Source: Tachypleus tridentatus (lineage: Eukaryota; Arthropoda; Merostomata; Xiphosura; Limulidae). Taken from it: a stretch of 64,000 nucleotides of DNA. The stretch is taken from positions 34,151,771-34,215,770 of the forward strand of contig NW_027467782.1 in assembly GCF_004210375.1 (NCBI RefSeq). The letters are read 5' to 3'. The notes below the pieces were generated by a model, which was not told the origin of the DNA, did not search any database, and saw only the letters and a list, made by a program, of their open reading frames with translations. Both the position numbers and the translations under genes were made by a program. Of this stretch, positions 1 through 64,000 are shown in pieces (position 1 is the first letter of the stretch; each line of letters starts with the position of its first letter).

Positions 1-321
1 AAAACTGATTTGCTGATTCCACACAAAATTCTATGTCCTGAACAATCTTAATGTTCCTACTGACTAGTGATAGTAGTGGATTTGTAAAGACAACACTGAG
101 GTCTCTTCTCCCTGGTTTCACTCAATTTTATGCCACTAAAGATGGTTAGTTTATGTTTTCACTTCATGCTCTTTTTTTAAAAAAAAAAAAAAAATTTCTG
201 CTGGTGCCTGGCACACCTTTACTACTTCATATAGCTGGAAGGTCTTGTCTTAGGCTCCATGCAGGTTGGCAGAAGTTTATCAACTGTAGTAATGTTATTA
301 ACGGAGTTACAAAATGTTATA

Positions 322-550
322 CAGGGTGTTCAGAAAGTCACTGTGCAGTTTTGTAATTATATGTCTATTCAGTCTATTTCAAGCCAGCAACTGACATCAG
401 TGTTTAGAAACAAAATAAGAAGGATCCAAGCCAACAGGGGTCACTTTTAATATTGTTTATAATTGTTATTCATATTTACCTCCTGTATTCTATATTGAAA
501 CATGTCTGTTAATAAATATACAAGTGCACAGTGACTTTCTGAACACCCTG
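322..550. mobile_element. MITE with 28-bp terminal inverted repeats, TA target site
   Basis: The left end CAGGGTGTTCAGAAAGTCAC is the reverse complement of the right end GTGACTTTCTGAACACCCTG, and the match continues inward to TGTGCA. The element is about 229 bp and flanked by TA at 320-321 and 551-552. TA duplication and a CAGGGTGTTC start fit a non-autonomous Tc1/mariner-superfamily element. There is no transposase inside. Confidence 0.85.
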
Positions 551-1264
551 TACAAATGATCTTTTGATAGTTTATTTATTCTATTTACCTGATGACGATT
601 TAAAACTTTCTCCATTTACAGTGTGTTTCAGTGGCGAGTTATGATTGTCACAATCTGTATTTTGTTCAAAGCATATATACAATCCAAAATGGTATGCAGT
701 ATTTGAAATATATAAAAGCACATTCTGCTGTCATTCGTAAGTCCAGGATTTGGAAACACACCTTAAAATGTGGCTTATGTTTTGTTGCACTGAACTTCTT
801 CACCCATTTGTATCCATATTTTGAAGACCACAGGAGATTCAAAACATGTTTGTCCATATTTCAGAACATCATGTTACAAACCATTTGTTGGGTAAGAAAG
901 CAACTGGGTAATGTAAACTAAATGTCATATCTCACTGAATATCTAGTGATTACTGTGATCAACAATTTGTTTTGAGATTTCTGAAAAAATTTAATATCTC
1001 ATGTATAGTGAAAGAAATAAATGGCAAGGTTCATAGATAATTAAGATTATATTTTAAACTAATTTTTTTTAAAATAAATGATTAAGTTTTAACAAATGAA
1101 AAACTTAAATTTAAGTAAAGTGAAAATAAAGTATTTTTCAAATCTGTGCAACTTTTGTATAGGTAGTCTAATTATTCTAACCATTTCTCATAAGTATGTC
1201 AATGTGAAATAAAACCAATAACACAGAGTCAAAAGACACACTTCAGTATAAAATAACCACTCAC
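551..1264. other. Non-coding stretch, nothing recognised
   Basis: AT-rich DNA downstream of the last ATR exon. A plus-strand reading of 96 codons (631-921) has no recognisable domain and a biased composition. No splice-bounded minus-strand exon continuing ATR was found. Confidence 0.6.
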
Positions 1265-1400
1265 TTGTATTCTGGTGTCTTCAGCTGCTAGGAAAGACCT
1301 AACTAGCTCTTGAACCAAATCATAAGCAAAGTTTTCATCTTCTACACTTAAATAAAAAAATGAAGACTTTTGGTTCTCACTCAATCTCCTCATTTCTAAT
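1265..1400 (-). CDS. ATR: ATR exon, HEAT segment after the UME domain
   Basis: This 136-nt exon runs from a pyrimidine-rich acceptor (TTTTAG) to a CAA|GTGAGT donor. Its frame opens with one base completing a split codon, then 45 codons. The core VEDENFAYDLVQELVR corresponds to GVEDSSFAY...ELTRAY in vertebrate ATR, and both end in R-x-Q at the splice site. It is the most downstream exon seen. Its entry phase matches the exit phase of the exon at 10242-10361, although about 110 residues that vertebrate ATR has between them are absent. Confidence 0.85.
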
Positions 1401-1483
1401 CTAAAAACAAAACAAAAAAAGATAAACATTTATTTAAGTTTCAACTCAAACTTCTCTACTTCAAAATAATCTGTATTCCTATA

Positions 1484-1655
1484 TGTATTCTTGAGACAGC
1501 TAATATGGATATTAGAACTTTAATTAACATAAAGCACAGAAGAATATTTTGGTCTTCTCATGTAATCTTCAGGTTAACAAAGAGAGAGTTTGCAACTGAC
1601 TCTGCTTTATGTTAATTAAAGTTCTAATATCCATACCAGCTGTCTTCAGAATACA
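1484..1655. repeat. Long inverted repeat (foldback hairpin)
   Basis: The arm at 1484-1540 and the arm at 1601-1655 are near-perfect reverse complements over about 56 bp, around a 60-bp centre. The shared core is ATGGATATTAGAACTTTAAT. The structure would fold into a long hairpin in RNA or DNA. It sits in an ATR intron 84 bp upstream of the 1.3-kb exon in transcript direction. A foldback MITE is the simplest reading, although no target duplication is clear. Confidence 0.85.
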
Positions 1656-2404
1656 TTTTTTTACTTGAAGTGTGTTTCTCATCTTCACGAATGTATTCCT
1701 ATATATTACAAATAACTTATGAACTGTTGTTTAGAGATGCACATAAATTATTCATGCAAGTTAATGTAAAAAAAAAAATAAAAAAATGAAGGGCTTTCCA
1801 ACATCTTTTCTAAAACTTGTCATTTACTGGGATCTATTTTACTGATTTTAACAGATACACGAACTCCAATAAACTAAGTTTATTATATTTTGTAACAAAA
1901 TAATTGCACTGAATACAATAAATAAACTGCAGTGAGTCCAATACAGCTAAAAAACAATAGAAACAGGTTACTGAATAAGTACTACTGAATTCTTCAGTCT
2001 TCATGTTCCCTTAATTATACTTTTTCAATTTCAGTGCAATAACAAGTGATATGAGCCTTGCATCTTTTTTCCCTAAATACTGTTCTTTACCTGCAGTTTG
2101 CAACAAAAATCAACTTGTATTTATTGAACACATTACTTCAACTTGCCAAAAGGATTGCTTTTAAACCTGACTGACTGCTTAAACATAAAATACATCACCA
2201 TGCAAAATAATTCAGTAAAATAGATTCAGTCATATTGTCATGAAAAACTTCCTTCACATTATTATGTACATAACCACTATTTTAGACTTTGTGATGTTTC
2301 TATATAATTGTATTTCATGACTGTTAAGCACTTTCTCATTTTATTATGGCAATTCCACCTAACAAAGAAATGGAAACTTTGTTAATCAAAACAACTTTGA
2401 TATT
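1656..2404. other. Intronic, nothing recognised
   Basis: AT-rich sequence without a splice-bounded coding segment or a repeat that I can place. Missing ATR coding sequence was searched for here by eye and not found. Confidence 0.5.
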
Positions 2405-4450
2405 TCTACATTGTGTTCAGTTGGTTGGTGTTTATTGGCACAAACCAACTAGACTATCTACACCAAACAAGCAGTAAAATAGGAAAAGGAATGTCTTATA
2501 AAAGGCGTTTGAAAAAAATAAATTAAATTAAAACAAAACAATGTCCAAAATTTGGATAAAAGATCTAAATAGAATTAAAAAGGCAAATGGCCCATAAAAA
2601 GTTAAAGACATGAGGAAGTCGGACAGTGTTACCATTTCCAATGTCAAGGGTAAACCCATACTTAAGGCATATCAAAAATGGTGCCATCACTTATGATTGT
2701 AATGATGGCATGACAGTAAAACATGGTTTATTGTGACTTGAGTGTTACAAAGGCCACAAATTGGTGGCTCAGTCGCAGATGAAAGAAAATAATGAGTTAA
2801 AAAGCTGTGACCAATGCATAACCTAGTAAGGACAACTTCCCCCTCTCAATCATTTGGAGAAAAACCTTGGCAGGTTGTACAGAGACACCTTACTTTAAAC
2901 CATATGCATAAATAGGAATAGAAGAATGGTTTGAAAGATATTTATTAAAGAGATAGTACATTCAATTGGAAATATCTGCCTTCCTCAGATGACTCAAAGA
3001 AAGATAAACAAGTGGGAATGATAATAAGCTATTGCAGTATGGGCTGATCAGTGGAAACAGCAATGACATCCAATGGCACACCCAATTCTACCAGTGCACC
3101 TGAATATGAAGGCTAAAAAGAAGAGTGGCAGACTGTCTATTCTAAAAGAGCACAGCTCACTGAGGAAGATAGAACCTCAAGGGAATGCTGTGGTAAGGAT
3201 TAAAGTTTAATAGCATATTGCCAGAAGCAGGGCTGAAAAACCTGGACCTGGGCAATCACTGGAAAGAATGGTGGGAACAGAGTGAGGAGTAGACACTGAC
3301 TTGCCAATTCACTTATCCAAAGAGGGCAAAATACTCTTCACATTGTTGGAAAATAAATCTTTCTGCACTCGCACTGCAGCAGTGGTACATAGTGCAGAAG
3401 CATATGTCTGAAATGGAGTTGGGGAAAAATAATTTCTGAGTTTCAAGCTAAATGTTGTCAACTGTTTTAAAACACTGTACCTCTTTCTCCTCCACCCACC
3501 TAAGACAAGGACAAAAGTAAAAGAGGTGACAACCACTACTTTTAATGCAATGTGGTTCCAGTTTGTACTCATATGCATTGTGGTCTTTGCCACCACAAAA
3601 AGTGCACGTCAAAGAACTACGATGTGATGTCTTTGAAATCAAAACTGCTGGCACTGAAAAAAATCAGAGAGGGTTAGGAATATACCCACACCTTACAATT
3701 CAGGTAGATGTCAAGGCAGACAGATGTAACAATTTAAATGTCAAAATTACGACACTGGTTGGCAGCATAATTCTGTCCTTGCAAGTGAAGAAATGGCTGC
3801 ACAACAGAAACTCCTTGGTTGGGGAAACAAGCAAGAATCTCCAACTCAGGAATGTTCTTCAAATTACTCTCAACAATTACTCCTTGTAAAGAATTCACAG
3901 TAGCAAGGGGGAGTAACATCAATGGGTATATCCCCAATGGCCTTAAAATTCAGGAGGTGTTCACTGTGTTTTGGGGTTGATATTTCCACAAAGATGTCCC
4001 CAAAACATAGCTTCTTGATGGACTTGGGAAAGCCAATATTCCACTTTAATCCCTTTTAAATGAAAAAGGGAGACATATGCCCTAAGGATTAATCAGATAA
4101 AGAATGAAGGATTAAAAATTGTGCTACAAGATCTGATGGTTGTGGTGATTTTCAAGGATTATGGAATTCATAAGAGTGAGAGGAAGATTTACTACCCATT
4201 GACCCTGCCCACAATGGAGTCCTATGAGGCTACACGTTACAATGCTAAACAAGGACATTGCAGCTACACCAGGGTTTCATGAACATCATACCCGAACACC
4301 AACATCTGACACAATGTCCACAACACCTGTTGAAAACGTCCAAAACTGGTTCTCAGGTTAATCCTGGAAGGGGTCACCACAAGGCCACCCATCTACAGAA
4401 AGTAAACTAAAAATATGGAACCTTTCCTGGTAAGACCCCTTACCACACAA
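2405..4450 (-). mobile_element. Rearranged I/Jockey-like LINE with the RT region missing
   Basis: The minus-strand 3' end is the TTGGTTGGTGTTTATTGGCAC tail, as in the LINE at 29.2 kb. From 2640 to about 3240 it follows the C-terminal/RNase H part of that LINE in a diverged form. From about 3300 it switches to ORF1 with a zinc knuckle, and 4200-4450 looks like more upstream ORF1 or 5' sequence. The reverse transcriptase and endonuclease parts are absent, so it is an internally deleted, old copy. Confidence 0.7.
3309..3654 (-). pseudogene. LINE ORF1 (Gag-like) fragment with CCHC zinc knuckle
   Basis: Two overlapping minus-strand readings carry the pieces. One has CTFCGGKDHNAYEYK, a CCHC-like knuckle with the final Cys replaced, followed by RWVEEKEVQCFKTV. 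The other frame continues with PTPFQTYASALCTT. ORF1 proteins of such LINEs bind RNA through these knuckles. The frame change and the lost Cys show that it is inactive. A 114-codon plus-strand reading across the same place is its shadow. Confidence 0.7.
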
Positions 4451-5555
4451 AAGAATCACACCAAGCACATAGTGTTCAGCCTTTAAATTTTCTTATACAA
4501 TAATATCTATTATTTAAAACACAATCCATGAGTTAGGGAAACATTTATGGTGGGTTCATCCTTCTCTCAAAGTCTAAGAGTACAATACAAGATTTGGTTC
4601 TTCTGTTCTGTAAAGCCATTTTCTTTGCACTAGGGAGGGGGACACTATACTTTACTTGTTGATTTAAGATAACTAAATGTGAGGGATGCAAAAAGAAAAC
4701 ACTTTTACTATTTTGTGCAAGAGGAACAAAATCCAGCCAACTGTCAAAAAAAGGACAGAGTGACACACATGTAGCTTATTAGATTTAGGGCATGTATCTG
4801 ACTTTACTTTACATGCATGCTTTTGAATCACATGTCAAAGTTAATTTCATTATTAGTATAGATGTATATGTAGATTTTACTAAGTAATAACAATAAACAC
4901 ATCCAACTTTTTGTTACTGATCATGTTTTTATTAACCAGGAAATCACTGCTCATGGTCCTGCAAACAGTTGTGGATTAATGTTATAAAAAATAGCCCTAG
5001 TCATTCTTATTCCTCATATCAACTTCATTTAAGGTGGGTGTAGTGTTTTGTGTCCGTGACTGTGCTGTGCACATTGGAGGAGATACACTCCACTTCAGAG
5101 GTGCTACCTGGAAGGGCTGCAGCAGTTGTCACAAGTTGGTGAATTAGTGAAGAGAAATGTGTGATTTTATAAATGAGAACAGAATGTGATTATATGTAGT
5201 TCTTATTGGTGTCTTTTATCACTTCCTTCAGCTGGACAGAAGATTCATCAATATCAAGGCTGTACTATTTTGATGATCTCTATTCCACTCTTTTAAATTA
5301 ATAATTTTTACAAATATTATTCATTGAATACGACTTTAATAGTATCTGTTCTTCACTGTATAAATAAAAGCATAAATATTCTTCACTTCAAAAAATGCAA
5401 AAGGATCAACCAGAAAGTGTTCTGGACTTGGAAGGATGTAAATAGGCCTTTACAGTTACAACATATCAAGAGTGTTCTTAAAAATGAAAGAACCTACAAC
5501 ATCAAATTACTATGAAAGTGGTAAATTCAAAAGGACACAATCCTGATGAAAATAA
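4451..5555. other. Intronic, nothing recognised
   Basis: AT-rich. Minus-strand readings at 4545-4766 and a GC-richer patch at 5035-5140 were inspected and match no ATR segment or transposon I can name. Confidence 0.5.
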
Positions 5556-5958
5556 TTTTGAGTTTGAACACCTTTGGTAGACCTGTAACATTGCATCACC
5601 ATGAAAGTTTTCTCAGCTCTAAATGTTACAAGACCTGTAATATTAGGTAGTCATAAAAGTGTTTTTGGTTCTAAACGATGCAAAAAAGACCTGTAATAGT
5701 CATGAAAGTGTTCTTGGTTCTAAATGATGTAACAAGACCTATAATGTCAAATAGTCATGAAATTATTTTTGGTTCTAAAATAATTATTTTACAGATAATA
5801 AAATAATGATATTACAGATATCAGATAGTCATGAAAAGGTCATTGCCCTTGAAAGAAGCAGCAGGCTCTTCATTATTATATCTTCATGGAACTTTCCTTG
5901 GCTCAGAAAGTTGTAATGGGACTTGTAATGTTATGATTTCATTAAAGTGCTTTTGGAT
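5556..5958. repeat. Degenerate minisatellite, about 60-bp period, left part
   Basis: Phrases such as GACCTGTAA...TCATGAAAGTGTT...TTGGTTCTAAATGATG recur about every 55-65 bp with substitutions and indels. The array stops at TTAA (5959) where a transposon begins, and the same motif resumes at about 9253. Confidence 0.7.
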
Positions 5959-8900
5959 TTAACCCTCTCATCATGAATTCAGTTAAAATGACCAAACACA
6001 TGACCTCTTTGTACTCATTTCAAGTCTTAAGAAAACTTGGTAGTCTTTCAGTTAACATTACAAGTCTTTCACACACAACAAAATCATATTTTTTGAAGTA
6101 TTTTTAACAAACTACAATAAAGGTTTGTCTGTAAATATATTATGTATTTGTTTTGAGGATGCAGTGTGTAAAGATTAAAAATATTTTTTCTCCTCCAAAA
6201 AAGTTTCAGTATTCCTTTGTGCAATTTATAAAACCACTTAAATACATTTCAAATGTTTTTCCCAGAAAACTTCATATTTCACCTTTCATTTTCTCTACCC
6301 TATCTTAAAACCAGATCAGTCAGTTCGATTAATCTCCTAACCACCATTAAATAAAACTAAATTACCCTCTTTTATTCTTAGAATTGTAACATGAAACTAC
6401 TTTTGTTTATCTGATGTAGTTTTAAGCTCATAATAGTGCACATACATTTATAATCAAATTTTGTTTTCTTGCACTTTGAACCTTTTCTAGCTACTATCTG
6501 TGCCATTATAAGGTTTAAATCACTTGGAGCACATGCAGTTCATTTGGGTGCCTTGTGAAACACTTTTATCATATTATTTATTTTATCTAATTTAGTCTTT
6601 ACTAACCTAAAAGATCCCTACTTTTATATTTTAGTTACTTTTATAATAATAAATAACAAACAAACATGAAAATCAAGAAATAAAGTATTTACCAAAACTT
6701 CTTGTTTCTTGCTGTTGATTGTCAGTGAAACTTAAGCCTGTTTTTTATACTAATGGTAGTAATGCACTAAACAATTATTATTTATTTAAATAATATACTG
6801 AAGATCACAGATTAACTATGCGACAAGAGACTTTACAATTTTATCCAAGCTAGTCATTGTGATTCCTGTGGGAACCAAAGTTGTATTATAAGTGAAATTC
6901 ATGCCAACCTAATCAAAACATAATTTAACACATCAATTGACAAAAGAAAAGCTTGACTTTCTACTATCTACAAGTAATATGTAATTAAATGTAAGAGAGA
7001 ATTAGTAACAAATTCTGAAAAGGAGGATGTGACAGATGGCAAGGGAGGATCTGATTTTCTATTTGATAGCTCTGTAACCAAATAAAATTGAAAGTAGCAA
7101 CAATCACAGTTAGTGAGAGATTTGTTTTAGAATTTCGCACAAAGCTACTTGAGGGCTATCTGTGCTAGCCATCCCTAATTTAGCAGTGTAAGACTAGAGG
7201 GAAGGCAGCTAGTCATCGTCACCCACTGCCAACTCTTGGGCTACTCTTTTACCAACGAATAGTGGGATTGACTGTCACATTATAACGCCCCCCACGGCTG
7301 AAAGGGCGAGCATGTTTGGTGCGAATGGGATGCGAACCCACGACCCTCAGATTACGAGTCGCACGCCTTAACACGCTTGGCCATGCCGAGCCGTTAGTGA
7401 GAGAAACAACAATTTTATAGTAAGTACTTTAAGCTTAATTTTGTACTTTTTCAAGGGGTGGTGGGTAAAACAGAGAAGAGAAGGAAGAATACTTAGGGAA
7501 AATTCAGGATGTTTTTAATATTACCTTGTAGAATTAAGAACTTAAAACTTACATACTATTAAAATATGGATTACTAGTCAAGTTCTTATGTTATAATAAT
7601 TGTTGTATCATAAACAAAAAAGCAGTTTAGTAAAAGTTTGAATGTAAGACACTAAAACTTTGTATCATGTGCAGTAAAGGACACCAGGAGTGAAATAGGG
7701 TCGATTTATATGACCAACCATGTGACCTCTTTGTACTTGTTTAAAATCTTTTTAGATTAAATACTTTTAACTTTCAATATAGTGTGTATATCTTCACAAA
7801 ATATGGCAGTGTTTAATTTTATATTGTAAGTCTTTAACATACAAATATATCATATTTTTAGAAGTATTTCAAATAAAATAAAATAAATATTTGTCCATAA
7901 GTATATTGAGTATTTTTTTATTTTTAAAGTCCGTGTGTCAAGTAATTTTCACATCTAAATTAAAAATACTTTTCCTTATCTCAAAGTCTCAACATTCCTT
8001 TATTTAATCCCTAAGACTTCCTAAATACATTTGAAACTGTTTCTTTTAACAAAATTTGATAATATATGTATATTATTTCTCTAACCCACTTCAAAATGAG
8101 ATTGGTAATTACGATTAACTGTGCAACCATAAAAATAAAATAAAATCTGAATTACCTACTTTAATTTCTATAATGACTTCGTATAGTAATATAACAACCC
8201 ATTTGTTTATCCTAATTAGCTTTAAGTTTGTAACAATATGCATTTATTTATATTTAAATTTAATTGTTTTATTGATTTTTGAGACATGACTTACTACTCT
8301 CTGGATGCTTATAAGTTGTAAATAACTCCGGGAATGTGCAGCTCCATTATGCTATTGAATTACATTACCAACGAGCTACTAAAGCTAGTAAAAGCAGCTT
8401 ACATGTGAGCCTCAAGAAGCATCTTTATTTTATTATACATAAAAAATAACCATGAAAAACAAGAAATAAAATACATCACAAATATTTTTTTGTTTGCTCT
8501 CGGTTGTTAAAGAGAGTTAACCCTAATTTTTGTATACTATTTATTCATTGTATTGCAATTAATGAGTTTTATTTAATTAAATACTACTCCAAACAATATA
8601 AACTAATAACATGCAAAAAGTATACAAATTCCATTACACCTCAAAATTTTTCTGGCTTTCTGACTAGAACAATGGTCATTACAAATTAATCCAAGCTAGT
8701 CATTAAATTTCTTAGAGGAACATTGTTCATACTCTGAGAGAAACTGACATTTAACTGTTCAGAATAGAATGTTATACAACACGGCATTTGATAGATGAAA
8801 AACCTTGAGTGTCTGCTGGTTATAGGTAATATATAATTAAATGTATGAGTGAACTAGTAATGAATTATGAAAGAAAAGATGTGATGGGTGGGTGTGGCAG

Positions 8901-9252
8901 AATGGGTCTGATTTTATATTTGATAACTCTGTAACCAAACAACGTTGAGGACTATAATAAAAGTGGTTTACCTGAGCAATGACAATTTTATGGAGAATAG
9001 TTTATGTACAATTTCATACTTTTTTAAAGGATGATGACAGGATAGGGAAAATTCTGTATTTTTTCAAATATTACTTTATAGAGTTAAGAACTTAAAACTT
9101 ATATGCTATTAAAATATAGATTATTAGCTAATATTTTATGCTATTCTAATTGGTATAACATAACCATAAAGTTATTTAATAAACATTTTAATGTGTGACA
9201 CTAAACCCTCGTGTTATGCACTGTAAAAATATCTCAGTGGATAGGGTAAAAG
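5959..9252. mobile_element. Two fused TTAA-type non-autonomous elements
   Basis: The left terminus TTAACCCTCTCATCATG resembles other TTAA elements here. Two homologous bodies of about 1.5 kb (5959-7690 and 7700-9252) follow head to tail. Each carries the GTGACCTCTTTGTACTC start motif and the TATTAAAATATGGATTATTAG...TGTAAGACACTAAA end motif. No TTAA remains at the internal junction or the far right end. TTAA termini suggest piggyBac-type mobilisation. There is no transposase. The first body carries the SINE at 7121-7392. Confidence 0.6.
7121..7392 (-). mobile_element. tRNA-derived SINE with 12-bp target duplication
   Basis: On the minus strand it starts with a tRNA-like head containing a box A-like TGGCCAAGCGTGTTAAGG and a box B GGTTCGCATCC. 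A body shared by many copies follows, then an A-rich tail. GTTAGTGAGAGA flanks both sides (7109-7120 and 7393-7404), a clean target-site duplication. It inserted into an older TTAA element. It is a pol III-type retroposon, not a functional tRNA gene. Confidence 0.92.
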
Positions 9253-9480
9253 GATGCAATGGGATACATAGCATCATATCCTCATTAAAATGTTTTTTGC
9301 TCTGAAAGATGCAGTAGGGTTTATATTATTACATCTTCATGAAATTGTTTGTGGCTCAGAAAAATGTAAGAGGAACTTTGTTCTAAAGGATGCAACAGGA
9401 CCTGTAAATCAGATCTTTGCGAGTGTATTTGACTCTGAAAGATGTAAAAGGTCCTCTAACATTAATAGAGAGTGAGAGTG
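9253..9480. repeat. Degenerate minisatellite, right part
   Basis: Continues the array at 5556-5958: TTGCTCTGAAAGATGCA, TTCTAAAGGATGCAACAGG and GACTCTGAAAGATGTAAAAG follow at the same spacing. The interrupted unit can be recognised across the intervening TTAA element. Confidence 0.65.
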
Positions 9481-9929
9481 CTCTTTACTTTCAAGTATGT
9501 GACAAGAATTGTTTACCTCACCATGATTCTGAACAATCATCAGATCAACAGGAAATTGCTCTTTACTATAAAAATTTAATATAATATCTAGCATTAAATT
9601 TTTAAGCAATCGTACACTGCTCTAAAGTGCAGATCTGTTATTAATTCATACCAACTATCAGTTAAATGCTCTTTTATTAGATATAAAAAAAGTTTGTACA
9701 GAATTGCTCTATCATAGAAGAAAGAGAGAATATTAAACATTTATCTTATAAAGATATAACAGAATATAATCCTCAAAGGTAAAGTGCACTAGTAGATGTA
9801 TCATCAATATTATATTTTCATAATGTGTATTACTAAAAGTGTTTTAGTACAAAAAAACATTAATATATTTATGAAAGCTTTAACTGCACCTACAAAAATG
9901 TTGATCTTTATTTGTGTCTCTAACACAGA
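9481..9929. other. Intronic, nothing recognised
   Basis: AT-rich. A short minus-strand segment near 9520-9560 has plausible splice sites (QFPVDLMIVQNHGE) but matches no ATR segment I can place, so it is not called as an exon. Confidence 0.45.
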
Positions 9930-10190
9930 TGCTTTGTTTTTGTTTTAAGATATTCACAGAAACTTATTCATTGGCCATCTGCACTAGACACCCACAATTT
10001 TTTAACTGACAATTTTGAGGAAAAACAACTAGTTATCAAAATCCACTGCCAACTCTTGTCTGACTACTCAGTATGATTTGGTTGTCATGCTTACAATGCA
10101 TGCACAGCCTCAAAGTGTAAAGCATGATTTTTATTTCTAGTAATAAATGGTGGACAGGCATATGAAAAAGTCAAGCATATTAACCAGTAA
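9930..10190 (-). mobile_element. Old, diverged SINE copy
   Basis: Blocks such as CACTGCCAACTCTTG and GGCCATCTGCACTAGACACCC align in order with the SINE at 7121-7392, with many changes. The tRNA-like head is hardly recognisable. Confidence 0.6.
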
Positions 10191-10241
10191 TCTAAAGTTG
10201 TAAAAAAGAATAACATAAATAAATATGAACTTCATACATAC

Positions 10242-10361
10242 CTGTTTTCAACAACTAAAAAGTGGAATATAGTAGCAACTCCTTGTGGGTGAAACTGAAG
10301 AAGGGGCAGTAAAGCAGTCATCACCTGGTTAAGAAGGGATCCAAGAGATTGCAATTCCACA
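10242..10361 (-). CDS. ATR: ATR exon, UME domain C-terminal part
   Basis: This 120-nt exon has a TGTCAG acceptor and a CAG|GTATGT donor. It encodes a segment containing LGSLLNQVMTALLPLL and ending FHFLVVEN plus a split Arg codon. That matches the ATR stretch LGSLLSHVIVALLPL...FHYLIIENR almost position by position. It joins the exon at 13886-14043 in phase, two bases plus one. This is the strongest single piece of evidence for ATR identity. Confidence 0.92.
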
Positions 10362-10656
10362 CTGACACAAAGAAACAAAAGGTTAAATTCTGTATTATAT
10401 AATTTTTAATGATTAGTCATACTTTCATATGCCTGAACATGCAACTATGACCAAATCCCTAAAACCATGATATTTTATGAAAACTGAAATTAGGATGCCA
10501 TATTATAAATATGCTAATAAAAAAACTAAAAACAAAAACATAAACATGTAATGCACATAAACAGCACTTATGAAAACCAGATTTTGAGTGAGAACTGATA
10601 ACAAAAAATGGACAATTTCTATTTTGGTCCTAAAATATGTTATAGATTCTTAACTT

Positions 10657-11641
10657 TTAACTCTTTCAACATGGGCTCGGTCAATTTGACCAACCATGTG
10701 ACCTCTTTGTACTCATTTAAAATCTCTTTTGACATAATACTTCTAACCTTAAATAATAGTGTGCATATCTTCCCATAGTTTGGCAGTTTTCAGTTAATGT
10801 TATAAGTGTTACACAAACAAGAAAAATATTTTTAGTGAAGTATTTTCAATAAACTAGAGTAAAGATTTGTCAGTGAATATATGGATCACTCCATTTGCAA
10901 AGTAATTTTATGTTGAGATTAAAAATACTTTTCTCAATCTCAAAATTCCAAATTTCCTTTGTGTCATCCCAAAAACCTTTATAGACATTTTAAATGTTTG
11001 TTTCCAGTAACTATTTACATTTCATCTGTTATTTTCTCTACCCTAACTCAAAATGCGATCAGTCATTTTGGCTGACCTGGTAACTGTAAATAAAAACCTG
11101 AAATTTACATATACCTGTTAAGAACAGAATGTAATATATCATTTGACACATAAAAACCTTAATTTCCTATTGTTTATAGGTAGTATGTAGTTAAATGTAC
11201 AAGAGAACTATTAACATATCTTGAAAGAGAGGGTGTGACAGGTAGGTGTGGTAAAAGGGGTTTTCTATTTATATCTCTGTTATCATGCAAAATTGAAGAC
11301 AATAAAAATATGGTTTGCCTGAGCAATAACAATTGTATAGTGAGTAACGAATGTTTAATTTCTTAATTTTTCAAAGAATTGTGAAAAAATAAAGATGACA
11401 AGATACTTAGCAAAAATACATAATGTGTGTCATACTAAGGAAATTCAGAATTTGAGTTAACATTGTCTTGTAAAAGTAGGAGCTTAAAACGTATACTGTT
11501 AAAGCATGGATTATTAGCTAAGCTTATATGCTACATTAATTGGTACAACATAAACAAAAATTAGTTTAATAAAATATTGAATGTAAGACACTAAAACTTT
11601 GTGTCATGGTCAGTGAAGAATACATGGGTCAAATGAGTTAA
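10657..11641. mobile_element. TTAA-flanked non-autonomous element, 985 bp
   Basis: Starts TTAACTCTTTCAACATGG. Its right end reads, in reverse complement, TTAACTCATTTGACCCATG, giving imperfect terminal inverted repeats with TTAA at both tips. The body shares the family's GTGACCTCTTTGTACTC and TGTAAGACACTAAAACTTTGTGTCATG blocks. A piggyBac-like MITE is the best guess. Confidence 0.65.
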
Positions 11642-11784
11642 TAGTTACTGAAGAGATGAGATAGACAGATGGAATCTTACCTTCACATTATGACAACGAG
11701 ATAAGTAGACTGATCCTAACCTTCATACATAACTAAAAGACAGATTTTTTACATTTAAGATCGCCAGGAAAGTTTACAGATTTC

Positions 11785-12195
11785 AACCACTACAAATCAT
11801 TCAACTTCAGTAAATTAACTTCAGACATTGAATATCTTTGTTGATAAAAAGTCAGCTTGTAAGCAGTGTCAAGCCATCCAAAAATAAACAACTGGCTAGC
11901 TTAAGCAAAGTGTAACAATATCAACTCAAAATTAATTTGCTTGTCATGGACCTGGACTGTCAATACAATATTCAGTTCTAGACAGATAGAAAAGTCAGTA
12001 TAGTTTATAAGTTTTTAAAAATTCTTGTATATTGACTAATATTTGCAATACTACTATCACAAACCGTAGTTATTGTTTTTGTTGTTGTTTGTATATTAAA
12101 ATATATTTGTGTTAAGAAAATTGTGTGTATCAATTTTGTTAGCAAATATCATAAATTTGATACATATCAAAATTCAATTAACTTCTAAATTAAAA
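11785..12195. mobile_element. Truncated solo LTR, same family as 18.8-20.8 kb
   Basis: From ACAGATTTCAACCACTAC to TTAACTTCTAAATT it aligns with the right part of the LTR at 19996-20780, including TTGTC-TGGACCT, ATATTCAGTTCTAGAC and ATATTTGTGTTAA blocks. There is no internal retrotransposon sequence beside it. Confidence 0.6.
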
Positions 12196-12274
12196 TTTCA
12201 CATGAGAAATCCTTATAACATCTAGTTAGCTTTATCAAATGTTTCTTAAGAAGAAATATTTTATTTCATGTCCA

Positions 12275-13538
12275 TTAACGAATTTCTACATGGATTCAGT
12301 CGATTTGACCAATTTCGTAATCACCATATAAAAATACAAAACCAATATAAATTATGCTTTTTTTTTTACTCAAGAATGACTACAGATTACAAAACATAAA
12401 TGTTTAGACACAACTGCTTAAATCTCATGACATTATACATTTATATAGATTTACTATTTTCATAATATTGACTTTTCAGCCTGTTTGGCTAACAATTCAG
12501 AAGTTACAATGCCACAGTGCATGTTTGCTAATGTTAATGTATCCAATAATATAAAACTGACCTTTAGGTTTTACAAAGTGACCTATATCATCTGCATTTT
12601 AGTGGACTAGTATTTGGTAAAATACAGTCATATACAATTATTATAAATTGTATATTTATATAGAACATTACTATTTAAAAACAAATTTTCTTAAACTAAT
12701 TTATCTCAAAATGTAGAGCAGTAAATAACAAAGTAAGCAAACAATTATCAGTTTTAGTTACAACCTATGTCCTCATTGCTGTTTGTCTTAGCTTGCTAAG
12801 CCTTCAGAAATGTCCCATGTGGAGGTTATGAAACAAAATTTTCTTTTTGATATTTTATATGTACATTAGAACAATCAAACAGTTATAAATTACTATACTG
12901 ATAACATAGAATTCCATTATAATTTATCAAGTTTAAAAACTAAACTGTATTTGTATGAAATAAAACAGGAAATCTAGAACAGGCTAAAGACTCAAATTAG
13001 CAGCATGAAGGTTTGTTTCGAAAGAAAGAGAGGACACCATCACATTTGAAAATGGCTAGGAAAATCATTAAAAAAATATTCTGAGCTTCTGATTGTTTTT
13101 TCAGATCATATATAGAAGTAAATGTATATACAAGACCATTTCTCAAAATGAAAAGATACGATTCAACAAATATTGTTATAGTTTAGAAAATTAAAAGGAT
13201 AAAAGTGTTTTTTTTTTATTTCAGCTTATCCATTTGAGTTCCTAGTTGGTACATCTACAGACGTTGTGTTTTTACATCACAAGCATTTAATTTGAACCAG
13301 TGCTACATTCAACACAACACAGAACATATAAAATTGAAGTTTTGGTGTATTTGTTTAATACTTACTTTTAAACTACAAAATTAAATACTGTATAATATCA
13401 AAATTTGAATTATAATCTACAGTTTGATACCAGAAATAGAGATAAATTCATAAAACTGTATTTCAATAAAATTTTGAATGCAACTTAATAAATGTAATAA
13501 CATGGCCTTTGACATGTGACCCATCTGAAAAGGGTTAA
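12275..13538. mobile_element. TTAA-flanked non-autonomous element, second subfamily, 1264 bp
   Basis: Bounded by TTAACGAATTTCTACATGG and, at the right in reverse complement, TTAACCCTTTTCAGATGG. Its body (ACTCAAGAATGACTACAGATTA, TTTTAGTGGACTAGTATTT) recurs partially at 18.0 and 46.7 kb. The TTAA tips link it to the elements at 10.7 and 40.6 kb, although the interior differs. Confidence 0.6.
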
Positions 13539-13885
13539 TAAAAGTCATATTATTCCCTGCACAATGCAATGCAATACTGACTAATCACGAGTACACACTC
13601 CCAATAGATGTGAAAGATAAGTCTACAAAGATCATAAACACTTAAGACAACAAACCACATCAAATCAAAGTAGACGTTATTAAAGAAATATTTATAAAAT
13701 ATTAGACACAATGAAAGAATATTATTTTCAAAATTGTTTTTAGAGTTTTCTACACTTTTACCATTTTCAAGACCCTATGGAATCAATAAAATTATAAAAA
13801 AATGTGTTTAAGTTAAGAAATTTCATTAGATAAGTAGATTAATTAAAGTTACTTTTCTTGCAATTGCAAAGTAAAGAAAATATAC

Positions 13886-14043
13886 TTATGAACAAAAGTG
13901 TTCCAGGCTTGAGTACAAATTTGAGGGAAATCTTCCTCAGTAAAATGAATAGCTATCTTTAGAGTAGCCATCACTTTCATCCTCACTGCAGTAATGTGCT
14001 TTGGACCCATTAGCTCCATAATAGAATTTAAGCTTCCTAATGC
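13886..14043 (-). CDS. ATR: ATR exon, UME domain N-terminal part
   Basis: This 158-nt exon has a TTTTAG acceptor and an AA|GTATAT donor. Its 52 codons begin ALGSLNSIMELMGPKH and continue to AWNTFVH, aligning with ALNSLMSLMKLMGPKH...AWDCFVR of vertebrate ATR. The GPKH motif is conserved in the UME family. It starts in phase 0, continuing from 15671-15763, and leaves two bases for the next exon. Confidence 0.93.
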
Positions 14044-15119
14044 CTAAAATAAATGAGAAAATTAGTTTTAGATATAAAAGTTCTCTTTATGTATTTAATG
14101 AATTTTGAGCAGTTGTAAAGTTCTAGATTTTTTGTTTTATGAAAAACAAGTGTCCAGGTTTTAAACATGAAAACTCAAATATATACTACCAAAAATTAAG
14201 CACATAAGTGTCATACAGTGACACTGGTAAAACTTCTTACGTTTGTTTAAAATAAACCTGTCCAACAACAGTAATTAAATGAAATTTCTGATGATATAAA
14301 GATAGGGATGTTGCAGCTACAGTTTACATTTTAAAACTCGATACACTTAAGAGAAACTGCTACAATCTCTATACAGAATAACAAACATTTCATGTTTGCA
14401 AAACTACAAAAAATTCATTGATGTTGTATCACTAAGTTTAATACTACCAAGTCAGTTCTTTAAAAAACCTTAGAAACCAACAAAATTTCTTAATATTTCA
14501 TTAATGTCCACAATTGGTTAAACAGGATGGAATACAATTATGTAACTACTCAAAATATTGTCCAATATTTGGATGTGTTGTTCCTACAGGCAAGCTTATC
14601 AATCCTTGTATGTAATGTATTTAGAGGTAGGAAATAATTAAATGTAAGCCTAATACTACAATATGAAGCTTCCATATATAAAGCACAAACCATATTCAAG
14701 AAACACTTCTATGGGTAAATGGTACATACCAGAGTACTGACCATTAGTGACAAAACATGCACCATACTCTAATTAACTCTAAAAATAACATATCCAAATA
14801 TCCTACAAAATTAAACTATATTTTCTGTGAATAGATAACTGTGTTCCATTCAGTATTAAGTCTATAATTTTTTTTTCCTATGATAAATTCATGGGAGGAT
14901 AACGATGAAGAAAGAGCTCGTTCTTTTATTGGAGCTAAGATGGTTAACTTCATCACCTTCATCCAGCATGATCAACTCTAGTTCTTATAACATACAACCT
15001 ATAGTTACTATTTTGGATGATTACATCAGTTTCAACAATTCTTAGGATAAATGATACATAACTGGAACAGCACCTTACTAACATACAGACTTTTACTTTC
15101 AACCATAAGAGCTTTGTCC
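14044..15119. other. Intron between UME exons, nothing recognised
   Basis: AT-rich intron sequence with no coding segment or repeat I can place. Confidence 0.55.
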
Positions 15120-15257
15120 AACTGTATGAGTCAAATAATGGGATTCACGGTTACTTTCATAACAAACTCACAACTGAAAGCATGAAGAATGTTCAGTAGC
15201 ATTATATGTCAAACCCTGGACCCTACAAGCTAACCACTGGGCAATGCCAAGCCTGTA
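15120..15257 (-). mobile_element. Diverged partial SINE
   Basis: AATAATGGGATTCACGGTTACTTTCATAAC and, further on, CAATGCCAAGCCTGTATT parallel the head half of the SINE at 7.1 kb. The body half is lost. Confidence 0.6.
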
Positions 15258-15356
15258 TTATTCATACAGGGAGTCTTTGCTCTTTCATAAATATTTATTT
15301 ACATAAATTTCACTTTCATATTTTCAATATGACTTTAAGATTATAAAGTTTTTTTT

Positions 15357-15540
15357 ACTAAATAATGATAACAATAGTTTAACTTAGAAAACCAATCATA
15401 AACAAACATGTTTTTTTTATACTAAATAATGATAACAATAGTTTAACTTAGAAAACCAATCATAAACAAACATGTTTTTTTTATACTAAATAATGATAAC
15501 AATAGTTTAACTTAGAAAACCAATAATAAACAAACATGTG
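15357..15540. repeat. Tandem repeat, three copies of 64 bp
   Basis: ACTAAATAATGATAACAATA begins copies at 15357, 15421 and 15485, each ending in ACAAACATGT plus a T run. The copies are almost identical (AATCATAAA against AATAATAAA in the third), so the array is young. It lies about 130 bp from the ATR exon at 15671. Confidence 0.95.
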
Positions 15541-15670
15541 ATATACATAGAATTTTATGGAACTGATTTTACTTTCTTTTAAGATAAATAAAATAAAATA
15601 TACAAATGAATCACAAAACTTTCAAGCAATAAATTTAAATTTCCTAATTATCATGTAATAAAACACCTAC

Positions 15671-15763
15671 TAGTTTCTTTTCCTCTAATGGAAAATTTGC
15701 ATTAAGCAACTGGGAATCAAAGAAAGCAAGAAAACCCAAAAGTCGTGGCTGTAAAAATTTGGC
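15671..15763 (-). CDS. ATR: ATR exon upstream of the UME domain
   Basis: This 93-nt, 31-codon exon has a CCATAG acceptor and a CTA|GTAGGT donor. It contains LQPRLLGFLAFFDSQLL and ends EEKKL, matching LQPKLLGILAFFNMQLL...EDKKM of ATR. Both ends are phase 0. The next exon upstream that I recognise, 26016-26173, exits in phase 2, so the two cannot be spliced directly. Exons for about 650 residues should lie between them. Confidence 0.92.
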
Positions 15764-18029
15764 CTATGGATTAAAATAAAGCAATCAATTAAAGGTTATA
15801 ATAACTTTTTACTGATTTAAAAATGAATTTCAATTCCTCTTCACAAAAGTTATAACAAATACCAACTTATTTTATTAATGAAGCTATTTGCTCTGGTTAT
15901 GTTTCTTACTCTACTTTTAGTTGTGTTGTAAAAATTATACCTGGTACTTATTTCCTACATATACAATATTACAATAATTGCTGTAATATAATGTTTAAGT
16001 ATATAATTCTTAGGTAAATATACTTCTGACAACTTTAATTCTCATAAAAGATTGCGAGCTCACAATTCCCGTAGCTTGTAATTATTAAAATTGCTTTACT
16101 TGAAAGCATGTCCATATTACAGTTACGAGAAGTCTGTTTGTGGCCCCTGACTCAAAAAGTTTGTGCACCACTGCTGTAAATACTTTACTCTGAACAATGC
16201 TAAACTTATGTTATGTTAACTTATAATTTCCTTGTATAAATACCAGAATTTTAAAGTCAGATACAAGTAACTGACCAATATGACTCATCAAGAGTAAATA
16301 ACTGACAAATTTTACTCAGAAACAATCATTTGAATTTTTCTGGATACAGGTTTTGTGACACACTCCACCTAATCAGTAAGAATTACAGACCCGTAAAGTA
16401 ATGTGGTGCAGATTTAAAGCTAAGTACCCCAAATAGGTATCACTTGCTACAGAGCAGAAGCAGGTATGTAAAAAGACTACTATAAAGGTAAGAGATAAAA
16501 ATAGAGTGAGAATTTACCATTTGAAGTCTATGGATGTTATGGAGAATAGCAACAGGTTGCAAGAAATAGCCAGTGAGGAAAAGATGTTCACATTATGAAT
16601 ATAATGTATAACCACCATATAAAATAAGTTTCAGATACCAATTTGCATAATCTTCTCTAATGTACAACAGAAGAGAGCAGCCATGAAAAGGGTGACAAGA
16701 CAGATCTGGTGAGAGAAAACTTGAAAGAAGTGACAAGAATTATTTGTCAATGATGTATAAACCAGATTAATAAGTTGATAAAGCCAACAGGTAAAGGTTA
16801 CAAACGAGAAACACTGTAAAAAAAAAATGAGTTCCAGGAGATAAAAGACAGAAATAGGAGTAATGGAAAGAAGCAGTGTTGGTAACATAACAACAAAGAG
16901 TTTGCATGGGGCAAAAAAAAAATAATCAGGATCAGATTGGGAACAAAGATGCACACAGATGGAAGTAAAATAGGTGTGAAAGTCCTTACCTCTTCATGCA
17001 TTGTTATTTCAGTAAAAAACATTATGAGTGGGATAAAGAACATATAAATATCAATAGCAAAGCCAACCAATAACAACTACATGCAAACAGAAGCAAAAAA
17101 ATTAGTCATCAAGAAGAGATGGTGTATCAAATGAGAGGACAAAGGTTAAAATGGAGGAAAGTAAAAGTTATGAAGGTCAATAATGAAATTTCAATCTCAT
17201 AGGGCAATTAAACAGTAAGGATGAAGGACATGAAAGGAATGAAACAGGAGAAAGTATGGGAGAGAAAACAATGTGGGAGAAATGAGAAAATGAAAAGTAT
17301 CGGATAATGCTACTCTATAGATTAAATTGCAAAAATGGATGAACCATTGTCCAAGAGCTAAGTAAAAAAGCTAGAAGGGTGTGGAACATTCATTTGGAAA
17401 AGTCAGAAGTAGTAACATAAACACAAGATAAACTGATAAACTGGCAAAAAGGAAGGGTGAACAGCACAAGAAAGAAGGAAGGCTACCTGTGAAGAGTGTG
17501 GCTTTGGCTGGAGGAAAAATGGTTTATTTGTTTTGTATTTCCACTTATTTAAATGAGAGCTATCTGTGCTGAGGAACAATGGAGAAATGATTTTGCCAAA
17601 GAAGGGATTGGGAAAGAAAAAGAGGCATGAATGAAAAAGGTTGAAGAGATGAAATCACAACTGTGCTGGCCAGAACAGTGAGTTGAGAAAGACTGACATG
17701 GAGGAGTCTGAATAAGAGAGAGAACTCAGAGAAGATGGATAAGCATGCAGGTAAAGACTGAACCCATCTTGACTAAACATATCAAACAGCTGGAGCCAAA
17801 AAAATCTGGAAATGGAGACCAAAAGATTGGGAGTTTCATATGGAGGTGAGTGGCCCCTTAATAACTGATATAATATGCAAAAAGTTAAACTGTCAGAACA
17901 GACCATATTGAAGTGCCACATACATTTATGCATCAGGACATTTTTCAGATTTTACATGTAAATCATATATAACCTCCAGGTAATCATAAAATACTTTACT
18001 TTTTTCATTTTCACTGTTGTATCTCTATA
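15764..18029. other. Intronic, strand-asymmetric purine-rich DNA
   Basis: From about 16630 to 17940 the plus strand is strikingly rich in A and G and poor in C and T. This creates long hydrophobic phantom readings on the minus strand (for example 16631-16954 and 16798-17076). No splice-bounded ATR exon was recognised here, although several are expected. The short piece at 16125-16178 (TGGCCCCTGACTCAAAAAGTTTG...) resembles the terminus of a hAT-type MITE. Confidence 0.5.
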
Positions 18030-18580
18030 TGGTTTGAGTTGATTTGACTGACCTTGTAACCACTACAAAATTAGAATTTTTCATTCTAGAAAGACTACAA
18101 ATTATAACTCAAAACTCAAATGTTTAGTCTAGATAGCTTAAATCTAATAACATTGTACACTTATAAATATTTATTATTTTTATTATACTGACCTTTACAA
18201 AGTGACTTGTAAAGTCACCATGTTTTTAGTGGACTAGTATTTCATAAAATACAGTCACATTTGAGTGTATTATTACTACTTAGAAACAAGTTCATAAACT
18301 AATTTTTCTTAAAACATAGAACAGTAAATAATGAAATACACCAAACAAGTATCTTTTCTAGTTTTGTACTTTGTACTCATTTGCTGTTAATCATAGGTTG
18401 CTAAGCCTTATCAAATTTTGCATGTGGAGGATGTGAAACAAAGTAACTTTTCTCAGATTTTTAATATACATTTTAAGATAACATCAAACTACTATACTGA
18501 TACAATAAAATTCCACTGTAATTTAGTTTAGTAACTAAGCTGTATTTGAATCTAATAAAATATGAAATCTCCAGCTCTCT
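18030..18580. mobile_element. Partial TTAA-type element (second subfamily)
   Basis: Matches the first part of the element at 12275-13538 (TTGAGTTGATTTGACTGACC, TTTAGTGGACTAGTATTT, GTGGAGGATGTGAAACAAA). The matching right tip, GACCCATCTGAACTGAGTTAA, lies at 22115-22157. The element may have been split by the LTR and LINE relics in between. Confidence 0.5.
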
Positions 18581-18802
18581 AAAGTCTTACCTTATCATTC
18601 AAAATCTCCCATGAAAAGATGAATTTTTCACCAATTAGTCAAGAAACCTACTAGAAATAATGCTATTTTAGATTTATTAACATAAAATATGGAAATGATC
18701 AAAGGGTGAAAACTGAGGAACATCTGGGTGCTTTATTGGGTTCAATGTTTTGCTGCATATGGAGATAAGGAATAAAGATATTTTAATTATCAATTTAAGA
18801 AA

Positions 18803-20780
18803 AGTACAACAGATTTACTGTTATACATTTATTTTAGTACCTATGCTTGTTTCTCTATAACTTTTGTTTTGCACAAAACATATATTCTTGACTGTGTATT
18901 GTGCAAGTCCCATCTGTTCTTAAAATTGGTAAAATGTTCTTCAGTGTAATAACTGACAATGTACCAGGTGTATATGTATTACTAGTGACTGACAGCATTG
19001 TTGCCAAATGAACTTTGGTGTATTTTCTAGAGTCTCCTGTAATTGGTGTATAAAAACCAATGTGCAGAGAAACAAATATTATTATTATTGGACAACTACA
19101 GTCAGTGTGCTATAGGCCTCAGGAGCTATAACTGTGATACTTGCCTATTAATTGGAAAACTACAGCATTGAACCAGTAATGTTTATAGATTTAGACCATT
19201 ACAAATGATTCAACTTCAGTGAATTAATGTTTAGAGGACGATTTTATAGATTCATCTCAGATGTTTTTTTGGCCTGACAGGGATCTTCCAAATAACTGTC
19301 CTACTGATAATTCATTGGTGAGTGTCAATAATGGACATAATGGTTCTAGTTCACCTGGTGAAGTTCCATGTGCTAGAAATACATTGATCAATGAGCAAGA
19401 AAAGAATCTGCAGACTTTATCACTCTTTAAATATGCACTCCCAAAAAAAATGAACTGGAAAAAGTTTCATATTACTTTTTCAAAAATGGTGTGCTAATGA
19501 GAAAATGGAGAACACCAAATGTACCAGTGTTAGAGGACTGGGCTGTAATTTATCAAATTGCTGTTCCAAAAGTGTATCATTTTGACATAGTGAATGTAGC
19601 CCATAAACTCCCCATGGAAGGTTGTTTAGAAGTCAACAATGCATGTGATAAAAATTATGAAACATTTATTTTGGCCAAAAATTAGGCAAGATGTTTCCTG
19701 GTTTTGTAAAACTTTTCACACCTGTCTGTGTAATAACTGATTGTGTTATTACAAAAAAGATAACATTTGTGCTCAAGCACTTTCACATGCTATGTAGTTT
19801 TATTATCATAAGGTTATTTGTATTAATTGTTTTATATATATATATATATATTTATAATTTTTGAAGTTATATAATTTTTTAACAATGCATTGTATTTAAT
19901 AAATTGTTATCAGTGTGCATGTGTGTGAGTGTATGTATATGTAACATCTTAATTAAAAATTGTCTAATGCCAATCTTAATTCTCTAAAGAGAGGTGTAAC
20001 AGATTTACTGTTGTACATTTATTTCAGTGCCTACATATGTTTCTGCATAGCTTTTGTGTATGTGTTTTTTTTTTTTCACAGGATATATATTCTTGACAAT
20101 GCATTGTGCATATCCCACCTATTCTCGAAATTTGTAGAAGGTGCCTGAGCATAAGAATCAACAATGTACTAGTTATGTATGTCATACTAGTAACTGACTC
20201 TATTGTTGCCAAGTGAACTTTGGTGAATATTCTAGGAGTCTTGAGTGAATGGTATATCAAAGTAGACATGCTGAGAGACAAATATTATTATTATTGGACA
20301 GCTACAGCCCATATGACATAGCACTCGAAAGATATAACTATGATTAACACCTATTAATCAGAAAACTGCAGAACCAGTAATGTTTATAGATTTCAACCAT
20401 TATAAACCATTGAACTTCAGTGAATTAATTTCAGGTGTTAGTATTTTGTAATTCATATAAGACCAATCAAGCTAGCTAGCTTAAGTGATATGTGACACTA
20501 TCAACTCAGAATTAATATGCTTGTCGTGGACCTAGATTATCAATAAAATATTCAGTTCTAGACCAATTATAAGAATTAGTATTATCTGTAAGTTCTAAAA
20601 CTTTTGTAGATAAGCAATCCTTTGTAATAAACTATTAATAATACCCATTATTATAAACTGTACTTTTCTTTGTTTGTTTGTATACTAAAACATATTTGTG
20701 TTAAAAATGAAAGTTGTGAGTATTAATCTTCCAGGCAAATACCATAAATCTAATACATATTCACATTTAATTAACTTCTG
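18803..20780 (+). mobile_element. Ty3/gypsy-like LTR retrotransposon relic
   Basis: Two direct repeats, 18803-19235 and 19996-20440, share ACAGATTTACTGTT, TATATTCTTGAC, TTGCCAA-TGAACTTTGGTG and ATTATTATTATTGGACA. Between them is an integrase fragment. Just before the right repeat stands a purine tract (AAAGAGAGG) followed by TG, as at a 3' LTR start. The right LTR probably extends to about 20780, and the left one lost its second half together with gag and most of pol. Confidence 0.65.
19261..19690 (+). pseudogene. Retrotransposon integrase fragment, frameshifted
   Basis: A plus-strand reading to 19497 continues in another frame from 19491 to 19685. The second piece contains EDWAVIYQIAVPKVY and AHKLPMEGCLEVN. 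This resembles the N-terminal zinc-binding (H2C2) part of Ty3/gypsy-type integrases, where the second His lies in an AH-P-x-G-H-x-G motif. Here that Gly-His is changed to Gly-Cys, and the protein stops soon after. It is a non-functional remnant, described only as found. Confidence 0.6.
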
Positions 20781-21399
20781 AATTCAAATAAAAATATCTT
20801 GTTATTTGATACATTAATATACACAACATAATAAATTGGAAACCTGTCTGAACTAAACAATAATAGATACCTAAGGCAAATTCTGAAGGGGTGAAACAAA
20901 AATTATCTTTTGTGAAAGATTTATTTAAAGACACTAATTAGATGTGAAAAATGTTTAAAGACAAATATTTCAATATTCAAGATAAACATATACTTTATAG
21001 ATCGAAAAGAGTAATTGCAAGTAAAAAAAACCAGGTTGGCTCACAAAGAGTATAAGAGGTAAAATTAAATAAAAGCACCATAAGTTTAAGAAATTTAAAC
21101 TGACTGGTGCAACAAGAGATTTAGAAGATTACAGAAGATGAAGTTAAAGAAGCAGGAACATCAAAAGGAATTGTGTGAGAAAAGGTTGGCTAAAATGTAA
21201 AAATTAGCAGTATGAATTTCTTTAAATAAGATAATGGTAAGCAAGTGTTAGGAAGAGGTGATAAAGAAAGGCTCACCATTGATAATTATGAAATGCTAGG
21301 TTTTTAAATTTTGCTTTGTCTTTAGTTTTTACTTAACAAGATTTAAGCAGTATTCCACATATTGAAGAGTTGGTAGATGAAAACAAGATGAAACAACAT
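20781..21399. other. Intronic, nothing recognised
   Basis: AT-rich. The right part may be a non-coding or heavily decayed lead-in to the LINE fragment that follows, but no motif supports this. Confidence 0.4.
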
Positions 21400-22030
21400 T
21401 ACTGCATTAATTTACGAGATAGTTAAGAAAAAACTGAGAAGTTTCAAGAATGATAAATATCCTGCACCAGATAGTATTCTTCAAAAGATGGAGGTTACAA
21501 AATTAGCTGTGCAAGCCACTTGCTGCAATTTTTATCAGTCCCTGAACAGTGAGTAGGTACCAGAGGACTGGAAATTAGCTAATGTAACTGCTAATTTCAA
21601 AGGAGGTGAGAAAAACTGTCCCAGTAATTATGGACCTATTAGTCATATACTGTATTAAAAGATGCTTTGCAAAGTCATTCTGAAAAGCTGACAAATTGAT
21701 GAGACGGTCAACATGGTTTTACTGAAGGAAAAATCTTGCATTACGAATCTTTGACATTCCTTGAAAAGGTTACTGCCAATGTAAATAAAGGTAAGTGTAG
21801 ATTTGATATACCTGGATTTTCAGAATACATTTGACAAGGTAATATATAAAAGGCTTGTAAAAAAGTTCTCTCTGTATGTGTGGGGAATAAGTTAGCAAAC
21901 TGGATAGACGAATGGCTGGACGGAAGAGAAAAAGAAGGTTGTTACCAAGTTCATCCAAAATGTACTAATTTAACAAATGGGGTACCTCAGGGTTCAGTCT
22001 TAGAACCTTTATTCTTTTTTATTTAAACAG
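21400..22030 (+). pseudogene. CR1-like LINE reverse transcriptase fragment, decayed
   Basis: Pieces in changing plus-strand frames read VPEDWKLANV, then IYLDFQNTFDK (the first RT catalytic region), then NWIDEWLDGRE and TNGVPQGSVLEPLFF. These are in the order expected of CR1/L2-type reverse transcriptases. Several stop codons and frameshifts interrupt it. The FADD/YADD motif is not reached. It is an old relic. Confidence 0.8.
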
Positions 22031-22157
22031 GCATTGAACTGTTGGAAAGGGTTCTGAGTAGGTGTACTTTAATGACTATGTTGAAGGGGTGAAATCTCTC
22101 AAATCAATAAAAGCAATGATATGGCCTTTGATGCATGACCCATCTGAACTGAGTTAA

Positions 22158-24798
22158 GAATCTAGTTCAAATTGATGTTTATTGTATCAAAATACTAAAT
22201 CTATAGTTTTGTATGAATTAGGGACTCAAATTACTGATATATATATTACAAAATCAAAACATCATATCTTTTATAATCGTTCAGATATGGTTTATGTACT
22301 GAATCATGCATAATGGCCCAATTCACCACTTTCCATTATTGGAAACAATATCTTATATAAGTAAGTATATTATATCTTATATAATATAAGTAAGTAACTA
22401 ATTTCATTACACAGTTCACTGGTTAGAAAGGAAGGACAAGGCAGTATCTGATGAAAATCCCTAAATATGAGTGGAATGTTTAAGAAAAAAGTGTAAGTTA
22501 AACATTATCCGTAGGAGAATCGAAAAATAAGACAAAGTTAAAATCTAGGTAGGGGATAAAATGGGTAGGATTAAGAGAGGGTTTTCCCAACACTGGCAAC
22601 AGAGATCTCAAGGATATAGAATCAAGAAGAAAATTTGCCTGATGGTAAACTAAGGCAAAAAGAACAAATGCCACGGTTGGACAAGGCTTGCAAGTACTCA
22701 CTTCCAAAAGAGAGACAAAAATGCTCATTGTGAAACAATATCTAGAAAAGGAAGGAAATATTATACTGCAAAAACATGTCTATAAAAAATAATAAAACTG
22801 AGGTAAGTCTCACATATTCAGCAGTCAAGGTCTAGAAAGGCAAGCCATGATCAGGTGGAAGAAAATTAACATTCATCTCAATGGGTTTTGCTATAGTAGG
22901 AGGAAGGCAAACAATATCTGGAGAAAGTAGGATGTACCCTGACCCTCAGAGCTCCTCACAAACAAAAGTAATAGTAAAACATATAAATTATAAAGAACAA
23001 CAAAAATGAAATAACTGATAAATTGTAAATGTTGAGAAATTGTGTGGTGAAATAAACATATGTATCAGATGTTATGCATTAAAGCAAATAAAATATTTAA
23101 TTTAATTATTAATTTACCCCTGAGGTAGAAATATAGGTAATTAAAAAATAACAGACTCTTTTAAGCCAAATTGAACAGTGAAGATGAAATATATCACTAA
23201 ACTCTAATTTAAAAATACTAACCTGACAATAAGCATGTAGAATACTAGAAGTCTGTGTGGACCCTGGCTACAGGGTTCCACATAAACCAAGTTAATAGGA
23301 AAAGTATACGAGACAAATAATAATGAAAATTAAACAGAAGTTATTTTTTAAAAGTAAGTAATTGTATGTAAACATTAAGATATGTATGAGACACGATATA
23401 TGAAAAAAAACAATATTGTTAACCCAATAATTGATATACCAGTAAGATAAATTACACGTAATCCTAAAATAACAAAAACCAATGATAAGCCTAATTGAAT
23501 GGTATAGAATGCAGGATACAACTAAGCCTAAACCTAAACTAAACTCTCAGTACCAATCTACCAAAACTTATGTTATGGAGCCCAAATAACAACAGATAAT
23601 GATACTAGCAATAAAAATGTTATAAACTCATAACTATAGATGTTTAATCTGCCCAAAGTTGGCAGACTGTATTTAAAAAATGTGCAGACCACCAAACTCA
23701 AGTCAAGGCACAACAAATGTCAGCACTCTGGAGAATCAATATAACAATGAAAAAAAGCTGATTATTTTGCAGTAGAATACCACCACTAGAAACCTGTATA
23801 AATGTGCTAATAGAAAATATAACTTCTGAAATGGTAACTTAGAATGTGTAATTCATAATTCAAAATGAACACATTACAACCATACTGACAGAAAGAAATA
23901 CTTTTTGTAACAAAGTAACAAGTCCATAACTAAATAGAAATATAGAATAATTCCACTTCAAAATAATTCAACAAGTTACAAATATCACTACTGTATAATA
24001 AAGAGTAAACCTGTTGAGAGAAATTGATACAAATATGAGAAAAAACAACAATAAACACATGAAACGAGAACAAATTAAAAGTCACAACACAAGAACAACC
24101 AACCAAGAAGAAATAATTCAGTGAAAGAGAACAGAGGGAGTTGCACATATCAGGAGCATGTGTGTTGCACTACTATTGGTGGGAAGGTTGTCACATGATA
24201 ATCTGCATGCAAGACACACTTTACCATTTAACTGTTAGGCATGCTTTTTTTTTACATATAGATAAAAGCACCAAACTATTTATTGATGTGAGAGGAAGTA
24301 ATGTTTGGTATTGGAAGAATAATCATGAAACAACTCTGGTACATCAAAACTAAGGCAATTTTCAGTTTGTTTTTATTCTTACCCAAATCCAAGTCTGAAT
24401 ACTAAGCAAACATTTGATAGTATCTGTGTTAAAAATTTCATAATTTTCATTTTTCTCCACTAATTTGAAAATGATAGAATGTGTAAAAAAGAATTTTTGG
24501 CATAAACACTGTTATCATAGGTAAAATCATGTTATAAATTTTAATAATTCACAATAAACATTCAATAAAACTTACAAAATTTGATATATTTCTGTATTTA
24601 TATTAATATTCATTATTTCAATGCCAGAAAGAAATAAAGAGCAAACATCACAACAGAAATTTCTTTCATATATTTTGTGTATTTTTTTCATTTTTATACT
24701 TAAAAGTAAGACAATAAAGCATTGTAATAGAAATGTTTAAATTTACATAGGAAATACACTATCAAGATTTTAACAATCACAATTGAATAATAAAGATA
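22158..24798. other. Intronic, nothing recognised
   Basis: AT-rich with a purine-rich block at about 22480-22930. Open readings of 60-76 codons show no domain. A possible splice-bounded piece near 23225-23275 was not convincing. ATR exons expected here were not found. Confidence 0.45.
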
Positions 24799-25986
24799 CA
24801 CCACATGGCCAAAGTAGGTGAATACCCATATGTGCTTGTTGAACATTTCATTCCAAAACATGGGCATTAATATGGAGTTGATACTGCCTTTGCTGCTATA
24901 GCAGTCTCCACAGGAAGGGTTTTCCCTAGATTTTGAAAGATGGATGTGGGAATTCACTCCTATTCAGTCACAAGAGCATTAGCAAGGTTGGGCAAGAAGG
25001 CCTGGCTTGCAGTCAGCATTCCAATTCATCCCAAAGTTGTTCAGCAGGGTTGATGTCATGGCTCTGTGCAAGCCAGTCAATTTCTTCAACATCGACCTCA
25101 GCAAACCATGTCTTTATGGACCTTGCTTTGAGCATGGGGGCATTGTAATGTTGGAAAAAAGGGGCCTTCCCCAAACTGTTGCAAAAATTTTGGAAACACA
25201 CAACTCTAGAATGTCATTGTATGCTGTAGCATTAAGACTTCCTTTCACTGGAACTAAAGAGCCTAGTTTAAACCATGAAAACAGCCCCAGACCATTATTT
25301 CTCCTCCACAAAACTTTATAATTAACACTATGCATTCAGGCGGGCATTGTTTTCCTGGCATCTGCCAAACCCAGATTCGTTCATCAGACTGCCAGATAGT
25401 GAAGCAAGATTCATTACTCCAGAAAACGTGTTTCTACTGATCCAGAATCCAATGGTGGTAACTTTACACCACTCCAGCCAATGCTTGGCATTGCTCATGG
25501 TGACCTTACGCTTGCATGTGGCTGCTCGACCATGGAAACCCATTTCATGAAGTTCCCAATGAACAGTTCTTGTGCTTGCATTCCTTACACAGGCAGTTTG
25601 GAACTCAGTAGATGTTTATGCATTATGCGCTTCACCACTTGGTGGTCCCATTCTGTGAACTTCTATGGCCTACCTCTTCATGACTACAGTGTTTTTTTCT
25701 TCTAGACGTTTTCGCTTCACAATAAGAGCACTTACAGTTGACCGGGGGCAGCTCTAGCAGGACAGAAATTTGACAAACTCACTTGTTCAAAAAGTAATAT
25801 CCTATGACAGTGCCATGTTGAAAGACACTGAGCTCTTCAATACAACCCATTCTACTGCCAATGTTTGTCTATGGAGATTGCATGGCTGCATGCTTGACTT
25901 TATGCATCTGTTAGCAACGGGTGTGGCTGAAATAGCCAAACCCACTAATTAGAAGGATGTCCGCATACTTTTGGCCATGTAGTGTG
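24799..25986 (-). mobile_element. Nearly full-length Tc1-like DNA transposon, inactive
   Basis: The terminal inverted repeat CACCACATGGCCAAAGTA (left) corresponds to CACTACATGGCCAAAAGTA (reverse complement of the right end), with TA at the left edge. On the minus strand, broken readings carry MGFHGRAA, SDE-like region remnants, ARSIKTWFAEVDVEEIDW and a degraded SPDLNP-EHLWDELE motif (SHDINPAEQLWDELE). The order is that of Tc1-type DDE transposases. Frameshifts separate the pieces. About 1.2 kb long. Confidence 0.85.
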
Positions 25987-26015
25987 TATAACAAATATAG
26001 AAAATCACAACTCAC

Positions 26016-26173
26016 TTCAAAGGTTCTTCTCCTTTAATGTCATCGCTAGCTCTCTTTCTTTTGGTGGATAACCTACTTGTAGATGCTTGATGTTGAACAG
26101 GTTTTTCTTGAATTGTGGGATTATGGGCAGACAACTGCTTGAGCTCTTCTCTTTGTATATATAATAATGCAGT
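26016..26173 (-). CDS. ATR: ATR exon, basic/Ser-rich linker
   Basis: This 158-nt exon has a GTCAAG acceptor and an AA|GTGAGT donor. It encodes a hydrophilic segment with REELKQL followed by a basic STKRKRAS patch. It occupies the place of the vertebrate ATR linker around Ser428 (SPKRRRLSSS), a phosphorylation region. The acceptor was chosen because it keeps phase 0 with the exon at 28297-28476. Its pyrimidine tract is poor, so the 5' edge may move. The end of a Tc1-like element lies only about 30 bp beyond the donor. Confidence 0.68.
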
Positions 26174-26381
26174 CTTGACACACTATATATAAACACACAC
26201 ATATTTAATTACAATAATAATTAAGAATATGTAAATTGAAAGAAAAATAAATCACAGAAACTTAAATTATATTTTTTAGAAAGAACACTGTGCAATATTT
26301 GAAATGAAGAAACCCAAGTAACAAAATAAAATTTGATATTAATGTAACCTTATCTTTAAACCACAGTACATATGCACACAA

Positions 26382-27756
26382 TTAAGCTCAGTCAATTGGA
26401 ACAACCACATGACCTCTTTGTACCCATTCAAGGTCTTTATAGTTTTAAATACTTCCAATTTTCAATAGTGTACATATTTACAAAATTTTGCACACTTTCA
26501 GTTAACATCATAAATAATATTTTTTTGTGAAGTAGTTTTAGTAAAATAAAATAAAGATTTGTCCATGTTTATATTAACCAACCTCATAACCACCAAAACA
26601 AAATCAATCTAAACTAACCTTTTCTGATTTTCGGAATGACTCTAAATTGTAACACAAAACTACATTCATTTACCCTAAGTAGTTTTAAGGTCCTAACAGT
26701 GTACATCTATTTGTAATTAAAAATTTATTTTTTTATATGCTCTTTGAATCCTGTCTAACTATTATCTGTGTCACTCAAGGCACATACAGCTCACGTTACA
26801 GTAATGAATCACATTAACTACAAGATACTTGCACGTGTGGCTTGTGAAACATTTTTATTATATTATTATTATTTTCTTTACATAATCTATTCTTAACTAA
26901 TCTAAAAAGAGATCCACATTTTTACATTTTGATTAGTTTTAATAATAATAAATAAAGAAGAAACAAGACAAATATGAAATATTGTACTTGTAGATTGTTG
27001 AGAACACTATATACTACTGTTTTTACACTAATGGTAGTAATGCATTAAATAATTTTCATTTAATTAAATAACGGACCAAAGAACATATACTGATAATATG
27101 TAAAAAGCAGATAATTTCTCCTAACACTCAATTTTTCTACCTTTCTACCTATGCAACAAAAGCTGTTGCAAATCTGTCCAAGCTAGCCATTAAATTTCCC
27201 ATGAGAAAGAAGGTTGTTCTCTGAGTAAAACTAATGTTTATTTTTTCAGAATACAACATTATACAATACATCATTTGATAGATCAAAACCTTGACTTTCT
27301 GTTGGTTATAAATAATATATAAATAAATCTAAGAGAGAATAATCACCAAAACCTGAAAGAAAGGATATGACAGCTTGATGTGGCAGGAATGGGGTCTGAT
27401 TTTTTATTTATAGCTTTGTAGCCAAACAAAATTGAAGGCTATAAAAATTATGGTTTGTCTGAGCAATGACAATTTTATTCTGAGTAATTTAAGTTTAATT
27501 TTGTACTTTTTGAAAGGGTGGTGAATTAAATAGGGAAGACAAGATACCTAAAGTAAATATGTCATGTGTTATACTAAGAGAAATTCAGGAAGTTTTTTTT
27601 AAAATATGACCTCGTAGAATTAAAAACTTATAAAGATATGAATCATTAGCTAAAATTTTAAGCTTTTCTAAATAATATAACATAAAAGAAAAAATAGTTT
27701 AATAAAAGTTTAAATGTAAGACACTAAACGATACCTTGGGTGAGAAGATTAGTTAA
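26382..27756. mobile_element. TTAA-type element crossing the duplication boundary
   Basis: Carries the family's CATGACCTCTTTGTACCC and ATGTAAGACACTAAAC blocks and ends TTAA (27753-27756). The left tip is truncated to GCTCAGTCAATTGG. The duplication starts inside it at 27446, so unit 2 begins with only its right 310 bp (47980-48290). Confidence 0.55.
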
Positions 27757-27789
27757 CCAAAGACTTTTAAAAATGCTGGTCTTTCATTT

Positions 27790-28022
27790 TTGATTTGTTT
27801 ATGAATTTTGTGGAAAACTATCCAAGGGCTTTACACGCATAGCTGTCTCCAATTCTGAAGTATAAGACTAAAAGGAAGGTAGCTAAGGAACAGCCAGTGA
27901 GATTTGATAGTTACACTTATTGCACCCACAAGCCCCACAGAACACACATTTGCAGTAATGAAACACAGATAATAAAATCTTAGATTCACAGTTTGAGCAC
28001 ATTAATCACTTGGCTGCACCAA
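27790..28022 (-). mobile_element. Diverged SINE (unit 1)
   Basis: TAAGACTAAAAGGAAGGTAGCTA and CACATTAATCACTTGGCTGCACC align in order with body and head of the 7.1-kb SINE. Repeated in unit 2 at 48324-48556. Confidence 0.65.
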
Positions 28023-28296
28023 ACTAATGGTCCATTATGAAAGATTTTACAAAAGCTCCAGATAAAAGAATAATGTGCAGCAGTATAAAATATGAATGTA
28101 AATAACAAAAACATGATATGAGTATACACATACTTATCTATTCATTTTCTCAAAGTGTAATAGACATATAAAACTTTGTTAGCTAGTCTAATTTATAATG
28201 CAAAAATACACTACAGTTCTACAAAACACCTTTATCCAATACATACATACAAGTTTCATATTTTAAAAACCCTTTCAACTCTACAGTTTATCTTAC

Positions 28297-28476
28297 CTGT
28301 GAGTTCACCATTTTTCCACAATGATTTAATAGAACTTCACTCAGAGATTCAATCAACTTCTTGGGAACAGAAAAGTTTCTACTTTTAAGGTAGCTCATCA
28401 GGTAAGTAAATGTGTCAACAATTGCAACTCCAAGTTTTTCAGTTGTAAGTTGATACAAACCATACCTATCTAAAAT
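28297..28476 (-). CDS. ATR: ATR-like exon, N-terminal HEAT repeats (unit 1)
   Basis: This 180-nt exon has a TTTCAG acceptor, a CAG|GTAAGA donor and 60 open codons beginning ILDRYGLYQL. It aligns loosely with the ATR segment just before the Ser428 linker (FEDGVLMRLKSDLL...YFLKFVP). Both ends are phase 0, so it fits its neighbours. A near-identical copy sits at 48831-49010. The copies differ by a Pro versus Phe codon (28363-28365 against 48897-48899), caused by two adjacent base changes. Confidence 0.7.
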
Positions 28477-29223
28477 CTGAAAGAATCAACTAGTTCACAT
28501 ACATTTAAAGACTCACAGAAATGGTTAAGTGAAATGAAATGTAAATGATAAACCTTAACTTTAAAAACTGTACTAGTGATAAAGTATTTTCTTTTCATAA
28601 GCCATTGTGCCAATATCTTATAAAAATAATTCAAAATAAAGAATCTGTAAAGTTTATTTTTCTTTTTTGTCATACTCTTTTCCTTTATATATAAACTCTC
28701 AGATCTAAAGTTTGCAATAGTTAATTTATTTGAAACCTACAACTAGCTAGTAGACAAGCAAAAAAAAGTTATAAAATAAAAATTATTTTAGTTTACTTTC
28801 TGTAAATGTAAACATTTTATTGCCTGAAAAAAGACCAAAATAAAACCTGTGTGTTAGCCCCGAAACACACTTTCAAAATTCAAATTTAATTCTGAATTTC
28901 TTTATGGTTTGGTATCAAACACTTTCAGAATACTTAGAACTAATTTTACTTTGTTTTGTTCCTACGTTTGATCAGTTTAACAATTATGCAACTAGCTTAA
29001 GACATATAGCTACTTTAAAAACAAATGTTTTCTTCATGAACACATTGGAAACAAATTATAACAGAAGTTCTTGGAAGGTTTCTGACTTGTTTGAATGAAT
29101 AACTACATACTATTCTGAATAAAGAAAAATAAACCAGTTCTACTTATAAACAATCTCAAATGTGGGAGGTAAAGAAAAAAAATTATTTTTCTAGGTTACA
29201 CTGAAGGTAGTAATTATCTTCCT
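28477..29223. other. Intronic, nothing recognised
   Basis: AT-rich intron. Readings at 28470-28673 (minus) and 28904-29098 (plus) have no domain and recur in unit 2 only because the units are nearly identical. Confidence 0.55.
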
Positions 29224-30330
29224 TAGTTGGTTGGTTGGTTGATTTGGTGTTTTATGGCACAAAGCAGCTGGGCTATCTGTGCTAAACATCCAGTAAAAAG
29301 ATAAAATTAAAGTAAAATAAAAGAAAATTAAGGTAAAAAAAAAACAAAGTAAAAAAACCATAAACCAATGTTTACATCTAGTCTAAAGCATTAAAACAAA
29401 ACTACAGTAATACAAGTTGTAGAGGACTTTCTGCAGCATAACTGTAATTATCATAACTCGCTAGGAAGATTAAAAGAGATAAGTAACGAAAACCATCATC
29501 AGTCACCTGTAGCTGGCCTTTCCAGTCTTGGTTCCAAGTTATTTGATGTTATAGCTATTTTCAAAAGTAAAGTAATTAAAGTTTTAAAGGAAGTGTAGCA
29601 AAATTTTAATAGTAACTTGCCAGGATGACTAACAGGTAGTTCAAACAGCAGCGTTAGTCACCTAAGTAGACCTTTCCAGTCCTATTTGAGTTACTTGACT
29701 TTACAGTCATTTTCTAATTTCAAATCAAACTAGATAGACTGTGATTCTCCAAAGGGATTCTCATCAAAGAAGGTCTAAAGAAACTTAAATGGCATTAGAA
29801 AGACTGATGGCCTTTAAAAAAACTAAAAACATTTCCAAGGTGGACAATGTCATTATGGACAAACCTTAGGACAGAATATGGTGAAAATGGCACCATCGTT
29901 GATAGTCATAACGATGGCAAGAAAGTAAAATGTGGTATACAGTGACCTGAGTATCACACAGACAACATAATGGTGTATCAGTTCCAGATAAATGAAAACA
30001 ATGAGTTAAAAACTGTGACCAATGCATAGTCTAGTTAGAACAACTTCCTCCTTCCGATCCTTACGGTAACAAGGACAGCCAAAGTCTAATACAGGGTTGT
30101 ATTTGGAAAAGCATGTTTTTGCATTGCTCACTCCAAATTGACTGCGAGATGGCACAGAGCCAAGCCTTGAATACAGGACCATAGTCCATGTATCAGACAG
30201 GCACAGCGGTGATAGTGCCAGAGCAGATAGACTTAGCTGCAGTGTCGGCAAGCTAGCTTCCATGAATACCAATATGGCCCAGTATCCAGAAAAACTGAAT
30301 AGAAGTAGATGATAAAGAGAAATGGGCCAG

Positions 30331-30612
30331 TCAGTTGTGAATATTGGTGACAACAGGGTGTGAACCAATGTGAAGCGATTCTAGGGCCAGCAGAGAACTA
30401 AGCGAGTCAGTATAAATCATGCAGTTTGAGTACTGCTTAGCTTCTATGTGATCCAGGGCAAGAGAGATGGCATACAGTTCAGTAGTAAACACAGAAGCTG
30501 TAGAGGGGATTCTACGTGCAACCATGGTAGAGTCCACACAGTCACCTGATTTTGAACCATCTGTATAAACAGGAATGGAAAGATGGTTCAAAAGATGTTC
30601 AACAAATAACAA
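30331..30612 (-). pseudogene. LINE RNase H domain (unit 1)
   Basis: VYTDGSKSGDCVDSTMV gives the first RNase H Asp, TTELYAISLALDHIE the catalytic Glu, and IYTDSLSSLLAL the second Asp. This is the standard order for retroelement RNase H, which removes the RNA strand after cDNA synthesis. In unit 2 a single lost G (GGGG against GGG) breaks this frame. Confidence 0.85.
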
Positions 30613-31060
30613 ACAGTATTTCCAATCAGGAGTGTCTACTTTTCTCAGATAGCTTTAAGATAATTCACAATTGGGGATGGTAATAAACCATGGTGGGATG
30701 GGCTGACCAGTGGATACAGCAATGTTATCCAACGACAGACCCAATTCATCCAACTATGACTGGATATGAAGGCTAAAAGGAGCAATGGCATACCGTCTGG
30801 TCTGAAAAAGCATGAGCCAACGAGGAAAGAAAACACAACCCTAGATGGGATGCTTTGGTTAGGAACAAAGTTTCAAAGCATATAGTAAAGACAGTTGTAA
30901 ATGGCAGAGGTGCAAAAAAGGTTCATGAGACTATGTATAAGCTCTGAACTGGGGAAGTACAGAAACCCCCAGTGCAGAGCTGAAGTCCTTAATGATGAAT
31001 AGTGTCCAGCATCTTTAAGGCCAATGGTCTGGCAGAGCCATAGACCAGTGATTCATAGTC

Positions 31061-31312
31061 GAGGTGGCCGAGCATAATCCAAGTGTGTTAAGATTCGAAT
31101 TCCCATCACATCAAACATGCTCACCCTTTCAGCCATGGGGCATTATAATGTGACATTCAATCACACTATTTGTGGGTAAAAGAGGAGCCCATGAGTTGGC
31201 AGTGGATGGTGATGACTAGCTGCCTTCCCTCTAGTCTTACACTGCTAAATTAGGGACAGCTAGCACAGGTAGCCCTCGAGTAGCTTTGCACGAAATTCAA
31301 AAACAAGCAAAC
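31061..31312 (+). mobile_element. SINE nested in the LINE (unit 1)
   Basis: Head TGGCCGAGC...GTGTTAAG with box B-like ATTCGAATTCCC, then the common body (ACTAGCTGCCTTCCCTCTAG, TAGCTTTGCACGAAATTCA) and an A-rich tail. CATAGTC flanks both ends (31054-31060, 31313-31319). It interrupts the LINE between RT and RNase H, so it is younger than the LINE insertion. Confidence 0.9.
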
Positions 31313-31328
31313 CATAGTCCAGTGTCGG

Positions 31329-32110
31329 TCAAATAAGAGCACGATATATCTTTAGCATAGAACATCGATCCACTCCACAAGTGATGGAAGAGAGGACAAG
31401 GAGGATGTTCAGTGCTCTTGTACATTTGACCTGTAGCTGCTTGATTTGTGGTATAAAGGTCAGCTTACGGTCAAAGATAAGCCCCAAGAACTTAGTCTCA
31501 AAGACCTCAGGCAGCACAACTTCACCGCTATGGAGTTCAGGATCAGGACGAATACCCCATTGGTGACAGAATTGCATGCAAACTGTTTTAGTGAGAGAGA
31601 AGGTAAAGCCCTTTGCTGTGATCCACTTCAGTAAACAATTGAGAGCAGTTTGTAGCTGCCGCTCAATATACCTCATGTTCAATGACTGGCATGAGATGTG
31701 AAAGTCGTCGATATAGAGCGTGTTTGCAACAGTGAGAGGGAGTTGTTCAGTGATGGCATTAATTTTTATACTGAAAAGTGTGACATTCAGAACACAGCCC
31801 CAAGAGACTCCAAGTTTCTACAGAAAAAATGGTAAAGTGTTGAACCCACATGAACTTGGAATTGCCTGACCATTAACAAATTTTTAATAAATGTGGGCAA
31901 ATGGCCACGTAACTCATATCTATGCTGTCTCACAAAATGCCATATCTCCATGTTGTATTATAAGCCTTCTCAATGTCAAAGAATATTGATACAAGATGTT
32001 TGAGAAAGGCTTTTCTGACTGACGTTTCAAGTCGAATCAGGTGGTCCATGGTGGAGTGCTGTCATCGAAACCCACAATGGGTGGGAGAGAGGAGGTTGTG
32101 TCATTCAAGA
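31329..32110 (-). pseudogene. LINE reverse transcriptase domain (unit 1)
   Basis: Minus-strand pieces include FDIEKAYNTTW (first catalytic Asp region), a stretch resembling SWGCVLN in place of the usual PQGSVLSP, and LYIDDFHI, the F/Y-x-D-D motif holding two catalytic Asp residues. The thumb-like segment follows in the open reading 31329-31682 (ITAKGFTFSLTKTVCMQF, FLGLIFDRKLTF). Frame breaks separate the parts. Confidence 0.82.
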
Positions 32111-32416
32111 ACCAAACTAGACAAGCATTAACCATCCTTTCTGAGGTTTTACAGAGACAGCTCACTAGATAGTAGTTTGAAGGAATCTTGGGATCATTCC
32201 CAGGCTAAGAAAAAGGTAGGACAGTTGCCTGGTACCAGGCATCAGGAAAAACATTCTCCTGCCAGACCTGGTCAAAAACAATCAGAAGAATAGTAAGAGA
32301 AGCAGGAGATAGATGGTGCAGCATTTCATAGTGTACATCATCAGATCCAACTGATGAAGGGCCAGTTTGAGTTTCACCAGTGTAAAGGGATGATTAGAAT
32401 CATAGAGATATTCAGC

Positions 32417-32690
32417 TCAAAAGGACAGAAGTGTTTGCTCTTCCTGAGTCTTGATGGCTAAAAAGGTGGAGGAAGAAGCAGAAGTGCTAGATTCCCAACA
32501 AAAGTTTTCACCTAGAGTATCAGCAATGCTCCAGGTATCAGCTACTTCCTGACCATCAGGGAGCAAGATCGAGAGGGGGATGGAATTATACTGCCCATTG
32601 ACCTTCTGAACCTTGTCATATATGACTTTAGAACTGGTGGTAGAAGATATGCTAGTCATGAACTTAATTCAAGATTCCCTTTGGCTTTGG
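32417..32690 (-). pseudogene. LINE ORF2 pre-RT segment (unit 1)
   Basis: The minus reading contains SKVIYDKVQKVNG, LPDGQEVADTWSIADTLGE and STFLAIKTQEE. This is the spacer typically found between endonuclease and reverse transcriptase in such LINEs. The frame ends in a stop at 32417. Confidence 0.65.
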
Positions 32691-32700
32691 CATCTTACCC

Positions 32701-34065
32701 ACTAAGCACATTTCTAAAACTCAAATCAGTTTCAAAGAGTTGATCTCAAGCTGTCAACAACCATGTGACAGTTGAGTTACAAATATCCTTAATGAAAAGC
32801 ATGCATCAACTTATTAAAAGTTCTCCAATGTTCTTACCTTCCATGACTTATTGTGCAGACACTAAGAAAACATAAAAAAGCCCTGCTTTCCCAACATAAA
32901 GAAGACTTAACTGTTTGCTGTTGTGGTTCTAAGAATGAAAGTAAAAAATAATATGTAACAAATGTCAACCACATTACAACTGCTACATCCATGCTAGTAA
33001 GACCTTGTTTAATGCCAGGACTTATAGGTCCATCTGGGATATGACAGACACAACAGTGAATGAGATGCTATTTATGATGAATTTCTCCCAGTTGTGTATA
33101 AGAATATATTATAGAGGTATGTAACTATCTGCAATTCACTTTGATTCTAACAATATAAAACTCAAATCAATTAACTTTCCTCCAAAACACTAAAAGCAAA
33201 TATCCCATTGAAGAGGAACAGTGTGTGTCATACAGAACACCGGTTCCAGAGAAGTAGAGCTCTTAAGCTCCTAGGAAGGTAAGAAGCTGGGCATTAACAA
33301 ATGAGGTAAGTGATAAAACAGAGTTTAAGTAGGATTCTGAACTACAGTAAAAGATCATGAGAGAATTTAGTGAAGCAGACTAACCTGGAAGATATTCTTT
33401 TCTGGAGGGTGCCTTCCTCTTCATGTGCACTCATTAACAATAAATACAAATGTATAAATGGGAGTTAAGAAAAAAAAACTTGTAGAACCACAGAAATTTT
33501 CAGGTCTGGTCAAAAGTAGTGGCAATCACATGTGAACGGGGTCAGAGTGCAAACTACTATCTTAATTTTGTAATGGAAATTTCTCAGTAGTAGCTAAAAA
33601 CTGGGAATGTTCCTGGGAATAAAGGATCTTTTATTTTAATTTGAAAAGAATGGCCAAGTTAGTTGGCACCCAAGGAACATCACAAAAATAAAACAGAGCC
33701 AAGTATAGGCTTGACCATTCTTTCACAGTAATATGGGAAGTGTAAATAAAAGTTAGGAAAATAAATAAAAAGACAGATATATGGTGATCCCCATCTTGAA
33801 TAGAATTATAAGACCGGTGTTTTGTCTTCAATGTTTTGAAGGCTACATAAGATAGGAAAGGTACCTGCAGAGGTGCCATTAGCCACCAAATAACATCCTC
33901 TGTCAAGTTCAAGAAAGCATCACTATCTCTAAGAGCTCCAGCATAGAAGATTGAACTACTTTGAGGGCAAATGCAAAGGTATGTATCATATACATATGTT
34001 AGGGTTGGGGTGGCTCCGCTGAGGCGACAAGAGATATTTACAAAATAGATGGAAAATAATGGACC
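32701..34065. other. Intronic, nothing recognised
   Basis: May include more of the LINE at its left edge. Purine-rich in part (33220-33500). A 93-codon minus reading at 33631-33912 shows no known domain. Confidence 0.45.
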
Positions 34066-34517
34066 AGTACAAGTATCATAAGATACTGATCCATCATGAT
34101 ATACCCAGTGGTTTATGTATTATTGGTAATGGATTCTACTACCAAGAAGATAATGACTTCAAACACTCATCCAACTTCAGTACAAGTATCATCAGATACT
34201 GATCCATCATGGTATACCCAGTGGTTTATGTATTATTGGTAATGGATTCTACTACCAAGAAGATAATGACTTCAAACACTCATCCAACTTAAGTACAAGT
34301 ATCATCAGATACTGATCCATCATGATATACCCAGTGGTTTATGTATTATTGGTAATGGATTCTACTACCAAGAAAATAATGACTTCAAACACTCATCCAA
34401 CTTAAGTACAAGTATCATCAGATACTGATCCATCATGGTATACCCAGTGGTTTATGTATTATTGATAATGGATTCTACTAACAAGAAGATAAAGACTTCA
34501 AACACTCATCCAACTTA
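34066..34517. repeat. Tandem array, four copies of 113 bp (unit 1)
   Basis: AGTACAAGTATCATCAGATAC starts copies at 34066, 34179, 34292 and 34405. The second half of each copy (GATAATGACTTCAAACACTCATCC) reads like the DNDPKHSS motif of Tc1 transposases. The unit therefore arose by expansion of a piece of transposase sequence. Copies differ by a few bases only. Confidence 0.95.
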
Positions 34518-34900
34518 TGCAGAAATTAGTTAGCTAAGAAAGAAGCTGCTGGAACCATTCAAATGATGCAATGGTCCTACAGAGTCCCAGTCTCAACTCA
34601 ATTGAGTAGATCTGGGATTTGATAAATCAAAACTTCACAGAACAAAAGTTTCTTCCAAAGAAATTTTATGGGAGTGTATTAGAGACACTTAGAAGAATAT
34701 CCTACAAGAAACTTTAATTAAATATTTTACAACCATGCATGAAAGATGGGACAACTAGCACTTCCACCAAGTTTCTGTTGTACTGAATATGAAGATTAAT
34801 ACACTTCTGATGTTTCACGTGTGATTAATTTTCTATTGTCCTGTGAAAGTAATTGGATGCCTAATTTTTTACTTTGTCCTTAAAGTTTTGCACAGTACTG
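34066..34900 (+). mobile_element. Tc1-like transposon 3' remnant with internal tandem array (unit 1)
   Basis: After a 113-bp repeat array comes a decayed Tc1-type transposase end. GAAAGAAGCTGC (KKEA), a broken SPDLNP-WDL stretch near 34590-34620, and LWECIRDT and ETLIKYFTTMHER near 34670-34745 keep the family order. It ends in the inverted-repeat-like TTTTGCACAGTACTG before TA. The left terminus is missing. Confidence 0.7.
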
Positions 34901-36745
34901 TATATGATTGTGAAAAGTATCAAACATACTGTTGGTGCCAACATGCTTTGTATTCACTGTGAAAAAAAACCTATGCACAGAACAGATGAAGAAAAAGTCC
35001 CATACTATCTGTGTATAGGTTTTGTCATAGTGAATATAAAGAATGTTGACACCAATAGCATGTTTGATATACAGTCAATATTTACATTGTTCTAAATAGA
35101 AGATAATTTACATGAAAGATTCTGCAAAACCCGCTCTTCCTATTGGTTATAAGGATACCATACAAGTTAAAACTGTCACTTAGCAATAGAGCTTCTAATT
35201 TGTAAGTGAGCATGGCTTATCTTGAACTAAGAACATTTTATAATACTTTCCTCCAGGACAAGTTTTTGGAATGTAATCAAATTACTCATAAGCAACCTGT
35301 GTAAGTGTACTTTGAAAATCAACATGTTAATGTAGACATTCTATACCAGTTGTTAAAGTTGAGATTCACAACCACAGAAGCATCACATAACAACAAAAGC
35401 TATTGTTAATTATTGTTTTAGAGGTTTATTTTGAAGTAAAGAAATTCAAACTCAAATAATACAAAACTTTGAATTGCAGCATACCTTATAATAATAATGT
35501 GATTATAATGCACTGAGAGTAAAACGATTTAATTAAATATTGAAATGTAACTCAGTAATGTGCACAGAAAGCAGTTTACAACAAGTATTATTCTGATATG
35601 GTTAAGCTATTCAGGAACATTACAGTAAAGATTCAGACCAACTGCACAAGCCAATTTACCAATGCAATTAGAACAGCCCCAGATTAGATGGGAAAAAGCA
35701 AACCTGCTATGTGTATAAGGCCTTCTGAAAAAAAGTATATGGAGCATCAAGGGTAAAGATATTACAACTGAAGACAAAATTAGCTGAAGAGGTCCTTGAA
35801 CAAAGGAAGGAAGGAGGTTTGTGGCAGATAAGGTAGCTCTGTAACCAGTTATGAAGGAAGCTGAGAAGCCATAATTATGAAACAAGAACACGAAAAAAAA
35901 AGAAAATTGTTGAAAATTTGGAAAATAGTGCCTAATGCACAAACTCTGGAGCAGTGGAAAAGTTTGTCTTGAATCTTGGGGGTTCTTATAGGTGACTACT
36001 TGAACATTCCTTTCTTAGTCAATCAATCCACTGTGAAAGAGAATTTGGTTTCTTTGAGAAAGGATTAAGTACAGCCAAATATGTAACTGTTTATGTCTAA
36101 TGTGAAAATATTACTTCTGAGGTCGTTATGAGGTAGTGCTGACATAGTAATTGGACAAATTTATACTAGAAAGCTAAAATAGTAAAAAAACCATGATAAG
36201 CTAGCCAAAATAAAGAAGCTTTATTTGAATTATCTTATACACTTATTTCTCTTCAGCTATTTTCCTTATGTGGTGGCCATTGCCTTCTTCATCAGAAGTG
36301 TAAAAATTGATCCAATTAATCTAGATGCCAAGCCTCCATCATATGACCTCAAAGAAGCCAATATAATTTCCCTATCCTTTTTATTTTGATAAAGGAGTAC
36401 TTTTCCTCAAGACTATGAGTTGTTAGTTCTAAGGAATTACCATTACATTATGCAAAGGGAGCAACACAGTGATTGCAGCTGTGGTCACACAGTAACCATG
36501 TAGCATTATGCACTTACTATATACTGAGTGACTAGATATCATATATGAAAATATTTACAAGATATCCAGATTTTGATGAAGCATATTCTATGTGGAGATT
36601 TTTGTATATCTTAGTTAAAAGCTTTAAAATAATCATAATTATGTACAGAAAAATAAAATGATACCAATCTATAAGCTTGATCCAATTTTCACCACAAAAT
36701 TTATAAATTGAAAGCTCAATGATAAAATTAACCAGAAGCTCTCAC
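34901..36745. other. Intronic, nothing recognised
   Basis: AT-rich. The longest readings (34874-35095 plus, 35607-35942 minus) have low-complexity or purine-strand bias and no domain. Confidence 0.5.
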
Positions 36746-36875
36746 CTCAACCAGATGAATGGTAGAACAATACAATATTGTTCCATCCACTGAATATACC
36801 AATGGTGTATAACCTAGAACACAGACTGTCTTCTCCAACACTGAACTAAGACGGGTTTCTAATTCCTGTATGTTG
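36746..36875 (-). CDS. ATR: ATR-like exon, N-terminal HEAT repeats (unit 1)
   Basis: This 130-nt exon has a GAAAG acceptor and a GAG|GTGAGA donor. It encodes NIQELETRLSSVLEKT through HLVE, then continues in phase into ILDRYGLY of the next exon. Together they parallel EEPLSKLIKTLF...EKLCVMFEDGVL of ATR. An alternative acceptor 10 bp inside would start the exon at GAATTA in phase 0. The longer form is preferred because it joins the exon at 37780-37913 in phase. Confidence 0.65.
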
Positions 36876-37779
36876 CTTTCAAGAAATAAGGGAAAAAAAT
36901 AAACAATTATTATCCAAATTTTAAGACTATTAAATTGCTTTAACACTAGAAACTTTCTTTTTTTTTTAAAGTTCCCAGAATATTTTTGTTCTTATTCTTA
37001 TAAGCTTTTATGGGTTGCATACATCTAGAGCATAAGAATTGGCTACTTTGGTTTCTTTAGTAAGTCCCAATACAGAGACCAAAGTAGCAACCACTCTAAA
37101 TGCAGCCAAATGCAGCCCATAAAAAATTTAAATCTGTCACAATCTCTTTAGCCAAAACTACCCTAAAATATTTTTTGTTACACCTGAAATTTATTTGGTA
37201 AAGAGATCAGTCAGACTTATGTATTATCAAATATGTAAATGTTATTTTATTGTTATTCCAATTTGATTATAAAAATTTAATATAAACAATTCTAAGAAGT
37301 TATGAGTGAAAGTAAAGAAGAATATGTCAACCACACAAAATGTCTCATATCCAGTGCTGGTGAGGCTTTTCACCAATAACAGGGCTCATCATTCTGGGTG
37401 AAATGTGGCTGACATGGTAGTTGTCTTGCTTTATTTATATCAGCAGTTGCATGAGCAGAAACTACAATGATGTGAACTAAATTATGTAAGTCATTCATAA
37501 GTCAGATTACAGTTGGAATTAATAACATAATATTTAATATTTAGTTATTTATTTTTAACAACATTTATTATTTTACTTGAATTAACAGAAAGAAGAACAA
37601 GGAAATCAGCAATAAAATAAACTTTAAAATGATTTATATCTAACTCCAACCTTTAATAAAATAAACTTAAAATGCAACAAATACCTAGAACTAAGATTGT
37701 GAATTATCTAACAGATAAAACTGGATTACAAATGAAATAAAAACGTTAGATACTACAATATAAAGATATGTGTTTATAC

Positions 37780-37913
37780 CTGTGTTTAGATTGTTTTTCT
37801 GAGCAGCAAAATTTTACTTATCCAAGTAAGCAACTGAAGAACTGACAAAAAGTAGTTTGAATGTCTGGTAAGCCACTTGCACTAAGGACATTTTGCATCA
37901 CACTTAATGTGGC
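37780..37913 (-). pseudogene. ATR: ATR-like exon with an in-frame stop (unit 1)
   Basis: This 134-nt exon lies between a TACCAG acceptor and a CACAG|GTATAA donor. Thirty open codons starting ATLSVMQNVLSASGLP and including CQFFSCLLG resemble ATR LAISFLTELFQLGGLP...TFFSSFLELL. The next codon is TAA (37818-37820), and thirteen further codons then run to the donor in the right phase for the next exon. The full length matches ATR spacing, so the TAA looks like a nonsense mutation. Ending the exon before the stop would need an AT donor (GG|ATAAGT). The same TAA occurs in unit 2. Confidence 0.62.
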
Positions 37914-38825
37914 CTGGTAAAAAACAAAATGCATATTACGTTATCATTCTCACAAAAATAACAAATCTTTAGACCTAAAAATCATTACAGAAACTAAACT
38001 TTCTAAACAAATTCAAATAAAACAAAAATATGCCTCCAGCTTCAGCATGCTAAAGATATATTTTTCTAACTGAAGTATGGATATACACATAAAAAACTTA
38101 CAAAAAAAATTAAAACACTAAGACATTTCTTTAATTCATTTTAATTATTTATCTAAAAAGATGAATTTTTCTTGTTTGAATGTGTTACTGATAACACAGA
38201 CTTCTATGATATTTTCATTAACCTTTTGATCTGGAATATATCAACTACCGAAAAGTTGTTTATCAAGAATACAATTAAAGTTACAGGCAATGAAGTTTGT
38301 GTTTTAAGTAGAAATAATTTGAAGCACAAACATCAAATGAATGAACATGAAAAAACCTATATTCCTATAACTTACACTAGAGAAAATGAAGCTTTTTATT
38401 TTTTCAAAGCTGGCTAATTTAAGTATTGTTAAGAAGAGCATTTATTAGGTCATTTTATATGAAATGGCTTATTTTCATAGTAGAACAGTGACTGTGATTA
38501 GAATAAGCTGAATACAGTAACTTGACTGTATGCTATTTGATACTGATGAGAGTGCCGTGTTTTACATTTGCCTGTCATGTCAAGTTGTATTATAATTGTT
38601 TTTGTATTTCTTTGGAACCCTACACAAGATGATTTCTTCAAAAGAACTGAAACTACTTTTTTGATATGAGCTCAAATTGGCAAAAAAATGCAGGCAAGGT
38701 TGCTAAAAACATCAATTTGGCACTGGAACAAGGGAATACTTCTCAAACTACTATTCGTTCTGGTAATAGGAACCTCGAGAATAAACACTGAGGAAGGTTT
38801 CAATCTGTTGTGAATGAAGAAACAG
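37914..38825. other. Intronic, nothing recognised
   Basis: AT-rich. An 81-codon plus-strand reading (38172-38417) has an AT-driven composition and no recognised domain. Its identity in both units follows from unit similarity, not selection. Confidence 0.5.
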
Positions 38826-39554
38826 TAAGTGCTACTGCATAAGCTAGCCCACACATGACAGTTCATATTAAGTGCTACTGCATAAGCTAGCCCACACATG
38901 ACAGTTCATATTAAGTGCTACTGCATAAGCTAGCCCACGCATGACAGTTCATATTAAATGCTACTGCATAAGCTAGCCCACTCATGACAGTTCATATTAA
39001 GTGCTACTGCATAAGCTAGTCCACACATGACAGTTCATATTAAGTGCTACTGCATAAGCTAGCCCACACATGACAGTTCATATTAAGTGCTACTGCATAA
39101 GCTAGCCCACACATGACAGTTCATATTAAGTGCTACTGCATAAGCTTGCCCACACGACAGTTCATATTAAGTGCTACTGCATAAGCTTGCCCACACATGA
39201 CAGTTCATATTAAGTGCTACTGCATAAGCTAGCCCACGCATGACAGTTCATATTAAATGCTACTGCATAAGCTAGCCCACACATGACAGTTCATATAAGT
39301 GCTACTGCATAAGCTAGCCCACACATGACAGTTCATACATATTTAGTGCTACTGCATAAGCTAGCCCACGCATGACAGTTCATATTAAGTGCTACTGCAT
39401 AAGCTAGCCCACACATGACAGTTCATATTAAGTGCTACTGCATAAGCCAGCCCACACATGACAGTTCATATTAAGTGCTACTGCATAAGCTAGCCCACAC
39501 ATGACAGTTCATATTAAGTGCTACTGCATGAGCTAGCCCACACATGACAGTTCA
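38826..39554. repeat. Satellite-like array, about 17 copies of 43 bp (unit 1)
   Basis: The unit TAAGTGCTACTGCATAAGCT + AGCCCACACATGACAGTTCATAT is repeated head to tail without spacers. A few copies vary (CACGCATG, CACTCATG, AAGCTTGCC, a short CACACGACAG). The order of variants is the same in unit 2 (59348-60075), so the array predates the split of the units. Confidence 0.97.
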
Positions 39555-39834
39555 GGCACTTTCAGTGGACTGAGAAGTTTCCAGTGCAACTGTTTCTCAT
39601 CACCTGGCTGCAATCAGAAAGTTAAAAATTTGGGCAAAGAGGTACCACATGAACTGATAGAAGAGCAGAAAACTGGTTAGGAACAAGAGGGAGTCATTCT
39701 TAAAGCAAAGCATTACCTATGACAAGAAGTGGATCCTATATGGAAAAAAAAACCTATGCAGAAAATATAGCATACTTTGATTATTAAAACTGGTGTTTGT
39801 AAAAAATATGGAGTTTTAATTTTACATATACAGT

Positions 39835-40554
39835 CAGCCATGAAACAAACTACTACATCAACAAAACCACTGTAATAACTGAATGTCAAAAGATTATTGT
39901 ACTATTAAAACTTTAACTGTACTAAATAGATGTGACATCATACTAAGAGGACATACCATAGTGTTAAGAAGATACCAAACCATCCTCAGTGTAAAAAAAC
40001 AAGCATCCTCAATAATCATCAACAAGTACCCTGAAGTATCAGTATTCCCAGAAGAAAACTGTGGTAACACAACATCAACATGAACACTGTACTAATATAG
40101 CAACATAAAGATCATTGTACTGACAATGCATAAACAAGGATACAATAATTAACAATATACTAGAATAACTGTAGTGTACAGGTTAATATGTTCACTGTAC
40201 TAATATGCATTAACAAGATCAATATGCTGGAACAACAGCCAAAAGATATCCAAGGTAACAGAATGCCTACAAAGTCATTATAATAAGAGCACATCATAAA
40301 GCTAGTATACTGTCTGTTCATGATGCAATAGTATACAGGATAATGACAAAAAAAAAAAGAGAGAGAGAGAAAAAAATATTACCACACTGACAACACAACT
40401 GTATATATATATATATATATATTCAGGGAACCATCAAGCCCAACACAACACCAGAATAACAAAACGTTATGATAACATAAAATAACTAAAAGATCACTGC
40501 AATAAAGGAACAGATAAAAATCCATTGTACAAAAACATATATAACAACACTGTA
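39835..40554. repeat. Degenerate minisatellite, left part (unit 1)
   Basis: Loose repeats of CATCAACAAAACCACTGTAATAA / ATTGTACTA / GGAACA-type phrases, about every 45-55 bp. A (GA)n run and a (TA)n run lie near 40360 and 40402-40422. It breaks at the TTAA element and resumes after it. Confidence 0.65.
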
Positions 40555-42106
40555 TTAACTCTCTCAACACAGCCTTGAACTGTATGACTGACCATGTGAC
40601 CACCTTGTGCTTGTTTACAGTCTGTTTAGATTTAATACTTCTAACTTTCAAAGTGGTATATTTTCAAAAATCTGGCAATGTTTCAGTTAATATTACAAGT
40701 CTCTAACATACAAAAAATCATATTTAATTAAATAAAATAAAGATTTGTCCCTATGATAATTTGTTTTGAATAATCTGTGTGAAAAGTTATTTTAATGTTA
40801 AAATTAAAAATACCTCCTTTGTATATAACCCTAAGACCTCCATAAATACATTTCAAACATTTTTTTCAGTAAATCTTGATAGTTTATATGTTATTTTTCT
40901 AACCCAACTCAAAACAGGATTGATTAACTTGACTGACCTTGAAACCACCAAAAACAATAAAATAAATTTAAAAAAACCCTGAATTACACTTTCTTCTTTC
41001 TAGAATGACTTCATATTGCAAGAAGAAACTATATTCATTTATCCTAAGTAGCTCTTAGTTTGTAACACATCTATTTATAATTAAGGTTTATCACCATTTA
41101 AACTGCAACAAACTACTGTCAAGCCATTATAAGATGTAAAATCAAGTCAAGAAACATCCAGCTCACATTACGCTATCGAATTACATTACCCATGAGCTAC
41201 TACAACTAGTACAACAAGCTCAAGTGTCTCGTGAAAAAATTATACTTATTGTTGATTTTACTTTATCTTAACTTAAAAAATATCCTTACTTATTTTTTAC
41301 ATTTTAGTTGCTTTTATAATTATACACAAAAAATAAACATAAACAAATAAATAAATGAAACACTTGAACAATCTACACTGTTTCTCTTGATTGTTGAAGA
41401 GAGTTAACCATAACTTTTAATGCTGCTTATATTATCGCAATTTATAATTTTTATTTTATTAAATAATGCTACAAACAACATAGACTATAACATGCAAAAT
41501 TTACACAAATTTCCTTATCACTCAAAAATTTACTAGCTTTCTAGATCTGTGACAAGAGTCATTACAAATTAATCCAAGCTAGTCATTTCTCAATGGAACG
41601 TTGGTTATACAGAACAAAATATTGTGAAATACATCATTTGATAGAATGAAAACCTTAACTGTCTATTAGTTATAGGTAACATACAGTTAAGCATAAAGAG
41701 AACTATGAACACAACTTGAAAGAGAGGATGTGACAGCAGGAGTCTGACTTTCTATTCAGTAGAAAAAAATGTTGAAGACTATATTTAATGTGGTTTATCT
41801 GAGCAACGATGATTTTAGAGAAAGTAGTTTTCATTCAATTTCATACTTCTTCCATGGGTGGTGGATAAAATCTGCCATGAGAGCATGTGTCATGTGTGTC
41901 ACACTAGGAAATATTCAGGATTTTTTAAGATAGTGCGTTGCAAAATTAAGAGCTGATTATTTATATGTTATTAAAATATGGTTTATTAACAAAGGTTTTA
42001 TGCTATTCTAATTGGCATACCATAACCATGAAGTTGTTTAATAAAATATTCAAGGTAAGACACTAAAACATTGTGTCATGTTCAGCACCCAGTGCGATGG
42101 GGTTAA
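40555..42106. mobile_element. TTAA-flanked non-autonomous element, 1552 bp (unit 1)
   Basis: Begins TTAACTCTCTCAACACAG. The reverse complement of its right end is TTAACCCCATCGCACTGG. The interior carries the family's CATGTGACCACCTTGTGC and ATTGTGTCATGTTCAGCA blocks. It is inserted within a minisatellite that continues on both sides. Probably piggyBac-type by target site, with no transposase. Confidence 0.68.
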
Positions 42107-42872
42107 AGGAAAAGATAAGACAATTGTACTATAACATCAACAAAACTACTGTGCTAAAGGAATACAAACCAGAGCATTACACCAACAAAACAAAAACACC
42201 ACTATAATAAAGGAATAAATTCAAGTCTACTATACCAGAATATCAATAACACTACTGTAATAATGGAACAAAAACATGACTACTGTACCAGAACATCAGT
42301 AACACCACTATACTAAAGGAACAGAAACAAGACTATTGTACTAGAACACCCATAACACCACTGTATTAAAAAAACATAAACAAGACTGCTGTACCAGAAC
42401 ATTAATGACACCCCTGCTCTAGAGGAACAGAAACAATAGTATATCAGAATATCAATAACATCACTGTACCTAAAGGACAGAAACAAGATTACTATACCAG
42501 AACACCACTGCACTAAGTGAACAGAAACAAGATGACCGTACCAGAACATCAATAACACCACTGTAATAAAGGAACAGAAACAAGACTACTATACCAGAAA
42601 CTCAATAACACCACTATACTAACTAAACGGAAACAGTACTAATGTACCAGAACATTAATAATGCCACTGTACCTAAGGAACAGAAACAGGACTAATGTAC
42701 CAAAACATCAATAATGCCACTGTACCTAAGGAACAGAAACAAGACTAATGTACCAGAACATCAATAATGCCACTGTACCTAAGGAACAGAAACAAGACTA
42801 ATGTACCAGAACATCAATAAACACCACTGTAGCTAAAGAACAAAAACAAGACTAATGTACCAGAACATTGGT
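42107..42872. repeat. Minisatellite, about 53-bp unit, right part (unit 1)
   Basis: Repeats of GCCACTGTACCTAAGGAACA + GAAACAAGACTAATGTACCA + GAACATCAATAAT become more regular toward 42870. The left copies are degenerate and match the array before 40555. An 82-codon minus reading here is a by-product of the repeats. Confidence 0.88.
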
Positions 42873-43099
42873 ACTAAAGAAATGTTTTTGACTGTACTAA
42901 GTCATGAACAGTGTAATAATAGCACAGTAACATTTAGTTCTATGTAGGTAATCCAAGTAATTGTTAACAACACACAAACGTACTACATTATCTTACTTAG
43001 AAAATTATAGAGGAATCCATCAGTAACAACAGAGCATTTTACAATGTGAGGTGCACATAACATGAAACTTATTATTAACATAAACATAATATATTCATT

Positions 43100-43587
43100 G
43101 ACCCTCTGGGTGGAGAATGGCAGTTCTTCAGGATGGACATACATGGTTATCAATACCTAGCAGTTTTCGTATTAGTAGTAAAGTATTCTATTACCAAAAC
43201 ACTCATCAACCTGTGCAAAAATTATTTAGCTAAGAAAGAAGCTGCATCATTCAAATGATGCAATGGCCCCTCTAGAGCCCTGATCTCAATCCAGCTATGC
43301 AGAGCTGGGATTTGATAGATCCAAAATAAGATAAATCAAAAGTTGCATATAAAGAAACTTTATGGGAGTGTATTAGAGACACTTAGAACAATATCCTAAA
43401 AGAAACTTTAATTAAATATTTTACAACCATGCATGAAAGATGAAACAACTAGCACTTCCACCAAGTTTCTTTTGTACTGAATATGAAGATTAATACACTT
43501 TTGATGTTTCACGTGTAACCAACTTTCTATTGTTTTGTGAAAGTAACCTGACACCTAATGTTTGACTAACATTTTTGCACAGTACTG
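43100..43587 (+). mobile_element. Second Tc1-like remnant (unit 1)
   Basis: Contains AAAACACTCATC (KHSS-like), AAGAAAGAAGCTGC, CCCTGATCTCAATCCA (SPDLNP), TGGGATTTGATAG (WDLID) and the LWECIRDT...FTTMHER end, with stops. Ends TTTTTGCACAGTACTG before TA, as at 34.9 kb. It is the same family but lacks the 113-bp expansion, so it shows the single-copy ancestor of that repeat. Confidence 0.72.
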
Positions 43588-44696
43588 TAAAGCTGGTAAT
43601 ATAATGCTTGTATCAGTGCAGGTTTAGAATACAAGTTGTGTATCTTGTGGTCAGTGCTCTTACTTTCTTCAATTTCATGCTATTTCAGAAACTATACAAC
43701 TGCTTCAATAAATAAGGACAAGTACAAATAACTGATAAAATTAAAACTAGGTATAGCTCATTTGATATATAAAACACAATATTATGACCAATGATAATAT
43801 CAAATTAATTTGTCTTATTTTCTTTCACATTTTTAATGGCTAATTTAATCATGTGTGAAAAACTGTATGAGAAGATGAGAAAATGATTATGTCATAAATG
43901 GAACAATGCAGACAAAATAAAACTTTAACAAAAAAAAATCTCTCTAATGGATACATTTACATGATTTAAGACACAGGGGAAAAAGAAAACCAGATGTGAC
44001 AAAACTATTAAAATCATTTCACAATTATATTTCAAAAAAATTCATAATCTAAAATAGTACACAAATACTAAACAAACTTACATAATTTTTCAAGTACAAG
44101 CATAGATATTATCCAATTAGGTTGCACATTTTAGTGGGAGAGGGCAACAAACAACAACAGCACAACATCAACTAGCCAGTCCAAAGGGTTAAAAATAAGA
44201 TCATTTTAATTCCCATCTTCAAAACATGTGCAGGATATATTTTGCTCAATATTAAATAAGCCACTTACATATTCTAGATATGCCAGTCAGATGCTATTAA
44301 CTGAATTCAAAATTGACTCAGATCTAATATAAAATTTTCTCTCTGTATAAGGACAAAAATCTATGTTTGTCTTATCTTACACCTCCTAGCTCGCAGGGGG
44401 CTAACCTCAACCAAACTTTGTGGGATGATAATTTGGAATAAGGGACACTTAATGAATGTTCACAATTCCTTCCCTTCATTATTACTATTACTGAGTATTT
44501 ATCATCTTTGATGTAAATTAACATTATCTACATTCACATATGGTGCCACATCTATACACAAAAAAAAACACTTAAACTTTCAATAGAACAACACATACAC
44601 AGTGTGTATATATCTCAGAGAGTGCACTAGCTTTATCTATGGAAGAATTCAAAGAAATAATATGGTTGCCAAAATTGCAATACAACATAAACTTGC
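43588..44696. other. Intronic, nothing recognised
   Basis: AT-rich intron with no coding segment or known repeat recognised. Confidence 0.5.
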
Positions 44697-44766
44697 CTGA
44701 AGCTTCTGCTCCAATAGCCAACATAATGCTGGTGTGAAATGTCCTTTCTTCAGTTATACCCATTTC
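44697..44766 (-). CDS. ATR: ATR-like exon with GC donor and phase problem
   Basis: This 70-nt exon has a GTAG acceptor and a CAG|GCAAGT donor, a GC-AG intron if used. It encodes EMGITEERTFHTSIMLAIGA, which fits loosely before the ATLSVM exon as ATR has ELLLWQIGCVLLEYGS before LAISFL. It enters in phase 0 but exits with one extra base, while the next recognised exon needs phase 0. A two-base loss near the donor, or an unseen microexon, would explain this. The unit 2 copy lies beyond the window. Confidence 0.5.
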
Positions 44767-45228
44767 CTACTTCAAACCATGATCTTTGAATTTTGACCTC
44801 CAAGCCACTTCTGTGCCCAATGGTTGTCAATTAATTAATCATATGAAACATTGTAATAGGACATTCAGAGGGGGGTGTTGAAAGTAGGTAACAGTAAGCA
44901 TCTCTAATGCCACTACTTCTTCCTACAAGGTCACCCTGACCATCACACAGTGTATACCATATCTAAAGTATACACATATTGAGTTTTTAAAGTTTATACA
45001 AAACTTTCGTTGAGGTAATAATTAATGCTGTAATAATGTGTTATATTATAAATAAATTGTGTAAAGTTAGTATTTTTGTATTATTTATTACAGTATCCAC
45101 CCACAAACTTTGTTTTAAGCTTATAAACCCAAACAAAGAACAGGTACCTCATCTTGTGTGACAAACTCAAAGAGGTTAATTAAGTAATTATGGATACCTT
45201 TAGTCTCATCAGTACTAATTATAGTTCC

Positions 45229-45345
45229 ACTCTGGTACAGTAATAAATCTACAGACTTACAATGCTAAAATCAGAGGTTCGATTCCCATGGGTAAACTCG
45301 ACAGATAGCCCAATGTGGCTTTTTTATAAAAAAAACATACACATA
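45229..45345 (+). mobile_element. Second SINE family, short tRNA-derived copy
   Basis: AAATCTACAGACTTACAATGCTAAAATCAG followed by box B-like GGTTCGATTCC, then CAGATAGCCCAATGTGGCTTT and an A-rich tail. The head is tRNA-like but the body differs from the 7.1-kb family. I recall this pattern as common in horseshoe crab DNA, which I cannot verify here. Confidence 0.7.
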
Positions 45346-45533
45346 CTAATTATAAGAATGCAACAAAGTACCTGATTACTTTCATTATTCACAGTTAAGG
45401 TTGTCACAATCTACTGGCACAGTGGTGTAGTGACTGGTCATACAATCAACAACTAATTTTTAAATATCAGTACTTAATTTCATTATAAACTTATAATTAA
45501 GTACATTAAAGCAATTTATAACTAAATACATAC

Positions 45534-45648
45534 CAATTTAAGATCAATTCCTCCTAATTCTAGTTGCTTGCATAGTATATTCCACAATTTCTCTTTACTT
45601 CCTGGTGTAAACTGAAGTAAGTCAAATACCAGTAACTCCATTACAAAC
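45534..45648 (-). CDS. ATR: ATR-like exon, N-terminal HEAT repeats
   Basis: This 115-nt exon has a CTTTAG acceptor and a TTG|GTATGT donor. One base completes a split Lys codon, followed by 38 open codons starting FVMELLVFDLLQFTPG. Phase agrees with both neighbours. Similarity to ATR is limited to the hydrophobic pattern (LEFIEVTLLMVL region). Position, phase and splice sites carry the call. Confidence 0.58.
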
Positions 45649-46004
45649 CTAAAGATGCAAAGAAAGAATAACCACGTACAAATTATACAGTTGGACGATG
45701 CTTTTAAAATGAAACATTTCATTGTAATACCTTATCTTATTGAGTTGCTAATCACATTTTTAAGTTTTAATATATTTCAAAATTAGTCCATACATTGAAA
45801 GCAATATATGGAGCTCTTAGACTGAAAAGCTGTTTCAATTTTTGCTTGAATCTCACAAACATTAGTTACTCTGTACCGAACAGTTAAGAATAAACAAAAG
45901 TTGAAATATTATAACCAGAAAAGACAAAATCACTACTATAAGATCTTACTGAAGAACATGGTCTATGTTACAATATTTAATGAAACAACTGTTTGAATTC
46001 TTAC

Positions 46005-46171
46005 TTTTCAAGTGAACTACAGTGATTAAGGTGTTTGTGAACCAGTGCTAAGCCTTGTAACATTTTCACAAGGTTAGATTCCATGTAAAATGCAAAACAA
46101 GGTACAAAGCAGCCTTTCTGCAATTCTGTAAAGAACATATCCAATGAATGCACAGCATGTGGAGTCATATC
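46005..46171 (-). CDS. ATR: ATR-like exon, N-terminal HEAT repeats
   Basis: This 167-nt exon has an AAAAAG acceptor and an AAAA|GTAAGA donor. Its 55 open codons begin DMTPHAVHSLDMFF, rich in amphipathic helices as in HEAT repeats. It joins the 45534-45648 exon in phase (two plus one bases). Sequence resemblance to ATR is weak at this fast-evolving end, so part of the confidence comes from being in line with the clearer exons. Confidence 0.55.
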
Positions 46172-46710
46172 CTTTTTAAAGATGAATCATGGTTCACTCT
46201 GTACTTAAATAGCAGGCATATAATAATTTTAAACCAGATCAAGCCATTACCATGCATGAACTTATCAAGTACAACCCATCACTGAAATGCATACAACCTC
46301 TGTATATATGAGCAATGACAGATGTACAAACACTTTCAGGAAGGGCCTAGGTCCCTGGACCAACTTTGTTACCATTTTGTGGTTGCTATAGATTTCATGC
46401 TGTTAATTCTAAATTAGTAAGTGCATGTTTACAAAATTTGTAAATATTACAATGCTATCATACGCAAAATATTAGTTTTATTTCTATTAAGTTTTAAGGT
46501 TTGTTATGCAATGTTTTATCATACCCTTTGTTATTTTAGCACATTGCCTATTTAATGTGCAAAGTAATTTTCATTTTAAGATAAAAATATATTTTTATGC
46601 ATCAGAAAATTTTCAAATTTCACATACAAAATATTTATATCATCCAAATAGTTTTATGACACATTTCTTAAGAAAAATAAACTTTATATTTTATATTATT
46701 TCCTCACCAA
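46172..46710. other. Intronic, nothing recognised
   Basis: AT-rich intron. An 80-codon plus reading at 46506-46748 has strong A/T bias and no domain. Confidence 0.5.
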
Positions 46711-47420
46711 ATCTCTCTATGGGTCAAGTCAGTTTGATGATCTCATAACCACCACATAAAATTAGGAAATAAATATAGCATAAATTATGCCTTTTTCACT
46801 CAAGAATGACTACAGATTATAACACCACAACATAAATGTTCAGATTATATAGATTAAATCTCATTATATTATACAATTATACAGTTTTATTATTTTTACT
46901 ATACTGCCTTTCAGCCATGCCAAGCTAACACAAATTACAATGATGTGGTGCACATGCACTCATGTTTCCCAAACCAATAATATAAAACTGATTTTAAATC
47001 TTTACAAAGTGACCTATTTTTGTGTGTTTTAGCGGCCTAATATTTTGTAAAATACAGCCACATTGCAATTATTGTACATTATATATCTACATAGTTTATT
47101 AACATTTTCAAACATGTTATTAAACTTATTTTTCTTAAAACATAAAACAGGAAATGAAGAAGTAAAGAAAGCAATTGTCTTTTCCAGCTACAACCTTTCC
47201 ACCTGGATGATGCTTGTTATAGCTTATTAATCTTTAGGATATTTCAAACATAGAAAACATGAAACAAAATTTTTGTAAAGGTTTTAAATATATATTGGAA
47301 TAACCAAAATATTCAAAAACTACAATACTGATAACCACTGAATTCCACTATAATTCATTAAGCTTAGTAACTGAGCTGTATTTGCACCTAAAAAATTATG
47401 AAATTTAAACAGACTAAAAA
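46711..47420. mobile_element. Partial TTAA-type element (second subfamily)
   Basis: ACTCAAGAATGACTACAGATTA and TTTTAGCGGCCTAATATTTTG match the element at 12275-13538 in order. The ends are degraded and no TTAA pair is certain. Confidence 0.5.
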
Positions 47421-47778
47421 CTCAACTTTCCAGCACAAAAGAGATTGGAAGGCTTACTCTAGCAGTTAAAATTTAGAAGTAAAACATATCATATGCAAGA
47501 AAAACAATAAATTGTCCCACTCCAGTAACTCAATTTTAGTGGTGACGTGCCATCTACATGTGCATAAAGTGATTAAAATAAACTATGTATGATTTTAGAA
47601 GTGGATATATCTTATTATAGTTAAAATATTACAATTTCTAACTATCCTTTTGCTTTTTTGTGTAATATGTCTTATTCAAACATTTCAACAAAAATCAAGA
47701 ACATAGAGAAGGTATTGTGTACATTTTACAGTTATAATAAAATTTTGTATCAGTTCTAAACTTTCATACTTACATTAC

Positions 47779-47852
47779 TTGAACTTGTAAACTTTCACAT
47801 CCTTCAACACTTTTCAAAACAATTGGAATCACAGAGAAGACTAGTTTTTCTT
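47779..47852 (-). CDS. ATR: Possible ATR-like exon, most upstream in unit 1
   Basis: An open segment with EKLVFSVIPIVLKSVEGCE follows a GGCAG acceptor. Two donors are possible. CAA|GTAATG (exon start 47779) keeps phase with the next exon. The stronger-looking AAT|GTAAGT, 5 bp further (exon start 47774), does not. The exon lies only about 125 bp from the duplication junction. No start codon or 5' exon of ATR was found. Confidence 0.4.
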
Positions 47853-48323
47853 CTGCCTTTATAACATTAAATGTAGTAAAATATCAGAATTATATACATT
47901 TCTTAAAATTAAATATACTTACATACAAACTATATACATAACATTATGTGCAGGCAAATATCAGAATTTGTTATTTGTCAATTATGGTTTGTCTAAGCAA
48001 TGACAATTTTATTCTGAGTAATTTAAGTTTAATTTTGTACTTTTTGAAAGGGTGGTGAATTAAATAGGGAAGACAAGATACCTAAAGTAAATATGTCATG
48101 TGTTATACTAAGAGAAATTCAGGAAGTTTTTTTAAAATATGACCTCGTAGAATTAAAAACTTATAAAGATACGAATCATTAGCTAAAATTTTAAGCTTTT
48201 CTAAATAATATAACATAAAAGAAAAAATAGTTTAATAAAAGTTTAAATGTAAGACACTAAACGATACCTTGGGTGAGAAGATTAGTTAACCAAAGACTTT
48301 TAAAAAATGCTGGTCTTTCATTT

Positions 48324-48556
48324 TTGATTTGTTTATGAATTTTGTGGAAAACTATCCAAGGGCTTTACACGCATAGCTGTCTCCAATTCTGAAGTATAAG
48401 ACTAAAAGGAAGGTAGCTAAGGAACAGCCAGTGAGATTTGATAGTTACACTTATTGCACCCACAAGCCCCACAGAACACACATTTGCAGTAATGAAACAC
48501 AGATAATAAAATCTTAGATTCACAGTTTGAGCACATTACTCACTTGGCTGCACCAA
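48324..48556 (-). mobile_element. Diverged SINE (unit 2)
   Basis: Copy of the SINE at 27790-28022, offset 20,534 bp. Confidence 0.65.
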
Positions 48557-48830
48557 ACTAATGGTCCATTATGAAAGATTTTACAAAAGCTCCAGATAAA
48601 AGAATAATGTGCAGCAGTATAAAATATGAATGTAAATAACAAAAACATGATATGAGTATACACATACTTATCTGTTCATTTTCTCAAAGTGTAATAGACA
48701 TATAAAACTTTGTTAGCTAGTCTAATTTATAATGCAAAAATACACTACAGTTCTACAAAACACCTTTATCCAATACATACATACAAGTTTCATATTTTAA
48801 AAACCCTTTCAACTCTACAGTTTATCTTAC

Positions 48831-49010
48831 CTGTGAGTTCACCATTTTTCCACAATGATTTAATAGAACTTCACTCAGAGATTCAATCAACTTCTTGAAA
48901 ACAGAAAAGTTTCTACTTTTAAGGTAGCTCATCAGGTAAGTAAATGTGTCAACAATTGCAACTCCAAGTTTTTCAGTTGTAAGTTGATACAAACCATACC
49001 TATCTAAAAT
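48831..49010 (-). CDS. ATR: ATR-like exon, copy in unit 2
   Basis: Copy of the exon at 28297-28476, same length, splice sites and frame, about 20,534 bp away. The only coding change noticed is Phe in place of Pro in the NFSVPKK stretch. In gene order this copy would precede the unit 1 exon at 47.8 kb. A real duplication would therefore repeat N-terminal exons inside the transcript. Confidence 0.65.
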
Positions 49011-49751
49011 CTGAAAGAATCAACTAGTTCACATACATTTAAAGACTCACAGAAATGGTTAAGTGAAATGAAATGTAAATGATAAACCTTAACTTTAAAA
49101 CTGTACTAGTGATAAAGTGTTTTCTTTTCATAAGCCATTGTGCCAATATCTTATAAAATAATTCAAAATAAAGAATCTGTAAAGTTTATTTTTCTTTTTT
49201 GTCATACTCTTTTCCTTTATATATAAACTCTCAGATCTAAAGTTTGCAATAGTTAATTTATTTGAAACCTACAACTAGCTAGTAGACAAGCAAAAAAAGT
49301 TATAAAATAAAAAATTATTTTAGTTTACTTTCTGTAAATGTAAACATTTTATTGCCTGAAAAAGACCAAAATAAAACCTGTGTGTTAGCCCCGAAACACA
49401 CTTTCAAAATTCAAATTTAATTCTGAATTTCTTTATGGTTTGGTATCAAACACTTTTAGAATACTTAGAACTAATTTTACTTTGTTTTGTTCCTACGTTT
49501 GATCAGTTTAACAATTATGCAACTAGCTTAAGACATATAGCTACTTTAAAAACAAATGTTTTCTTCATGAACACATTGGAAACAAATTATAACAGAAGTT
49601 CTTGGAAGGTTTCTGACTTGTTTGAATGAATAACTACATACTATTCTGAATAAAGAAAAATAAACCAGTTCTACTTATAAACAATCTCAAATGTGGGAGG
49701 TAAAGAAAAAAAATTATTTTTCTAGGTTACACTGAAGGTAGTAATTATCTT

Positions 49752-52700
49752 CCTTAGTTGGTTGGTTGGTTGATTTGGTGTTTTATGGCACAAAGCAGCT
49801 GGGCTATCTGTGCTAAACATCCAGTAAAAGATAAAATTAAAGTAAAATAAAAGAAAATTAAGGTAAAAAAAACAAAGTAAAAAACCATAAACCAATGTTT
49901 ACATCTAGTCTAAAGCATTAAAACAAAACTACAGTAATACAAGTTGTAGAGGACTTTCTGCAGCATAACTGTAACTATCATAACTCGCTAGGAAGATTAA
50001 AAGAGATAAGTACGAAAACCATCATCAGTCACCTGTAGCTGGCCTTTCCAGTCTTGGTTCCAAGTTATTTGATGTTATAGCTATTTTCAAAAGTAAAGTA
50101 ATTAAAGTTTTAAAGGAAGTGTAGCAAAATTTTAATAGTAACTTGCCAGGTTGACTAACAGGTAGTTCAAACAGCAGCGTTAGTCACCTAAGTAGACCTT
50201 TCCAGTCCTATTTGAGTTACTTGACTTTACAGTCATTTTCTAATTTCAAATCAAACTAGATAGACTGTGATTCTCCAAAGGGATTCTCATCAAAGAAGGT
50301 CTAAAGAAACTTAAATGGCATTAGAAAGACTGATGGCCTTTAAAAAAACTAAAAACATTTCCAAGGTGGACAATGTCATTATGGACAAACCTTAGGACAG
50401 AATATGGTGAAAATGGCACCATCGTTGATAGTCATAACGATGGCAAGAAAGTAAAATGTGGTATACAGTGACCTGAGCATCACACAGACAACATAATGGT
50501 GTATCAGTTCCAGATAAATGAAAACAATGAGTTAAAAACTGTGACCAATGCATAGTCTAGTTAGAACAACTTCCTCCTTCCGATCCTTACGGTAACAAGG
50601 ACAGCCAAAGTCTAATACAGGGTTGTATTTGGAAAAGCATGTTTTTGCATTGCTCACTCCAAATTGACTGCGAGATGGCACAGAGCCAAGCCTTGAATAC
50701 AGGACCATAGTCCATGTATCAGACAGGCACAGCGGTGATAGTGCCAGAGCAGATAGACTTAGCTGCAGTGTCGGCAAGCTAGCTTCCATGAATACCAATA
50801 TGGCCCAGTATCCAGAAAAACTGAATAGAAGTAGATGATAAAGAGAAATGGGCCAGTCAGTTGTGAATATTGGTGACAACAGGGTGTGAACCAATGTGAA
50901 GCGATTCTAGGGCCAGCAGAGAACTAAGCGAGTCAGTATAAATCATGCAGTTTGAGTACTGCTTAGCTTCTATGTGATCCAGGGCAAGAGAGATGGCATA
51001 CAGTTCAGTAGTAAACACAGAAGCTGTAGAGGGATTCTACGTGCAACCATGGTAGAGTCCACACAGTCACCTGATTTTGAACCATCTGTATAAACAGGAA
51101 TGGAAAGATGGTTCAAAAGATGATCAGCAAATAACAAGCAGTATTTCCAATCAGGAGTGTCTACTTTTCTCAGATAGCTTTAAGATAATTCACAATTGGG
51201 GATGGTAATAAACCATGGTGGGATGGGCTGACCAGTGGATACAGCAATGTTATCCAACGACAGACCCAATTCATCCAACTATGACTGGATATGAAGGCTA
51301 AAGGGAGCAATGGCATACCGTCTAGTCTGAAAAAGCATGAGCCAACGAGGAAAGAAAACACAACCCTAGATGGGATGCTTTGGTTAGGAACAAAGTTTCA
51401 AAGCATATAGTAAAGACAGTTGTAAATGGCAGAGGTGCAAAAGGTTCATGAGACTATGTATAAGCTCTGAACTGGGGAAGTACAGAAACCCCAGTGCAGA
51501 GCTGAAGTCCTTAATGATGAATAGTGTCCAGCATCTTTAAGGCCAATGGTCTGGCAGAGCCATAGACCAGTGATTCATAGTCGAGGTGGCCGAGCATAAT
51601 CCAAGTGTGTTAAGATTCGAATTCCCATCACATCAAACATGCTCACCCTTTCAGCCATGGGGGCATTATAATGTTACATTCAATCACACTATTTGTGGGT
51701 AAAAGAGGAGCCCATGAGTTGGCAGTGGATGGTGATGACTAGCTGCCTTCCCTCTAGTCTTACACTGCTAAATTAGGGACAGCTAGCACAGGTAGCCCTC
51801 GAGTAGCTTTGCACGAAATTCAAAACAAGCAAACCATAGTCCAGTGTCGGTCAAATAAGAGCACGATATATCTTTAGCATAGAACATCGATCCACTCCAC
51901 AAGTGATGGAAGAGAGGACAAGGAGGATGTTCAGTGCTCTTGTACATTTGACCTGTAGCTGCTTGATTTGTGGTATAAAGGTCAGCTTACGGTCAAAGAT
52001 AAGCTCCAAGAACTTAGTCTCAAAGACCTCAGGCAGCACAACTTCACCGCTATGAAGTTCAGGATCAGGACGAATACCCCATTGGTGACAGAATTGCATG
52101 CAAACTGTTTTAGTGAGAGAGAAGGTAAAGCCCTTTGCTGTGATCCACTTCAGTAAATAATTGAGAGCAGTTTGTAGCTGCCGCTCAATATACCTCATGT
52201 TCAATGACTGGCATGAGATGTGAAAGTCGTCGATATAGAGCGTGTTTGCAACAGTGAGAGGGAGTTGTTCAGTGATGGCATTAATTTTTATACTGAAAAG
52301 TGTGACATTCAGAACACAGCCCCAAGAGACTCCAAGTTTCTACAGAAAAAAATGGTAAAGTGTTGAACCCACATGAACTTGGAATTGCCTGACCATTAAC
52401 AAATTTTTAATAAATGTGGGCAAATGGCCACGTAACTCATATCTATGCTGTCTCACAAAATGCCATATCTCCATGTTGTATTATAAGCCTTCTCAATGTC
52501 AAAGAATATTGATACAAGATGTTTGAGAAAGGCTTTTCTGACTGACGTTTCAAGTCGAATCAGGTGGTCCATGGTGGAGTGCTGTCATCGAAACCCACAA
52601 TGGGTGGGAGAGAGGAGGTTGTGTCATTCAAGAACCAAACTAGACAAGCATTAACCATCCTTTCTGAGGTTTTACAGAGACAGCTCACTAGATAGTAGTT

Positions 52701-53215
52701 TGAAGGAATCTTGGGATCATTCCCAGGCTAAGAAAAAGGTAGGACAGTTGCCTGGTACCAGGCATCAGGAAAAACATTCTCCTGCCAGACCTGGTCAAAA
52801 ACAATCAGAAGAATAGTAAGAGAAGCAGGAGATAGATGGTGCAGCATTTCATAGTGTACATCATCAGATCCAACTGATGAAGGGCCAGTTTGAGTTTCAC
52901 CAGTGTAAAGGGATGATTAGAATCATAGAGATATTCAGCTCAAAAGGACAGAAGTGTTTGCTCTTCCTGAGTCTTGATGGCTAAAAGGTGGAGGAAGAAG
53001 CAGAAGTGCTAGATTCCCAACAAAGTTTTCACCTAGAGTATCAGCAATGCTCCAGGTATCAGCTACTTCCTGACCATCAGGGAGCAAGATCGAGAGGGGG
53101 ATGGAATTATACTGCCCATTGACCTTCTGAACCTTGTCATATATGACTTTAGAACTGGTGGTAGAAGATATGCTAGTCATGAACTTAATTCAAGATTCCC
53201 TTTGGCTTTGGCATC
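49752..53215 (-). mobile_element. I/Jockey-like LINE with RT and RNase H (unit 2)
   Basis: Copy of the LINE at 29224-32700, with the same truncation and nested SINE. Small changes include a lost G that breaks the RNase H frame near 51030, and FLELIF for FLGLIF in the RT thumb reading (51851-52204). Identical insertion sites show that this is one insertion, later duplicated or assembled twice, rather than two insertions. Confidence 0.85.
51583..51834 (+). mobile_element. SINE nested in the LINE (unit 2)
   Basis: Copy of the SINE at 31061-31312 with the same flanking CATAGT(C) duplication. Confidence 0.9.
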
Positions 53216-54583
53216 TTACCCACTAAGCACATTTCTAAAACTCAAATCAGTTTCAAAGAGTTGATCTCAAGCTGTCAACAACCATGTGACAGTTGAGTTA
53301 CAAATATCCTTAATGAAAAGCATGCATCAACTTTTTAAAAGTTCTCCAATGTTCTTACCTTCCATGACTTATTGTGCAGACACTAAGAAAACATAAAAAA
53401 GCCCTGCTTTCCCAACATAAAGAAGACTTAACTGTTTGCTGTTGTGGTTCTAAGAATGAAAGTAAAAAATAATATGTAACAAATGTCAACCACATTACAA
53501 CTGCTACATCCATGCTAGTAAGACCTTGTTTAATGCCAGGACTTATAGGTCCATCTGGGATATGACAGACACAACAGTGAATGAGATGCTATTTATGATG
53601 AATTTCTCCCAGTTGTGTATAAGAATATATTATAGAAGTATGTAACTATCTGCAATTCACTTTGATTCTAACAATATAAAACTCAAATCAATTAACTTTC
53701 CTCCAAAACACTAAAAGCAAATATCCCATTGAAGAGGAACAGTGTGTGTCATACAGAACACCGGTTCCAGAGAAGTAGAGCTCTTAAGCTCCTAGGAAGG
53801 TAAGAAGCTGGGCATTAACAAATGAGGTAAGTGATAAAACAGAGTTTAAGTAGGATTCTGAACTACAGTAAAAGATCATGAGAGAATTTAGTGAAGCAGA
53901 CTAACCTGGAAGATATTCTTTTCTGGAGGGTGCCTTCCTCTTCATGTGCACTCATTAACAATAAATACAAATGTATAAATGGGAGTTAAGAAAAAAAACT
54001 TGTAGAACCACAGAAATTTTCAGGTCTGGTCAAAAGTAGTGGCAATCACATGTGAACGGGGTCAGAGTGCAAACTACTATCTTAATTTTGTAATGGAAAT
54101 TTCTCAGTAGTAGCTAAAACTGGGAATGTTCCTGGGAATAAAGGATCTTTTATTTTAATTTGAAAAGAATGGCCAAGTTAGTTGGCACCCAAGGAACATC
54201 ACAAAAAATAAAACAGAGCCAAGTATAGGCTTGACCATTCTTTCACAGTAATATGGGAAGTGTAAATAAAAGTTAGGAAAATAAATAAAAGACAGATATA
54301 TGGTGATCCCCATCTTGAATAGAATTATAAGACCGGTGTTTTGTCTTCAATGTTTTGAAGGCTACATAAGATAGGAAAGGTACCTGCAGAGGTGCCATTA
54401 GCCACCAAATAACATCCTCTGTCAAGTTCAAGAAAGCATCACTATCTCTAAGAGCTCCAGCATAGAAGATTGAACTACTTTGAGGGCAAATGCAAAGGTA
54501 TGTATCATATACATATGTTAGGGTTGGGGTGGCTCGCTGAGGCGACAAGAGATATTTACAAAATAGATGGAAAATAATGGACC
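53216..54583. other. Intronic, nothing recognised (unit 2)
   Basis: Copy of 32701-34065, with no recognised content. Confidence 0.45.
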
Positions 54584-55418
54584 AGTACAAGTATCATAAG
54601 ATACTGATCCATCATGATATACCCAGTGGTTTATGTATTATTGGTCATGGATTCTACTACCAAGAAGATAATGACTTCAAACACTCATCCAACTTCAGTA
54701 CAAGTATCATCAGATACTGATCCATCATGGTATACCCAGTGGTTTATGTATTATTGGTAATGGATTCTACTACCAAGAAGATAATGACTTCAAACACTCA
54801 TCCAACTTAAGTACAAGTATCATCAGATACTGATCCATCATGATATACCCAGTGGTTTATGTATTATTGGTAATGGATTCTACTACCAAGAAAATAATGA
54901 CTTCAAACACTCATCCAACTTAAGTACAAGTATCATCAGATACTGATCCATCATGGTATACCCAGTGGTTTATGTATTATTGATAATGGATTCTACTAAC
55001 AAGAAGATAAAGACTTCAAACACTCATCCAACTTATGCAGAAATTAGTTAGCTAAGAAAGAAGCTGCTGGAACCATTCAAATGATGCAATGGTCCTACAG
55101 AGTCCCAGTCTCAACTCAATTGAGTAGATCTGGGATTTGATAAATCAAAACTTCACAGAACAAAAGTTTCTTCCAAAGAAATTTTATGGGAGTGTATTAG
55201 AGACACTTAGAAGAATATCCTACAAGAAACTTTAATTAAATATTTTACAACCATGCATGAAAGATGGGACAACTAGCACTTCCACCAAGTTTCTGTTGTA
55301 CTGAATATGAAGATTAATACACTTCTGATGTTTCACGTGTGATTAATTTTCTATTGTCCTGTGAAAGTAATTGGATGCCTAATTTTTTACTTTGTCCTTA
55401 AAGTTTTGCACAGTACTG
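54584..55418 (+). mobile_element. Tc1-like remnant with four 113-bp repeats (unit 2)
   Basis: Copy of 34066-34900. The array (54584-55035) keeps four copies with the same internal variants (GATCCATCATGATAT or GATCCATCATGGTAT in the same order). Confidence 0.85.
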
Positions 55419-57264
55419 TATATGATTGTGAAAAGTATCAAACATACTGTTGGTGCCAACATGCTTTGTATTCACTGTGAAAAAAACCTATGCACAGAAC
55501 AGATGAAGAAAAGTCCCATACTATCTGTGTATAGGTTTTGTCATAGTGAATATAAAGAATGTTGACACCAATAGCATGTTTGATATACAGTCAATATTTA
55601 CATTGTTCTAAATAGAAGATAATTTACATGAAAGATTCTGCAAAACCCGCTCTTCCTATTGGTTATAAGGATACCATACAAGTTAAAACTGTCACTTAGC
55701 AATAGAGCTTCTAATTTGTAAGTGAGCATGGCTTATCTTGAACTAAGAACATTTTTATAATACTTTCCTCCAGGACAAGTTTTTGGAATGTAATCAAATT
55801 ACTCATAAGCAACCTGTGTAAGTGTACTTTGAAAATCAACATGTTAATGTAGACATTCTATACCAGTTGTTAAAGTTGAGATTCACAACCACAGAAGCAT
55901 CACATAACAACAAAAGCTATTGTTAATTATTGTTTTAGAGGTTTATTTTGAAGTAAAGAAATTCAAACTCAAATAATACAAAACTTTGAATTGCAGCATA
56001 CCTTATAATAATAATGTGATTATAATGCACTGAGAGTAAAACGATTTAATTAAATATTGAAATGTAACTCAGTAATGTGCACAGAAAGCAGTTTACAACA
56101 AGTATTATTCTGATATGGTTAAGCTATTCAGGAACATTACAGTAAAGATTCAGACCAACTGCACAAGCCAATTTACCAATGCAATTAGAACAGCCCCAGA
56201 TTAGATGGGAAAAAGCAAACCTGCTATGTGTATAAGGCCTTCTGAAAAAAAGTATATGGAGCATCAAGGGTAAAGATATTACAACTGAAGACAAAATTAG
56301 CTGAAGAGGTCCTTGAACAAAGGAAGGAAGGAGGTTTGTGGCAGATAAGGTAGCTCTGTAACCAGTTATGAAGGAAGCTGAGAAGCCATAATTATGAAAC
56401 AAGAACACGAAAAAAAAAAGAAAATTGTTGAAAATTTGGAAAATAGTGCCTAATGCACAAACTCTGGAGCAGTGGAAAAGTTTGTCTTGAATCTTGGGGT
56501 TCTTATAGGTGACTACTTGAACATTCCTTTCTTAGTCAATCAATCCACTGTGAAAGAGAATTTGGTTTCTTTGAGAAAGGATTAAGTACAGCCAAATATG
56601 TAACTGTTTATGTCTAATGTGAAAATATTACTTCTGAGGTCGTTATGAGGTAGTGCTGACATAGTAATTGGACAAATTTATACTAGAAAGCTAAAATAGT
56701 AAAAAAACCATGATAAGCTAGCCAAAATAAAGAAGCTTTATTTGAATTATCTTATACACTTATTTCTCTTCAGCTATTTTCCTTATGTGGTGGCCATTGC
56801 CTTCTTCATCAGAAGTGTAAAAATTGATCCAATTAATCTAGATGCCAAGCCTCCATCATATGACCTCAAAGAAGCCAATATAATTTCCCTATCCTTTTTT
56901 ATTTTGATAAAGGAGTACTTTTCCTCAAGACTATGAGTTGTTAGTTCTAAGGAATTACCATTACATTATGCAAAAGGGAGCAACACAGTGATTGCAGCTG
57001 TGGTCACACAGTAACCATGTAGCATTATGCACTTACTATATACTGAGTGACTAGATATCATATATGAAAATATTTACAAGATATCCAGATTTTGATGAAG
57101 CATATTCTATGTGGAGATTTTTGTATATCTTAGTTAAAAGCTTTAAAATAATCATAATTATGTACAGAAAAATAAAATGATACCAATCTATAAGCTTGAT
57201 CCAATTTTCACCACAAAATTTATAAATTGAAAGCTCAATGATAAAATTAACCAGAAGCTCTCAC
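55419..57264. other. Intronic, nothing recognised (unit 2)
   Basis: Copy of 34901-36745, with no recognised content. Confidence 0.45.
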
Positions 57265-57394
57265 CTCAACCAGATGAATGGTAGAACAATACAATATTGT
57301 TCCATCCACTGAATATACCAATGGTGTATAACCTAGAACACAGACTGTCTTCTCCAACACTGAACTAAGACGGGTTTCTAATTCCTGTATGTTG
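57265..57394 (-). CDS. ATR: ATR-like exon, copy in unit 2
   Basis: Copy of the exon at 36746-36875, 130 nt, with the same splice sites and an unchanged reading frame. The poly-A run just outside its acceptor is longer here, a typical difference between the two units. Confidence 0.62.
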
Positions 57395-58302
57395 CTTTCA
57401 AGAAATAAGGGAAAAAAAAATAAACAATTATTATCCAAATTTTAAGACTATTAAATTGCTTTAACACTAGAAACTTTCTTTTTTTTTTTAAAGTTCCCAG
57501 AATATTTTTGTTCTTATTCTTATAAGCTTTTATGGGTTGCATACATCTAGAGCATAAGAATTGGCTACTTTGGTTTCTTTAGTAAGTCCCCAATACAGAG
57601 ACCAAAGTAGCAACCACTCTAAATGCAGCCAAATGCAGCCCATAAAAAAAATTTAAATCTGTCACAATCTCTTTAGCCAAAACTACCCTAAAATATTTTT
57701 GTTACACCTGAAATTTATTTGGTAAAGAGATCAGTCAGACTTATGTATTATCAAATATGTAAATGTTATTTTATTGTTATTCCAATTTGATTATAAAAAT
57801 TTAATATAAACAATTCTAAGAAGTTATGAGTGAAAGTAAAGAAGAATATGTCAACCACACAAAATGTCTCATATCCAGTGCTGGTGAGGCTTTTCACCAA
57901 TAACAGGGCTCATCATTCTGGGTGAAATGTGGCTGACATGGTAGTTGTCTTGCTTTATTTATATCAGCAGTTGCATGAGCAGAAACTACAATGATGTGAA
58001 CTAAATTATGTAAGTCATTCATAAGTCAGATTACAGTTGGAATTAATAACATAATATTTAATATTTAGTTATTTATTTTTAACAACATTTATTATTTTAC
58101 TTGAATTAACAGAAGAAGAACAAGGAAATCAGCAATAAAATAAACTTTAAAATGATTTATATCTAACTCCAACCTTTAATAAAATAAACTTAAAATGCAA
58201 CAAATACCTAGAACTAAGATTGTGAATTATCTAACAGATAAAACTGGATTACAAATGAAATAAAAACGTTAGATACTACAATATAAAGATATGTGTTTAT
58301 AC

Positions 58303-58436
58303 CTGTGTTTAGATTGTTTTTCTGAGCAGCAAAATTTTACTTATCCAAGTAAGCAACTGAAGAACTGACAAAAAGTAGTTTGAATGTCTGGTAAGCCACT
58401 TGCACTAAGGACATTTTGCATCACACTTAATGTGGC
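58303..58436 (-). pseudogene. ATR: ATR-like exon with in-frame stop, copy in unit 2
   Basis: Copy of the exon at 37780-37913, 134 nt, with the same TAA in the same place (58341-58343). Sharing the stop means it predates the split of the copies, or both come from the same allele background. It is not a random sequencing error in one of them. Confidence 0.6.
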
Positions 58437-59347
58437 CTGGTAAAAAACAAAATGCATATTACGTTATCATTCTCACAAAAATAACAAATCTTTAGACCTA
58501 AAAATCATTACAGAAACTAAACTTTCTAAACAAATTCAAATAAAACAAAAATATGCCTCCAGCTTCAGCATGCTAAAGATATATTTTTCTAACTGAAGTA
58601 TAGATATACACATAAAAAAACTTACAAAAAAAATTAAAACACTAAGACATTTCTTTAATTCATTTTAATTATTTATCTAAAAAGATGAATTTTTCTTGTT
58701 TGAATGTGTTACTGATAACACAGACTTCTATGATATTTTCATTAACCTTTTGATCTGGAATATATCAACTACCGAAAAGTTGTTTATCAAGAATACAATT
58801 AAAGTTACAGGCAATGAAGTTTGTGTTTTAAGTAGAAATAATTTGAAGCACAAACATCAAATGAATGAACATGAAAAAACCTATATTCCTATAACTTACA
58901 CTAGAGAAAATGAAGCTTTTTATTTTTTCAAAGCTGGCTAATTTAAGTATTGTTAAGAAGAGCATTTATTAGGTCATTTTATATGAAATGGCTTATTTTC
59001 ATAGTAGAACAGTGACTGTGATTAGAATAAGCTGAATACAGTAACTTGACTGTATGCTATTTGATACTGATGAGAGTGCCGTGTTTTACATTTGCCTGTC
59101 ATGTCAAGTTGTATTATAATTGTTTTGTATTTCTTTGGAACCCTACACAAGATGATTTCTTCAAAAGAACTGAAACTACTTTTTTGATATGAGCTCAAAT
59201 TGGCAAAAAAATGCAGGCAAGGTTGCTAAAACATCAATTTGGCACTGGAACAAGGGAATACTTCTCAAACTACTATTCGTTCTGGTAATAGGAACCTCGA
59301 GAATAAACACTGAGGAAGGTTTCAATCTGTTGTGAATGAAGAAACAG

Positions 59348-60075
59348 TAAGTGCTACTGCATAAGCTAGCCCACACATGACAGTTCATATTAAGTGCTAC
59401 TGCATAAGCTAGCCCACACATGACAGTTCATATTAAGTGCTACTGCATAAGCTAGCCCACGCATGACAGTTCATATTAAATGCTACTGCATAAGCTAGCC
59501 CACTCATGACAGTTCATATTAAGTGCTACTGCATAAGCTAGTCCACACATGACAGTTCATATTAAGTGCTACTGCATAAGCTAGCCACACATGACAGTTC
59601 ATATTAAGTGCTACTGCATAAGCTAGCCCACACATGACAGTTCATATTAAGTGCTACTGCATAAGCTTGCCCACACGACAGTTCATATTAAGTGCTACTG
59701 CATAAGCTTGCCCCACATGACAGTTCATATTAAGTGCTACTGCATAAGCTAGCCCACGCATGACAGTTCATATTAAATGCTACTGCATAAGCTAGCCCAC
59801 ACATGACAGTTCATATTAAGTGCTACTGCATAAGCTAGCCCACACATGACAGTTCATACATATTTAGTGCTACTGCATAAGCTAGCCCACGCATGACAGT
59901 TCATATTAAGTGCTACTGCATAAGCTAGCCCACACATGACAGTTCATATTAAGTGCTACTGCATAAGCCAGCCCACACATGACAGTTCATATTAAGTGCT
60001 ACTGCATAAGCTAGCCCACACATGACAGTTCATATTAAGTGCTACTGCATGAGCTAGCCCACACATGACAGTTCA
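59348..60075. repeat. Satellite-like array, about 17 copies of 43 bp (unit 2)
   Basis: Copy of 38826-39554 with the same order of variant units. It differs by single-base indels (for example AGCCACAC for AGCCCACAC). Confidence 0.96.
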
Positions 60076-60356
60076 GGCACTTTCAGTGGACTGAGAAGTT
60101 TCCAGTGCAACTGTTTCTCATCACCTGGCTGCAATCAGAAAGTTAAAAATTTGGGCAAAGAGGTACCACATGAACTGATAGAAGAGCAGAAAACTGGTTA
60201 GGAACAAGAGGGAGTCATTCTTAAAGCAAAGCATTACCTATGACAAGAAGTGGATCCTATATGGAAAAAAAAACCTATGCAGAAAATATAGCATACTTTG
60301 ATTATTAAAACTGGTGTTTGTAAAAAATATGGAGTTTTAATTTTTTACATATACAG

Positions 60357-61075
60357 TCAGCCATGAAACAAACTACTACATCAACAAAACCACTGTAATA
60401 ACTGAATGTCAAAAAGATTATTGTACTATTAAAACTTTAACTGTACTAAATAGATGTGACATCATACTAAGAGGACATACCATAGTGTTAAGAAGATACC
60501 AAACCATCCTCAGTGTAAAAAAACAAGCATCCTCAATAATCATCAACAAGTACCCTGAAGTATCAGTATTCCCAGAAGAAAACTGTGGTAACACAACATC
60601 AACATGAACACTGTACTAATATAGCAACATAAAGATCATTGTACTGACAATGCATAAACAAGGATACAATAATTAACAATATACTAGAATAACTGTAGTG
60701 TACAGGTTAATATGTTCACTGTACTAATATGCATTAACAAGATCAATATGCTGAAACAACAGCCAAAAGATATCCAAGGTAACAGAATGCCTACAAAGTC
60801 ATTATAATAAGAGCACATCATAAAGCTAGTATACTGTCTGTTCATGATGCAATAGTATACAGGATAATGACAAAAAAAAAAGAGAGAGAGAGAAAAAAAT
60901 ATTACCACACTGACAACACAACTGTATATATATATATATATATATTCAGGGAACCATCAAGCCCAACACAACACCAGAATAACAAAACGTTATGATAACA
61001 TAAAATAACTAAAGATCACTGCAATAAAGGAACAGATAAAATCCATTGTACAAAAACATATATAACAACACTGTA
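60357..61075. repeat. Degenerate minisatellite, left part (unit 2)
   Basis: Copy of 39835-40554, including the (GA)n and (TA)n runs at slightly different lengths. Confidence 0.65.
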
Positions 61076-62619
61076 TTAACTCTCTCAACACAGCCTTGAA
61101 CTGTATGACTGACCATGTGACCACCTTGTGCTTGTTTACAGTCTGTTTAGATTTAATACTTCTAACTTTCAAAGTGGTATATTTTCAAAAATCTGGCAAT
61201 GTTTCAGTTAATATTACAAGTCTCTAACATACAAAAAATCATATTTAATTAAATAAAATAAAGATTTGTCCCTATGATAATTTGTTTTGAATAATCTGTG
61301 TGAAAAGTTATTTTAATGTTAAAATTAAAATACCTCCTTTGTATATAACCCTAAGACCTCCATAAATACATTTCAAACATTTTTCAGTAAATCTTGATAG
61401 TTTATATGTTATTTTTCTAACCCAACTCAAAACAGGATTGATTAACTTGACTGACCTTGAAACCACCAAAACAATAAAATAAATTTAAAAAAACCCTGAA
61501 TTACACTTTCTTCTTTCTAGAATGACTTCATATTGCAAGAAGAAACTATATTCATTTATCCTAAGTAGCTCTTAGTTTGTAACACATCTATTTATAATTA
61601 AGGTTTATCACCATTTAAACTGCAACAAACTACTGTCAAGCCATTATAAGATGTAAAATCAAGTCAAGAAACATCCAGCTCACATTACGCTATCGAATTA
61701 CATTACCCATGAGCTACTACAACTAGTACAACAAGCTCAAGTGTCTCGTGAAAAATTATACTTATTGTTGATTTTACTTTATCTTAACTTAAAAAATATC
61801 CTTACTTATTTTTTACATTTTAGTTGCTTTTATAATTATACACAAAAAATAAACATAAACAAATAAATAAATGAAACACTTGAACAATCTACACTGTTTC
61901 TCTTGATTGTTGAAGAGAGTTAACCATAACTTTTAATGCTGCTTATATTATCGCAATTTATAATTTTATTTTATTAAATAATGCTACAAACAACATAGAC
62001 TATAACATGCAAAATTTACACAAATTTCCTTATCACTCAAAAATTTACTAGCTTTCTAGATCTGTGACAAGAGTCATTACAAATTAATCCAAGCTAGTCA
62101 TTTCTCAATGGAACGTTGGTTATACAGAACAAAATATTGTGAAATACATCATTTGATAGAATGAAAACCTTAACTGTCTATTAGTTATAGGTAACATACA
62201 GTTAAGCATAAAGAGAACTATGAACACAACTTGAAAGAGAGGATGTGACAGCAGGAGTCTGACTTTCTATTCAGTAGAAAAAAATGTTGAAGACTATATT
62301 TAATGTGGTTTATCTGAGCAACGATGATTTTAGAGAAAGTAGTTTTCATTCAATTTCATACTTCTTCCATGGGTGGTGGATAAAATCTGCCATGAGAGCA
62401 TGTGTCGTGTGTCACACTAGGAAATATTCAGGATTTTTTAAGATAGTGCGTTGCAAAATTAAGAGCTGATTATTTATATGTTATTAAAATATGGTTTATT
62501 AACAAAGGTTTTATGCTATTCTAATTGGCATACCATAACCATGAAGTTGTTTAATAAAATATTCAAGGTAAGACACTAAAACATTGTGTCATGTTCAGCA
62601 CCCAGTGCGATGGGGTTAA
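61076..62619. mobile_element. TTAA-flanked non-autonomous element (unit 2)
   Basis: Copy of 40555-42106 with the same TTAA tips and position inside the minisatellite. Confidence 0.68.
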
Positions 62620-63383
62620 AGGAAAAGATAAGACAATTGTACTATAACATCAACAAAACTACTGTGCTAAAGGAATACAAACCAGAGCATTACACCAACA
62701 AAACAAAAACACCACTATAATAAAGGAATAAATTCAAGTCTACTATACCAGAATATCAATAACACTACTGTAATAATGGAACAAAAACATGACTACTGTA
62801 CCAGAACATCAGTAACACCACTATACTAAAGGAACAGAAACAAGACTATTGTACTAGAACACCCATAACACCACTGTATTAAAAAAAACATAAACAAGAC
62901 TGCTGTACCAGAACATTAATGACACCCTGCTCTAGAGGAACAGAAACAATAGTATATCAGAATATCAATAACATCACTGTACCTAAAGGACAGAAACAAG
63001 ATTACTATACCAGAACACCACTGCACTAAGTGAACAGAAACAAGATGACCGTACCAGAACATCAATAACACCACTGTAATAAAGGAACAGAAACAAGACT
63101 ACTATACCAGAAACTCAATAACACCACTATACTAACTAAACGGAAACAGTACTAATGTACCAGAACATTAATAATGCCACTGTACCTAAGGAACAGAAAC
63201 AGGACTAATGTACCAAAACATCAATAATGCCACTGTACCTAAGGAACAGAAACAAGACTAATGTACCAGAACATCAATAATGCCACTGTACCTAAGGAAC
63301 AGAAACAAGACTAATGTACCAGAACATCAATAAACACCACTGTAGCTAAAGAACAAAAACAAGACTAATGTACCAGAACATTG
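62620..63383. repeat. Minisatellite, about 53-bp unit, right part (unit 2)
   Basis: Copy of 42107-42872, regular toward the right end, differing by small indels. Confidence 0.88.
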
Positions 63384-63611
63384 GTACTAAAGAAATGTTT
63401 TGACTGTACTAAGTCATGAACAGTGTAATAATAGCACAGTAACATTTAGTTCTATGTAGGTAATCCAAGTAATTGTTAACAACACACAAACGTACTACAT
63501 TATCTTACTTAGAAAATTATAGAGGAATCCATCAGTAACAACAGAGCATTTTACAATGTGAGGTGCACATAACATGAAACTTATTATTAACATAAACATA
63601 ATATATTCATT

Positions 63612-64000
63612 GACCCTCTGGGTGGAGAATGGCAGTTCTTCAGGATGGACATACATGGTTATCAATACCTAGCAGTTTTCGTATTAGTAGTAAAGTATTC
63701 TATTACCAAAACACTCATCAACCTGTGCAAAAATTATTTAGCTAAGAAAGAAGCTGCATCATTCAAATGATGCAATGGCCCCTCTAGAGCCCTGATCTCA
63801 ATCCAGCTATGCAGAGCTGGGATTTGATAGATCCAAAATAAGATAAATCAAAAGTTGCATATAAAGAAACTTTATGGGAGTGTATTAGAGACACTTAGAA
63901 CAATATCCTAAAAGAAACTTTAATTAAATATTTTACAACCATGCATGAAAGATGGGACAACTAGCACTTCCACCAAGTTTCTTTTGTACTGAATATGAAG
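63612..64000 (+). mobile_element. Second Tc1-like remnant (unit 2, cut by window end)
   Basis: Copy of 43100-43488. The window stops before its 3' terminus. It differs at GATGGGACAAC against GATGAAACAAC in unit 1. Confidence 0.72.

Follow-up and report, generated by a model that had tools for sequence, protein, structure and literature searches.

A probable tandem duplication inside a dispersed segmental-duplication family of the horseshoe crab Tachypleus tridentatus

We analyzed a 64,000-nucleotide stretch of the T. tridentatus assembly (hereafter the window) on scaffold C19 and found a 20.5-kb segment followed at once by a near-identical copy of itself. Judged from the assembled sequence, the pair most probably arose by genuine tandem duplication within one copy of a segmental-duplication family that is dispersed in the genome (probability roughly 0.8).

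Extent and junction of the tandem pair

Self-alignment confirmed the original prediction that the segment beginning at 27446 restarts in the same order at 47980. Unit A, the first copy, spans 27446 to 47976 on the forward strand (20,531 bp); its end had been placed at 47979, but the last three nucleotides (47977 to 47979, forward strand) are a GTC filler. Unit B, also on the forward strand, starts at 47980 and, as had been claimed, repeats unit A up to the window end at 64000, where the window alone cannot show its end: only 16.0 kb of B lie inside, and once a further 20 kb of the contig is included, B runs 4,475 bp past that point, to 68475. The full copies are 99.36% identical across 20,560 aligned columns, with 38 mismatches by BLAST and 43 by MAFFT, and the in-window part (27446-43488 against 47980-64000) is 99.43% identical, with 27 substitutions and 57 indels. 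These indels are short (50 of 1 base and seven of 2 bases), and 44 of them fall in homopolymers of 4-8, in agreement with the earlier description of copies that differ mostly by homopolymer length with some substitutions. Of 83 indel events between A and B, 67 are private to one copy (49 to B, 18 to A), and because of this we infer that the 1-2-base homopolymer differences, which had been likened to long-read noise, are mostly residual consensus error. All three tandem-repeat arrays of the unit have equal repeat numbers in A and B: 113 bp x 4.0 at 34066-34517 (54584-55035 in B), 43 bp x 16.9 at 38826-39554 (59348-60075 in B), and 106 bp x 7.2, or 53 bp x 14.1, at 42117-42868 (62630-63381 in B), all on the forward strand. 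A decayed non-LTR retrotransposon lies on the minus strand of unit A at 30331-31817 (reverse transcriptase E 9e-9, with a weak RNase H below the cut-off), and its counterpart in unit B has the reverse transcriptase at 51851-52339. Scans of the window with Rfam (gathering threshold) and for tRNA gave no match.

The join between A and B contains no N run, and the window is free of N altogether. About five bases had been thought common to the breakpoints; the bases to the left of 27446 and of 47980 share none, and a 3-nt insertion stands there instead. After the true end of B the sequence reads TCCTGC; the unit start has AATTAT. Position 27446 falls within an old dispersed repeat (about 26386-27729), and the top mutual match of the two 1-kb left flanks is 34 bases, inverted, with E 0.01. 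The breakpoints are thus without long homologous repeats, as first noted, and unequal crossing over between flanking repeats is a poor account of the junction. Tandem duplications made by end joining show little or no junction homology and commonly carry short insertions, and polymerase-theta end joining templates its insertion from nearby sequence. The join has the features of end joining, with zero shared bases and a 3-nt insertion, and the TTTGTC at the junction recurs 9-14 nt into the unit, although a 3-nt insertion easily matches nearby sequence by chance. A hairpin at the right breakpoint was considered as a cause and dropped: an 8-bp inverted repeat is present there, and repeats at least as long are seen at 103 of 1000 randomly chosen positions.

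Recurrence of the junction and lineages of the two units

The near-identity of the copies (99.36%) and the excess of in-window indels, mostly in homopolymers, over substitutions (57 vs 27) are also what would be expected if the assembler had entered one locus, or its two haplotypes, twice in a row. In the passages of PMC7210998 cited here, 4,855 of 34,966 proteins of the T. tridentatus assembly have near-identical duplicates, which is read there as redundancy and mis-assembly. Against such a placement, the junction with its GTC filler was assembled a second time at C19:33075159-33075318 (33.075 Mb, L002), on the minus strand, at 98% identity over 161 bases. This second junction lies 1.1 Mb from the window pair, in inverted orientation, in an array at 33.07-33.12 Mb whose units we scored at the A/B substitutions, each over its fetched stretch alone. 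Array unit 1, the one adjoining the normal left flank, carries the A state at 12 of 13 sites (30602 is in the B state), unit 2 carries the B state at 15 of 16 (34128 is in the A state), and unit 3 carries the B state at 13 of 13; the match of unit 3 is lost after about 3.8 kb, and hence it is not a full unit. At both junction loci an A-type unit therefore comes first, with a B-type unit downstream. The array also contains a junction (L027) with the same right breakpoint base, a left partner at about 28896 and no filler, which is not explained by one simple event.

We compared A and B with two non-tandem copies, at 35.73 Mb (K) and at 33.53 Mb (M), to which A is 98.7% identical over 20.6 kb and 97.5-98.4% identical, respectively. 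In the left segment (27446-31636, forward strand), A falls with the common type, represented by the 33.53-Mb copy, and B with the type of the 35.73-Mb copy: informative sites number 15 for AM|BK, 3 for AB|KM and 1 for AK|BM. In the right segment (31914-47976, forward strand), A and B are mutually closest among the four copies, with 28 sites for AB|KM and 1 each for AM|BK and AK|BM. The shift between the left 4.2 kb and the right 16 kb (15 AM|BK to 3 AB|KM vs 28 AB|KM to 1 AM|BK) gives a Fisher p of 1.6e-8. At seven diagnostic sites, scored in 25 of 26 copies, B and L002 carry the B state at 7/7, the 35.73-Mb copy at 6/7 and a copy on C4 at 5/7; A and 13 others carry the A state at 7/7, and 7 more copies are mixed, none of them with more than one B state.

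Two haplotypes would be two versions that are each other's closest relatives throughout, and over 27446-31636 the lineages of A and B differ. Together with the inverted recurrence of junction and filler with linked diagnostic substitutions, the A-then-B order, the join without an N run, and the 26 unit-probe copies with varied spacings to neighboring probes, which two haplotypes could not give, this makes the earlier suggestion toward which the first account leaned, that one locus or its two alleles had been assembled in tandem, quite improbable. The other suggestion, a true duplication, is supported for the right 16 kb. A different concern is that the local A-B arrangement, or the mosaic boundary, is a contig chimera between near-identical copies of a real family with a real junction. 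Given the redundancy and mis-assembly described in the cited passages of PMC7210998, and the close likeness of the family copies, the mosaic pattern might have arisen where contigs of very similar copies were fused, and a single real junction locus might be represented twice by redundant contigs. We consider a chimera of the local arrangement or its boundary unlikely, as the A-then-B order is kept at both arrays, and 28 substitution states of the right segment are common to A and B and absent from the two comparison copies.

A dispersed family and its ATR exons

Segmental duplications are stretches of DNA, other than transposable elements, that are at least 1 kb long and recur at non-allelic sites with 90% identity or more, and the sequences described here have such length and identity, with 20.5 kb at 99.36% in tandem and 20.6 kb at 98.7% elsewhere. 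In the 2.17-Gb assembly, the unit probe gave 26 matches at 95-100% on four scaffolds and both strands; C19 makes up 3.2% of the assembly yet holds 23 of the 26. The three family probes gave 26, 22 and 28 matches, with all first-look candidates scored, and the spacing of the unit-probe copies to neighboring probes varies. The copy number rests on an assembly criticized as redundant in the cited passages of PMC7210998. A literature search over titles and abstract openings found no mention of the family, a scope that does not establish its absence from print.

Another explanation of the pair would be a fixed-ended mobile element, about 20.5 kb long, that inserted beside itself. Among 40 scored junction-probe matches, the unit start alone occurs 21 times and the unit end alone 16 times, and many start-to-end spacings are close to 20.5 kb, with others of about 14-23 kb. 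In other copies, homology continues through both unit ends into flanking sequence common to the copies, which shows that the ends are not termini, and an element ending at 27446/47976 was rejected. Moreover, the transposon genes seen in the unit are decayed pieces, and inspection of the join, rather than a systematic search, revealed no terminal repeat or target-site duplication. Such an element is thus highly implausible.

The family carries exons of ATR, which in the window are all on the minus strand and lie to the left of unit A. The exons at 15671-15763 (human ATR about 1120-1150) and 13886-14043 (human ATR 1151-1201, UME region) each have an AG acceptor and a GT donor, the stretch at 10242-10345 (human ATR from about 1208) has a GT donor and a 5' end that is not set, and the stretch at 1241-1381 (human ATR 1374-1420) has a GT donor inside the aligned stretch. 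The tblastn query for 15671-15763 and 10242-10345 was a human ATR N-terminal sequence. Genome-wide, the 13886-14043 exon has 22 copies at 97-100% identity and the 1241-1381 stretch has 28 at 96-100%. No kinase exon of ATR was detected on C19. Within the duplicated unit, tblastn with the N-terminal sequence found no ATR exon (matches of E 3.7 or worse), PDB searches with three candidate exons gave no ATR and one unrelated match (E 2.9), and Pfam found no ATR in nine ORF pieces; conservation is low in this region of ATR, and exons within the unit may have been missed. A deficit of genes on C19 was considered and dropped: two of the 125 protein-kinase matches listed lie on C19, vs 4.0 expected (p 0.45; 123 of 2,257 candidates scored), which is uninformative.

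Possible history and relation to known systems

We propose that a segment with central ATR exons and their flanks, possibly derived from the ATR locus on C3, was copied repeatedly, and its copies are seen mostly within C19 in both orientations. In one member, the unit end at 47976 was joined to the start at 27446, probably by non-homologous or polymerase-theta-type end joining that inserted 3 nt and used no shared bases. Because the junction is present at least twice on C19, with the A-then-B order at both loci, the array may have spread as a block, by copying or by exchange. Homologous exchange with a family member of the common, C3-like type would then have replaced the left end of unit A together with the flank to its left; the lineage switch lies between about 31.6 and 31.9 kb, and its direction is our reading.

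The family resembles intrachromosomal segmental duplications (duplicons) with secondary tandem duplications, which are likewise large, near-identical, in both orientations and mostly on one scaffold, and its mosaicism likewise suggests exchange between copies; it differs in its concentration on so small a part of the assembly. False haplotypic duplications are likewise adjacent and near-identical with dominant homopolymer-length differences, whereas here the junction is found elsewhere with linked lineage markers and the copies are many, not two. Ampliconic sex-chromosome regions, such as the primate Y, likewise hold near-identical segments in many copies and in both orientations, together on one scaffold; they differ in that the C19 copies have ATR exons with no kinase exon detected. 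As a speculation that we hold to be a long shot, C19 could be a chromosome, possibly sex-limited or accessory, that is ampliconic for the most part and built of many near-identical segments, including kinase-less ATR copies, and the window pair a snapshot of continuing array formation and exchange.

A tandem duplication can be separated from an assembly artefact without reads by seeking the junction and its linked substitutions elsewhere in the genome, and the result points to a horseshoe-crab scaffold with a heavy concentration of near-identical ATR-exon segments. If this concentration is assembly redundancy, gene counts from the assembly need correction. Information on horseshoe-crab sex chromosomes was described as lacking in the cited part of a 2020 paper (PMC7210998); if C19 is sex-limited or accessory, that question would be directly testable through male vs female read depth.

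The tandem pair and its second junction

The window lies on scaffold C19 at 34151771-34215770. In the window self-alignment, 27446-43488 and 47980-64000 were 99.43% identical, and with 20 kb of downstream contig added the order was unit A (27446-47976), GTC and unit B (from 47980, ending at 68475), the two units being 99.36% identical over their full length. The original prediction that a 20.5-kb segment restarts at 47980 in the same order is borne out, but its placement of the first unit's end at 47979 is not, as unit A stops at 47976 and GTC follows. About five bases had been thought common to the breakpoints, and we found no identical base to the left of both; the window contains no N bases. 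As also predicted, the copies differ mostly in homopolymer length (57 indels vs 27 substitutions in the window), with all indels being of 1 or 2 bases and 44 of the 57 lying in homopolymers of 4-8. In a four-way alignment of A and B with two other copies, K (35.73 Mb, non-tandem) and M (33.53 Mb), 83 A/B indel events were found, of which 49 are private to B, 18 are private to A, 13 separate A from B with K or M on a side, and 3 are other events. Because the indels are mostly private and for the most part do not track lineages, whereas the substitutions do, the alignment supports residual consensus error as the origin of most homopolymer differences. To the left of the duplication, a Tc1-type transposase remnant is located at 25328-25615 (HTH_Tnp_Tc3_2, E 9e-5, under the curated cut-off). 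The window reads as eukaryotic in character, with exons bearing splice sites, no ORF of at least 200 codons with a common start (table 11), and no match in the tRNA scan or Rfam search.

TCCTGC follows the unit end in 15 of 18 aligned sequences, and GTC plus the unit start follows it in A and in a second junction, L002 (C19:33.075 Mb, minus). A further junction, L027 (C19:33.094 Mb, minus), has exactly the right breakpoint base of the window junction but another left partner, at about 28896, and no filler. Since both L002 and L027 lie there, C19 33.07-33.12 Mb is an inverted array of family units, comprising unit 1, unit 2 without its first 1.45 kb, and unit 3, which ceases to match beyond about 3.8 kb. 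Within the stretches compared, unit 1 carries the A state at 12/13 A/B substitutions, and units 2 and 3 carry the B state at 15/16 and 13/13, respectively. Between L002 and B, one alignment shows 13 differing sites over 1.37 kb and a second alignment shows 20.

Redundancy of the assembly has to be weighed here. According to PMC7210998, 4,855 of 34,966 predicted proteins of the T. tridentatus chromosome-scale assembly (Gong 2019) are duplicated at ≥98% identity, and such near-identical duplicates are read as redundancy and mis-assembly. Family copy numbers may therefore be inflated, the mosaic described below may partly reflect contig chimerism, and the window pair and the 33.07-33.12 Mb array may represent a single locus redundantly. 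The junction would probably be present in the genome even in that case, since its two assembled instances differ in the substitutions around them. The suggestion that one haplotype was placed twice is an unlikely explanation of the tandem pair.

Lineages and proposed exchange between copies

Seven diagnostic sites within the first 1.36 kb of the unit were compared in 25 of the 26 copies, array unit 2 lacking this stretch and one row, L043, being poorly aligned. The B state was found at 7/7 sites in B and L002, 6/7 in the 35.73-Mb copy and 5/7 in the C4 copy; A and 13 other copies have the A state at 7/7, and seven further copies are mixed, none having more than one B state. In the four-way alignment, sites up to 31636 group the copies as AM|BK 15 times, AB|KM three times and AK|BM once, whereas from 31914 on the counts are AB|KM 28, AM|BK 1 and AK|BM 1 (left vs right for the AM|BK and AB|KM classes only, Fisher p 1.6e-8). 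A's left flank is nearly identical to those of the C3 copy (3 substitutions in 3.0 kb) and the 38.49-Mb copy (1 in 1.5 kb), compared with 7 substitutions in 1.7 kb for K. The simplest history suggested by these sequences would be a duplication within a B-like copy, after which exchange with a common-type copy would have replaced the left flank of unit A together with the unit's first 4.2 kb. Alternatively, B's left end may have been converted by a copy of the 35.73-Mb type.

A dispersed family carrying ATR exons

A 301-base unit probe (28800-29100) gave 26 matches in the 2,167,478,450 bases (205 contigs) searched, all 26 candidates being scored: 23 on C19 plus single matches on C3, C4 and C9. 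The C19 matches span 3.4-45.4 Mb (15 minus, 8 plus), and since C19 is 3.2% of the assembly, the excess has a binomial p of about 1e-31. A probe in the unit's last 1.3 kb gave at least 16 matches at 98-100% identity (at least 15 on C19 and at least one on C9) among 40 scored of 2,030 candidates; the remaining 24, at 75-79%, look like those of an older repeat. A downstream flank probe is also dispersed (at least 42 matches, at least 26 on C19, with 40 of 2,175 candidates scored) and may lie within a common repeat. We considered 27446 and 47976 as element termini and rejected them, because other copies run past the unit start or end into flanks common to further copies. In most copies the ATR exon lies about 9.3 kb or 28.5 kb from the unit start (15.0 kb in the window), and the start and end probes are about 18 kb or 11.5 kb apart (17.9 kb in the window); these spacings suggest subfamilies. 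Rearranged copies were also seen on C19: two in inverted-repeat arrangement with right ends facing at 33401675-33444047 (from match positions); one at 31.67 Mb that jumps back, about 1.0 kb beyond the unit end, to a part matching window 43302, so that its two unit ends are separated by about 5.66 kb; and one at 37.93 Mb that joins the part matching window 5017 directly to that matching 13722 and lacks the ATR-exon stretch at 10.2-10.3 kb between them.

Two minus-strand exons in the window match human ATR, 13852-14043 at residues 1151-1201 (E 3e-12) and 1232-1429 at 1374-1420 (E 0.009), and two more were found with a human ATR query. All four have a GT donor, and two are immediately preceded by an AG acceptor; no ATR exon was detected within the duplicated unit. 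With all candidates scored, the 1151-1201 exon probe has 22 genome matches (C19 17, C4 3, C9 1, C3 1) and the 1374-1420 probe 28 (C19 22, C14 2, C4 2, C9 1, C3 1). All 18 matches of the UME domain fall on copies of the 1151-1201 exon, covering 18 of its 22, and the best-scoring one is on C3. None of the 28 PI3/PI4-kinase Pfam matches genome-wide (53/53 candidates scored) is on C19; the one match for which the gene was assigned, C3:67839195-67839344, is ATR (E 2e-22). With no kinase match on C19 and the best UME on C3, the kinase part seems to be missing from the C19 copies, whose likely source is C3. The C3 kinase and UME (67977858-67978019) exons are on opposite strands, 139 kb apart, which points to an inversion or contig mis-orientation. 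Elsewhere in the genome, the coagulin family, typical of horseshoe crabs, has 19 matches (28/28 candidates scored; best E 1.5e-25), with exons at C7:19.2-20.5 Mb, several of them near-repeated, and on C11 at 9.0 and 42.9 Mb.

Most likely, the tandem duplication is real and a member of a dispersed segmental-duplication family. The duplication mechanism is ordinary, and the part worth following is the concentration of the family on one scaffold, C19.
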